A DNA stretch of 64,000 nucleotides from Apostichopus japonicus (taxonomy: Eukaryota; Echinodermata; Holothuroidea; Aspidochirotida; Stichopodidae): the NCBI RefSeq assembly GCF_037975245.1, contig NC_092571.1:11231917-11295916 (forward strand), given 5' to 3'. Shown here one piece after another: positions 1 to 64,000 of the stretch. Numbering within the stretch: position 1 is the stretch's first letter; every line of letters begins with the position of its first letter. Both the position numbers and the translations under genes were made by a program. The notes beneath the pieces are model-generated. The model was not told the origin of the DNA. It searched no databases and saw nothing but the letters and a program-made list of their open reading frames with translations.

Positions 1-566
1 AGAAAAACATAAGGTCTAGTTGCATACGCAGCGGTGTGAAAACATGTGAATCAGTTAGTAGTGATTCTAAATTATTTATGTACAGTAGATGCATTATTTT
101 TATAGGAAAAATTGCAGGTTCATGTGGTTGTACTTGTACAGCACAGTAGGCCTTCCTCACTGGTGTATATTACAAAATTAGGGAATACAGTTACTATGAA
201 CACTAAATTCAGATACTTATTACTAATACTATAGGCCTTAGTCCTATGTTATATGCCTAGTTAATTATGACTGGGCATAGGTGAGGCTTTTCTTTCAAAT
301 GCTCATTCACAAGAATTATTCCTCAAACAAGGACAGCTGATAACAATTTAGAACCTGGAGGGGTGGGGATGAACAGATCACCTAGGCCTAGTGGTTAGAA
401 AATATATTTCCATCAATTTGTTGAGGCAAAAAAACAGTTTACTTTTTGGTGATGAGAAGGCCCAGCTTTCCATGGCATAAATATGAGGAGTGAAACTAAA
501 GACCCCCAGTCCCTGTCAGTCTTCTTTAGGAAGGATATTTTAATTTTTAACTGTATACAGTACAAA
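1..566. other. unassigned AT-rich sequence
   Basis: I see no splice-bounded open frame, RNA gene or bounded repeat here. Short open frames on the minus strand have no supporting motif and run into the inverted-repeat element that begins at 567. Confidence 0.5.
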
Positions 567-835
567 GTGGCTATTCTTACGACTAGTTGTAAGAATAGTT
601 TCCGACTACGCATGGGCAGTTGCTATTTTTATGATTAGGAGTACTAATTTTACGACGAGGAGTAACAATAACTTCCGGTTAGGGTTAGGATTGAGGTTTA
701 GGGTTATGTTTAGGGTTAGGGTTACCCCTACTACATGCGCAGTTGCTTTATTTACTTTACTGCACTTGAATTTGCCTTTGTCGTAAGAATAGTTTATAAA
801 TAATTGTTACGACTAGTAGTCGTAAGAATAGCCAC
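567..835. mobile_element. MITE with 19-bp terminal inverted repeats and telomere-like core
   Basis: The ends are perfect 19-bp inverted repeats: gtggctattcttacgacta at 567-585 and its complement at 817-835. The TTACGACTAGT/CGTAAGAATAG words are repeated again just inside each end, so each end can form its own hairpin. The middle (about 678-725) holds degenerate TTAGGG/TTTAGGG repeats like telomeric DNA. There is no coding capacity and I could not read a clear target-site duplication. This is probably a non-autonomous DNA transposon of about 270 bp; the superfamily is not determined. Confidence 0.75.
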
Positions 836-1026
836 GGCCTATACAGTATCCTCATGACAAGCATTCACAAACAGTGATGATGATGACTCAGTAATACAAC
901 TTACTGCTATTTTGTGCTAGGATAAGTATGATAAGGTTAGCATACGCTAGGTCCATTGGAAAAATAATGAATGATAGGCCTAGTTACAAAGCCTAGGCTC
1001 ATCAAATCATGTTTGTTACAAAAGAC

Positions 1027-1229
1027 ACTGCAAAGTTCGAACACCTAAGCCTTAAAATACCCCCAAAACTATCTTCATTTTATTGACAGATATGTACGTA
1101 CATACTTGCGCACGGGTCATTTTGGAGAGGAAATAACTGTAGCTTCCTAGTTTTTAGTGATATTGGCTTTCGCTTGTAGGTTATCATGGTGAAATTGTGT
1201 ATTTCTTAGGGGTGTCCGAACTTTGCAGT
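1027..1229. mobile_element. 203-bp MITE, TIR ACTGCAAAGTTCG
   Basis: The inverted repeats ACTGCAAAGTTCGAACACC (from 1027) and the complement of GGTGTCCGAACTTTGCAGT (to 1229) differ at one base over about 19. The interior is AT-rich and non-coding. No convincing target duplication is visible, so the superfamily is open. Confidence 0.65.
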
Positions 1230-1335
1230 TTTCTGTACTTCGCAATACTGACAGTTACCTAGGACAATACCCTGTAGTACTACTATGTACTAGTATTACC
1301 CTATACAGTTTTAGCCTAGCTTAGCAAATCATTAC

Positions 1336-1613
1336 CTTTTTGTGTGATCCTGAAGCAAATGTTCTGCGAAATCTGCGTTGCTAACAGAAGTCAAATCGTG
1401 GACATGTTTGTAGAGCTCCTTCTCCATTTGCCAGTTTACGTAGGAACGTAGAAGATAGATCTTCGTGGCATCTCTTCGTCGCTGTTGTTCCTTTGCACTG
1501 CTGTTTTTGTCAGGTCCATGCAACAATGGCTTTCCTCCACTGGAACCTACGCTCGTTCCAGGATAAGGTCGTTTTCTTTCGCCCGATTCTCCCTGCCCTG
1601 ATCCCTTTTCCAT
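1336..1613 (-). CDS. candidate first coding exon of an unidentified gene
   Basis: On the minus strand an ATG at 1613 opens a frame of 92 codons that runs to a consensus splice donor AAG|GTAATG at 1336/1335. The reading frame would stop immediately inside the intron, as expected for a real exon end. The predicted peptide starts MEKGSGQGESGERKRPYPG, is low-complexity and basic for about 45 residues, and then becomes a more ordered helical stretch rich in K, R, E and H (for example YVNWQMEKELYKHVHDL). I do not recognise a domain. The next exons should lie at lower coordinates; none is obvious in 1-1330, so the next intron may extend past the window edge. Confidence 0.5.
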
Positions 1614-2560
1614 GATTGTCACTATACTCTAGTCTAATCGAATGTATTTGTACGAAAATCGTACAGTATTCTTTACTCAAAAGGCACACAAACAACAAAC
1701 TATCGCGTACGAAAATCCTTTGCGGTAAACAGTACAATAATCTGAAATGCTGTGTTATAACATTATGTGTGCATGGGTACGGGCTTGTTACGCATACGCT
1801 TGCCTGTGCTATTCACTGATCTAAATTTTCCACCGAGGTCACGTGAGTTTTCGGGGTCCCATTAAACCTCGCTGAAACCTCGAAAATGCCAGCGCCCTCT
1901 AAAAAAAGTCTACGAGCGATATCGCCTTTAAATTTCTATCTAAATGGTATCTACTGAAAATAAATGATGTGTACAAATTTACAATGGTTAATCTATACTA
2001 TTACTACTGGATGGGATATATTAAATGTTCTTTGGAAAGTTGTATTCATTGTGGTGAGAGGAGGCAGAGGGTAACAAACCGAAGATAGAATAAACTTATA
2101 TGAACAGTAAACGGGTGAATATATATTGTAATTTTGTAATTTGTATAATTGTAATAATTGTAGTATTGTAATTTCCTTTGCTGAAAGCAAGGGCCCTAGA
2201 ATTACAATTAAAGTTGGTAGCTTGATTTTTGTTTTCTTCAAGAAACCCAGAATAATTATCCAAGAACCATTTAAGTTTTATGTTTAAAAGAGGTGTTTGA
2301 GATACTGTTTACTGTACATGTGATCACATAATTCAGAAATCAGTGTATTGCATGTGATACAGTTGCCTACATGATACATGTACCTCATTAGTATGCTGCA
2401 ATCATATCTAATATTAGTGATAACTTGCAACTCTTAAGTATGCTTTGTCAACCGGATCCTGATGGGGAAAAATGTGAACAATGGATAGAACTTGTTTCCA
2501 GTTCATAAAATTAGTGCCTGCGGTCCTTTACCAAAACGTCCTGCCTGCAGCGATCAGTTA
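1614..2560. other. upstream region of the 1336-1613 exon, no gene seen
   Basis: This should contain the promoter and 5'UTR of the minus-strand exon ending at 1613, but no TATA box or other core element can be assigned with confidence. The rest is AT-rich sequence without a supported open frame, up to the TSD of the element starting at 2564. Confidence 0.4.
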
Positions 2561-2684
2561 CTGTAGGCCATCAGATGAAACTCAAAAAGAGGTTGCAATT
2601 CAATCAGTTTCGTTCCAGAAACACTGGGACTAGATTTTTAATGCATCTTTGGGTAGTTCAATGCATCACAAACAATCAAAAGTT

Positions 2685-4103
2685 TAGGGATGCACCGGAT
2701 ATCCGGTCCAGCCGGACTATCCGGCCGGATAGTGAGAAATTATCCGGTTCCGGTTCCGGCCGGATATTTTTCAAAATCCGGCCGGATCTTTTTCAAAATC
2801 TGGCCTGAATTATTCCAAAGGTGTTGGTATTAACTTAAATCAATGTAAACTATTTTCAAAAATTAATGAAAACATTCAGAGTAAGGAAAAATTAGGTTTA
2901 ACATGTTTAATTTAATTTTCTCAATGGTCTGACCCACTGTTTCTAAAGATCAACCAAAATAATACAACTACTGTAATAATATGAAGCTATATACAACAAA
3001 TACAGTTTGCAGTGAAATCATTTCTTGCAGCCTTCATCAGTTTAATATTGTGCAGTTAAAATAGACCATTCATATACTTATCAGTCAAAGTACTGTTCCA
3101 TTGAATCTTTACTTTCCCATTATTGTTGGCATTCATGTTTTCTCTGAATTTTTATGTGTGAAACAATCTCTTATATGGTCAGAGAGAAACACTTGCATGA
3201 AATGAAATGTCCAAAATCCAAACATGTGCATTAGGACCTTAAGAAGCCAAAACAATGGATCTTTTTGTGGACCACTACAGTCCATTTCCTGTTTATAAAG
3301 CTGTCAATTGTTACTCATTGTTTGTGGTCATGGCAATATGCAAATTGTAATCTTGGCACTTTTATAAATAGATGAAGCAATGGACTATAAGAGTTTCCAC
3401 CAAATGGGGTGCCAGTCACAGAAAAAAACAGTATCTAATTTTCTGACAGAAAGATATATCTCTTGTCACCATGAAAGTTCCTTAAAGTTCATGAAAAACC
3501 TAAATCATTTAGTGTTCTAATGAACATTCAATTCCATTTTAACGGATAGATAAAAGATAGATAAGAAGTTTCTTCCACTTCTGGAAAGATGCAATGCTTT
3601 TTTTGTTACAGATAATATTGCAGTGTAAAAATTTGTTACCAAATAATAATACTAGACAATTTTAAGTCCTGATAGTAGTGTTACTACAACAATTAAATAG
3701 TCTTTTTATTCAGTTTAAAGTATGAGATTTGTGAAATGTAGCTTCCTGTTTTAAAACAAACTTCATAGGTAGTATGCAGTATTTTTCCAGCAAACAAATT
3801 TACATACTGTATCAAGCTTGTCAACAATTATATTGTAGCTATTTTATTAAAGAATGTAGATTACACCACTTCAAGTCATATTTAATCTCATAAATGGGGT
3901 CTTAATTTCACCTTCTTTATAATATGTGTATACCTCACCTAAGATTTGCTCCTTGTTTCATACTTCTTCTTCTTATTAATGATTTTCTTTTGTGTAATGA
4001 AAAAATCCGGTTCCGGCCGGATTTTATCCAGCCGGATTTCATGTACTATCCGGCAAAATCCGGTTCCGGCCGGATCCAAAAATTTGGATCCGGTGCATCC
4101 CTA
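2685..4103. mobile_element. non-autonomous hAT-like element, perfect 8-bp TSD
   Basis: The element begins TAGGGATGCACCGGAT and ends with ATCCGGTGCATCCCTA. It is flanked by a perfect 8-bp duplication CAAAAGTT (2677-2684 and 4104-4111). Subterminal CCGGCCGGAT words are repeated several times at both ends, as expected for transposase binding sites. The 1.1-kb centre is AT-rich and non-coding. The uninterrupted target is preserved in copy B of the host element as a single AACTTTTG at 36054-36061, which confirms both boundaries. Confidence 0.92.
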
Positions 4104-4298
4104 CAAAAGTTCTCCCAAAATTTTCCTGCAGTATTTTCGTAACGCACCCTTGAAATTGGGTATGATATGTAGACATTACGTGCTATGATGCTATGTATTT
4201 GGAACACCCTACCGTTAGATTTGGTGTGGTGCATACGAACCACTTTTTTCTTGTATAACGTTTAATTACGACTGTGCCCCCCCCCCATCCTCTCCATA

Positions 4299-5026
4299 AT
4301 TGTTACTCCCCATCCCAACTGTTTTACACATGTGACCCCCTCCCCCTCTACTTTACATGTTGCTAAATCCCTGGTTACAGTGAGATGTGCCAATGCCCTA
4401 CAACTGCTGTGAGCTATTTCTTTTGTACAGATCAATATAAGTTGGCACACTGAGACGTCATGGCATATCGTAGATGTGAAATAAAGTTATAGCCGGTATA
4501 TATCTGTTACCTTAGTACTCCTCTTACAGTCTTCTGCAAAACTAAGTATTCCTCCCTTCCCCCCCCCCCCACCTCCCTCTCAGAAAAAAAGAGCGACTTG
4601 AAGAAAATGTGGATATTTATCATTAGGTGTCTGGTAGGTATAAGGGTAATCTAGGTAGAATTGTTACTCCCCATCCCAACTGTTTTACACATGTGACCCC
4701 CTCCCCCTCTACTTTACATGTTGCTAAATCCCTGGTTACAGTGAGATGTGCCAATGCCCCACAACTGCTGTGAGCTATATCTTTTGTATAAATCAATATA
4801 AGTTGGCACACTGAGACGTCATGGCATATCATAGATGTGAAATAAAGTTAAAGCCGGTATATATCCGTTACCTTAGTACTCCTTCTACAGTCTTCTGCAA
4901 AACTAAGTATTCCTCCCCTCCTCCCCCCCCCCCCACCTCCCTCTCAGAAAAAAAGAGAGCGACTTGAAGAAAATGTGGATATTTATCATTAGGTGTCTCG
5001 TAGGTATAAAGGTAATCTAGGTAGAA
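4299..5026. repeat. tandem duplication, two 361-bp units
   Basis: The block starting ATTGTTACTCCCCATCCC at 4299 is repeated from 4660, an offset of 361 bp, and both copies end at CTAATCTAGGTAGAA-type sequence. Copy B of the same transposon (around 34510-35560) has only one unit, so the duplication happened within copy A. Each unit has a poly-C run of different length. Confidence 0.85.
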
Positions 5027-5172
5027 CTACTCCAATGAATAAGATCATGTTTTCTGGTTCCTTTAAACTCTGGGGAACAAAATAATGACAACATGACTTA
5101 GAAAAGTGAACCCTCTTCACAAACTTCAAACTTGAATAAAATTTCAGACCAAGATATCAAGATTTAACACCA

Positions 5173-5560
5173 TCACAGCTTATCTTCCAAATCATCTTCC
5201 CCTGAATCAACAATCTCAACATCTTCTTGGAAGTTGCTGCAATTTCAACATTTACATAGGTCTGTACACGGCAGCTGTGCATTCATACAGGAACATCTTC
5301 CTTTAAGATATTTGCCGAGTCTACAGCTACAGCCTGACACACTGAAGCAAAACATTTGGGACAGGTGGCTTCATCATCCAAGTGACTTTAAGGTCATCAT
5401 TTTCAAGTTTCCGTTCATGTCCCTCTGGTGAGAGTGCATCAATCCTTTGCTGTGATACCCTACGGAGAATAGCAGCCTGGTAGGTGCAGCGCTTAACATG
5501 CTGGATCAGAGCTTCTTTTGTTGGTGGTTAACTCTGCTCTGAGGATGGAGATGAACAGAA
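5173..5560 (-). pseudogene. decayed cysteine-rich (CXC-like) transposon protein, copy A
   Basis: Read on the minus strand, this matches the plus-strand open frame at 33902-34345 codon by codon. Recognisable segments are LPPTKEAL, a conserved W in a TWM motif, and a cysteine cluster of the form C-V-S-C-S-C followed by GRCSC and PC...C, resembling the small CXC-type zinc-binding tails found on proteins of many invertebrate transposon-associated families. That family link is from memory. The copy is dead: TAA at 5530-5528 replaces a leucine codon, TGA at 5247-5245 replaces an arginine codon, and there is a single-base indel before the cysteine cluster. Confidence 0.65.
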
Positions 5561-6413
5561 CACCTTGTACCATGAAATTGGAGACTTTTTAGTCTCACAT
5601 TTTATGATATAAATACAATTCAGCTAGAAATATGTTGCAAATTACTTTAAAAATTCCAACAGTGAGTAGGCTTAATAAAATAGAAAGATTAACCTAATGT
5701 TGCATCTCAAATAGTTTAGAGAATTTTTCTTATTTTTCTTGGTGAGGACCCCCATATTCCAAAAGTCCTAGATCCACCCCTGAACTCTCAATAAAGCACA
5801 CATTGAGGAAAGTACTTTACCTTTCGTGATCTGTTTCAGTCTTCCTTGTTAAGAATCGTATGTAGTTCCTAGAACATAGAGAGTGGTACCTCACTTCGGT
5901 GCAACAGTCTTTCCTTCTAATATGCATCAAAATGGGATCATCTTATTTCCGCTCGGCTGCTGGTCGAAGCAATCCTTTAATAAAATGAAATAAGAAAGCA
6001 AATTGTGTTGCATTTACTGCTGATAAAATGTAAGTTTGAACTTGTAAGAACTAAGACAATTTCCTTTAAATATACCACATGGTTTGCTCATCTTTTTCTC
6101 AGCTTGTATGGATGAACAAAAACACATTAAATTTGTTGCAAACCAGAGTCATGCAAAGAAGAATTAAAACAGGTTTTTTTTGTTGGCAGTACATTATCTC
6201 TTAATATTATGGTTTAAATGATACAATGGTAGATTATATCTGTTACAAATGATAAAGGAATCAGATGGTTGTTCATTTTGGTATAGCTAGGCAGGCTGAC
6301 CATAGACCTTGCAAACCTTATTCCACTTTTGTTACACTTAGTTTTCTAACTACTTTAATATCTCTATCATTCAAATAATGGGCCACAGTATGAAAACTGA
6401 AGCCAGTATTTAA

Positions 6414-6777
6414 AGGCATTGAAGACTCGCCCCAAACCGCGTGCCGCCATTTGAAAAAGTTAACTTTCTGTTGCTTGCAAGTGACGTTTTGTTCGTGTCG
6501 CTATAAAATGCAGGCAGTAATGAAACGTGATACTTTAATTGTTATCTTTAGCTGGACCTGAGATGTCCATCGCTGTATATTTGTGTACTGTGCTGTGGTT
6601 ATTGACCACAGCTGTATGTACTGACTGCACACTAGTGTCTAATTACTGACAGTAGCAAGCTGTGTGTTTTTTTTTCTGGGATCGATGGTGGTGTTTAACA
6701 CTTCTGATACACCTCATTCGAAACTAGGTCAAATTACCGGCATTAGACGTTTCTTTTTGCGCGAGTCTTCACACCCT
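6414..6777. mobile_element. Kolobok/piggyBac-type MITE at TTAA
   Basis: The element begins AGGCATTGAAGACTCGC and its right end is the imperfect complement (GCGAGTCTTCACACCCT). It is flanked on both sides by TTAA (6410-6413 and 6778-6781), the target used by Kolobok and piggyBac transposases. The interior of 364 bp has no coding capacity. Copy B of the host transposon keeps the empty TTAA site at 33559-33562, confirming insertion after the two copies diverged. The AGG end favours Kolobok. Confidence 0.85.
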
Positions 6778-8052
6778 TTAACACCTAGGTTAGTGCCCCA
6801 GAAGGAGAATTTGAATCAAAGTTTCCATGCCTACCACCAAATAATAAAACAAATCAGATGACCATGCCACTAATTGAATTATGTTCAGGTCCAAAACAGT
6901 GCCCTTTGAGTTGACTTGGATTTTATCCTTCAAGAGCTCCTGACGTTACATTATTCAACTTCTCTTAACACTTCAACTATGCCACAGAAGTACAAGTAGA
7001 GTCGTGTAGTATGCTTAGGCTTACCTCCATCGAAAGTATCTGCCTGCTGCAGCTTGTCCTGCACCCGTTTACAACGCAGAGTAGGATAATGTATCAGTTT
7101 CTTTTCCCACATTTAATACATTGTACAGGCAATACACCAGAGCTTCTGCTTACTTGCCTCGATCATTTCCGTAGCTGCTTCGTTTCAAATCATGTGGGGT
7201 CTCCAATGGTACTGTCCGTTTCCTTGCAGCGATGATGCGCTTGCTACTGTATCAATGGACCGGACCGCATGTAAAACGTATCGTGGAACCCCATCATATT
7301 ATGCTGTTGAACACACGCTTGATGGTGGTGTAGGCCTTTATTGAGTAACCCCATGTATTGGATTCGTTCGGCGATTTCACTCCCTGCCGCTGAGATTAAG
7401 TCACTCTTTAGCGCAGGAAGTAACTTAAGTCCATCGGATATTCGTCAGTGCTTTGACTGCTTCAATCTTACAGAATCAATGTGCATTAAGCACTGTAGAT
7501 TTTCGTGTGTCGGAGACTGACTAAGGGGAGCCGCCATGTTTGTTGTTTTCTACATGTCAAAGTGCACTCAGAACTCATTGGACAATTCATATCACATGAT
7601 ACAGATAACTCACTGGCGCACGAATTTTGAATGTAACACGGCAGGTTAAAATATAGTTGGTATCTTTCGAGCGGCATTGCAATTGACAGTGGCGGCGGAA
7701 CCGGGGGGCTTGGGGGGCTCAGCCCCCCCCCCAATGAAAAAAGTTGAGGGGGAAAATGCATGATAAGCCCCCCCAATATTTACCAAGGCTCCGAAACGTG
7801 CATCTGCCCATTTTTCAATGCATACTTGTCGATCTGTCCGATGCACACGTATACTATATAGGTGTAATAATTTAAGTAATTGCTGGGGTACCCTCGGCCC
7901 GTCCCCTGGCTATAGACTACATTGTCACCCCAACCGCGTCTTCACGCCCGTGAAAAGTGGAAACAGTGAGTGTGAGTACGGTAAGCGTAACACAACTTCG
8001 TCTTAGGCCAATGACTTGCCTCATTTCAGCCAGATCTCCAACATCCCCTTAC

Positions 8053-8450
8053 GTAGTGGCGGAGCGTCCATATATAGGGTCAGGGGCGGATGCCCCCCCC
8101 CCCGGACGGACTCAAATGGACTGCTGGCGCCCTTTTCAGCTTTTCACTACTTTTCACTTATTCGCGATTATTGACTATTTTATTGCGCTCTCATATGCCT
8201 ATTGACATTTGTCATATTCTGTTGGTGTAATTTTCCGACAAAATGGCGACACAACCTATTTATTCTCCGTTTATCTGCAAATTAACAAGGCCCGAAAAGG
8301 GTCATTTCCTGCAATCTAGGGAGTATCTTTACTCAAAAATTTTCTGTACGCTCCGCGCCAACCTGTGGTGGCGCTCCGCTTAGATAGTGTCGAGAGCGCC
8401 CCTACAGACCATTCCTGCCCCCCTGACCAATACCCCTAGCTCCGCCACAG
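8053..8450. mobile_element. nested GTGGCGGAGC element
   Basis: Ends GTGGCGGAGCG and GCTCCGCCAC are inverted; CCCTTAC occurs on both sides (8046-8052 and 8451-8457). The copies of the outer family at 17982-18666 and 36493-37168 lack this segment and read straight through CCCCTTACTACACTC, so its limits are clear. It carries a hairpin module at 8347-8388, about 60 bp from its right end. Confidence 0.8.
8347..8388 (+). repeat. hairpin module (core only)
   Basis: The core TACGCTCCGCGCCAACC...GGTGGCGCTCCGCTTAGATAGT can fold on GCGCCA/TGGCGC. The upstream half of the usual module is diverged here (AGGGTCATTTCCTGC instead of GAAGTGCCGTTTCC). Confidence 0.8.
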
Positions 8451-8624
8451 CCCTTACTACACTCAAAAACGTCTTTGCGAGTACACTGCGAGTAAGAGCT
8501 ACTCTCTTAAAACACCATCGAATATACAAATTACAATGTTTTTACAGACTTTTTTACGTGCAATCTGAGAAATTGCAGGCTTGAGACCCATATTTTAGGG
8601 CCAGGTATTCGCAGCATAAAACAC

Positions 8625-8722
8625 TCGGGAAGTGCCGTTTCCGGCCATCTGGGGCTTTGAAAAAACCCAAAATTTTATTGTACGCTCCGCGCCAACCGAT
8701 GGTGGCGCTCCGCTTAGATAGT
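8625..8722 (+). repeat. hairpin module
   Basis: Full module: CTCGGGAAGTGCCGTTTCC, then CCATCTGG, an AT-rich AAATTTT step, then the hairpin core ending CGCTTAGATAGT. It lies about 55 bp from the right end of the 7687-8776 element. Confidence 0.85.
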
Positions 8723-8928
8723 CTCCACACATTAGCCCCCCCCCCCCCCAATAATTTTTCCGTTCCGTCGCGCCTGATTGCAAAACACTGCAGAAAAAGC
8801 ACATGGAGAACTTTGGGTTCAATAATTCTTCGCTAATTTATGTATTCATTGCTGTAGAGAAATTTTAGTTCCGCAGTTGCTGGAAGGAAACGAGCGAATT
8901 TCGACCTTCAGCTGATGGCCTACTGGAG

Positions 8929-9086
8929 AGCTCCCAACTGACCTGCATTTCGCGGGTTGGACCCGCATTCTAACAGCCAAACCCGCTGACACGCGCAAGC
9001 GTCCGAAAAACCCGCATTGTAATTGTCAAGTATACATAAAAAATTGCATCAAATTTTGTCCAAGCAACCATCATTTCTTTAGCATT
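8929..9086. mobile_element. left fragment of the AGCTCCCAACT element
   Basis: This matches 22305-22460 closely (AGCTCCCAACTGACC, then a region rich in ACCCGC, ending CATCATTTCTTTAGCATT). The matching right part of the family resumes at 14224, so the 5-kb block between them, which includes the 9190-13970 element, interrupts it. Confidence 0.7.
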
Positions 9087-9189
9087 CATCCCACGCGATT
9101 ATCTGTTTCCTACTCCGCGCGTTACCTCATCGTTTTTACCCTCAAAACAACTCGCGGTTGGAGTCTATCAACACCTGTATATAGGCCTA

Positions 9190-12100
9190 CACTGAAAAAA
9201 TAAACTAGTCAATATTGCCACGGACTAACGTTAAATTAGTTTGTAACGTTAGTCAATGCACACGAACTAGCAAAAATCTTCGTTTCATCGCTGCTTCTTA
9301 GTCAGTTTACACTGACTAAGGAAAATATAATCGCAGCTTAGTCGGTGGCGACGGACTAAGGTATTTTAACCCATGGACTAAGAACGACACGGACACCCGA
9401 TTTACGCCATAATCGTAGCTTAGTCGGTGTCGACGGACTAATGTATTTTGACCCAATTCGATTCACTTTAATTTGGAAACCGAGAGGCAACGGCAGCTTG
9501 CTGGACTTGGCATAGTTTCATACGATCACTCTAAGCAACTTTCAACCGTAAATCACCCAAGAAGGTCTTTAGAAGAATGGAGGTATTAACTGCATCATCG
9601 GCCTACCTGTTATTCCTTTAACTTGAAGGTAAAATTAAAGTTAATTGTTAGGCCACTGGCACTAGTACTGTATTATGGTTAGTGTAACGCTACCGTTGTC
9701 ACGTTGGCGTTTCGCAATACACAAGTGCAATGACAGTGAGTAGCCTATAGGCTTCTACTGGGTACTGCAGTGCATTCTCAACACTAAAGTGTGCATTCTA
9801 AACACCAATTAACAATGTGTTATGTGTGTATTGGGCTAGATTGAACAGAGGCACATAATCTTCTAATTTATTCCCAAACAAATGCTGGAACTATAAGGCT
9901 CAATAGTTTATTTGAAGTCTACACTCATTTGGTAAAGATTTCCTGTAATTTCCCATGTGAATCTAAATGGGTAGGCTTTGTGATATTGAATAAGCAAGGC
10001 TAGACCTTCAAACGTACAGTCACAGTAGGCTGAACAAATTATGTTGGATAGTCAACGGTATTATATGTTGCGAGCAGTCAGGATGCACGCTTCAGTTGTA
10101 TTTAACCTTTTCATTTATCATTTTTTAGTATTTAATTTCCGGTCACACCCAGGAAACAATTGCGACATTCCTTCACGGTCGACTTGCTTACTGTAAGAAG
10201 TATTAACCGTTTTTTTCTCAGGAAAGCTTGATAGTCTGAAGTTATTATAACATGTGCTTTTAGTATACTGCCAAAAGAGTAAGTTGTTGTATTTGTATGG
10301 ATATTTTATGTAGAAGTAACGGAAAATTTAGTATGTTTAGTTTGGTCTAATTGCACGTTTTTTTTTTCTGTCCAATGTAGTGCAGGGTTCACTTGCGCGA
10401 ATTCAAATTATTCTGTTTATGTGTATATGCATCGAATCTTAGATTATGATGTTTTTTTGACATTTATTTGTAATTCAAGCATATCTGTTTAGTAGCAAAG
10501 TTTAAAGGTTAAGATTAATTAGATTTCTCTTTTTGATCCTAGATTGAATGAAACTCATTGACGTAAATAATAGATCAGATGATACAGTTTAACGCAGTTG
10601 CTAAAACTCTGGGTATTCTCTAGTCTTCGCCGGTCCATTATATACTTTAGTACTACTAGTAAGACTAAATCAAAACGACCGAAAGACAAACTTAGTGTAA
10701 CAAAGTACTGATTCTCCTCTAGCCTAGGTCTAAACAGGCTTGTTATGTGAGCAAGCAAAATAACAACTAAAAATGATTAGGCCTATAAATAAGTTGGCTC
10801 AGTGCATTTCTGTTTCTAAAATTTTATATTTTTAAAGATCATAAAAACAAACAAAGATTTAGCCCATGTTTTATTATCTCTGTATTCTGGGCATTTGATT
10901 CTGGTTGCAATGGTGATGACACTCTCGTTCAAATTTTCAGCTTTATACAGTCTGCTTCAAACTTTGGGATTGCTTTTGAGACTATAGTGGAAGCAAATCT
11001 CACATAACTTTGTGGTGACAACTTTATTTAATTTTTTTTTCAAATGATGAATACTTTGCTGTTTCTTTTTTCCAGCAGGAATTGAAAAGCCAAATATCTA
11101 AGTCAAGGGTGAGATTTCCTGTGATGTACGACACCAGTGTGGAGGCAACAACAGAAGAGGAGAACTGTGTTATATATGGCTTAAAGACATGTTTTAAGAT
11201 GATATATTGGTACCCTTCGCAGAACAAAAGAGTTTATCCAAGAGTCCAAAAAGCAAAGGAACAAGTACCATAGAGAAAAAAGATGGAAGAGTGAGTTTAA
11301 CTATTGTACCCAACTGTTTAATGATATTTAAGATACTTTTCATAACCTGTTTTAAAAAAAAACAGTCTAGTATATCATTTACGTGCAAGCTTCATAAGTT
11401 TGGTCAAATTTTCACTGATCTGTAGAGCGGGAGTCCAGAGGGTTTGGTTAGCTGGGAAGGTAACCAAGTGCCTGGTACATCACAATGTTCACAATGCATT
11501 CCTGTATATGAAACCTGACGACTGGCAAACCGACTGTGGTGGGTGTGGCTGGGAGAGCAATTTTAAAGTCACCAAATAGCTAACCTAGATCAGCTTTCTT
11601 GGTAACCACATCAAAGTAAGAACAATGTGTCAGGTATAGCCCCAAGAACAACAAATGGCCATCGCCAGTAATTATTGGTGGTAGGATACCCTTGCCAGTG
11701 ATCTATAATTGACCCCTCATGGCTGACCTAGGTCAGCTCATGAGGTAACCACTTGAAACCTACTGGAAAATGTTGCTTAGGACTTCAGATACAAGGGATG
11801 GGCATTGCCAGTAATTTTTATTGGTGGGGTACCCCTGCCAGTAGACCCCCAATATGCCCATCCCCTCATTGACCTAGGTGCGCTCATGATTTGACCAGTT
11901 GAAACCTACAGGAAAATGATAGGTATCACTTCATATGTAAGGATGGGCATTTCCAGTATTTTATATTGGTGGGCCACCACTGCCAGAGTCCGCCCATCCC
12001 TTACATATAGAATCCTGTCAATAATTTTCCAGTAGTTTTCAACTGGTTAAATCATGAGCTGACCTAGATCAATGAGGGGGGGGGGGGGGGCATTTCGGGG

Positions 12101-13970
12101 GTCTACTGGCAGGGGTACCCCACTAATATAAATTACTGGAAATGCCCATCCCTTACATATAGAGTCCTGCCAATCATTTTACAGTAGTTTTCAACTGGTT
12201 ACCTCATGAGCTAATCTAGGTCAATGGGGGATGGGCATTTTGGGGGTCTACTGGCAGGGTTACCCCACCAATGTAAATGACTGGAAATGCCCATCCCTTA
12301 CATATGAAGTGATAACTATCATTTTCCAGTAATTTTTCAACTGGTTATCTCATGAGCTGACCTAGGTCAATGAAGGAATGGGCATTTTGGGGGTCTACTG
12401 GCAGGGGTACCCCCCCTCAATATAAATTACTGGAATGCCCATCCCTTACATATGAAGTGATACCATTTTCCAGTAGTTTTCAACTGGTTACATCATGAGC
12501 TCATCTAGGTCAATGGGGGATGGGCATTTTGGGGGTCTACTGGCAGGGGTACCCCACCAATAAAAATTACTGGCAATGCCCATCAGTTGTATCTGAAGTC
12601 CTAACCAACATTTTCCAGTAGGTTTCAAGTGGTTACCTCATGAGCTGACCTAGGTCAGCCTTGAGGGGTCAATTATAGATCACTGGCAGGGGTACCCCAC
12701 CACCAATAATTACTGGCAATGGCCATTTGTTGCTCTTGGGGCCATACCTGACACATTGTACTTACTTTGATGTGTTACCATGAAAACTGATCTAGGTTAG
12801 CTATCAGGTGACTTTAAAATTGCTCTCCCAGCCACACCCACCACAGTCGGTTTGCCAGTCGTCAGGTTTCATATACAGGAATGCACTGTGAACATTGTGA
12901 TGTACAAGGCAATTGGTTACCTTCCCAGCTAACCAAACCCTCTGGGATCCCGGTCTATTGGGATCATTATTAACATGATTAACATAATTATTAAGCTTTG
13001 AGAAATAACTTGGTGTTATGCTGTGCAAAGCTAATAATAATTTGGTAAAGCTGCTATTCCTGGCTTATAATTTGAGGGACCTAGATTTAAATGTATACCT
13101 CCCAATATGTTATAAAATTTTAATGTAAATGTATGTTTATGATAATGTGAGTTATCATGTGCTATATCTGTATCTGTGCTTACACGTATATCATATTTTC
13201 TGTTCACAGGTCAATAATGGTGCAGATTTTGGCTTCCTGAAGACAAATGGGAGGCCATTTGTAGTTAAGAGAAACACTCTTTGTTCGTGAAGACTTAACT
13301 GGTGTCGATTTGGGGTACCACATTAAAACGAAAGTCGTGAGGAACTCTTGCCCAAGATTCAACTTTGCATTATTGTGCAGTGCTATACTTTTGCGATTCA
13401 TGTTTGATCCATTAACTTGTCTTAACTTTGTTGAAAAAAAAACAGATTTTCAGATTTTATTTACAGTGATTTCTTCTCTATCTGTCGAAAGTCAGCCTTT
13501 GTAGACATCAGAAGTTTTATCAGAAATAAATACTGCCAACGTACACATTATTTGTGTTTCTTCTGCTCTCTTTTCTTTCAGTGATGCTAGTCAGTAAAAC
13601 TAGTCGGGTTTAATTCTTTCAGTGATTCTAGTCAGTGCAACTAGTCAGTCGATACCGACTCAGAAAGGTTAGTCGGGAGAGGCACCATCCTGACTAATGT
13701 AAAACCTGCTATAAACTAGTCGGTGGCTCATATAAATTAGTCGATAAAGACCGACTAATGTCACCAACTAATGTAACTGACTAATATACATTTACCGACT
13801 ACCAAATTGTTGATCCACTAAGCTGACGGACTAAGATGACCGACTAAGAAATCCAACTGACTAAGGAATGAATTAGTCGGTATAGCAACTGACTAAGGCT
13901 ATGTTAGTCGGGAGAGGCACCAGATGGACTAACGTTATGTTAGTCGGTGAACCAATTTAAGTTTTCAGTG
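9190..13970. mobile_element. 4.8-kb CACTG (CACTA-like) element with GACTAA subterminal repeats
   Basis: The ends read CACTGAAAAAATAAAC and, in complement, CACTGAAAACTTAAAT; TA flanks both sides (9188-9189 and 13971-13972). The outer blocks of about 250-370 bp (9205-9450 and 13585-13950) are packed with GACTAA/TTAGTC words in both orientations, more than 20 in all. CACTG termini, a 2-3 bp target and dense short subterminal repeats are the hallmarks of EnSpm/CACTA transposons. No intact transposase is visible. Exon-like pieces with splice-like borders occur at about 11079-11276 and 13211-13290, and an AATAAA lies near 13525, but I cannot assign them. A foldback insertion sits at 11424-12956. 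Confidence 0.72.
11424..12956. mobile_element. 1.53-kb foldback element with internal repeats
   Basis: The two halves are inverted copies of each other: the left outer arm (CCAGAGGGTTTGGTTAGCTGG near 11435) is the complement of the right arm (to about 12956). Inside, a unit of roughly 140 bp containing CCTAGGTCA, GATGGGCATT, GGGGGTCTACTGGCAGGGG, TACCCCACCAAT and ATTACTGG repeats five to six times, inverting about the centre near 11990-12100. The whole could fold into a long branched hairpin. No coding sequence and no clear TSD. Confidence 0.8.
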
Positions 13971-14223
13971 TACTGCATACTGGGATAATTTCGACGAAGT
14001 TATTATATCATCCTACAGTGTATAAATGCATAATTTATGGCAAAAGAACTTGAGAATTAAATGTTTTTATATGATAACAACAACCAAGTCTGGGTTGGGA
14101 GTGAATTATGAATGATGTTTCTCATTTGTCATGTAATGTTGTTTCATTTTTTGACATTTGGGTTTGACTCTGAACCGATTCTATTGCATGTAGATTCTGA
14201 TTGACCTGAAAAAGAGATACAAT

Positions 14224-14560
14224 AATAGAGTATAAAACCTCCTTTACAGCATCATTTGAACCTCAAATTAGCCTATATTTCTTTTCATTGGGGCGAGCAG
14301 CGAACATTTTCATGCCACGGGAAAGAATGAATTATCACCTACTATTCAATTTATTGATGTTACACACAAAAAAATGCATATTTCTCAGAAAAGTTTGGGT
14401 GACAAAAGCCTTTCTAAGTGCCACCATTTTATATTTAGGCATCACAAGGATTCCAAAAAATTCAAAAGGGGAGGGGACACCCCCTCTCCTTATACCCCTC
14501 CCCCAGGACGGCAATTCGTGGCATGGACCAGCATTTGCCTTCTCAAGAGTTGGGAGGTAT
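14224..14560. mobile_element. right fragment of the AGCTCCCAACT element
   Basis: This matches 22463-22756 plus 23852-23911, the two halves of the second family copy that lie on either side of its own nested insert. It ends CTCAAGAGTTGGGAGGT, the complement of the AGCTCCCAACT start. It confirms that CCCCAGGACGGCAATTC was continuous before the nested insertion at 22757. Confidence 0.7.
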
Positions 14561-15067
14561 GCCTACTGTGACTTGACTGTGAAGTTGCTACAATTTCACT
14601 GTGGCTTCACTTTGCACATGCAAATAAGGTCTGCCCTACCGCAGCTTCACAACGGAGAGCCCTGATTGATTACATACTGTGTGAAGCGTATTCTAGTTTG
14701 TGTTAACATATTGTTTAGTTGTTGTTATTGCTCTGTGGTTTGCTATGTGGTGAGGCGGGCTATGAATCACGCGCTATTAGAAGCGTGTTCAGATGTTTTG
14801 TTTTGAAAGATTCGGTTTGTGGGGCTGGAAGACAGCCAAACTGATTCAAATCGGTTGAGTGCTCATTTGCATGTGCTCATCTGCATACTGGGTTGGCACT
14901 CAACCAATCAAGAGTTGGGTGAGGGGTTAGCTATAAGTTTGGACCAATCAGGTTCAAGGGCAGAGGGTGTGCCCTGTGCATCGCGTCGTAATTTGTTATT
15001 TTCGAATCGGGGGTTTAAGCGTCTCCTACGTATCAGGGAGTTTAAGTTTATCTTCAAAGCCTACAGA
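14561..15067. other. unassigned sequence
   Basis: No supported gene. Open frames here have no splice or domain support. The last 8 bases (15060-15067, CCTACAGA) are the left TSD of the next element. Confidence 0.5.
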
Positions 15068-15432
15068 CAAGGGCGTAGGGGGGCTGGGGGCGCCAGCCCC
15101 CCCCCCAGTGAAAAATGTGGAGGGGCGGAAGTATCATTCCGCCCCCCCCCCCCCACTTCGCAAGTCAGAAAATCCCTTTTTCATTTCCAAATGAGATAAA
15201 AAATCTCATTTGGAGCACCAAATTGCATCTAAGGCCAGGTGAAAATACAAAATTAAGTTTACAAAATGGAGTGGGTGTTGAAGTGTGCTATATTGCACCA
15301 AATTGCATCTGAGGCCACCTGGAAATGCAAAAAATTCCAAAGGGGAGGGGGACACCCCCTCCCCTTAGACCCCTCCCCAGGCCGGCCATCAGTGTTCAGC
15401 CCCCCACTCAAAAGTACCTTCCTACGCCACTG
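15068..15432. mobile_element. 365-bp hAT-like MITE, perfect 8-bp TSD
   Basis: It begins CAAGGGCGTAGGGGGGC and ends GTACCTTCCTACGCCACTG, flanked by CCTACAGA on both sides (15060-15067 and 15433-15440). A second copy, in opposite orientation, lies at 26365-26695 with its own TSD. The inside carries long G/C runs, two GCACCAAATTGCATCT blocks and the family phrase CCCCTCCCCTTAGACCCCTC shared with other elements of the window. Confidence 0.92.
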
Positions 15433-16329
15433 CCTACAGACGTATAACAGAGGGCTCCGTAATTTATATTCATAATCAGCATTTATGCTCGTGTACTTTT
15501 ATCACCCCAAGTTACAGTTATATTCATCATTTTTGTATACCAAGAGTTAATAAAAAGGAACTTAAGTTATAATCAAATATCCGCCTTTGAAGACTATTTA
15601 TGAAGACTTTCATGTTTACGCTCGGTTTAACGTTACTAGTGTAAGGCCCGGCTTACTGTTACCAACTTATACCTGGAACTATAAAATATAAGCCTAACAA
15701 CTGTATTAAAATTGATTCTCCTGCATTTTGGCACTTTTCCGGAAGGATTGATATAGACTCTAATAGGTTATGCCATCTTAATAATATGACATTTTTAAAA
15801 ATCCAAAACGATATTTCTGTAGTCATCACCAGTGGCGTCGCCAAGGGGGGGGGGGGGGCAGGGGGGCACGTGCCCTCCTGGAAAACCTAGTGCCCCCCTG
15901 AGTGCCCCCCCATCTGAGATTTGGGTTGGAAAAATATATATATATATTTTGTTATATTTAACTCCCATCATCTGAGTTGGTTTTTCATAAGGACAAAGCA
16001 GCACAGTAATTCGTATTTTCTTCAAATGAGCTGCGAAAAATTGAAAAAAGTTTTATCCTTGAACGTCGGGTATCGAAGTCGTGACCCACGCCATCACAAC
16101 ATGTGTCGATATTTACATTGAATGTGTCAGTGCTCACGCCATACCAGCGGATATACACGTCCGCTTCGCGAGCTAGCCTACATGACTGTGAGAAGGGAGG
16201 GTACTGCAATATGTTGCCTTGGTCTAAGGTTGGCAGGTTAGGAGTTGACGAAATGTGAGAATGTGAGGGTCCGCAGGCACCATACTTGACTATATTTGTG
16301 GACCCATATATTAACCCTGTTGTTGTAGA

Positions 16330-17542
16330 GAAGCCACTAAATACTAACCCGCGTAGCGGTTCGGTTCATCGGTAAGGATCCCGAGCGAGAATGATCTCAC
16401 CTGACGTCACAGTCTTGCATAACTACGTAGATGCACATGTTGTACATTTCACGTGTATAGTGCGGGTACGAGCTCGTGTAACACGTACGAATTGCCGGGC
16501 CAAGTCCCGCTCGCGATTAAAAGTAAAAGATGGGAAAATAGGAGACAAATATCCAAACGTTTCACGGTTTATTCTTGACATTTTAAGTTAACAAATGTAT
16601 ATAAGAAAGCTGCCATAAAGTACTGTTGTATTTATCTTTATATCTCAAGTATAGCAGGTCTCACAAGTTATTACACAGAGTTAACTAACCTCCAAGACCT
16701 GGTTGTGTACATATATCATTTTAAAAACTGTGAGTACCGTTTAAAACCCATATATCTATCTTCATCTCAAGTAACAGGTCTCACAAGTTATTACATAGAG
16801 TCAACTAACCTCCTAGACCTGGTTATGTACAAATATCAAATTTAAAAGCTGCAAAATTCACTTCAAACGTTTAGATCTATCTTTATCTCAAGTAACAGGT
16901 CTCACAAGTTATTACATAGAGTCAACTAACCTCCTAGACCTGGTTGTGTACAAATATCAAATTTAAACGCTGCAAAATTCACTTCGAACGTTTAGATCTA
17001 TCTTCATCTCAAGTAACAGGTCTCACAAGTTATTACATAGAGTCAACTAACCTCCTAGACCTGGTTGTGTACAAATATCAAATTTAAAAGCTGCAAAATT
17101 CACTTCAAACGTTTAGATCTATCTTTAATTCAAATAACAGGTCTCACAAGTTATTACATAGAGTCAACTAACCTCCAAGACCTGGTTGTGTACATATATC
17201 ATTTTAAAAACTGCAAGTACCGTTTAAAACCGCTATTATATCTATCTTTATCTCGTAGCAGGCCTCACAAGTTGTTACATAGAGTCAACTAACCTCCAAG
17301 ACCTGGTTATTTACAAATATCATTTAAAAACTACAAGTACCGTTTCGAACCGCTATTATATCTATCTCTGTCTCGAGTAGCAGGCCTCACAAGTTATTAC
17401 ATAGAGTCAACTAACTTCTGAGACCTGGGCAAAATAACGTAATTCGGAACCGAGAGCGCCGAGCACAGTTGCACCCGAAACCGAGTTCCGAGGGCACTCG
17501 AAATGGTCCGACCCGCTGTAGGGGTTAGTATTTAGTGGCTTC
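16330..17542. mobile_element. 1.2-kb TIR element carrying a 121-bp tandem array
   Basis: It has perfect 21-bp terminal inverted repeats starting GAAGCCACTAAATACTAAC (16330-16350; complement at 17522-17542). It is absent from the sister composite at 36378-38091, where the target reads straight through near 37600. The flanks share GTTGT-like sequence but no exact target duplication. No coding capacity was seen; the superfamily is undetermined. Confidence 0.82.
16632..17430. repeat. seven tandem units of about 121 bp
   Basis: The word CAGGTCTCACAAGTTATTAC (or CAGGCCTCAC) starts at 16655, 16775, 16896, 17017, 17138, 17259 and 17381, giving a steady period of 120-122 bp. The units also share GAGTCAACTAACCTCC and AGACCTGGTT. 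The array lies wholly inside the TIR element. Confidence 0.92.
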
Positions 17543-17981
17543 CGTTGTGTAGGGGGTGCAGAGGTCATTTGAGGTCAGATGCTTGTAGGAACAAATGGCG
17601 AATGTTCACACCTGCATACTGAGCCATACTAGATGTGTGATCAAACTTTGGATTGCATGGTGAGATCCCTGATAGGAGCCAATAACGATGCTGGAACCTG
17701 TTACATCTTAATAGATAATGGGAGAAAACGAGAAGGACAAGAAAGGAGTCGGGGGTCATTCACACATTAATTCAACAAATGTAGGTTCTATTGACAGGGT
17801 TAGGCATAATATCGACAGCATGTGGTTCATATCCTCTGCAAAATTCTGCGCCTTGTTAAAATCATTACCTCAAAAATAGCAATTTCTAGAGATATATTCA
17901 AATCGAATTTAGCATCAAATGAGGTAGCATTTTGCATCTAGCCCATCCTCCGTATGCGAAAATTTTCCAAAGGGGAGGGGG

Positions 17982-18666
17982 CAATGGCGGCGGAACCGGG
18001 GGGCTTGGGGGGGCTCAGCCCCCAAATGAAAAAGTTGAGGGGGCAAATGCATGATAAGCCCCCCATATATTTACCAAGGCTCCGAAACGTGCATGCATCT
18101 GCCCATTTTTCAATGCGTACTTGTCGATCTGTCTGATGCACACGTATACTAAATAGGTGTAATAATTTTAGTAAATGCTGGGGGGACCCTCGGACCGTCC
18201 CCTGGCTATAGACCACATTGTCACCCCAACCGCGTCTTCACGCCCCGTGAAAAGTGGAAGCAGTGAGTGTGAGTACCGGTAAGCGCAACACAACTTCGTC
18301 TTAGGCCAATGATTTGCTTCATTTCAGCCAGTTCTCCAACATCCCCTTACTACACTCAAAAACGTCTTTGAGAGTACACTACGAGTAATAGCTACTCTCT
18401 TAAAACACCATCGAATATACAAATTACAATGTTTTTACAGACTTTTACGTGCAATCTGAGAAATTGAAGGCTTGAGACCCATATTTTAGGGCTAGGTATT
18501 CGCAGCATAAAACACTCGGGAAGTGCTGTTTCCGACCATCTGGGGGTTTGAAAAACCCAAAATTTTATTGTACGCTCCGCGCCAACCGATGGTGGCGCTC
18601 CGCTTAGATAGTCTCTACACATTAGCCCCCCCCCCTCCCAATAATTTCTCTGTTCCGCCGCGTCTG
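17982..18666. mobile_element. CAATGGCGGCGG hAT-like element (short form)
   Basis: Left end CAATGGCGGCGGAACCGG, right end CCGCCGCGTCTG; GAGGGGG is present on both sides. It matches 36493-37168 and lacks the nested element present in the 7687 and 22757 copies, so it represents the ancestral form. A hairpin module lies near its right end. Confidence 0.82.
18516..18612 (+). repeat. hairpin module
   Basis: Full module with the TACGCTCCGCGCCAACC / GGTGGCGCTCCGC core, ending 54 bp from the right end of the 17982-18666 element. Confidence 0.85.
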
Positions 18667-19030
18667 GAGGGGGCACCCAGTGCCCACTCCCCTTAGACCC
18701 CTCCCCCAGGACGGCGATCCGTATCCACCTTACACTGACCTAAGTGCCCCCATCAAATGCTGGTGCCCCCCCCCCCTGTGCCCCCTCAGACTGAAAAGTC
18801 TGGTGACGCCACTGGTCATCACAATATACAAAAACTATAATTATATGCAGTCATCATGTTAGGTCCATAAAGATGTATTTCATAGATTTCAGAATACACA
18901 ATGTGTAATACAAATATGGGACATGCTGTGCATGCCGTAACCAGGTCTAAGTACTGCCACAACGCTTCCAGTGTGGGTGCATTAACAGGTGCGTATCCAG
19001 GGGGGGCGTTGGGGGCGCGCGCCCCCCGGG

Positions 19031-19160
19031 TAAGGAAAAGAGGAGAAAAAAAAGAAGAAAAAAGGGAAAAGGAGGGGGAAAAAAGAAAAGGAAGAGAGAA
19101 AGGAAGGGAAAAGAAAAAGAAAAAAGAGAGAAAAAGGAGAAAAGGAGGGAGTAGAAGATA
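19031..19160 (+). repeat. polypurine tract
   Basis: About 130 bases almost free of pyrimidines on the plus strand (runs of A with GGA, GAA and GGG). It creates long but meaningless open frames on both strands. It could form triplex or H-DNA; that is inference. Confidence 0.85.
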
Positions 19161-19582
19161 GCCAAGACCTCGGGAAGAGAAAGAGGAACAGTCATAGTTA
19201 AAGCGCTGATCCCTATTATATACACAGGGTAGCCAGCGACAGATCAAGGATTACGGAGGGGTGTGCGCCTCACCCTACCCCTTACACCGACAACTCCATT
19301 TTTGACGTTTCCATTTTTCCTCTCTCACTAATGTATCTATATAAATACTATATATGGTCTATCATAACGCGTGTGTGTATGGACGCCTTAAACAATTGTA
19401 CAATTGTGCTATATGGAACCAACTGTGGCTGGTCTTGAACTCGACCGAGTCGTCGGGGAACATGACGCATTTCGGGAAGGGGGCGACCACACTCCCCCCC
19501 CCCCCCCCCCCGAGCAGATTTTCTTTATAACATCGCTAGTAATTTCAAAATAGACAATGCTTAGATGCAACTTACAAGGCAT

Positions 19583-19678
19583 GGGAAGTGTCATTTCCAG
19601 CGATCTGGGAGGCATTTTCGGCCAAAATTTTTCTTGTACGCTTCGCGCCAACTCATGGTGGCGCTTCGCTTAGATAGT
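19583..19678 (+). repeat. hairpin module (diverged)
   Basis: The module is present with compensated changes in the stem arms (TACGCTTCGCGCCAACTC ... GGTGGCGCTTCGCTTAGATAGT): both arms carry TTCG where most copies have TCCG. It lies inside the 18986-20954 element, far from an obvious end. Confidence 0.8.
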
Positions 19679-19830
19679 TTGCCTATAGGCTTCGCCCCTC
19701 CCTTGGCAATTACTCGCTACGTACACTCCTGTTCGAATTTGTAAAGCAAAGAGCAGATATAACATCATATCAGTGAGCATTGAAATGCATGTTCCACGAT
19801 GAACAGCCTAAAAAACTGTCTATGTGTGTA

Positions 19831-20275
19831 TTCAAAGGCGTAGGAGCCCAATTGGATTTGGGGCTGTAACGACTCGCCCGAAAAAAAAAGCCAACATTTT
19901 TTCGCGCGCCAAGCGCGCGTCCAACATATCGATGCCAATATCATATAAGCAAGCATCGGTCATTACATTGCATGGCATCGTGTACCTTAAGGTCCGTCAA
20001 AGTTGCACAGTATACCGCCGGATGCTAATGTAAACAACCAAATGTCTTATGTAGATGGAGAAAAAGCATACAGATCCATTTATGTCAAAACTCTCATTTA
20101 CAGTAGTAATGTCGGCCAAGCCTAGAACTTTATTTTAATTACCAAGGAGATCATTTTTAAGCTATTCGTTGCTATTTATTTTTCTTTCATGCAGTAGGTG
20201 CCCGAAAAAAATGGGAAAATTTTGGTTGCGGGGGGGGGGAGGGGCTGCAGCCCCGCCTCCTACGGGACCTACGCC
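19831..20275. mobile_element. nested AAGGCGTAGG element, 10-bp direct repeats
   Basis: The left part reads AAAGGCGTAGGAGCCC and the right part GGGACCTACGCCT, inverted. TATGTGTGTA flanks both sides (19821-19830 and 20276-20285). The right end appears a few bases shorter than the left. Confidence 0.65.
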
Positions 20276-20816
20276 TATGTGTGTAGTGCTCGGTTTCGAT
20301 ATACCTGATATCGGAAATATCTGCTATTTTTCATTTCCTTCAACCAAGTTTCATAATAGCCATTATAAGAGGTTTTAATATTTCTACACCAATAAATTAA
20401 CTGTGTCTGAATTTTCCAAAATTTCCTGACCAACATTCTTCATCATACTTCCTCTACTCGTGCAATTTTGACCTGTATATTAGGGGTTCAAGGAGTTTTT
20501 CTATATTGGTTGTCCATAGATTGAATTTTGTGCAACATTATGGGTATGTTTTCAAGTGATTTTTATTCACGAGAAATGTGAATTTTCAAATTCTCAACAA
20601 ATAATGGGCTTAAAACCTTGAAAAGTGGGGCTTTCGGATATTGTGGGCCGTGACGTAGAATCACCTACAAAAGCAATGATCCATAGGACATGCAATGAGG
20701 TCGAACATGATGTGTGACTGGTAACAATCTTCAAAAAGGTTATGGATGGAAAAAAAACTTTTGGGAAATACTTGGTTCTCAGGCAAAAGTGTACATCTGG
20801 TTGGTCATTTTCAAGC

Positions 20817-20912
20817 CCGAGAAGTGCCATTTCCGGTGATCTGGGGGTATCAAAACCAGAAATTTTCTTGTACGCTCCGCGCCAACCGATGGTGGCGCTC
20901 CGCTTAGATAGT
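20817..20912 (+). repeat. hairpin module
   Basis: Full module whose end lies 42 bp from the right terminus of the 18986-20954 element. Confidence 0.85.
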
Positions 20913-21514
20913 AATTCGCGCCCCCCGGGTTAGAAAATCCTGGATACGCGCCTGATTAAGGATTCTTCTAGATTTGACTGGTATCTCTGATCACAGTGGA
21001 TTTGGTCAGGCTTGACCTAACTGCAACACCATCATCCTGAGAATGGTCAGTGGGACAGGCTTTTCATCCCTAGTTCTGAAAAGTGATGAAAAGTACTTTT
21101 ATTTAGTTCAGCTGATTCCTCTCAAACTGACCTTCATGAATATCCTAATGTATTCCAGGTCTGTAGAGAACATGGTATAATCTGAAATTGTCAATCCATT
21201 GCAACTGTTAGTTGCTACGAATAAAAGAAGACAATTTGCCAAAATCTGGCTCATCAGGATTTGTAAACCACACAACATATTGCAATAATACATGTACAAT
21301 AGTTTAAAAGAAATCTGACTGAAATGTTATTTACAAGTAGATACACTGTTCACCTCTAAAGCATATCCTGTCCAGTAAAAGGTTGTGCATCTGAGTTGTT
21401 ACACTGTACTTAAAGACAATTATAGGGGAAGAGAGGCGGGGAGGAAGGCACATTGTATGATAAAACATTCAAGTTTGTGGCTTGGCAAAGAAAATCAATG
21501 ACAATTTACCTTAC

Positions 21515-21626
21515 TTTCTATAATTGGTGGGTAGCACTGGCTCCTGTAGTTCCAATAGTAGATCTCTCATGGTAGCATCAGCATACCTATTTCTGCTGCC
21601 AGTTATGTAATAGGATGTGCTGTTAC
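21515..21626 (-). CDS. candidate exon, unidentified
   Basis: On the minus strand this frame is open between an AG at 21627-21628 and a donor AAA|GTAAGG at 21514. The peptide contains GSRNRYADATMRDLLLELQE followed by PVLPTNYR, which looks protein-like, but I cannot place it in a family. The polypyrimidine tract is weak, and in this frame a stop follows one codon after the donor, so it might instead be a terminal exon. Confidence 0.3.
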
Positions 21627-21631
21627 CTCAT

Positions 21632-21838
21632 TTAACAAGTGAATTCCATTGACACGTCCCACACCCATTCAGAGTATTTCTCTGTGATTGCTGTAGACTT
21701 CCAACTTTCTCTGAGAATTTGCAAAAGAGCAGACAATTGATAACAGTGAGTAGGCTTAATACAATCTTGATGCACAAATGCAAGGGCAGGAAATGGCATA
21801 TTGTACCTTAGTGTATTATAAGACTCAAAACATTCTCT
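21632..21838 (-). CDS. candidate terminal exon, unidentified
   Basis: The minus-strand frame runs from an acceptor-like TTGCACAG near 21840 to a stop at 21632-21634. Its residues (for example YNMPFPALAFVHQDC and WKSTAITEKYSEWVW) have coding-like composition. It lies directly upstream of the previous candidate exon, so both cannot simply be in one transcript unless splicing differs. Confidence 0.25.
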   Translation of the reverse strand, partial: RECFESYNTLRYNMPFPALAFVHQDCIKPTHCYQLSALLQILRESWKSTAITEKYSEWVWDVSMEFTC

Positions 21839-23120
21839 GTGCAAGGTATTAACACTGCAGCTGCCACTCCACTTAACATATAGACCTCATACAACATTAT
21901 CTGCTACAGCTGGTTTAGGCTTAGTCTAGGCTATTGGTCATTACTAGAGAGAGCCAACGTACGGAAAGCGGAGAAGAGGATGGCAGTAATGCTATGTCAA
22001 GTGAAAATACCCTGGACTGGGTGTGGTGTATTTTGTGTTTCAGCAAAACTGTAAGTTACTGTACGTAAATACTGAACTTGTATATACAGTATGTATCTGA
22101 AGAATTATTGGATGGGAGCAATGCAGTCACTGGCGGATCCAAGGGGGGGGGCCAAGGGGGGCCATGCCCCCCCCCCAAAGGTGAGCCAAAAAGTGTTTCC
22201 GAACATCCGCTGAATCATATGATTGGAAATTAAAAAAATCGAGAGGAATAGCAGTGGTAGACTAGTCTTAACCTTTTCGTTTTCTGGTTTAAAATTAAAT
22301 GCAGAGCTCCCAACTGACCCGCAATTCGCGGGAATTAGACCCGCATTCTAACACCCAAACCCGCTGACCCGCACAAGCGTCCGAAAAAACCGCATTGTAA
22401 TTGTCAAGTATACATAAAGAAATTGGCATCAAATTTTGACTTAGCAACCATCATTTCTTTAGCATTTAGCATAATAGAGTATATAACCTCCTTTACAGCA
22501 TCATTTGAACCTCAAATTAGCCTATAATTCTTTTCATTGTGGCGAGCAGCGAACATTTTCATGCCACGGGAAAGAATGAATTATCACCTACTATTCAATT
22601 TATTGATGTTACACACACAAAAATGCATATTTCTCAGAAAATTTTGGGTGACAAAGCCTTTCTAAGTGCCACCATTTTACATGTAGGCATCACCAGGATT
22701 CCAAAAAAAATCAAAAGGGGAGGGGGACACCCCCTCCCCTTATACCCCTCCCCCAGCAATGGCGGCGGAACCGGGGGGGGCTTGGGGGGCTCAACCCCCC
22801 AATGAAAAAGTTGAGGGGCAAATGCATGATAAGCCCCCAAAATATTTACCAAGGCTCCGAAACGTGCATCTGCCCATTTTTCAATGCATACTTGTCGATC
22901 TGTCCGATGCACACGTATACTATATAGGTGTAATAATTTTAGTAACTGCTGGGGGACCCTCGGCCCGTCCCCTGGCTATAGACCACATTGTCACCCCAAC
23001 CGCGTCTTCACGCCCCGTGAAAAGTGGAAGCAGTGAGTGTGAGTACCGGTAAGCGTAACACAACTTCGTCTTAGGCCAATGACTTGCCTCATTTCAGCCA
23101 GTTCTCCAACATCCCCTTAC

Positions 23121-23528
23121 TTGGCGGCGGAGCGTATATATACACAGTCAGGGGGCGAATACCCCCCCCCCCCCCGGACGGACTCAAATGGACTGCTGGC
23201 GCCCTTTTCAGCTTTTCACTACTTTTTACTTATTCGCGATTATTGACTCTTTTATTGCGCTCTCATATATACCTATTGACATTTGTCATATTCTGTTGGT
23301 GTAATTTTCCGACAAAATGGCGACGACACCTATTTATTCTCCGTTTATCTGCAAATTAGCAAGGCCCGGAAAGGGTCATTTCCTGCAATCTAAGGAGTAT
23401 CTTTATCCAAAATTTTTCTGTACGCTCCGCGCCAACCTGTGGTGGCGCTCCGCTTAGATAGTGTTGAAAGCGCCCCTACAGACCATTCTTGCCCCCCCCC
23501 CCGACCAATACCCCAAGCTCCGCCACTG
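23121..23528. mobile_element. nested GGCGGAGC element, second copy
   Basis: Matches 8053-8450 in sequence and in insertion point (CCCTTAC on both sides). The right end reads AGCTCCGCCACTG, showing the original CAGTGGCGGAGCT terminus. Confidence 0.82.
23421..23462 (+). repeat. hairpin module (core only)
   Basis: Same diverged form as at 8347-8388, at the same place in the nested element. Confidence 0.8.
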
Positions 23529-23700
23529 CCCTTACTACACTCAAAAACGTCTTCGCGAGTACACTACGAGTAATAGCTACTCTCTTAAAGCACCATCGAA
23601 TATACAAAATTACAATGTTTTTACAGACTTTTACGTGCAATCTGAGAAATTGCAGACTTGAGACCCATATTTTAGGGCTAGGTATTCGCAGCATAAAACA

Positions 23701-23799
23701 CTCGGGAAGTGCCGTTTCCGGCCATCTGGAGGTTTGAAAAAACCCAAAATTTTCTTGTACGCTCCGCGCCAACCAATGGTGGCGCTCCGCTTAGATAGT
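23701..23799 (+). repeat. hairpin module
   Basis: Full module, 52 bp from the right terminus of the 22757-23851 element. Confidence 0.85.
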
Positions 23800-24645
23800 C
23801 TCCATACATTAGCCCCCCCCCCCCAATAATATTTCCGTTCCGCCGCACCTGTCCCCCAGGACGGCAATTCGTGGCATGAACCAGCATTTGCCTTCTCAAG
23901 AGTTGGGAGCTATGTAATTGTATGAGTATGAGGATTTACAGTTTAACACAATTTTGCAGTTACAGGCTGGTTGTAAGAAATTTATAACCTATGAGAAATA
24001 AAATTTCTTGAGAAAGATGATCCCAACTTTGTTTTATAAATATCTTAGAAAATTACACCTGGGAACATTTTTTTAGAAGTAAATTAACATCACCATTGTA
24101 CACTTTTGTCGCACCAAATTGCATCTGAGGGCATTCGGCAAAAGAAAAGTTTACAAAGGGGAGGGGGCCCCCTCCCCTTACACCCCTTCCCCATATCACT
24201 CTAATGCCACTTTGGCCCCTCCCAAACAAAGGTCCTGGATCCGCCAGTGAATGCAGTTATGTACAGAAATAGAAGCCAGATGGAATTTGAAGGCAAAGGG
24301 TAAGATTTAGATGAAATCTGAATATGTCACCTAAGTTTGACTCCATCAAGGTTTACAGTATTACAGAGCACAGGTTACTGTGCTTTAGGAACACAGTCAC
24401 TAGCTGTCTTGCACTGTTTCTGCAACTGATATGTTTATTGTCGCTGCCACATCACTGCATTGTTGAGGAACTCATTAAGCAGGTTTAACATCAGGCTACC
24501 AATCATGCAGTCAGTGCAGGTAGATGTCTGTTTCAGCCCCCTTGTATAACATTTGAACTGTTCTGCACATATGGGTCCTAAAAATTAAAATTCCAAATTG
24601 TAGACTTCCACATCTGAAATTTTACCTTAGGTGTTCTGTTGCATG

Positions 24646-26084
24646 TGTAACCCTTTGAAAGTGATGTGTTACTTTAATTGGTGGCGCTGTATAGAATTAA
24701 TTAGAGGGTTTACTGTTATATTATGCCACTGCACATGTCTAGGTTTTTGTTGCCTGGTAGCCATCTTTACCCGTGCAGCCCTGTTAGCCTTGCTATCCTC
24801 TGTAAGGCATAGTTTAGTTAGTTCCGTTTGTCAGCTGGTGTTTTGTGGTTTTATCTTGAGACCTTCTGTAGCAGATTACTTGGCAGCTCTCCAGGTACGG
24901 TTTTTCCCTTTTGTTTTAAGTTAATTTTGTAATAAAGTATTCACAGCGAGTCCATGCGATGTGCTGTGTTTGTTAGTGTATTGTAGCATGCGTAGCCTGT
25001 TGTGTGTAGTGCACAGCGGAGTGTCAGCATTGTTCGCTGATATAACTGAGCATTTGATTAGTTGATTAGTTGGTGAAAGACTAAATTGTTTACGGTGACA
25101 GTTATTGAATAAAGTTTACTGTGTGATAGATTATGTGTAGAATGTGGGGTTTTCTAAGATAAATAGGCTGTTTTGGCCTATAAGGCGATATAATTGTGTT
25201 GTGGGAGCCCTACTGTATTGGATGTTAGTATTAATAGCTAGGGTTGTTAGGCTTAGCAATATGCCCATGAGTACAGAGACCTGAGCTTTGTGTTATATCC
25301 AAGTGGGGGCGTTGTTGCAGAATACTGTTGATCCTCGTTTGTACACAAACGGGTATACTATCGTGATAAGGGATTAGTACTGATTGAGAAAGGGTTATCT
25401 CATGTTTTACCGTGGAGTTTATACACCCTTGCAAGAAGTTCATTGTTGTATTATTTTGATATATTGATTTGATCAGATTTAAAGTGTTTGGCAACAGTAG
25501 TTAAGCATATTGAAATATTTTAAATGTCATCGTAGTGGTAATGTTTTATCACTGTTTGGTAACCTTTTCTCCAGACTGGTGTTGAGGACCGGTGCTCCAT
25601 ACTTTGAGGGTCGCAGGAACTTCGCCTGAGCCTGTGATGTCCGCGAACTGATCAGTTAGCGCGCGATATTAATTAGGGAAAATTTGTATAGTCTAGCTGG
25701 GGATAAGTGCATGCAACGGGGGGGTGTATTAATCTAGACGGGGGTAATTATCTCACTACGGTGGGATAGCATTCATTGTTATTATATTAGGCAGTACAGT
25801 ATTAAGTATTTAAGTGTATTAATCTAGAAGGGGGTTTATCTCACTACTGTGGGATAGCATTCATTGTTACTTTAAGCATAATCGTTTTAAGCATTTGAGT
25901 GTATACCACACCGTATTCAAACGGGGGAATTGATCTCTCCCGTCTCAATAATCGATTACCCTGACCGTGTAAATTCAGTACGTGTTGGGACAATTTAATA
26001 ACTTGGGTTTTGAGTCTTTATTTCTTCTGGGTTAGGGGGCTATTACTCTAACCTAAATAGAGGGCGGACGAACCACGGGTTACA
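24646..26084. mobile_element. solo-LTR-like unit, 1.44 kb
   Basis: The unit begins TGTAACCC and ends GGGTTACA, a perfect 8-bp inverted repeat with the TG...CA border of long terminal repeats. CATG is duplicated at 24642-24645 and 26085-26088. There are AATAAA signals near 24931 and 25108 and a 90-bp internal direct repeat (ATTAATCTAGA-GGGGG...TGGGATAGCATTCATTG at about 25728 and 25817). No second LTR, primer-binding site or protein domain is seen beside it, so a solo LTR is the simplest reading. Confidence 0.65.
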
Positions 26085-26364
26085 CATGTGCCAGTTCCAC
26101 TAGACTAGCCAAGCTTTATGCTATAAATATGAAAAGTTAACAGTCCAAATGATGTTTTAGATGGTACTGATGAAATTTGGGGCAACCTTACTGTGCAGTA
26201 TGCAGGGATGTGCTCAGGAATATTCGAGTGCCGTGCAGATTGTGCGGAAGTGTGATCCACACCCTGGGAGAGGGATCTCATGGGTGGGGTGCCCCCTCCC
26301 CACCCGGTGCCGCCCAGTGTGAGCACATCCGTGAGAATGGTTTTCATATACATGTTGATGTGAA

Positions 26365-26695
26365 CAGTGGCGTAGGAAGGTACTTTTGAGTGGGGGGGGG
26401 GGGGCTGAAAACTGATGGCCGGCCTGGGGGAGGGGTCTAAGGGGAGGGATTTATTTTGCATTTCCAGGTGGCCTCAGATGCAATTTGGTGCAATATAGCA
26501 CACTTCAACACCCACTCCATTTTGTAAATAATTTTGCATTTTCACCTGGTCTTAGATGTAATTTAGTGCTCCTAATGAGAAAAACATCTCATTTGAAAAG
26601 GAAAAAGGGGGGGCGGAATGATACTTCCGCCCCCATATTTTTCACTGGGGGCTGGCGCCCCCCCCCCCCCAGCACCCCCGGTTCCTACGCCCTTG
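26365..26695. mobile_element. 331-bp hAT-like MITE, perfect 8-bp TSD
   Basis: Inverted relative of 15068-15432: begins CAGTGGCGTAGGAAGG and ends CCTACGCCCTTG, flanked by GATGTGAA at 26357-26364 and 26696-26703. Confidence 0.92.
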
Positions 26696-26703
26696 GATGT
26701 GAA

Positions 26704-27034
26704 ACATTTACTCCAATCAAAGAAAAATTTGATTTTTTTTTTTCTTTTTTAAGGTTTAATTAAATACCATACAATAATGTTCAGTGTAAAGAACATGTTT
26801 CCATCATGATGAAAGTAGTGTTTACACCAAGTACAATCTTCGGGTATTGCAACAGTCAATGTTATCCTAACATTGGCATTTAATGACCATCATGTAACCA
26901 TGAAGGTACCCATTTCAATCTACACCATATAGGCAATCGCTGTAACAATACAGGTAACAGTTAGTACCTTTAACAAATCACAGCAAGACATTTCTTTCAA
27001 CAGATCTTTCAGCGAGGTTAGATTTCTGTCATTT
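26704..27034. other. downstream region of the minus-strand gene ending at 27035
   Basis: AT-rich sequence likely to hold the 3'UTR and polyadenylation region of the minus-strand gene. No separate gene is visible. Confidence 0.4.
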
Positions 27035-27072
27035 TCATTCTAATTCTTTCTTCCAAGTCTGGCTCCCTACAT
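27035..27072 (-). CDS. candidate terminal exon E5
   Basis: The acceptor TTTTTCAG| is at 27073-27074. In the phase left by exon E4 it reads YVGSQTWKKELE and stops at TGA (27035-27037). Confidence 0.45.
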
Positions 27073-27403
27073 CTGAAAAATAATTAATGATGATATATTC
27101 TTAGTTATAGGAAAGTCTTTTGAAGCAAACACTGTTAGCTACTGCCCAAAATTCCGGAACACTGTCACGCCTCAAAAATAACAGACAGTCGAGACTATAA
27201 GATGGGGTTTGCGGACCCCTCCACTGGGATGTTTTTTTTTTTTTTGTAGAAATACAGACTAACGATCATAAGTGAAGGAAACCGAATGACAGGGGAGACT
27301 TCAGCCCTCCCTCCCTCAACCCCCTCTCCCCACTAGGAGAAAATCTTTTTGAAAGAAATTTAATGTTTGGACCTGCCGTGATCCCAACTGACCTTCAACT
27401 TAC

Positions 27404-27483
27404 ATTTTTGTGGACAACCTTCTTTATGATGAGCAAATGGGTTGCTATCAAACCAAGCAAGCCTCACAACGACATCACTAGTG
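27404..27483 (-). CDS. candidate exon E4
   Basis: Acceptor TATAG| at 27484-27485 and strong donor |GTAAGTTG at 27403. One frame only is open; it contains SDVVVRLAWFDSNPFAHH and joins E3 (Cys codon TG|C) and E5 in phase. Confidence 0.55.
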
Positions 27484-27883
27484 CTATAAAGTTTCATTGT
27501 TTTTCTTCGTGCATTCCTTTAATAGGTTGTCAAAATGATCTGTGCAATTTATTTTTGCTAAAATGATGAGCTTTGTACATTCTCCCAACAATGTTGTTTC
27601 AGCGACAGTACAGCATATTGTCACTTTGCAGAAGAAACAAAAATCATGACAAGACATCCACTGTTAATTGTGTATTAAAGGTACAGTATAATATTAATGC
27701 CTAAATTATGTATAAATTGTTAAGAATTAGCCCAGAAAATAAATTTAATCTTTGAAGTACATGACAGTACAACCAAGTAGGAGATCTAGTTAACTGACCA
27801 ATTATTGGATAGCGGAGGGCCTTTGTTTCCTTGAAGGGTCTTTGAAGTTAGTGATAAACATTTGTCTTCTTTCAAGTACTCAC

Positions 27884-27951
27884 CAAATGGGATGCATCCG
27901 GCTGTCTTTTCCCTGCATATTGAGTTGTTTGTATGAGATCCAGTCATCAAA
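27884..27951 (-). CDS. candidate exon E3
   Basis: Acceptor TATTTAG| at 27952-27953 and consensus donor |GTGAGT at 27883. The in-phase frame reads FDDWISYKQLNMQGKDSRMH. Confidence 0.55.
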
Positions 27952-28882
27952 CTAAATATAATTGCAAATTTAATATAACTACTTCTAGCCATGTTGCCCA
28001 TGCATATGTCACTTGTTACACTTACTCCACCACACCCAAAACTGAACAGGAATGATGCTTACTGTATACTCCATAGGATCTCAGGGTCTTTCTTACATAC
28101 AAACTGGGGACTTTGGCCCCTACCAGCCGACTATGTGGATCCCCAAGTGGAGCAATTTTACCCCCTCCCCAGTCTGGTCCCCCAAAGGAAAGATATTTAT
28201 TAAATAATAAATTGAATAATTTTGATTTATTAGCAAATGTCAAAATTTCTAACTTTCATAATTTTACAAAATTCTGGTTGTGTTTTTAAACCAGAAAGCC
28301 AGTAGGCTTGTTGTGATTCCTTGCCATTTGAAATTAACATCCCAAGCTTTCGTCATTGTTGATTTAATTGATCAGCAAGGTTCTTTCACTGACTGTGGAC
28401 CTACCTACTAAATATGTTAAATGACAATGTTTACAAACTAATTTAGCAAACTCAACTCAAGCCCTGCCCCCTAATAAATGTGCATAATATCACATTGAAC
28501 AGACAGTATCATGTACTCGCTATTTACCAACACCTTCACACCTTTCTACTCACTATGGAGCATATATGTACCAAGTATGATTTCAATCCAACACGTCTTT
28601 GTTTTTGGGAACTTTATGCGATTAGTTTTAATTGAGGAATTTGTCGGAAGACTCATTTACTCATTATCTGCAGCAGTCCTTAATTACTCGCCAATTAATG
28701 CTCTTGGAAGGGAAAAAATTGGCTAATATCTTAGTTTGCTGTTTTGAGATGAATACATGTAAATAACTCAATGTACTGTACATGTCAAAAGGGTAGGAAA
28801 ACATTGACAAACGCAAACAGCTGCTTTAACAATGACAGAGCTACAGAGAGGATAGCTAGACTAGAAATTACTATTAACTTAC

Positions 28883-28974
28883 TTCTAGATCTGGACATAA
28901 TGTCTTCTGTATACAGTACGTGCAGTTGTTCTCAGAGGGTTGATTGACCTGTTCCAGGTTCACATACACAACAT
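28883..28974 (-). CDS. candidate exon E2
   Basis: Acceptor CATCAACAG| at 28975-28976 and consensus donor |GTAAGT at 28882. The in-phase frame contains VVYVNLEQVNQPSENN followed by two CxxC-like or spaced cysteines (CTYCIQKTLC), suggesting a disulfide-bonded or metal-binding segment. The other two frames are closed. Confidence 0.58.
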
Positions 28975-29061
28975 CTGTTGATGAAGTAAATCAAATATCT
29001 AATTATATAAGAAAGGCAACCACAAACTATACTAAAACAATGCATTGCCACATATTGTAAC

Positions 29062-29248
29062 CTTGCCAATTCATCTGTCCTCCATAAAGAGGCTGAGTGT
29101 GATTGTGGTATAATTTCTTAGAGTTTAATATGTTAATTTGTTTCTTAGATAGCACGAAAGTATGCAGAGATCGTTTATTGCCCTTCAAAACATCAACTCT
29201 TGCCGAGGCCTCCAACATTTTCCATAGCAGAAAGTACATACCCAGTAC
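29062..29248 (-). CDS. candidate exon E1 of an unidentified multi-exon gene
   Basis: On the minus strand, an AG at 29249-29250 is followed by 62 open codons and a donor AAG|GTTACA at 29061. E1 to E5 (29248, 28974, 27951, 27483, 27072) keep one continuous frame across four introns and end in a stop, which is unlikely by chance. E1 contains a hydrophobic start (LGMYFLLWKML) and KLYHNHTQPLYGGQMNW. I do not recognise the family. The next exon upstream may be the 32-nt exon at 30309-30340, which ends in the matching phase, making this the long C-terminus of the gene described at 30765-30840; otherwise E1 starts a separate gene. Confidence 0.45.
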
Positions 29249-29524
29249 CTACGTTGGTTATTCAAGTTGTTATAAACTGTCATCACTTGTTGACTTGAGG
29301 TTAATTATGATTTACTGACAGCAAAAGGTGAAGCTGAGCATTCACACTAAAACATTGCTTACATGGTTATGGTTTGGAGACATAAATGATGTAGCTAAGT
29401 TTAATTTAGCTATATATATAGTTCATCCCAAGTCATATGGAGTCATACTGTAAGATGCTATTTTGAAACCCAACACAGCTTATATTAAGCAGAATCAATG
29501 TGGCCAAATGTCCGCCAACGTGCA

Positions 29525-29957
29525 TTATATTCAGGAATGTTCTTATGTATACAATAGATGTGTCCATGGCCTAGCTCCAGATTACCTTACTGATAATACT
29601 ATTCTACAGAGAGATAGCCATTCGTATATAACTAGATCTACCTGCTCTAATAATAGTTTACTTGCTCCTGTTAGATCTGGGAATGGTAAAAGGTCCTTTT
29701 AAATTTTCTGGAGGCAGGTCGTGGAACAGTCGTCCCCCAAATTTGAAATGCTTGCCAAATATGAAATCTTATATATTTGTTAAGATGTCCGATATTTGTT
29801 TGTCTATCTTTTTGCCGTCCTTTCTGTGCTTTTGGATGTTTACCGTTTTTCTACTGCATCATATTGTATTTTGTATTGAGGGCTCCTCTGGAAGCAGTGC
29901 TTCTGCACTGAGCAGGACTACCCTCATTAAAGATGACAATAAAAAAATTAAAAAATG
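29525..29957 (+). mobile_element. 3' fragment of a LINE
   Basis: The translation carries the C-terminal motif block common after reverse transcriptase in jockey/CR1-type LINEs: YNRCVHGLAPDYL, then a LAPVRSGNGKRSFKFSG-like stretch and RSWNSRPP (usually LWNSLP). The frame is shifted near 29700. It ends with an A-rich tail after AATAAA (about 29936-29957). It is severely 5'-truncated and lies in an intron or spacer of the minus-strand exons. Confidence 0.65.
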
Positions 29958-30051
29958 AGTATTCAGAGAGTTTACAAGGTAGACGTGTAGTTTCTGCATC
30001 CATTCCTACTCTCGTAACCTAACAGGTCTATGCTACCATCAAGAGTGTACC

Positions 30052-30212
30052 TTAAAAGCAATACTCAGTATCTGACCACTTTCTGAAGTGCTGAAGGAGG
30101 TGAATCAAGGCATCCCATTCATCATGAATGCATGCAGTTATAACTCTGTCACAAATTACTTCAATCACATGTTCGGGCACTTGAAGATTCCAAAATCTCT
30201 CACTAGGTTGTT
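30052..30212 (-). CDS. candidate alternative terminal exon
   Basis: Acceptor TCCATAG| at 30213-30214. Spliced to the 30765-30840 exon it stays in frame for 52 codons (including RFWNLQVPEHVIEVICDRVI and WDALIHLLQHFRKW) and stops at TAA 30052-30054. The sequence looks helical and coding-like. If the 32-nt exon at 30309-30340 is included, this exon is read in another frame and stops after 15 codons. Confidence 0.52.
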
Positions 30213-30308
30213 CTATGGATGAGAAGATTTAGACATACCGGTAAGAGATCAGAGAAACATTTAAAATAGCAGAATTTCTTAAATTTCCTTGCATAGCAAA
30301 CATCTTAC

Positions 30309-30340
30309 AGTGACCAGAGCTGCTTCGATAAGTATAGATG
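30309..30340 (-). CDS. candidate 32-nt cassette exon
   Basis: Acceptor TTCTTTTTAG| at 30341-30342 and donor |GTAAGATG at 30308. In phase with the exon at 30765-30840 it encodes SILIEAALVT and ends in the phase needed for exon E1 (29248). Including or skipping it would switch between two C-termini. Confidence 0.4.
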
Positions 30341-30764
30341 CTAAAAAGAATCTGAACAGCCCACACAGAGCAGCCCACACAAATTTAAGCAACAGATTTC
30401 ATAAACATCTGAGTTTGTTTTGAAAATCAGTTTTAAATTTTTCATTTAACTGAGTACACAAAATGCTGAACTGAGCTTGCAGTCCTTTCCGGGCTGCTTT
30501 CTGAGTTGTTACAAATCAAGCTGGTGTGTGATCCTTGGATACAGGCTATGGAATTTCAGGTACTTTTGCAATCCCACACTCCTCCCACCCCCATCTCTCC
30601 TTTCCTTCAAGTTGCTGCCCCAACTCAAGGAAAGTCATGAACCTACTTCTTAGCTCCGTCAAGTTAACTATGCCAAATTTTCAATTTTTTTCTCAAGTTT
30701 CATCTTGTTTTTTACTTCTGTTCTAAAATTAATGTTTCAAATGAAAGAGAATGCTTCAACTCAC

Positions 30765-30840
30765 TCTTAACGACCATGAAATTCTTCTTCCTCTCTACAC
30801 TCTCAGTGACCAGCTCCACAATGTGGCGGTTGCCTGGATT
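30765..30840 (-). CDS. candidate exon of an unidentified minus-strand gene
   Basis: Acceptor AATTTCAG| at 30841-30842 and consensus donor |GTGAGT at 30764. Of three frames only one is open across the exon in phase with its neighbours; it reads NPGNRHIVELVTESVERKKN then FMVVK. It joins 31018-31055 upstream (phase 0) and either 30052-30212 or 30309-30340 downstream (phase 1), all in frame. The peptide is charged and helix-like, without a domain I can name. Confidence 0.55.
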
Positions 30841-31017
30841 CTGAAATTCAAATCTAATCTTCTTTGATAGACCTTGGTACGTATTTTAATATATTCCTTT
30901 CCTATAATTTATTTTTCAAAAAAGCTAGAGTTAACGGACAATGTGCATGCCAATATTTTGAAGTTAACCGCTTCCTGTTTGACTGAATACCCTGAAAATT
31001 GGCTCCTAAGGCCTCAC

Positions 31018-31055
31018 CACAAAATAAAGAAAGCTGCCATTGATTACGTCAATAG
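31018..31055 (-). CDS. candidate 38-nt exon
   Basis: Acceptor AAATTTCAG| at 31056-31057 and donor |GTGAGG at 31017. One frame is open (IDVINGSFLYFV) and ends in phase 0, matching the next exon at 30840. Confidence 0.45.
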
Positions 31056-31633
31056 CTGAAATTTCATATTGATGACGTTAGAGAGGAACAACTCTTGTAT
31101 CAAAGTCATTTTCGGTGTGGTAGACTCCCCGTGGAAAATATTCAGCTGTTGTTGCTAGGCCTAGGGCAATTTCCTTTAAGCCCAACACAGTTTAAAACAT
31201 AAATGAGTTCTTAATTTTTTGTTAAAAAGAAAGCCTAGGCGACGCTAAACAAGCACACTGAAGCTAGACCTAGGGTACGCTAAAGTAACAGTAACAATGT
31301 AGGCTGCCTGTAATGTTAAGCATACAACATGCCTTGCCAGACTTCATAAAATTTGAATCATTATACAGTTACTTTACTACAAATTATAATCGTCATAGTC
31401 TATGCCAATTGCCCCGTCCTCCATCCAATCTTATAGATCTATCTATCACTGTACAATGTTAAAAATGGTTTCTATCTGTAATACCAGACTGTGATTGTGT
31501 CCCTAACATTACAACATACTGTACATAAAGTAATTTCTTGTTATGCATACTATCGTAATTTGAATTTGTCTTCATCTTTTAGTTAAGAAATTAAGCAGTT
31601 TCTTGGTCTTGATTAATTATTTAATACTCATAC

Positions 31634-31693
31634 CTGTTTTTCATCTCATATAGCCTATTGTGTTGATTCATGTAATAGTACTCTGTGGTAATT
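31634..31693 (-). CDS. candidate exon, phase to neighbour unresolved
   Basis: Pyrimidine-rich acceptor ending AAAACAG| at 31694-31695 and donor |GTATGAG at 31633. The single open frame reads ITTEYYYMNQHNRLYEMKN. It ends in phase 2, whereas the exon at 31055 needs phase 1, so an intervening exon was missed or this is not part of the same transcript. Confidence 0.35.
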
Positions 31694-32075
31694 CTGTTTT
31701 GACAGGGGCGACAGAAACACTCAAACTCCGCAAAAGTAGAAAAGTAAAGTTACTGTTTTAACAGAGAACAAGCTGGAGGTTGTAAGGGAAGGTTATAGGC
31801 ATGGATCCAAGGTAAGGTGCGGGGAGGGGGGGGGGGGTGGGTAGCTGTGGAGGAAGAGGTGAATAACCTCATCCCCATTCATCATCCACATACATAATTA
31901 AAAGCAATTTAAATCAGTGGCTTGTAGGTAGGAGCACTAACCTTCAAGAAAGGTCTTCTAAATGTCCCTGAATCTGACCCCATGTAGGGGGAGCTGGGGG
32001 TTCTCCTCCAGAGACAATTTAAAAATTAGATGTCAAACAGTGAATTCTGGGGCATATATAAATAGCTATATTAGG

Positions 32076-32620
32076 TAAGGTGACCAGACGTCCCCGATTT
32101 TCGGGGACAGTCCCCGATTACAGTGCGCTGTCCCGATGAACAAGTGTCCCCGAAAATGTCCCCGAATCGTCAAAATGTTCAGGAATTTCGAAAATATCCC
32201 ACACTATTAGTAAAATAATTGTAAAAACAAATTTAGTCAAGTCAGCAGTCGCAGAACGGAACAGGTGGGCCAGTGTGGAAACACTGTACAAAAATATGCT
32301 AGATCGATCTAGCCTAGCACTCTTTCGACCGTATAATTGGCAACTACGGCGACACGACACTTATAGTGTGAGCATGAGCAACTCACAAGCTCTTAAAGAA
32401 CCACGTAAAGTTAGTGAATCTCATCTAAAAAAAGCTACATTTTTGAAAATAAAATTGATTTAAACAGTGCTACTAAGTACAACCACTTTACATCTAAGCA
32501 CCTTAGGCACTTGAAAATTTTTCAAAGGGGAGGGGGACACCCCCTCCCCTTAGACCCCTCTCTCATATCAGTCACGCAATAAATGTCCCCGATTCCAGTA
32601 AGGAAAATATGGTCACCTTA
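32076..32620. mobile_element. 545-bp hAT-like MITE, TIR TAAGGTGACCA, perfect 8-bp TSD
   Basis: Ends TAAGGTGACCA and TGGTCACCTTA; ATATTAGG is duplicated at 32068-32075 and 32621-32628. Subterminal GTCCCCGA/TCGGGGAC words repeat several times. Its target overlaps the first four bases of the TAGGCC transposon (copy B), so it landed exactly on that element's edge, later than it. Confidence 0.92.
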
Positions 32621-33901
32621 ATATTAGGCCATCAGCTGAAGGTCGAAATTCGCTTGTTTCGTTCCAGCAACTGGGGGTCTAAAATTTCTCTACAGCATTG
32701 AATACATAAATTAACTAAGATTAATGATTAAAAAGTTCTCCATGTACTTTCCTGCAGTTTCTTTGCAATTCCGCTCGAAAGATCGAACTATTTTTTTATT
32801 GCGTATGTTAAGAAACCTGCCGTTCTACGTTCAAAAGTTGTGCGCTAGTGAGATATCTGTACCATGTGATATGAATTGTCCAATGAGCCATGAGTTCTGT
32901 GTGCAATCTTTGTAGAAAACAACAAACATGGCGGCTCCCACGGGTGCTAGTCAGTCTCCGACACACGGAAATCTACAGTGCTAAGTGCACATTGAATCTG
33001 TAAAATTTGAAGCAGTCAAGGCACTGACGAATAAACGATGGACTAAAGTTACTTCCTGCGCTAAAGATTGGCTTAATCTCTTCGGCGGAGACAGTTATAT
33101 CGCCGTACTACTGATTACTACATGGCCTACTACGATCAAGCGTGTGTTCAACAGCATAGTATGATGGGGTTCCACGATAAGTTTTACAGGCGGTTCATTG
33201 ATAGCAAGCACATTGCTGCAAGAAAACGGACAGTACCAGAGGAGACCCCATATGAAATGCATTACTCGGTGTTGCAAACGGGTGCAGGACAAGCTGCAGC
33301 AGGCAGAGAATTTCGATGGAGGTAAGCCTAAGCATACTACATGACTCTACTTATACTTCTGTGGCATAGTGGAAGTGTTAAGAGAAGTTGCATAATGCAA
33401 GATCAGTAGCTCTTGAGGGATAGAGTCCAAGTCAAAGGGCACAGTGTTGGACCTGAACATAATATAATTAGTGGCATGGTCATCTGATTTGTTTTGTTAT
33501 AAGGTGGTAGGAATGGAAATTTGTTTCAAATTCTCCATCTGGGGCACTGGCCTAAGTGTTAAATACAGGCTTCATAGTTTTCTTACTGTGGCCCTTTATT
33601 TAAATGATAGAGATATTATATTAGTTAGAAAAAAAAAGACCTGTACCACTCTCTATGTTGCAGAAACTAGATACAATTCTTGACAAGGAAGGCATACAGA
33701 TCTTGAAAGGTAAAGTACTGTCTTCAATGTGTGGTTCATTGAGTGTTCAGGGGTGGATTTAGGACTTTTGGAATATGGGGGTCCTCCCCCAAGAAAAATT
33801 AAAAAATTCTCTAAACGCTTTGAGATGCAATATCAGGTTAATCTTTCCATTGAAATTATTAAAGTAATTTGCAACATATTTCTAGCTGAATTGTAATTTT
33901 A

Positions 33902-34345
33902 TTGGTACCCCATATAAAATGTGAGACTCAAAAATATCCAATTTCATGGTACAAGGTGTTCTGTTCATCTCCATCCTCAGAGCAGAGTTTACCACCAACA
34001 AAAGATGCTCTGATCCAGTATGTTAAGCGCTGCACCAACCAGGCTGCTATTCACAGTAGGGCATTGCAGCAAAGGATTGATGCACTCTCACCAGAGGGAC
34101 ATGGATGGAAACTTGAAAGTGATGACCTTATAATCACTTGGATGACGAAGCCACCTGACCCAGATGTTTTGCTTCAGTGTGTCAGCAGTAGCTGTAGAGT
34201 CGGCAAACGTCTTAAAGGAAGATGTTCCTGAATGAATGCACAACTACCGTGTACAGACCTATGTAAATATAGAAATTGCTGCAACTTCCAAGAAGATGTT
34301 GAGATTGCTGATGCAGGGGAAGATGATTTGGAGGATGAACTGTGA
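33902..34345 (+). pseudogene. cysteine-rich (CXC-like) transposon protein, copy B
   Basis: The frame carries LPPTKDALIQYVKRC, a histidine/alanine-rich helix, a TWMTKPPDPDVLLQC stretch and a cysteine cluster (SSSCR...GRCS, QLPCTDLC, NCCN), then an acidic tail GEDDLEDEL before TGA at 34343-34345. A single nonsense change (TGA at 34229-34231 where copy A has TGT) interrupts the cluster. Copy A is broken at different codons, so the damage in the two copies is independent. The likely role is the C-terminal part of a transposon-encoded protein; a DNA- or zinc-binding tail is inference. Confidence 0.65.
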
Positions 34346-34606
34346 TGGTGTTAAATCTTGATATCTTAGTCTGAAATTTTAATCAAGTTTGAAGTTTGTG
34401 AAGAGGGTTAACTTTTTCAAAGTCATGTTGTCATTATTTTGTTCCCCAGAGTTTAAAGGAACCAGACAACATAATCTTATTCATATATTCATTTTAGCTG
34501 TAAGTAGTTTTACGTAGATTACCCTACCTACCAGACACCTTATGATAAATATCCACATTTTCTTCAAATCACACTTTTTTTGCTGAGAGGGGAGGGGGGA
34601 GGAGGG

Positions 34607-35284
34607 TGTTATGGGCATGCTTTACCTCTTGCATATTCACAACTATATTACTGATGACTATGACGCAAATACCGCGTTGGGGAACCATCGCCCCTGACTC
34701 TGTTCCAATATCACGGTTCTTTATTGTTTTGCCGTAACATTTCGTTACCTGTTTTATTCATATTGTTAATACGTTCTGTGAACCTGTTCAAGTTTTGACT
34801 GAAGGATATTCAAGTCGTTAGTGACTTTTATTTCATCTAATTATCTTCACCTCTACTACGGAATGGACTTTCCCTTTTCCATACCATATCTGACTTCTAT
34901 GCAGTGAATTGAAGTGGATCCTGTTATAACTAGTACAACTGTCCTTGGATGAACTTTTAATCACTTATTAATTCCGCGCCACGCCTTTTGATGAAGAACC
35001 TGTATCTTGAATCATCGCAAAGGCCCAGCTCTACTACACCATTGAGTGTATCGACCCAGTCTTAATAGATACATTATTTCTTTCTATCTGGGGCTTAAGT
35101 TAACTGTCTTCGTTATTCACTGATTTGTACCATTCACCTTTATTATTCATATTATTTGTAGAATATAGAACTATTATTATTCAAAATACCATTTGAAACC
35201 TTGTCAATCTTTTCTTTTATACGTTAACTCCCTTGGAACTCTTTTTGCAGGAATACAAATTATAAACATGTCGTTTTAGTAACA
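34607..35284. mobile_element. solo-LTR-like unit, 678 bp
   Basis: Begins TGTTATGGGC and ends TTTAGTAACA, with a 5-bp inverted repeat TGTTA/TAACA and TG...CA borders. The corresponding place in copy A (around 4550) lacks it. No clean target duplication is visible, which keeps confidence moderate. Confidence 0.5.
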
Positions 35285-36175
35285 TGGATAAAGTACCTAG
35301 TTTTGCAGAAGACTGTAGAAAGAGTACTAAGGTAACGGATATATACCGACTATAACTTTATTCCACATCTACGATATACCATGACGTCTTAGTGTGCCAA
35401 CTTATATATTGATTTATATAAAAGAAATAGCTCACTGGTCTTGGGGCATTGGCACATCTCACTGTAACTAGGGATTTAGCTACATGTAAAGTAGAGGGGG
35501 AGGGGGTCACATGTGTAAAACAGTTTGGATGGGGAGTGTAACAATTATGGAGAGGAACTTTTCATTATATGTGTATATTTACGCATACATGCACAGACGA
35601 AATGCATTCATAACAAAATATTTGATATATTACAAAGCATTATATCTGAGTTTATTAAAAGTGGTACATTTTTATAATTAAAACCCTTAAGTTATAATGT
35701 GTAAAATTTGCATTTCATATTTCAAAGTTGAGAATGTGCTTTTTTACCATTTTGGCGAAAATGGAGGGAGGGGGGGGGGGGGAGGGCACAACTTGTAATG
35801 CCTGAAAAACACCCTCACTGACCCTTAGACCAGAATCCTCTTCCACCAGTCTTACAACCCTGACCCAACTATTATACAAAACAAATATATCAGTCGTAAT
35901 TAAACATATAAGAAAAGAGTGGTATGTATGCACCTCTGTACCAAATCTAACGTTAGTGTGTTCCTAATACATAGCATCGTAGCACGTAATGTCTATATAA
36001 CCTACCCAATTTCGAGGGTGCGTTACGAAAATACTGCAGGAAATTTTTTGGAGAACTTTTGATATAATGTCTGTGATGCATTGAACTACCCAAAAATGCT
36101 TTAAAAATCTAGACCCAGTGTTGCTGGAACGAAACTGATTTTACAGCCTCTTTTTGAGTTTCAGCTGATGGCCTA

Positions 36176-36294
36176 TATCTAGCAGTTTCGAGATTTCTGA
36201 ACTTTGCTTCCTCATAAAATAATGAAGATGTCGCGGTTCTGTGAATAAGACCTTCTGTACGTGTTTGTAGCTGTGCAACAATTTACCAATTTTG
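36176..36294 (-). CDS. candidate exon cut by transposon copy B
   Basis: Acceptor ATACTCAG| at 36295-36296. In the phase set by the exons at 38223-38328 and 38108-38143 it reads KIGKLLHSYKHVQKVLFTEP and RHLHYFMRKQSSEISKLLD, still open where the TAGGCC element begins (36175). With the element removed the frame would continue a short way in the left flank to a stop. A donor AAG|GTCTTA within it is possible, so the exon may end earlier. Unknown function. Confidence 0.38.
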
Positions 36295-36492
36295 CTGAGT
36301 ATGTTGCAGTAAAAGAAATTGTTCATACAGTGCTATTTATCACACTGAAAATTGCACCCTAAGATATTAGGTGTTATCAGTGGCGTCACCAGACTTTTCA
36401 GTCTGGGGGGCACCAGCATTTGATGGGGGGCACTTAGGTGGATACGGATCGCCGTCCTGGGGGAGGGGTCTAAGGGGACGGGGTGCCCCCTC

Positions 36493-37168
36493 CAGGTGCG
36501 GCGGAACGGGAAAATATTGGGTAGGGGGCTAATGTGTAGAGACTATCTAAGCGGAGCGCCACCATCGGTTGGCGCTGAGCGTACAAGAAAATTTTGGGTT
36601 TTTCAAACCCCCAGATGGCCGGAAACGGCACTTCCCGAGTGTTTTATGCTGCGAATACCTAGCCCTAAAATATGGGTCTCAAGCCTGCAATTTCTCAGAT
36701 TGCACGTAAAAGTCTGTAAACACATTGTAATTTGTATATTCAATGGTGTTTTAAGAGAGTAGCTATTACTCGTAGTGCACTCTCAAAGACGTTTTTGAGT
36801 GTAGTAAGGGGATGTTGGAGAACTGGCTGAAATGAAGCAAATCATTGGCCTAAGACGAAGTTGTGTTGCGCTTACCGGTACTCACACTCACTGCTTCCAC
36901 TTTTCACGGGGCGTGAAGACGCGGTTGGGGTGACAATGTGGTCTATAGCCAGGGGACGGTCCGAGGGTCCCCCACCATTTACTAAAATCATTACACCTAT
37001 ATAGTATACGTGTGCATCGGACAGATCGACAAGTACGCATTGAAAAATGGGCAGATGCACGCTTCGGAGCCTTGGTAAATATTGGGGGGCTTATCATGCA
37101 TTTTCCCCCTCAACTTTTTCATTGGGGGGAGGGCTGAGCCCCCAAGCCCCCCGGTTCCGCCGCCACTG
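36493..37168. mobile_element. CAGGTGCGGCGG hAT-like element (short form), inverted
   Basis: Ends CAGGTGCGGCGGAACGGG and GGTTCCGCCGCCACTG. It occupies the same place in this composite as 17982-18666 in the other, flanked by imperfect CCCCCTC. Confidence 0.82.
36542..36640 (-). repeat. hairpin module
   Basis: Full module in inverse orientation, 49 bp inside the 36493 terminus of its element. Confidence 0.85.
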
Positions 37169-38107
37169 CCCCCCTCCCCTTTGGAAAATTTTCGCATACG
37201 GAGGATGGGCTAGATGCGAAATGCTGCCACATTTGATGCTAAATTCGATCTGAAGATATCTCCAGAAATTGCTATTTTTGAGGTAATGATTTTAACAAGG
37301 CGCAGAATTTTGCAGAGGATATGAACCACATGCTGTCGATATTATGCCTAACCCTATATCAATAGAACCGACATTTGTTAAATTAATGTGTGCATGACCC
37401 CGACTCCTTTCTTATCCTTCTCGTTTTCGCCCATTATCTATTAAGATGTAACAGGTTCCAGCATCGTTATCGGCTCCTATCATGGATCTCACCATGCAAT
37501 CCAAAGTTTGATCACACATCGAGTATGGCTCAGTATGCAGGTGTGAACATTCGCCATTTGTTCCTACAAGCATCTGACCTCAAATGACCTATGCACCCCC
37601 TACACAACAGGGTTAATATATGGGTCCACAAATATAGGCAAGTATGGTGCCTGCGGACCCTCACATTCTCACATTTCGTCAGCTCCTAACCTGTCAACCT
37701 CAGACCAAGGCAACATATTGCAGTACCCTCCCTACTCACAGTCATGTAGCTCGCGAAGCGGGCGTGTATATCCGTTGGTATGGCGTGAGTACTGACACAT
37801 TCAATGTAAATATCGACACATGTTGTGATGGCGCGGGTTACGACTTCGATACCCGACGTTCAAGGATAAACTTTTCATTTTTTCGCAGCTCATTTGAAGA
37901 AAATACGAATTACTGTGCTTCTTTGTCCTTATGAAAAACCAGCTCAGATGATGGGAGTTGAATATAACAAAATATATATAAATTTTTTTACCAACCCAAA
38001 TCTCAGATGGGGGGGGCACTCAGGGGGGCACTAGGTTTTCCAGGGGGCACGTGCCCCCCTGGCCCCCCCCCCCCCCTTGGCGACGCCACTGGGTGTTATT
38101 AACTTAC

Positions 38108-38143
38108 CACAACAATTTTGCATAGTATGTTGCTCTGCACAGT
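38108..38143 (-). CDS. candidate 36-nt exon
   Basis: Acceptor TTTTACTGCAG| at 38144-38145 and consensus donor |GTAAGTTA at 38107. In phase with 38223-38328 it reads LCRATYYAKLL. The following intron holds the 36378-38091 composite. A similar, partly deleted copy of this exon and its acceptor lies at about 36280-36320. Confidence 0.42.
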
Positions 38144-38222
38144 CTGCAGTAAAAGAAAGTGTTCATACAGTGATATATATATATCACACTAAGAATTTCA
38201 CCGCAAGGTATTATTAACTTAC

Positions 38223-38328
38223 CGTACCACAACAAGTAACAGACTTCTTACAAATGGCTGGACTCCTACTGTAGACTTATCATTTTCATTCCAACTTTGG
38301 ATGCAACATCTTAAAAGTGGTGTGTGAC
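38223..38328 (-). CDS. candidate exon of an unidentified minus-strand gene
   Basis: Acceptor TTCTTTCAG| at 38329-38330 and consensus donor |GTAAGTTA at 38222. One frame is open over 34 codons and begins HTPLLRCCIQSWNENDK, continuing VQPFVRSLLLVVV. If the preceding codon is glycine, the GHTPLL start is reminiscent of an ankyrin repeat, but this is too short to claim. It is in phase with 38108-38143 and 36176-36294. Confidence 0.45.
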
Positions 38329-38344
38329 CTGAAAGAATAAAGGA

Positions 38345-39480
38345 TTTACAAGATAAATGATGAAAAAGTATCATTGCTTTCCTACTTTTTCTTGTTTCAT
38401 TTTTCTTTCCTTTCCTTCAATGTTTGTATTGAAATGAAAGTAGTTTGGTGACATAATACTTCTGCATGGTTTTGCATAAAATCTGCCTATATTGATTAAT
38501 ATGTACAACCTAAATGGGGTAACAGTGGAATCGTTTACTTCCTCAAAAGAACTTGCTACTGAATGCTAATTCAGTATGAAAGTAAATTAAGCTATCCTAG
38601 CAGGATCTATGAAACAAAAAGAGATTGAGAACACATTTAAACTAGACAGATGGAGTTGTAGGTTGCCTGTCCACCAGATTGTAATCAAAGAATCATAGCG
38701 CCGCTAGACTGATGACTCCTCCTATGCCTCTTAAACACATGGAGCCAGAACACATACATGTGCATCTGAAGACATCCAATTTTTGACAACATGATTTCTT
38801 GCAGCATGTAAGTATAGCATGGTGGGCTCATACTGTAATTGACGCAAAGGATTTGATCATGATGTCTATCGAGGAAAAATCCAAATCACTCAACTGTATG
38901 CATTTTTCATATATGTAGTTCCTCAGAAGTGTAATGATTTCAAAATAATTATTGTTCTGCTCCTACGCAACATACAATTAAGCAAAATTTGAACACAAAA
39001 TGTCTGCTGAGTCAAATGATTTCATACCCTGAAAACTGTCGATAAGCTCACGGTAACTTTTGTGTACTGTAAGTATATCCATTGACTCTGGATTCTGCTT
39101 GCTACTGTATGCTCTGAGCCTCTAAGTTCAGACAGGTCAGGACCCAGAGAGTAGTGGTATCATGTTGAGGTAATTTTGGTTATTTTTAGGGAGTTAGATT
39201 TCCAAATGCCAAAAATATGTGCAAAACTGATGGGAGGGTGTTAAAAGCTTTAAACAAGATCCCAAGGGCACTGTGGTTCCTTGCTTGGGGTATATGACAA
39301 TACACATTATATTATCAAGCAAGATTGGGCTCAAATAGTCCAAGTAATTGTGGTCCTACATGTTCCCATAAAGTAACCAACACTATAGCCAACACTTTTG
39401 TGATCACAAAATGCGATCGGATTTTTGATGAAAAGGCATTTTTGAGGTCTAAATATGGCGTCGAAAATGTAAGAAATATA
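38345..39480. other. unassigned AT-rich sequence
   Basis: Probably intron or spacer of the minus-strand gene. I found no further exon with both splice sites and an open frame. Confidence 0.4.
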
Positions 39481-39489
39481 AGAGACCTA

Positions 39490-40640
39490 CAAGCGTGTCA
39501 ACAGATATGATAACATTGGTGACCTCAGATGACATGACCTTTAAGTTACAAAATGTTCCACCACCCCATTCACAACTTGTCCCAAAATATCAACCATGTC
39601 ACACCTTGGCATTGAGATTTAATTGCATTAAATGTCTAAAAATTAACTTTGAACTTGTATACATAACTTCACACACAAAGGTCACCGGGAGGTCAACCAA
39701 TTGACATTTTTGATCGGTGAGACCTAAATAGAGCATGACTGTAAAAATACAAACATTTTTTCTTTGCCCATTTTCTCCCCCCAAAATACTACATTTTTAA
39801 CATTAGTTGACTTTTGGTGACGTTGGATCACATGACCGTTAATCTTGAAAATATTCCCCTATACCATTTGCAACTACTCCAAAAATATCAACCTTGTCAC
39901 ACCTTGCAACTGGGAGTTATTGCAATAAATGTCTGAAAATTAACTTTGACCTCGTATAACTTCGCACACGAAGGTCACACGGGTGTCAACCAATTGACAT
40001 TTTTGATCGGAAGGTACCTTTGATATCCAAATCTAGCATCAAAACCAAACATTTTCTTTTTTGCTCATTTCCTCCCAAAATAAGCACATTTTTTCTAATG
40101 TGACCTTTGACCGTTTGACCTTGGTTTCAGATGAAGTTTAATCTCCTGATTCCAAAAAACAAAACGACAAGTCTGTACAACCATCCTAACTCCGACCGAA
40201 AAACTTTGACCCCATATAACTTCGCACATAAAGGTCACACGGGGTCAACCTATTGACATTTATGATCAGAAGGTACCTTTGACATCTGAAAATAGCATCA
40301 AAACTGTAAAAATCCCCCAAAACACATAAAGGTCACCAGAGGTCAAATTGAGGTCAAGGGTCACCCAGATGCGGGTCTACAATTGGATAACATTGAAGCA
40401 ACTCCCAACCCTAACGGACATTTCGTTCTCAAGTTATCGCAAAAATACTAGTTTTTTTTATCATTAATTGACCTTTGTTGACCTTCGATCACATTACCGT
40501 TATGTTTGGAAACGATCCCTTAACCCATTCACAACTACACCCAAAATGTCAACCATGTTGGGCCCTGTCAATGGGAGTTATTGCTGTTTTTAATATTTTG
40601 GTTTTTGGCATCTAACTGACCTTTGGTGACCTTTGCGGGC
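39490..40640. repeat. degenerate repeats of about 300 bp rich in GGTCA half-sites
   Basis: Blocks built from CAACCATGTCACACCTTG, GGAGTTATTGC, ATAACTTCGCACA, AAGGTCACACGGG and CAATTGACATTTTTGATCGG recur about every 300 bp (for example around 39700, 39995 and 40250). TGACCT/AGGTCA words occur throughout, including a directly spaced AGGTCAAGGGTCA near 40355. No coding frame. Confidence 0.65.
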
Positions 40641-40747
40641 ACCACAAACAATAGGGATCTTCCTCTTACTATGGGCTATCCACCCAACAAGTTTGATCAT
40701 GATACATCATTTCTTTATTGAGATATCGTGTACACAAGCCAAGCGTC

Positions 40748-40791
40748 ACGTACACACACACCCATACACACGCACACACGCACACACATAT
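40748..40791. repeat. CA-rich microsatellite
   Basis: Imperfect (CA)n with CG and TA interruptions. Confidence 0.85.
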
Positions 40792-40951
40792 GTTTGTATT
40801 ACATTCAGACGGAGGACCCCATTGTATTTTCCATTGTTCAAATCCACGTACCGAATTCGAACCGATGTGCCTGATTTGTTGAAGGGGCTGAAAGCGTCGT
40901 AACGTTTATCAGTCCTATTAAATATCATTTTATTTTATTTTTTTATTGATT

Positions 40952-40994
40952 CCATACATACATACATACATACATACATACATACATACATACA
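40952..40994. repeat. (CATA)n microsatellite
   Basis: About ten uninterrupted CATA units. Confidence 0.95.
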
Positions 40995-41029
40995 CATGGT
41001 AGAATGAATACCGTACACTAAATTACACA

Positions 41030-41067
41030 GCTGATAAAGGTCACCTTCGGAGAAGCCTTTCATCAGC
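41030..41067. repeat. short inverted repeat, possible Penelope-like remnant
   Basis: GCTGATAAAGG and CCTTTCATCAGC form a near-perfect stem with a 15-base loop. Such CTGATGA-containing hairpins occur at the ends of Penelope-like elements; here the assignment is weak. Confidence 0.35.
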
Positions 41068-41069
41068 AC

Positions 41070-42920
41070 TCGCACACATGCATGCATACTTTACTGAGGC
41101 TATATTGAATATCGCCATCCGGAAACTGACCAATTTATGTACATATGCAAACTTAGTATGGTACGTACTTGACGTCTCCTATGTGAACAATTTTGTTCTT
41201 AAAAAAAAATGACTAACTTATCTAAAGACAGGCAAATACGGCTCATGACTCCAGACTGGAGGTTCATATTGCGTTTATCTTGAATTTTTAGCATTCCATT
41301 TTCACTTACATATCAGCAACTAGAGATTGATGAACGAGAGATTACCGTCTGTAGAATTTATACTCGGCGAACCCAAATTAAAGAGTAATTAACCGTTTCG
41401 TAAAAACTGACAAGTTTGTTGGCCCAAACATTTATACATGCAAGCTACATCTTTATCTTTATTCATATTTTAAATGAAACCATGTCTTTCACGTGACGTC
41501 AGACAATAACAAACCGCCTGTTTCGCTCATTTTAAAGGTACATTGATGTACTCGGCCTTTATACTTTAGTCTATTCGAGTAAGCCTACTCGGTCTTTTCG
41601 GGGGGGAAAAAATACGATTTTGTTATCTCAGACAACTGTGCCTACAAAACACACCTTTCTCATTTAAGTTGTAAAGTCAAACAATCAGATCATCGCCATC
41701 AGACGATAATGAATGTTCCTGTTTCGCTCGTAATACGTACATTGATGTACCATACAACGAGTTGTAGCTGAACAAAGCATACTATGACGTGTATTGATAC
41801 AGTATTGTATATCTGACCTTGCACTGTGATGGATAAAAGATAGTCCGGATTTCCTTGTCAATTTGTACTGCATCGAACTGTATGGAAGCCGGTAAATCTT
41901 GCAAAATACTAAACAGGTTTTCATTTTTTTTTTATTATCGTGGACTTTTTATAATTATTATCATCGTGTAAACTTAGTATATTATGTTTGTGTTTGTTTG
42001 TTGTATATTATGATATAAATTTATATTATTACCATATAAGATCAAATATATCATCCATCAGGTTGGCCCTTGTGGTGTTCCATACAAATTCAGTTGATGT
42101 TCATCACATTGATCAACCGTAGTGGAATATAATACAATACACCAAATACATTTGTATGTACATGACGTTATGATGCTGTATGTTGCACTGTGCTTTCAAG
42201 CGTGAGAATTATAAACCAAAAGGGCTCCTTTGTAAGTATGAAAGATAGGCTAGGCTATGTAAGTACAGTCTAAGATATATAAATCAACTAAAGCGAAATT
42301 TATCGTCTAGGAAACAGCTACTATTCTATACCAACAGTCTAGTCAATCTGTGAAAAAAAAAATGTTTTGGCGGTATATAATAGACAAATTCCTTGTGAGA
42401 AACAGATTGCAAATATATCATCATCGAGGTTGCAGAACCGAGCCAAAATGGCGGCTACTGCCTGCGCTACATGGCTGACGAAAGTAGTAGGAATCGGTTT
42501 CACCGACACAAATAATGATAAATGACATAATTTCCAGAAATGATCCTTATTTCCCGTCATGATGCTAGGTAATAATTTTAGTGAAAGAGTTTCCGCATGC
42601 CATTCACATGGTTTCTTGTCTTGTCAGTTAGTAAAATAATTATCATCAGGCTATCGGTTCCAATTATAGGCAGGGTCGTCTCTAGAGGGGGGTGTGGGGG
42701 TGTCTCACCCCAATCTCGTTAAAACTGACGATATTTGGAAAATTTGAGTCCGACAGTCGGAATTTCCGACTGTCGCACTTTAATTTACCAAGGCCTATTC
42801 ATATATTCACGTTCTTGTGAATGACCTAAAAAGTTCGGTCAAAATTGACATAATCAGTTATAATAATTTACCACGTTTTCCTTGCCATTTGAGAAATTGT
42901 ACCTCGCGATTCTTATACTC
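41070..42920. other. unassigned sequence
   Basis: AT-rich, with two related blocks sharing GTTTCGCTC and TACATTGATGTAC (about 41520 and 41720). No supported gene. GGCAGGGTCGTCTCTAG near 42671 may be the end of an unpaired hAT-like remnant. Confidence 0.4.
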
Positions 42921-43003
42921 CACCACAGCGACTTAGCCAGGAATTTGAAGGGGGGAGGGAGCACTTTATGCGATTGATATGGATTTTCAAAGTTGTTGGC
43001 ACG

Positions 43004-43103
43004 ACTATCTGAGCGGAGCGCCACCATCGGTTGGCGCGGAGCGTACAAGAAATTTTTTGGTTTCACAAACCCCCCAGATGGCCGGAAACGGCCCTTCCCG
43101 AGT
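43004..43103 (-). repeat. hairpin module
   Basis: Full module in inverse orientation. A TIR-like CACAGCGACTTAGCCAGG followed by a G run lies about 75-85 bp to its left (42924-42941), so it keeps the usual distance from an element end, but the other end of that element was not found. Confidence 0.8.
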
Positions 43104-43350
43104 GTTCATTATGGTTTCCTGGCCTCTTGGTAACTTGAGACACCTCATTCAATATCACTTTTAAACCCCCAAAAAACAAACGAGTTAAAATAGTACGTAA
43201 TTCAATACTACATAATGTATTTAAAATTAGCAAGGTATTCATGTACAGATCAGTAGTCTTACTTTTCAACTTCTGATACTTGTAGATACAAAGATAGGCC
43301 AGAAATGACTTTGATACAACAATAGCAAGTAATTGTCTTTGATACAACTG

Positions 43351-44924
43351 TTATTATTATTATTATTATTATTATTAACCTTTAAAAGGGTGACTCGGTT
43401 AGCCAAAGCTAATCTTCCCCGAGGCCCTAAAATAAAATCAATATAAAAAGAATAATATTATAAAATAATAAACAAAGAGTAAGACTATTAAACATACAAA
43501 TATACAACAGTAAATCACAAAACTGTAAAAATGAGTATAGAACATAAAAGCGTAATGAGATGATTAAGACTTGAAAAATTCATTGACTAAACGTTTAAAA
43601 ATAGCTAAAGATTTGGCATACTTGCATTCAGCTGGCAAACTATTCCATTCTTTGGCAGCTATGAAGGAAAATCTACGCTTGTGATATTCCGTTTTACCAT
43701 CTTTCAGGTATAAGTTACTTTGGGTCGTGGATCTCAAATTGTGATTATGAATTTCGTGTGTAAAGTTGAATAACTGGGTTAGATAATTTGGGGAGAGGCC
43801 ATTCATGGTCTTGTACATCATGATCAATCGTCGTATACGTATTTGCGTATCGACAGGGTGCCACTTTAGCATTTTAAATAATTCTGTCGAGCTTTCATAT
43901 CTTCCCGAGTTCGTAATAATACGCGCTGCTGCGTTTTGCATATGTAACAACTTTTTTAAATCATTTGCTCCACACGTACCCCAGACTATACTACAATAAT
44001 CTAGAATGGGTCGTACATACCCATTATAGAAGATAATTTTCGTATTTAAATCAATATATGGTTGTATGCGTCTCAGTAAGGCAAGGCGATTTGAGACTGT
44101 TTTACAAACGTTGTCAACCTGAATATGCTAGGATAAATTGTTATCAATTTTTACACCTAATAGTTCTTCATATTTGACAGTCTTGAGAATTTTGCCCCGA
44201 GTGTCACAGAAAGAGTATTTGCATTGTCAGGTAATGAAGCCAGTCTCTGACCAGATCCCATCAATAATACCTTCGTTTTAGTGGTGTTGATTGCCATTTT
44301 ATTTCGGTCACACCAGGCACTAACTTTTTCCATGTCTCTTTGCAATTTGTTATTCAAGTTAATGGTAGATGTATCACTGGCATAAAATGTTGTGTCGTCA
44401 GCATACATATCCGCTGAACAATATTCCAAAGTGAGATCGATATCATTAATATAAATTAAGAACAGAAGTGGACCAAGAACGCTTCCCTGGGGTACACCAC
44501 ATGCAATTCGTCTTGAACTCGATAAAACACCATTTAAGTATGTGCATTGACTTCTATTAACTAAATAGGATTTGAACCAATTAATCGCTTTACTCGATAC
44601 ACCATATAATACGTAGTTTCGTTACCATAATCTCGTGGTTTACCAAATCGAATGCCTTACTGAGGTCTAAGAAAACAGTTCCCAAAATATACCCCTTATC
44701 AATAGATTCCATCCACTGATCCACAACCTTCAATAGCGCCGTTTCGCATGAATGCTTTTCCCTGAAACCCGACTGTGTATTACGTAAAAGGTCAAACTTA
44801 TTCAAATGCTTACTGAGGGCTAGGTGGACATGTTTTTCAATTATTTTTGAGAGAATTGGTAAAATTGCAATCGGCCTGTAGTTCGATAAATCATGGCGGG
44901 ATTCCGTTTTAAAACTCTGTAGCT
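43351..44924 (-). mobile_element. 5'-truncated jockey/CR1-like LINE
   Basis: Minus-strand reverse transcriptase remains end in a 3' tail of TAA units (TTATTATT on the plus strand, 43351-43377), as in LINEs with microsatellite tails. The 5' part (endonuclease, ORF1) is missing: homology begins inside the reverse transcriptase near 44920. The clade is from memory of the motif layout. Confidence 0.82.
43564..44923 (-). pseudogene. LINE reverse transcriptase, frameshifted
   Basis: Read on the minus strand from 44923: SNYRPIAILPILSKIIEKH, then GFREKHSCETALLKV and VFLDLSKAFDLVNH (fingers/palm motifs), a one-base frameshift near 44620, then RRIACGVPQGSVLGPLLF and the catalytic YADDT motif (about 44389-44405), a second break near 44150, then the thumb and C-terminal block with LDYCSIVWG, QNAAARIIT, YKTMNGLSPNYL, KRRFSFIAAKEWNSLP. 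The stop is at 43564. At least two frame changes make it inactive. Confidence 0.85.
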
Positions 44925-46110
44925 AGTAAATGTTTAAGTTAGCCTAATAAGAGAAGGCGAGAGCAATCCGACGATTGCCATCTGATGCAAATTTCTCAAC
45001 TGTTTTCTCAACTGAAATATCATCTGCGTAAACGGGTTTTTAACTATAGTGGAAAAACTGACAAGATCGGATCCTAGTTTTTTTCGGCGGGTAGAGTGTT
45101 GAATGAAACGGCACGCGATAGAAATGACAGCCTAGATGACAGAAGAATAGGTCACCTAATTTAGCCATAGTCTTGCTACGTTCATTTCAATAGTTTTTCC
45201 TGTCTTAGACTCGTCCATTAAGCCTATGGATTTGAATTATGGGTGTTTTTAAAAAGAAGATAACTTGGACAAGAAAAGTATAGGCCCGGGCCTAGTGCTA
45301 CATACTGACTACGCCCCTGATCATATGATATCATACTATCAGCAGATTTTGTTTCCTGTTTGAATTCTTTTACATGTTCTTTTAAATAATATATCAGAAA
45401 GACAAACATAGTGCTCTTTTACATTTTTTCCAGTAGGATGATTCTTGTTTATTGTCCAATGTCTGGACTTTGATACATTTGACGAACATAACTGATGGAC
45501 AATATCAACTTTCATATTTTGTAATATAGCCAGATATGCAGTGGCCAAAAAACAAATATCGTTATCGCAGTGTATTAGCAGTGTAATAATTATATATAGG
45601 AAGTGCGTATCACGTACGATTGCTAGCTTAGCTTCATAACATGCTGTTCTGGTGCAACAACAATTAGGACGAATCATAGAAAGGATGAGAACGAACGTTG
45701 TCGACGTTGTTGTGCATACGGTTCGTGACATTCCATAGAGTGCGGTTAGGTAGGCAATATGTATTTTATTACGCAGTGGCCAACTGTAGGCATGTAATAG
45801 GCTAAATTAGGCTAATTGCATCTGCCAAACAAAGTAAGTGGTTGAATCAGTAGGCGTGAATGTTACTACGATTACAATCGAGTTAACGGAGCTGACGAGT
45901 ATTCAAGATCAAAAGAGCACTGACAAAATACCATGCTAAAAAAAGTACAGTTTAAAAAAAAAAACTCGGCACTGAAAGGGGGAGCAGTCGCTCCCCCTGC
46001 TCCCCCCCCCCCGGCTACGTCCTTGCTCCACCATACAACACTTCGTATGATTTTGAATACTCAAAGCAAATGCCTCATAGAACTAGTGTACAACGTTCGC
46101 CAGCTTCAAT
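44925..46110. other. unassigned sequence
   Basis: No supported gene. Isolated hAT-like ends (GACTACGCCCCTG at about 45319; CCCCGGCTACGTCCTTG near 46010-46026) have no partner that I can find. Confidence 0.4.
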
Positions 46111-46254
46111 TCGGTTTATTTATGTACTAAGTTTGAACACCCAATACGGAAGCTTAAAAGTGCCATTAACATAAGAAAAACTTTGCCCCATAAGTTGACA
46201 TTTTTCAGTAATTTGTTTAGATAACAAGATAAAATCTTATCAAAAATCAGAAAA

Positions 46255-46500
46255 ATGTTGGATTTCTCAGTTGCCTTAACTGAGCAATTGAAACAATTTT
46301 CTGCAAAATGTTTAAGTGACATCTTATCATGTCTCGTCAATTGGACATTTTGCTGCAAAATGTTCAATTGTTAACTTCATTCCAACTGAGCAATTGAAAC
46401 ATTTTCTGCAAAATATTTAATTGACAACTTATCGTATCTCGTCAACTCAGCATTTTTCTGCAAACTGTTTAATTGCTCACTTCATTCCAAATGCTCAGTT
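46255..46500. repeat. degenerate tandem repeat of about 107 bp
   Basis: ACTGAGCAATTGAAAC starts at 46278 and again at 46385; blocks CTTATC-TGTCTCGTCAA and TTCATTCCAA recur with it. The sequence then turns back on itself (TTCCAAATGCTCAGTTGGAA). Non-coding. Confidence 0.65.
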
Positions 46501-46807
46501 GGAATGAAGTGAAAAATTGAACATTTTTGCATGTGAGTGATAAATAGCCCGCCACCCACCCCCCCCCCCCAAGAAAATAATATTAAGCGCGCTAGGAAAA
46601 AGCACTGTATTTTTGGGTAATTCACTATGTCGTCGAATATAATTTGTTGAAAAATCTTTTCCCCTTTGTTACATTAACATAGCTTTTGTAGTCAGTAGTC
46701 TATGTAGCCTATCAAGCAGATAACTTATACTCGGTTGCTTACTTGCTTAACCAGAGTGATTAATAACTTTGTGAAGTTTGTAACAGTTGATAATTATGTG
46801 TAAAAGT

Positions 46808-46862
46808 AAGTTGGCCTGACGTTTCGATCCTAGCAGGATCTTCTTCAAAGGCTAAATGACAA
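46808..46862 (-). ncRNA. hammerhead-like motif of a Penelope-like element (degraded)
   Basis: On the minus strand the order is TTGAAGA (core CUGANGA with the first C changed), stem II GATCC-TGCTA-GGATC, then GAAA and CGTC (46842-46847, 46826-46840, 46822-46825). This matches the layout of the hammerhead ribozymes embedded in Penelope-like retroelements. The changed first core base predicts little or no activity. No GIY-YIG or reverse transcriptase domain was found beside it. Confidence 0.5.
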
Positions 46863-46869
46863 GTAACAG

Positions 46870-47811
46870 TAACAGAAGGGACAAAAACATGCACAGAATA
46901 CAGAAAGGTGAACACAAAGAGATAGATGTAAGGGGATTAGTAGACAAGGGATGGAGAGACGAAAGAAAGAAACCAGCAGGGTAAGAGGAGAGGTGGGAGA
47001 TAAACAGTGGAGGGACACAGAGAGGATTAAGGGAAGGGGGTATAGGAAATAATATATTTCCTACTCCCTTTCACATAGCACTTCAAACAGTTTTAGTTTT
47101 TTTCTCATATGGGTTTAGCACTTTCTTTCCTTAAAGTCTCAATGTGTGTTTGTCAAATTTTAACTTCGATTTTTTCCAGCTTACTGCCCTAAAAGCTCAA
47201 TGAAAATAGCACCGTTCTATACAATTCTCATATTAATAATCATTATTTGTATTGAGTTATATGTCGTTAAACATTTTGAGCTGAATAAAATTCGCCAGAT
47301 TTTTTAACGAGTCCGTAGATTCTACATAATTTACTCAAAATTTACAAGCTCCGCAACAACGTTTCGTTTACGACCCTTAGGCATAGGACTTACGAGTGGA
47401 CGATACGAGTATATCTAGGTTACATTTGTGTTATGAGCATGATGATATGGGCGGTCGCAGTGATTTTACGGTAAATCGTTCGTACCATACTTAGGGCAAC
47501 AGAAAATAAATTTCTTTCTTTCGATTGCGACAGCTTTTCTCCATTAAACCCACCTGGTCAGATTTCATTTAGAATATGAAAAATTTAATCTGCGTCGGAA
47601 GTTTGTTTCCGCAATTCAGCAGTAAACAAATATGCAGACTTTAACTATTGGGTAATATGTAATTTCTTCAGTTATAGGGTAAAACATAAAGTTGCTTGAG
47701 ATGTAGCAGTTCCATTCCTAGTGTTGTTTTTTAATGGTTGCTGCTTGGTATTTCTGTTAATATAATAGTTAACTTACAATCCGAGATCAAGAGAATATAA
47801 TAACACGCTTA
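46870..47811. other. unassigned sequence
   Basis: Begins with purine-rich sequence likely to belong to the Penelope-like remnant, then AT-rich DNA without a supported gene. Confidence 0.4.
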
Positions 47812-48155
47812 AAATGCAGGGGCGTATCCAGGGGGGGGGCGCAAGAGGCGCGCGCCCCCCCTATTGGCCGTCACCAAAAAAAAAAAAAAAAAAAAATTGA
47901 TGACCTTTATGTGAGATGTCGGTGATCGCTCAACCCCCCCCCCCCCCTCCCGTATGCTTTATTTTTTGTTTGCCAAAAAAAGGTTCTGGCGAAGTTCGGC
48001 GGCATAATAGTTTTAGAAACATAGATGGTAATTGTGTTTGTATTATCACTATAAACACTAAATGACATGTCAGCCATACTAAATTGTGCATTTTGTGTCC
48101 ATATTTACTGGAAATGTTGCTTATTATTAAGGTCGAAAAATGGATCACATATGGC

Positions 48156-49003
48156 CATGGGCGGCGATCCTGGGTGGAGGGGGGATATATCCCCCATGAA
48201 AATGGGTGGAGGGGATGTAATGCACCATATCCCCCCCCCCCCCACCAAATGCCAGGGATAAGAATATATTCATGCCTACATTTATGCATCTTCGTTAATG
48301 TACGGCTCTTTTTTAGCTTCATTTCTCGCCTACCATAAACGCAGTGCGATCTTTTCAAATAAAGCGTCTTTATAAAGCAAGAATAGTTGACTGTAGGCTT
48401 CATTGGCCCTATAACAACAAAATGTATTATTGCGCCCACGGTATTGATATAGTACATATATGCACCCTCATAGTATTCATATAGGCCCTATAGTAGGCCT
48501 ACACACGTACATGTTCCCTCGAACAGCTGAGAATCTCATGTTACCAGGGTAATGCTTAATACACGTTTCACCTGGATGCCCTAGCAATCGGTACCTAGGA
48601 ATGTAACTATGTGTAATTGTGTATTGCATGTGTATAGGCCTATAATAGCCTGCATGAGGCCATTTTCTTCATCGAATAATATAAAAGAGCTCTCGAACAT
48701 TCTAACGTTGCGCCTGAAACAAGATTGACAGGGGCAATTTTCCCAAAATAACACCCGAAATTAAAAAAAAAAAGTATTTTGGATCCTGATTATGAGATAT
48801 TTCGGACATGACATCCCTATTTTAAAGTTGGGTATATGCCGCTTGGAAACCTCGGGAAGTGCCGTTTCCGGCCATCTAGAGGGTTTGTTAATCCCCAAAT
48901 TTTCTTGTACGCTTCGCGCCAACTCATGGTGGCGCTACGCTTAGATAGTCAACAAGGTCATATCCCCCCCCCCCCCACTCGGAAGTACGGATCGCCGCCC
49001 ATG
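48156..49003. mobile_element. nested CATGGGCGGCGATCC element
   Basis: Perfect 15-bp terminal inverted repeats CATGGGCGGCGATCC and GGATCGCCGCCCATG. No TSD could be read. A long minus-strand open frame across it is G/C-run artefact, not a gene. Confidence 0.75.
48851..48949 (+). repeat. hairpin module
   Basis: Full module with TTCG-type left arm, 54 bp from the right terminus of the 48156-49003 element. Confidence 0.85.
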
Positions 49004-49149
49004 CATTTGACACCATTTTGCATTTCAGCCCTTCTTTGAAAGCAAAAATTGTACACCCCTCCCCTTAGACCCATCCCCCAGGACGGCGATCATTCATGCC
49101 TGGCGCCCCCCCCCCTATTGGAAAATCCTGGATACGCCCCTGAAATGGC

Positions 49150-52100
49150 TTATACATATATTTTATGTAACTCTTCTTTTAATTGTAATATCTTGCAGGA
49201 AGATAATTAAGTAACTATGAACAATCTGCAAGATAATTTACGAAACTCTGCACTGGTCGCTGCGATCTAAATCTTCCCCAACTGTTCCTCATCCCTTACA
49301 AAGAATATGATAAGGTACTGTAATTGCTCTAAATCTCACCACCTCCTCCTCCTCTTCCCATGCGAAGGAATATTTTAATTACTTGAGATTAAGCTGCATC
49401 CCCATCCTGACGTCTCTATGTACTCAAAATATTCTGTAAATGAGAATAAGAATAAGCAATGTTATTGTCTTTATATGATTATTTGCTATCACGACTTTAT
49501 ATTTATGCTACAAAGCTTTCATTATACATGATTATCCTCACAGGAAAACACCATTTTTCAATGTAATTGAGTTATAATAATCCTTCACTGCTTATTTTAT
49601 TAGTACAGTAAATTTATCGTTGCAGGACACAATAAACAAAAAGTTTAACACCTCGCAAAACGTTGCAAAGTAGCGACTGCACGTGATCTGTTTGTCCTTT
49701 CTTCCGCGCAACAAATATAGTCGTATCCTACTTGCATTCTGCATGTGATCAATATTGGTTATATTGACCTTATTTACATACACATGCAGTGTAGTGTCGA
49801 AGCTAAAATTTCGTTTCGGATGTATAAACTGCCGTCGCTAAACGTCGCAAAGGAACTTGATCTCTATGTCGTGTTTTCCCTCACAACAACCAAGCTGTAG
49901 TTCCTGATTCGTTCATTTTTCGTTCATATGTGTATTTAGTAGGTGCGAAATACAGGAATTCTTCCGATTGCGCAATGAAACTGACTGTGTATGCTAATAT
50001 CCACTTTATCAAAGCGACGCAAAGCGTCTCATATTGTTACAAGAGTCCCAAAGTATCGCAGAAGATATATGCGATTTGCAGTCCTTATTCTCCATATATC
50101 CTTAAAACGAGTAAATATTAATAAAACAGAGTTAGTTAATATACATAATTCGAAGATAGAAATATAAGCAAAAAATGGATGTTAATGTAAGACATAAAAG
50201 TGCAAATGCTGTATATGCATGTATAGGCCTAGACCTATATGTGTATAAATATAGGACTCTGAAAGATTAAGCCCCTAGCCTAGGAAAAACTTAAAAACAA
50301 ACTATTAATTACCGATCTTAACTATCATAAATACGAACTGAACGAATACTCAAAAATCAAAATATCAATAACGTATCTTATATTACATGCTGAACAAATC
50401 GTCATACAGATCCATCTGTATAATATGAACTTCGACATTTATCTCTCTGCAATCACAGCTGACGTCTATATGGCAAGCTAATAGCTCATTAATTAGAGAC
50501 ACCACTTTTGTTGGTCGAGACATGTATTGCGACTATACTGCGAGGGATTGTACGACTTTTTCTACTATACAGTATAGTGCTAGTACAATAAGGGATATGT
50601 TATTTAAATGGATATACAAAGGTATCGTTACCCATCTAAAATCCCATCAATAGATACCTGAAATTCATCCATCCCTTAGGACGATTTCATAAGTTGATTG
50701 ACAGTTCTTGCTGGTCTTTTCAACCCAACCTTAACCCTCCCCTCTCCTTATGAAGTGATTCTTTACATACTTAACATAAAAAGTTGAATAATATTTTTTA
50801 ACCTGTAGAAGCCGAGATGTGTTAAAACTACATATGATATTAAAGGACAACGGCTGGTCTACATTCTTAAACTTAATTACATACATCGTGGAAGGTTAAC
50901 TGTGAGATCAATGATAAAAAATAAGATTTAAATTAAATGTCATAATCCTCAAGGTGGATTAACATCATGCTAGGTATTGCTTATTGTGTACAATAACCCT
51001 ATTGTTTCCTGTGATGTTCAGTGGTCATGTGGGGTCAGCAGAGGTCAGGGTCTGAACATCTTGTAAACAAGATAACTCAAGAAGTGCATCTTTCTTGAAC
51101 TTCATACATATAGTGTTTAGATCCAGCTTGCTGAGTGCAAGAACCCTACTGAAATTAAAAGACGTCAAATGTCAAACGAATTCAGGTGTCAAATTACGAA
51201 AACCTTTAAAACATCATACCTCCACAATTTAAACTACAATTAATCTGTGAATTTTCCAATGCTATGGCGAAAAGGTTTGGTCAAATTCAGTTCGGTTTAA
51301 TATTCTGAAGGGGCTCTATAATTCTTCAACAAAACATGCAGTCATCCAGGAAATGAAATTTGCTTCAAAGAGTTGATAGTCTTTAAACACACTCATGCGC
51401 GCCCTTGGCACTTTCAACCTCTGAGCTTCAATGGTTCAACAGGCCATTTCAAATGGTGGAAAAGGAAAAATACCACAAGGTGTCAACAGGCTATCTAAAA
51501 TTTTCTCAAACTTGACCACTTTCTCTGTGATTCAGTATAGTAGATGACTTTCACTTTGGCAGTAAGTTGAGAACATGTTTCACAGTGTATAATAATGTCT
51601 TGTAGAGATCTCATTCGTTAAACAACATATGTATTAAAGGGATGGTTGGTGACAGAGCTGATTTGCTAGTTCAAAATGTTTAAGAGAAATTGTCCTTTTA
51701 TCTATACACCTATGTGCCTATATTTCACATAGTAAGACTGTTCTTTCTGGATACTGCAACATTTTGGAATAAAAATTCTATACCGTAAAGTTTTTACCAG
51801 TGGATTAAACGGTTGATGCACTGACAGTGACCAAAACGAACTGAAAATTTCTGACCTTTTCTGGTTCTCACTTAATTCTTGTACAAAAAAACTCACTGCT
51901 CCACATTAGTAATATACTTTGTGAAATTTTGAGCATATTGTATAGCAAGGAATCACAAAGCAAACTAGCTTTTTAATTACAATATGTATTAAAATTCCGG
52001 TTCCCATGGGACCTTCTTTAGCATTGGCTAGAGTTGAAGTGAAAGGTATACACAAATAAAATGCTGACACAGATTGCTTCCCTGAAAGGCATCGTTGTAA

Positions 52101-52760
52101 GTCAAACGTTTGTTGTTGAGCTGCATGACGTGTAATATAATTCCTACCAGTGGCACTATATACGGCAGTCTCGACTGTGCGTTGTGACATCCGTTTCAAT
52201 GTGTGGCATGGTAGTTGAGCGGTTTTATTTATTGTTACCAATCGGTTCTAGCTTCCTTATAAGTACATCGATACTCTTTAAGTTTTATCTGTCCTAAGCA
52301 ATTTAGCAGGTTTAGGTGAAGGATGCAACCATAAGTATACAAACGGAAATTATTGCTGTGTCTTTCTGCCTCCTTAATGGCTAAAACATTTGACAATCTA
52401 TTTCTGCATACTTACTCTAAGTCAATTTCTGCATACTTTATAACTTTGATTTAAGCAGATTCTGGAAAGCATAAATAGACTCGTCGTTAGTCTCATTTTC
52501 GAAATGTTTTAAATCATGTTGTTGTCGGAATTCCCATTATTGCCAAGAGGGTGGAGGGAAGAGGCGGGGGAGGTTGTGATATTTAGTTATATCGGTTATA
52601 CCGAAAACTATGTGGCTTACTTTGTTATGTTTCATCCCTCCGTCCGTCTGACTTAATTTATATATGCCTTTCAATGAGTTTTTTTTTTGCTATGATAGTC
52701 AGCAACATTAAACATCAAACATTAATGATATTTACCTTTTTCTTTTCCTTTTTTTCATTT
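49150..52760. other. unassigned AT-rich sequence
   Basis: I saw no exon with both splice sites and no bounded element in this 3.6-kb stretch. It probably includes the intron upstream of the exon at 52766. Confidence 0.4.
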
Positions 52761-52765
52761 TATAG

Positions 52766-52816
52766 TCTTCATAAGTATTCAAGATGGAATGCGGTCTTTG
52801 TGACACCAGTAAATTG
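52766..52816 (+). CDS. candidate first coding exon MECGLCDTSKL
   Basis: A long pyrimidine tract (CTTTTTCTTTTCC...) leads to the acceptor CATTTTATAG| at 52765. An ATG at 52784 opens 11 codons, MECGLCDTSKL, up to a consensus donor |GTGAGT at 52817. The CGLC pair could start a zinc-binding module such as a RING or B-box, which is speculative. The large transposon at 53626-60191 would then lie in the next intron, and the micro-exon-like segments beyond 61900 are possible continuations. Confidence 0.4.
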
Positions 52817-53786
52817 GTGAGTTTGCTGTCTCAAAGTAATACCTTGAGTCGACTTGTCCGTTGAGTAGAGCACAACAAGAATAAGCTATTTTTAGTGATA
52901 AACTTATGTAAGGCTTGAATGTCAGATCTAGAATTCGATTACTATGGCTTTAAAACTAACAGATGATTTAAATATCTTACAGTAAAGGAATAGCCAGGTT
53001 AACCATTAAATTGAGTTATATTTATATTACAAACAATCTCTTAGTTGTAACAAATTGTTTCCTGATTGCACGAAGCCTGTTTGTCAGCCTTCAACTTTAT
53101 AATTATATCAGGCTAAAAACATCCACCGTAACTACAAGCATGATTCCAAGCAAAATAAAAACCGTGATTCTGTGAATGAGTTGATTGTCTCAACCCGCTT
53201 GTTCTAAAATTAAGTAGTCACTAGATCGCCGAGCATAACAATAAACTTATATAAACTTAACGACCAATGCATTATGCTTTCCATATTTTCTGCTTTATCA
53301 GTGCTGGTGTTTTTTCTTCGGGTAGTTTATTGTCTTTGTGATTTTATATGACGAGATAACGAGCAAAAATAAAGCGTCACTGGGTGTGAGTAAAAACTCA
53401 CGTTGAAATACGAGCACAGTATTTGTCAATGCATTTCACTGAGAACAGAAAAGAGTGACGTTGCATTTAACAATCAACATAGGATTGGATTGAAGCAGTT
53501 GCAGCTTGAACATTATCTGTCATAAAAAATAATATTGGGTTCCCTGAGCCATCGTGAATTTATGACATTCTAAACATCTGAAGAACTTAAATAAAAAATG
53601 GCAACGCATATTTTCCAGACCATTCCCCTACCAAAAGGGTTACTTCGCTGCGCAGTCGCTGCGACTTCGCTGCGAAGGAATTCCTTCGCTACAAGACTTC
53701 GCAGTACTTCACTTTTACTGTGACTTTGCCGTAACTTCGCGACAGCAGAAATATTACTTCGCCGCAGGGTTTTGCTCCTGCGACTA

Positions 53787-54213
53787 GTCGCAGCAACATC
53801 GCAGCAAAGGAATATGACTTCGCAGGAGGCCCATCTTGTTGTAACTGGTCGCAGCTACTTCGCGGCAAGGAAAGTTACTTCGCAGGAGAGGCCTTCTTGT
53901 TGCAACCAGTCGCAGCTACTTCGCGGCAAGGAAAGTTACTTCGCAGGAAAGGCCTTCTTGTTGCAACCAGTCGCAGCTACTTCCCGGCAAGGAAAGTTAC
54001 TTCGCAGGAAAGGCCTTCTTGTTGCAACCAGTCGCAGCTACTTCGCAGCAAGGAAAATTACTTTGCAGGAAAGGCCCTCTTGTTGCAACCAGTCGCAGCT
54101 ACTTCGCGGCAAGGAAAGTTAATTTGCAGGACAGGCCTTCTTGTTGCAACCAGTTGCAGATACTTTACATCAAGAAATAATCACTTTACAGAAAGGTACC
54201 ATTCCTGCAACTA
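53787..54213. repeat. 61-bp subterminal tandem array (seven units)
   Basis: The word GTCGCAGCTACTTCGC (or variants) starts at 53787, 53848, 53909, 53970, 54031, 54092 and 54153, an exact 61-bp period. The last unit is the most decayed. Because 61 is not a multiple of three, all frames read the same peptides in turn, which produces false open frames. Confidence 0.95.
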
Positions 54214-54873
54214 GTTGTGGGAACTCAAGTTATTACTGCATGATCATGATTCATGGGCAGGTTTCCCTTCTGCAATTAGCTGTATTTACTACACAGTGAG
54301 AAAGCTTTCATAGTGCAGCATAATGAAGCTCATAGTGCAGGGGTTCTGCAGTTAACTTATCTTTACAACAAGGAGAAACTTACATACAATCTTACAGACT
54401 CAAACTCTACACAAACCAAACAGATATCATACATTTTTTAGGATTTCTTTTTATTGGTTTTAATTAAAGAGCCATCATCTTTTAAGTGTTTAACTTTTCC
54501 TGTAGGAATAGAAAATATGTGGTACCACTGAACAAACTGTAATGGTTACAACATGAGGAGAGGCACATTAGAGATTATGATTTCTGTACTTTAATTCAAA
54601 TAGGTTACTGTAACATCAAGGCTTATAGATCAGCAATTAAAAAATTACTGATCCTTTCATTTCTTTTTATTCGTACAGGAAACCCACAAATAACACTAAG
54701 CAATGCAAATTATTAAATCTTTAGAATCTTAAAAAAGAATAAAAAAAAAAATTAAGAATCTCAAAACTCTGAGAACAACACTCAGGAAGATTCTTATTCA
54801 TAATTCTACCAAACTTCACTGTAGTTTCTGTTAATCAATTAATAGGTTTCAGTTAATAGGTTTAAAATGTTAA

Positions 54874-55737
54874 TCAGGTTCTTAAAATTTGGAAAGTCAC
54901 TGGGAAACAATCCATACTTCCCTTAAATCTATGCTGAATTTTATCTACAAAACCAGGATGCTGAAACAAGTTTTGAATTTGAGGCTCTAGTGTTACATTG
55001 AGGAATTTGTTCTTCTCAAAGTCAATTGTCATCCTGCATATATTACAGTACGTTGGTCTGGCCATCTTCAACAGAGCTAAAACAGGACCCACAGTAATAA
55101 TACTTTTGCACTGGTGAATCTGCCTTTTCAAAATAGTTCTTAAACTTAAAAAGACTACCAAGGGCAGAGTGAGTTTCCATACAATGGAGACTAATTAGTG
55201 CTAGCATATCAGACAGCTGGACATCAGTGATGGAATGCGTAGTTGCAAATGTGAGTATCACGAGAAGACTTGTTTCTACTGTTATCCAATGTCCTCTATA
55301 GATGTATGATGAACCACTCCTGGACTCTGTCTCTGACTCTTCATCATCTTCCAAAGGTGAAGCATCACAGGTATCATCGGGCTCACCCAACGTATCCTCC
55401 TACTTATCAGAAATGTGACCATCTTGGTCAAGAGTTGCCCGTCAGTTTGTAATGTTCATTAGTTCACTTACTTCCATTGCTAAAGGTATAGATGATGGTT
55501 GGATAATTGTTGTGGGACTTTCCTCAGTGCACTGATAATCTGGCTGCAAGCTCTCTACAAAGGATGATGAGCCACCTTCAGTATGGCCAGCCATATAAAA
55601 TTCAGATAAGGCTGGAGTAAAAGCTACTGACTGAACATTGAATGAAGCTGGTATTTCTCTTCTACGTGGTTGGTTGTACCAAGTAGGCCTAAGTTGGCCT
55701 CATGAGTTCACTCTGAAATCAGGAGTAACACTGGGCT
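54874..55737 (-). pseudogene. transposase-like N-terminal exon, EnSpm/CACTA type, decayed
   Basis: The exon starts after the acceptor ATTTTCAG| (55738-55739) on the minus strand. A low-complexity acidic region (SPLEDDEESETESRSGSS) is followed by ITVETSLLVILTFATTH, ITDVQLSDMLALISLHC, an FKNYFEKA block, a zinc-ribbon-like YYYCGSCF...YCNIC, and after a frameshift near 55050 LEPQIQNLFQHPGFVDKIQHR. This order matches the N-terminal region of large transposase-like proteins (Transposase_21/tnp2-like, EnSpm) expanded in invertebrates and fish; that identification is from memory. Stops interrupt the upstream part (near 55698, 55440 and 55403) and there is at least one frameshift. The catalytic part is absent. 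Confidence 0.6.
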
Positions 55738-55739
55738 CT

Positions 55740-57455
55740 GAAAATAATATATGAAATGAAGTTAATACCTGTCAAATTTAAATAATGCAATGGGGCGTCA
55801 TATTATATTCGTAATGAAGTGTCAATGCTCAGCTTAATTTTGACATTACGCAAATATCCTGGGGATCTGAGGTGCATCATACAGTTGATAGATGCATTAG
55901 GCCTAATAGCAGGCACCACATGTTATGATTAAAACGCAGCGTTTATTGACTGAGACATAAAGCCAGGGCTAAGGTTGTGAAATCATGCTGTTTAATCTAG
56001 CACGTCATGTCTGCGGGGGGGGGGGGGCTGCTGCTGACTGGCGTAATTATCATTCCGACTTGCTGTGGCCATTGACCCACCAACAGGCTAATTTCAATTG
56101 CTGACTAGGCTTTGTATATTATTTGTTTGGTGGAAATAGTTTGCTGTAAGTTCATTCCGAGTTGTTGATTTTTGAGAGTAGATCTACAGGGAAAAAAGGG
56201 TTCAATGACACTGTAGGTGTAGGCACAGACATAAGTAATCAGCATATGCAGCCAATGGATACTACTTTAATCTTTAATTATTAGAGTTAGTAAAATACTC
56301 TTAGACCTAGGCTACTACTTACAAGCATTGTAGTACCACTACTAGGCCTCGCCCTTACTGTAGCAGAACATAGACTTGACCCTCCTAGCCTATTTCTGTA
56401 TCGATACTCTCCTACACTGACATGAAGGCATATAGAAGCCTTACTCATAAGCCCCCCTACTAACTAGTAGTACTACCACACTAGCCTAGATTGAGCGTTA
56501 CTAGAATTAGTATTCAAGTAGTTCGATGGGATCGTTATTACTTGGCTTGGCATCTACCAAATAAAAAATGATTAACCACTTACTCCATCATGTATATCAA
56601 TCGATATGCTGCAGCCTGCCGGGAATGATAGTAAAATAAATATAGACCGAGTAGTGACTGTACTACTACTGTAGTATAGTGAGTGTAAAATTATTTTTCA
56701 CGTCTCGTGCAACTGCTCATGATACTTACCAGCACGGGAACTTCGACGACTGTTGTGTAAATTTGAAGTAAACAAGTCTACACAACAGGTTACTGTTTTT
56801 TTTTTGTTCATACAATCATATATGTTAGCTGGTTTCAACCAGGTTTAAGTACGCAGTAACAAGTTGCTAGAAAGGATCTGATAAAAGGTGGTATACTTAC
56901 AACATCTCGTACAGTTTGACAAAGGGATACTGAATTGAGTTGGTTTTAATGTCTGGATGCGTGATTCCTTTGAAAATTTATACTACATTTCATTCATTTT
57001 TCACCCACACGATTGAATTTACATCATAACCAACAACGTAAAAATGTACAAATTGAGTCAGATGCTGTCTATTAAGATGATTGGCCAATCAGAAACTGCG
57101 AAGGCTTTCGATTGCGTAACAATCCATCTTTCAAATACAATACCGGCTGTATTGACATTCTGATTCTCTAGCTATCTCGACTTTTAGGTTTCTTACATGA
57201 ATTCTTTATTAAAATTCTTTACGAAATACTCAATACGTTGGACCATTGTTCTGTGGAATATATTTATATTGTTGAACAGAAATCGAGATTTTCTGTGACT
57301 TTGTTAACGTTTTTACTTTGCTAGGTTTTCACGTTACCTGACTGAGTAGCCTAACTTAAAACTTAGTGCGTAGGTTACTGTTAGTATTGGTGTTAGTAAC
57401 GAAGCAAACCTAATCCAGCCTTCTTGCTTTTGCATAACTCTTAACGTCGAAAAAA
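55740..57455. promoter_or_regulatory. putative shared promoter region of the divergent transposon genes
   Basis: The region lies between the minus-strand pseudogene exon and the first plus-strand ATG. It is non-coding as far as I can see, with no recognisable core promoter. It may also include 5' exons of the pseudogene. Confidence 0.3.
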
Positions 57456-57522
57456 ATGCAATTTTCAAAAGACGAAGTGGATACAATTGCTAGGGATCTT
57501 GGGCTGCCATCTTCGCTTGGAG
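57456..57522 (+). CDS. candidate first exon of the plus-strand transposon gene
   Basis: ATG at 57456 after an A-rich leader; 22 codons (MQFSKDEVDTIARDLGLPSS) to a GAG|GTGATT donor, with stops soon after in the intron. Confidence 0.35.
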
Positions 57523-57579
57523 GTGATTGCTAGCATATCTGTCTTTTCTGGTTGATAGACAGTCAATTTGGTGTAGCCA

Positions 57580-57676
57580 ATGGATGACGAGGGACAAATC
57601 TCAATGGCCTTTGGGGGGAAATTCTGGGCATTTCATACAGCTTCAGAAACGTATGATGCATCGTTTGCTTATGGTG
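57580..57676 (+). CDS. alternative first exon of the plus-strand transposon gene
   Basis: ATG at 57580 opens 32 codons (MDDEGQISMAFGGKFWAFHT...) to a consensus donor GTG|GTAAGT. It ends in phase 1, which does not fit directly onto the exon at 58800 (phase 0), so a middle exon is missing or one model is wrong. Confidence 0.35.
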
Positions 57677-58799
57677 GTAAGTTCCAGTAATCTAAAGGAT
57701 ATAAATCGACTATAGCCTTGCTAAGCCTAGGCAGTATAGTTAAGCATATTTTAGCAGAACACAGAGTAGGCTAGGCCTAGGCGGCATGCATCACTATTAT
57801 CACTTTAGGGACTCTTTTACAGTATTTCAGTACAAAGAATCCTGAAGTTAACTTTAAATGTTAAAGCCTATAGCATGTCTGCTTGGAATGTAATTTGCCC
57901 ATGTCTAAAGGGGTATAACTAAGCTACTGTAACTAGTTGATTAAATTCGCGATCAATCTAAGTTCCAGTTCCAAACAAACCAGCCAGTGAACTTTTTAAT
58001 TGGAACAATGGTTCAACCACAGATATAGCACAAAACAATTGAGTCTGTACTGTCTTTATATGACAGATGTGGAAATGGGATAAATATGCTATGAAACTGT
58101 GTGTTCCTCTAAGAATGATGTGAAGATATTGCCTGTGTTTCTGTTGTGGTGGACCCTAGAGAGTGATTAAATAAAGATAGTATGATTCATGATACTAGAT
58201 CCAATACGTTTTTTTTAAGTTAAATTAGAGTTTGCAAACTGAGCACTTGAGTTTTCTTAAATGTAAATGAAAATATCTCACAGAAAGAGAAAGTTCTTCA
58301 GTGGTTTCTTGATATCCGCAAAGTGCGCAAATTTTCTCTCAACATCTTCTTTGAATAGCCATTCAATCTTCGCCAATCTTCCTTGAATAGCCAGTTATAA
58401 GCCAAACACAAGTTTGGCGTATTTATTATCTTGCATATAAATGAGTCAACAGCACCAAATGTTAAAGTCCCAATTGTTGATATCTGAAACTAGAATGACC
58501 TGTATGCATGGAGTACCCACCCTCAGGATCACTCCATTTTTAAGGGAAGGCTGGCACTTGAGTTTTCATCAAGCTAAAAACATCTTGACATAGATATCAG
58601 TGAGAACAGATCAACAGATTCTGCTCAGAATTCTCTTGCTATATTTCTTAACAGAACTTGGGTTGATGAGTGTTAGGGTTGAGGCGTGTCTAAGTGTCCA
58701 GAAGTGGTATTAAAAAAAAAGGCCATGAATAATATGTTTAATTTGCAGAGATCCAGATTGCTTCTAATCAGTTTGTTGTTATTTTTTTCTTTCTTTTAG

Positions 58800-59031
58800 G
58801 TCATTTTGAGTGATAGGGATGATGCGTCACCACATTTGGAGAGACTTGGCAACTGCAATGTTGTCATACCAGCTGCTTGGCATAGTACAGTACCCTTCTC
58901 TCCAAGTCTCAAATCTAAGGCTTTTCGTGTAAAGAAAATGATGGATGGTTTCTTCGAGCCACAAGATATGTTTGAGGGGAACAATTCATCCGTGGTAAAG
59001 CTGTTTCCCCTGCAGATGGAAGCTATTAGAT
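58800..59031 (+). CDS. candidate internal exon of the plus-strand transposon gene
   Basis: A strong pyrimidine tract and TTTTAG| acceptor at 58798-58799, a consensus donor |GTAAGT at 59032 and one open frame of 77 codons. It includes SDRDDASPHLERLGNCNVVI, PAAWHSTVPFSPSLKSKAF and a basic RVKKMMDGFF. No family recognised. By analogy with the two-gene CACTA elements it could be a companion protein to the transposase; this is inference. Confidence 0.5.
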
Positions 59032-59599
59032 GTAAGTTAGCAGAATTCCCACATATTTTAAAGGAGGTTAGGTAGTTGAAAAAAAAACATTTGACATAAA
59101 TTCTGTACAGCTTCCCCCCAAATCAGCTGTAGATATACATAATGCAAATATTTCATGTGAAACTGGCACTTCAGTTTCCTTTCTTGGAATGATCTGGAGA
59201 GTAATGGCTAAGCATAGAGAAAAGACTTATAATTACTCTCAAATTTCATATCCACAATGAAAAAATTCAGCAATTCCATGAGTATTGAAAAATGATAAAT
59301 TGAAGAGGATACTTATTGGTATTTGTCATTAACCTGAGGGAAATTTGCCTTTCTTCTCCAGTGTATGGTGGCAATGTACTGAAGATCTATGCTGATGTCA
59401 CATAGGCAATCAACAGCAAGTGCAGCAGAGCCAGGAGACTGATGAAGAAACTGAAGTGATGCTGACATGTTGGGGATAATGGGAGGGGGGGCAGAGGTAA
59501 ATTAGAGTAGACAGTAATAACATAAGAAGTTTTACAATTAACAGTATAGAACTAAAAATAAAGTAGTTTAGACCTACAAAGTTCTTCTGTCTTAGTTTT

Positions 59600-60180
59600 G
59601 TTGCAGGCACCTCTCCAGGAAAGTCGCCGCAAGCTCCTTTCCTTGCGAAGTCGCAGCAAGCTCCTTTCCTGCGAAGTCGCCACAAGCCCCTCTCCTGCGA
59701 AGTCCCCGTCGGCCCCTTTCCGGCGAAGTCACCGCAACCCCCTCTCCGGCGAAGTCGCCACAAGCCTCATTTGCATGTGAAAAGTGAAGTCGCGGCGAGG
59801 TCGCTGCAAGCCTCTCTCCGGCGAAGTTGCCGCAAGCCCCTTTCCTGCGAAGTCGCCGCAAGCCCCTTTCTTGCGAAGTCGCCGCAGGCCCCTTTCCGGC
59901 GAAGTCGCCACAAGCCTCATTTGCATGTGAAAAGTGAAGTCGCGGCGAGGTCGCTGCAAGCCTCTCTCCGGCTAAGTCGCCGCAAGCCCCTTTCCTGCGA
60001 AGTCGCTGCAAGCCCCTTTCCTGCGAAGTCGCCGCAGGCCCCTTTCCGGCGAAGTCACCGCAACCCCCTTTCCGGCGAAGTCGCCACAAGCCTCATTTGC
60101 TGTGAAAAGTGAAGTCGCAGCGACTGCGCTGCAACTAGTTGCTGCGAAGTCGCTGCAACTGGTCGCGGCAAGGGCCTTTT
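59600..60180. repeat. right subterminal array of GCGAAGTCGC units
   Basis: Short units (GCGAAGTCGCCGCAAGCCCC with CTTTCC spacers) repeat about 20 times and are grouped into larger units marked by ACAAGCCTCATTTGC at 59760, 59911 and 60086. The array shares the core GAAGTCGC with the left array but has a different period. Open frames across it on both strands are repeat artefacts. Confidence 0.92.
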
Positions 60181-60199
60181 TTCGACAGGGGATTGTGCA

Positions 60200-61900
60200 G
60201 TTTTGTGTTGAACTGGATGTCTAAGAAAAAATTCTTCTATGTGTACACTCACACAATCCGAAATGTCTTCTGTTCTTGTATACATATACACATATGACCA
60301 ATCTTTAAAACGTATTTGCAGAAATGGTGTGGCCATTTGAACGTCTGGCACATATTACTATTAAATAATGAGATGCATAAATGTTGTCATGATTTGATGC
60401 AGCATATTTTGTATATTTTTGATTTCATTCCCAGAAAGATCAAACCCGCATCCAACAAATAAACTCTGATCAATTAAATCGTTATACTACCTAGAAATAC
60501 AGTTCAGCCAGGGCATTTTAGCGCACTAAAGTACATGTTTATGTTTGAAAAGGAAATGGTTCTAATTTATCTGCAAAACTAGGTCAAAATATTTTATTGT
60601 TGAACTTTTCACCCAAAATATGCTGTGTTTGTGCAAAATCTGGAAATGCCCGACCTGCAAACTCATATAGGCTACATATCGTCATGTTTTTCTCTAAATG
60701 TCTATCCATTGTATCATCATATAGCAGATTGGCCTATGTCAAATTTATATACATATCGTCCTGTATTGGAGAAAACCATTCAATGTAGGCCGCCGGATTT
60801 ACAATAAAGTTACCTTTTGTAACAAACGCACATTATTTCCCATATCGCCTGTAGCTCAAACTTTTTATACTGCCAATGTTCATTTGATAGAGGTACCAGC
60901 AACACCTCATGATCATGATATTCTAGACAAAGTCACTCCTATCAAGACTTTCATGTATACACTGAAACATCAGACTGATCAGAGAAACTACAGCCATGTA
61001 TAACTGTCTTAATGTTTTTCTCTTTCGTTCACATTATAATATGCAACATCCCATTGAGTTAATGCCAAAATTACAGAGAACGGAGAAAAGAAACATTTTA
61101 TTGGAGGAAGAAACTAGGGTGCGGATTGAAACAGTTTTAGTTTGATTTATTATATATGGCACAAATAAAAAAGAGTAAAATTCTTGGGTACATCCGTGTT
61201 TTGGGGAATAAATTATATCTGACAAATTCTCAAGATATGAAGTATTTGAAATAACTATATGCAAAACTGGTATCGCGTATTTTCTCATCCAGGTACTAGA
61301 AACATTTTAGATCATGATTGTCAAGACAAACCCATAAATAATTTTATATACATCAACATCAGAGAAACTATATAACCATGTATAACTGTCATATTGTTTG
61401 TTTTCTCTTTTCGTTAATAGCATGGTCATTCAAATATCCTTGAAGTAAAACTGAAACAACTTCTCTCTTAATGTGCACACAGTGTCAGGGAACTAAATAT
61501 GCCAAAATATTCAGTTTCCTTTTACTAGATATATTTTGTCACCACCACTTTCTTTTATATTTTTACTATATCTCAGAAAAATCAATAGTTATTACCAACG
61601 AGGATGAACGGGCAATCATGATAAAATGGCTACCTATTTTAAACAAGGACAACATTTCTTAAATCTAGAAATTTACTAAGGATATGCTACTCTTTATTTA
61701 TGAATAATAATTAAAAGAAACGGGTGTCTAATTTCTATATTATGCCAGACTCAAATCGTGAATTTAGATAGAAATGGCCAAAATATGTAAAGGTATCTAC
61801 TTACTGATCCTTTTATGTAACAATGTTATCTGTTAATGCCATTTTGTCTACGATATGCTTATCTTTTAGTATAAATAAAAGCAATTCTTTTTATCTGATT
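60200..61900. repeat. diverged local duplications, no gene seen
   Basis: Segments around 60900-61035 and 61305-61420 are related (GATCATGAT, CAGAGAAACTA, CATGTATAACTGTC and TTTTCTCTTT occur in the same order), an offset of about 390 bp. No supported exon apart from acceptor-like sites such as TCGTTAATAG| at 61421. Confidence 0.5.
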
Positions 61901-61914
61901 TCCTCCAAATATAG

Positions 61915-61935
61915 TTGAAGAAATCAACAAAGCAG
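61915..61935 (+). other. micro-exon-like segment 1 (LKKSTKQ)
   Basis: 21 nt between TCCAAATATAG| and |GTAAGAATGAA. It shares both borders with segment 3. Confidence 0.35.
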
Positions 61936-62210
61936 GTAAGAATGAAAAGGAAGTAGTTAAAACATCATAAAAAACAGTTTTTGTTAAAAGAAGGAAAAAA
62001 CTAGAATTCAGATATAGATGAAACATAACATCAGAAAATGGTCTATTTACTGATAGAATTTTTAATAAGGTATAAGTTACAAACCCTATCACTTGATGTA
62101 AAAAAAATGTTCATGTAATTGCCATTTTTATCCACGACATATTACTGGTTATTTATTAATACTAATAAAAGAAATAAATAATAAATAATTATATTAAAAA
62201 TCTAATAAAG

Positions 62211-62231
62211 TTAGAGGAAAAGCAGATGCAG
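62211..62231 (+). other. micro-exon-like segment 2 (LEEKQMQ)
   Basis: 21 nt between TAATAAAG| and |GTACGAGAAA. It resembles segment 4. Confidence 0.3.
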
Positions 62232-63668
62232 GTACGAGAAACGAATATCTGCGGGTCATTTGTTAAGTACAGCATTTATGTCGCTGTTTAAAAACAAAAA
62301 AGACCCGACAAAAAAGACCAAAAAGGACCCGACACCTTGAATTAGACAAGAATGACCTAACAAATAATAAAGTGTTTACTTACTGATATTTTTGAATACT
62401 ATTTCTAATGAGAAAGATCAAAATTTGTATCTAATATTATAATAACATCTGGAATTAATCAATTGAGCCCCTTGCAGAAGAATTGTTAAACGATCACGAT
62501 GGTCGAGACGCGTCGCTGCCGATCGAAGTCCCCGAGCAGAACGTTTGGACAATCCTGAACCGAAACTGGTCGGTTAAGCATAAACAAAACCACCGTTATT
62601 AAGACCATAATATGATTTAAATTATCTCAAATGTCGATGATCCTGCTTCTTTAACTTCGTAGCGAAGCTTCTAGAATTTGGTTACGTACAATGCAAGGAA
62701 AATGTGACATTCTATACAGTGCAAGTTCAACCCTACAGTACTATAGTTGTGGTAACATGGGGTATAGACCTAACTAATATACGTTGTATAACAGGCTAGC
62801 CCGTGTAATGATATATTTTAACTGTTACGTAAAGTCATAACACAACGCCATTTTTACCACAAAAGAAAAAAATCTAGTAGTGATTGTTCTAAAACCAACT
62901 GGTTTTTAGTTTTGTGTAAAATATTAGGTAACCAATAACAAAAATTGTCATTTGCTGCATCAAGGAGGCCTAGGCTATGGTCATTGCAGGTAATTTGACA
63001 ATAGTATAGGCCTACAAGCACTCGTTGTGTATGTGTAGTGTTTTGAACGAGTCGTGTCCAAATTCTCCGATTTCTGTCATCTTTTGGAAAAGCGTGCAGA
63101 TGAAATCGTCTTTAATTAGTGGTGGAGCAACCTGCACCCACACATCGGTTCGGCATATATAACAGTTACGATATAAATTTACGTCAAAACAAAACTCCAA
63201 ACCTCAAATCTCAATTACTACAGAGCACTGCAACAGTGTATACTGTTGTGTGTTCTCAGAACTTAAAGAATGTAAACATAGCGTCCCGGAAGTGAGCTGA
63301 GTTCCTCGACTGACGTCACGCCGCATTACCGTATATACAACAATTTTTAGAAAGTTTTTATTAAACTATATTACACTGTATTTTTGATCGTTTATTCCTC
63401 AAGGATGCAAGCTTCGTTTGACACAAATTGGATATCATTGGAAAGCTACGAGTGTACAGAATACGATGATAAAATCTGTCCATTTCATAACTTCTTTAAA
63501 AGTAGTCTACTTACTGGTATATTATTCAAAACGTGGGTGAGTGACAAATGCTTTATATTTTCCCGCAGAAATAGTAAATGATTACTATCAATATGTTATT
63601 GCACACGCTACTATTTATCTCCGGGAAAATAAAAACTTATTTCTTTTTCTTATTTACTTCAAATATAG

Positions 63669-63686
63669 TTGGAGGAATCACGGCAG
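63669..63686 (+). other. micro-exon-like segment 3 (LEESRQ)
   Basis: 18 nt between a pyrimidine-rich TTCAAATATAG| and |GTAAGAATGAAG, the best splice context of the four. Confidence 0.38.
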
Positions 63687-63729
63687 GTAAGAATGAAGCA
63701 AATAAATTCTCTTTTTTTGTCGTATACAG

Positions 63730-63750
63730 TTAGAGGAGAACCAGAAACAG
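63730..63750 (+). other. micro-exon-like segment 4 (LEENQKQ)
   Basis: 21 nt between TATACAG| and |GTTCGAATGAA; the donor is weak. Confidence 0.3.
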
Positions 63751-64000
63751 GTTCGAATGAAAAGATGGCACTATTTATAATCAATGAGGAAGAAAAATTC
63801 CTATTTCTAGTATTAACATTAAATCTTGAATTAAGATAGAAAAGATCGAAGAAATCTTAAAGGTAATCTACTTACTGGTATATTATTCATAACGTGGATG
63901 AGTGACAAATACTTTATATTTTCCCGCAGAAATAGTAAAAGGAGTACTATCAATATGTTATTGCATATGCTACTATTTATCTACAAGAAAATATTAGCCA

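Follow-up and report, generated by a model that had tools for sequence, protein, structure and literature searches.

Hermes requires subterminal sites, one pair of which is quasi-palindromic, that are bound by the Hermes zinc fingers (PMC10368747). These subterminal repeats (STRs), the targets of BED zinc fingers, lie within the first ~150 bp of the element, beyond the terminal inverted repeat (TIR), they are end-asymmetric and some of them are quasi-palindromic (PMC10368747), and in these respects they resemble the block described here, which we call module I. However, the Hermes STRs are short repeated motifs with an AAGT core, found at both ends of one element, whereas module I, a putative binding site, is one long near-invariant dyad present at one end of elements from many families, whose transposases are strongly diverged. 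By analogy, the best reading of module I is that its role is comparable to that of the Hermes subterminal repeats (PMC10368747). A likeness also exists to the SINE domains V, CORE and Deu, of which V occurs in a MER6 MITE (PMC6887750): like module I, they measure ~100-120 bp, are common to different families, are exchanged, and show a conservation that is unexplained. The SINE domains sit in RNA-copied SINEs, whereas module I occurs in cut-and-paste DNA transposons, at a constant distance from the end and together with transposase genes, and its host elements have TIRs and 8-bp target-site duplications (TSDs), which sets it apart from the SINE conserved domains. Finally, hAT-derived MITEs are, here as elsewhere, elements of ~350-1250 bp with TIRs, 8-bp TSDs and a high copy number; MITE families usually share their tips with a master, whereas the module-I families share a subterminal block and differ in their tips. 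We found no description of a shared hAT module of this kind in the open-access literature.

The earlier note had read ten copies of a hairpin module in the window (the whole 64-kb stretch of DNA that was analysed), and all ten (10/10) are present at the positions claimed. The shared stretch measures ~97 bp in most pairs, with conservation highest over the final ~45 bp. The copies of module I are the following:

8292-8388, plus strand: B family (core 8347-8388)
8627-8722, plus strand: A family
18517-18612, plus strand: A family
19583-19678, plus strand: C family; terminus ..CACTCCTG at ~19731
20818-20912, plus strand: D family; terminus ..GGATACGCGCCTG at ~20954
23367-23462, plus strand: B family, the same B-in-A insertion as at 8292
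23704-23799, plus strand: A family
36542-36637, minus strand: A family
43004-43100, minus strand: E/K family
48853-48949, plus strand: F family; terminus ..GGATCGCCGCCCATG at ~49003

A self-comparison of the window showed that the copies read at 8625, 18516, 23701 and 36542 all belong to one element, A, present in four copies, and that those at 8347 and 23421 represent one B insertion within A, at a single site and with the TSD CCCTTAC[GT]. The ten copies reduce to six insertion contexts, namely A, B, C (19583), D (20817), E/K (43004) and F (48851). The several transposon families that had been proposed as hosts do differ in their tips, but they are all hAT-like, with CANNGGCG-type (CA..GGCG-type) tips and 8-bp TSDs, and they provide six contexts rather than ten independent ones. 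The host elements resolved in the window are:

7687-8776, plus strand: hAT element A containing B; tips CAGTGGCGGCGGAAC / CAGGCGCGACGGAAC; empty site at 32763-32769
8054-8450, plus strand: hAT MITE B, lying within A; tips (T/C)AGTGGCGGAGC; TSD CCCTTAC[GT]
17982-18666, plus strand: hAT element A without B; GAGGGGGC-like TSD
22757-23851, plus strand: hAT element A containing B; TSD TCCCCCAG; empty site at 14499-14506
23122-23528, plus strand: hAT MITE B, lying within A; TSD CCCTTACT
36493-37168, minus strand: hAT element A without B
42925-46024 (approximate limits), minus strand: hAT element E/K; TSD TGGTGGAG; tips CAAGGACGTAGCC / CAGCGACTTAGCC; reverse-transcriptase sequence interrupts it at 43564-44621

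In the A copies that lack B, the insertion site of B is intact (CCCCTTACTACAC), and the empty sites of two A insertions, both present in the window (14499-14506 and 32763-32769), fit 8-bp duplications. Most resolved elements are flanked by perfect or 7/8 TSDs and have short TIRs with CAGNGGCG-like tips (CAGTGGCGG, CATGGGCGG, CATAGGCGT, CAGGCGCG and others), some of which vary. The interruption of the E/K element (43564-44621, minus strand) consists of reverse-transcriptase-like open frames with the motif YADDT, followed by a TAA microsatellite, and is probably a non-LTR insertion. Two other origins of module I were considered. The reverse strand is open for ~30 codons in several families (LSKRSATIGWRGAYKK...), and a coding origin was dropped because the variable letters fall at codon positions 2 and 3 and the lengths depend on the family. 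A tRNA-related origin was rejected, as the window contains no tRNA gene.

We then examined the abundance and placement of the module in the 671.6-Mb genome. The 35-base core motif CGCTNCGCGCCAACNNNTGGTGGCGCTNCGCTTAG is matched exactly at 9,140 sites (4,593 + 4,547), against none in the reversed control, a count far beyond chance, and freeing the 12 stem letters of the motif gave 11,437 matches genome-wide. The same motif had 0 matches in the viral collection and 0 in the prokaryotic one. In the sampled loci, where families A and B dominate, a matching terminal repeat with an 8-bp TSD was sought, and all resolved tips were hAT-like. Such a terminus lay 3' of the module in 76 of 114 sampled modules, at a distance of 41-78 bp (median 60), while the mirrored search of the same 114 modules returned 4 matches: three poor, chance-like pairs and one chimera (L006), in which an element with a CAAGGGCGGCGG tip surrounds a K module. 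The fixed place and orientation relative to one terminus, as originally proposed, is thereby upheld. Less than 300 kb of the genome was read as sequence, and each family sequence was put together manually from a small number of copies.

Within hAT elements, the place and orientation of module I are fixed, and at several loci it lies downstream of the transposase. Of 29 hAT transposase matches, 1.2-1.5 kb downstream were read for the module, which was found 3' of the transposase in six hAT families, in each case on the transposase strand: A, M (L082), H (L102), O (L103), N (L099 and L112) and G' (L086 and L101). L080 is the same element as L082, with D inserted. Two A loci, L071 and L085, are 96% alike up to GTTCCGCCGCGCCTG and unrelated beyond it, which defines the A tip. 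In a seventh family, F, locus L100 combines an F-type interior with the left part of the module, the right half being cut off by a rearrangement. The A transposase matches DUF4371, and matches to the hAT dimerisation domain (PF05699), which mark the A C-terminus, led to A, M, G', O and others. The A, F and H MITEs correspond to transposase-bearing elements in the same genome; for B, C, D, I, J and K, no autonomous copy was found. The near-identity and long open frames of several hAT transposase copies (G000:C1 and C7, with 804-aa frames, at L069 and L091, and the pair L080/L082, 99.85% identical over 676 bp) suggest recent activity.

Not all hAT elements with similar tips carry the module. L097 and L070 have nothing that resembles it, and L069, L072 and L074/L098 are hATs without module I that carry another common block, module II. 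This second 3'-subterminal block (CATCTGAG..AAAGGGGAGGGGGACACCCCCTCCCCTTAGACCCCTCCCCCAGGACGGCGAT) also points at hAT tips, its strict 33-base motif has 590 exact matches, and in module II, as in module I, CTTAGA closes a hairpin. Module II was located as follows:

14484, 15359, 18687, 22734, 32544 and 49059 in the window, plus strand: module II
26446 in the window, minus strand: module II
Loci L069, L072, L074, L078 and L098: module II

The similarity of the modules is unrelated to that of the transposases (Mantel r -0.38, p 0.85 for a positive relation): the A and F modules are 0.89 alike with transposases 32% identical, and the N and H modules 0.72 alike with transposases 57% identical. In the transposase tree, A groups with L074 (module II) and L097 (no module), and a single clade of module-I transposases was rejected, if marginally (p-AU 0.03). 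The limits of similarity between families were also compared. D and I are 82% identical over ~450 bp, up to the 3' edge of the module, after which their tips differ, the I tip being similar to the F tip. The A-J, A-K, G-C and D-A similarities stop at this same 3' edge, and G' is composed of a G body and G module joined to a CAGTGGCGGAGAT tip. We rejected the interpretation of G' as a plain G MITE inserted behind the transposase stop codon, since its far end has the other terminus and the element is a chimera. Crossovers or template switches within the shared module would explain the D/I, A-J, A-K, G-C, D-A and G' patterns. Hence, it is well supported by these comparisons that families swap neighbouring sequence by recombination or template switching inside the module, so that bodies and tips reassort. 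Module exchange between families, one of the explanations offered by the earlier note, is thus supported by the D/I and G'/G terminus switches, the Mantel correlation and the one-clade test.

Conservation of the module is concentrated in its core. The transposases of module-I families are 30-57% identical, and the identity of the module between families is 0.54-0.88 in the first half and 0.82-1.00 in the last 45 columns, 27 of which are invariant among 15 families. The most variable core columns (67, 78 and 90) coincide with the dyad centre and one helical turn on each side, at a spacing of 11-12 bp, and spacing this regular occurs in 1.4% of random triples in a post hoc test. In family O, both core arms have changed symmetrically. 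This suggests that the core is under selection on its sequence, as a candidate dyad recognition site. A protein on double-stranded DNA would leave such a pattern, although the same three positions are also unpaired in the predicted hairpin, so that the pattern does not settle the form in which the core may be read. A common binding site appears to be the likeliest reason for the conservation of the module sequence. The zinc fingers of the module-I transposases are 28-41% identical and are no closer to each other than to those of module-II families; binding through one shared transposase zinc finger is thus unsupported by zinc-finger conservation, and this divergence leans towards a host factor as the putative binder. 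No module-like half-sites were found in the 5' 220 bp.

We consider there to be about an even chance that module I is the 3' subterminal recognition block of DUF4371-type hATs, selected for its sequence, exchanged between families and read as a dyad in double-stranded DNA. According to this proposal, module I would be a subterminal block at the transposase-distal (3') end of these hATs and of related short non-autonomous elements. That its ~45-bp core is maintained by sequence selection while transposases and flanks diverge is well supported. The core, TACGCTnCGCGCCAAC-ynr-TGGTGGCGCTnCGCTTAGAT, would act as a double-stranded, imperfect two-fold recognition site ~60 bp from the tip and would help the transposition complex to assemble at that end, its reader being either the transposase or a host protein common to many families. 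A crossover inside the module would always leave a complete site, correctly placed, and the fixed position of the module may be due to this. A tentative extension of this proposal is that module I is an exchangeable end-signal: a single host protein, or a permissive transposase surface, would read it at one end of many unlike hATs, module II would do the same job elsewhere, and the cassettes would be gained or swapped by recombination.

Selection on the fold, as the earlier note had suggested, would mean that the module works as a folded nucleic acid, be it an RNA structure formed towards the 3' end of the transposase transcript or a hairpin extruded from the DNA. The module does lie in sense orientation 3' of the transposase, and the consensus structure, with an outer helix ATCTRG/CTTAGAT, a variable middle hairpin and a GC-rich hairpin, has 98.7% of cells paired, the outer helix being retained with G-U variants. 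The middle hairpin is strong with unlike sequences in A, B and G (z -3.7 to -4.3), but it is absent in M, N and P, and the whole module folds as a single strand barely better than shuffled sequences (z -0.7 to -1.8 for six copies; mean z only -1.1 for 13 families). The proposed test for compensatory changes found both-sided change in only 2 of 20 pairs, a level that 3 of 500 shuffles reached, and the one clear compensatory change is from C-G to G-C in a stem of family O. The core stems are almost invariant, beyond what a fold requires, and the unpaired core letters are invariant too. The change from TCCG to TTCG at 19583-19678, cited as a paired change of both stem arms, is not a base pair: the letters lie in two direct CGCTNCGC repeats that face each other in an unpaired internal loop, and covariation between them was discarded, as they are unlinked in most families. 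In addition, MITEs without a gene retain the module, although the families were picked through the module, which makes this a biased test, and Rfam gave no match at gathering score in the window, with only chance-level matches at two loci by E-value. Selection on the fold is thus weakly supported by the O change and the middle hairpins of some families, and we regard a folded form as an unlikely explanation.

Passive hitch-hiking, in which the module descends from one ancestral hAT and, having no function, is alike between families through recent recombination or gene conversion between its thousands of copies, seems rather unlikely. Recombination within the module has clearly occurred, crossovers in a shared block keep the module automatically, and nested copies amplify jointly. 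However, homogenisation would leave neither a set of 45 columns in which three positions are saturated and 27 are invariant nor a much greater divergence in the first half of the module than in the core; this pattern of conserved and variable positions fits better with sequence selection than with homogenisation. Module I could also be an independently mobile, SINE-like short element inserted into several hAT families, for which the SINE conserved domain V within the MER6 DNA transposon (PMC6887750) is a precedent. This is highly improbable, since the borders of the module show no ends, TSD or A-tail, the 5' limits of similarity vary between pairs while place and orientation are fixed relative to the tips, and no module copy with its own TSD outside a hAT was recognised in the sample.

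If module I is a recognition block as proposed, DNA transposons would possess a conserved domain of their own, comparable to the unexplained SINE domains and located at a site where end assembly is directly testable. The exchanges indicate that hAT end regions may assort independently of the transposase, which bears on the origin of non-autonomous families and on the way in which they find a master, and would matter for classification by terminal sequence.

Nested hATs all appear to be oriented as their host (B in A, B and C with D, C2 in I, D in M, and A in module-II elements), in the window at 7687-8776, 17982-18666 and 22757-23851 and at loci L011, L015, L028, L080, L086 and L113; these are about ten cases judged by eye, many from amplified composites, and the apparent bias is unproven. 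The window also contains tandem arrays at 11423-12957, 16641-17428, 53654-54215 and 59602-60158, with periods of ~145, 121, 61 and 150/26 bp, respectively, and the first of these has an inverted arm (11423-11986 against 12957-12398, 92%). At ~1120 in L024, a module-like copy carries ACGCTACGCGCCA-ACCA.TGGCGCGTAGCGT, an inverted repeat that is perfect where the dyad is usually imperfect.
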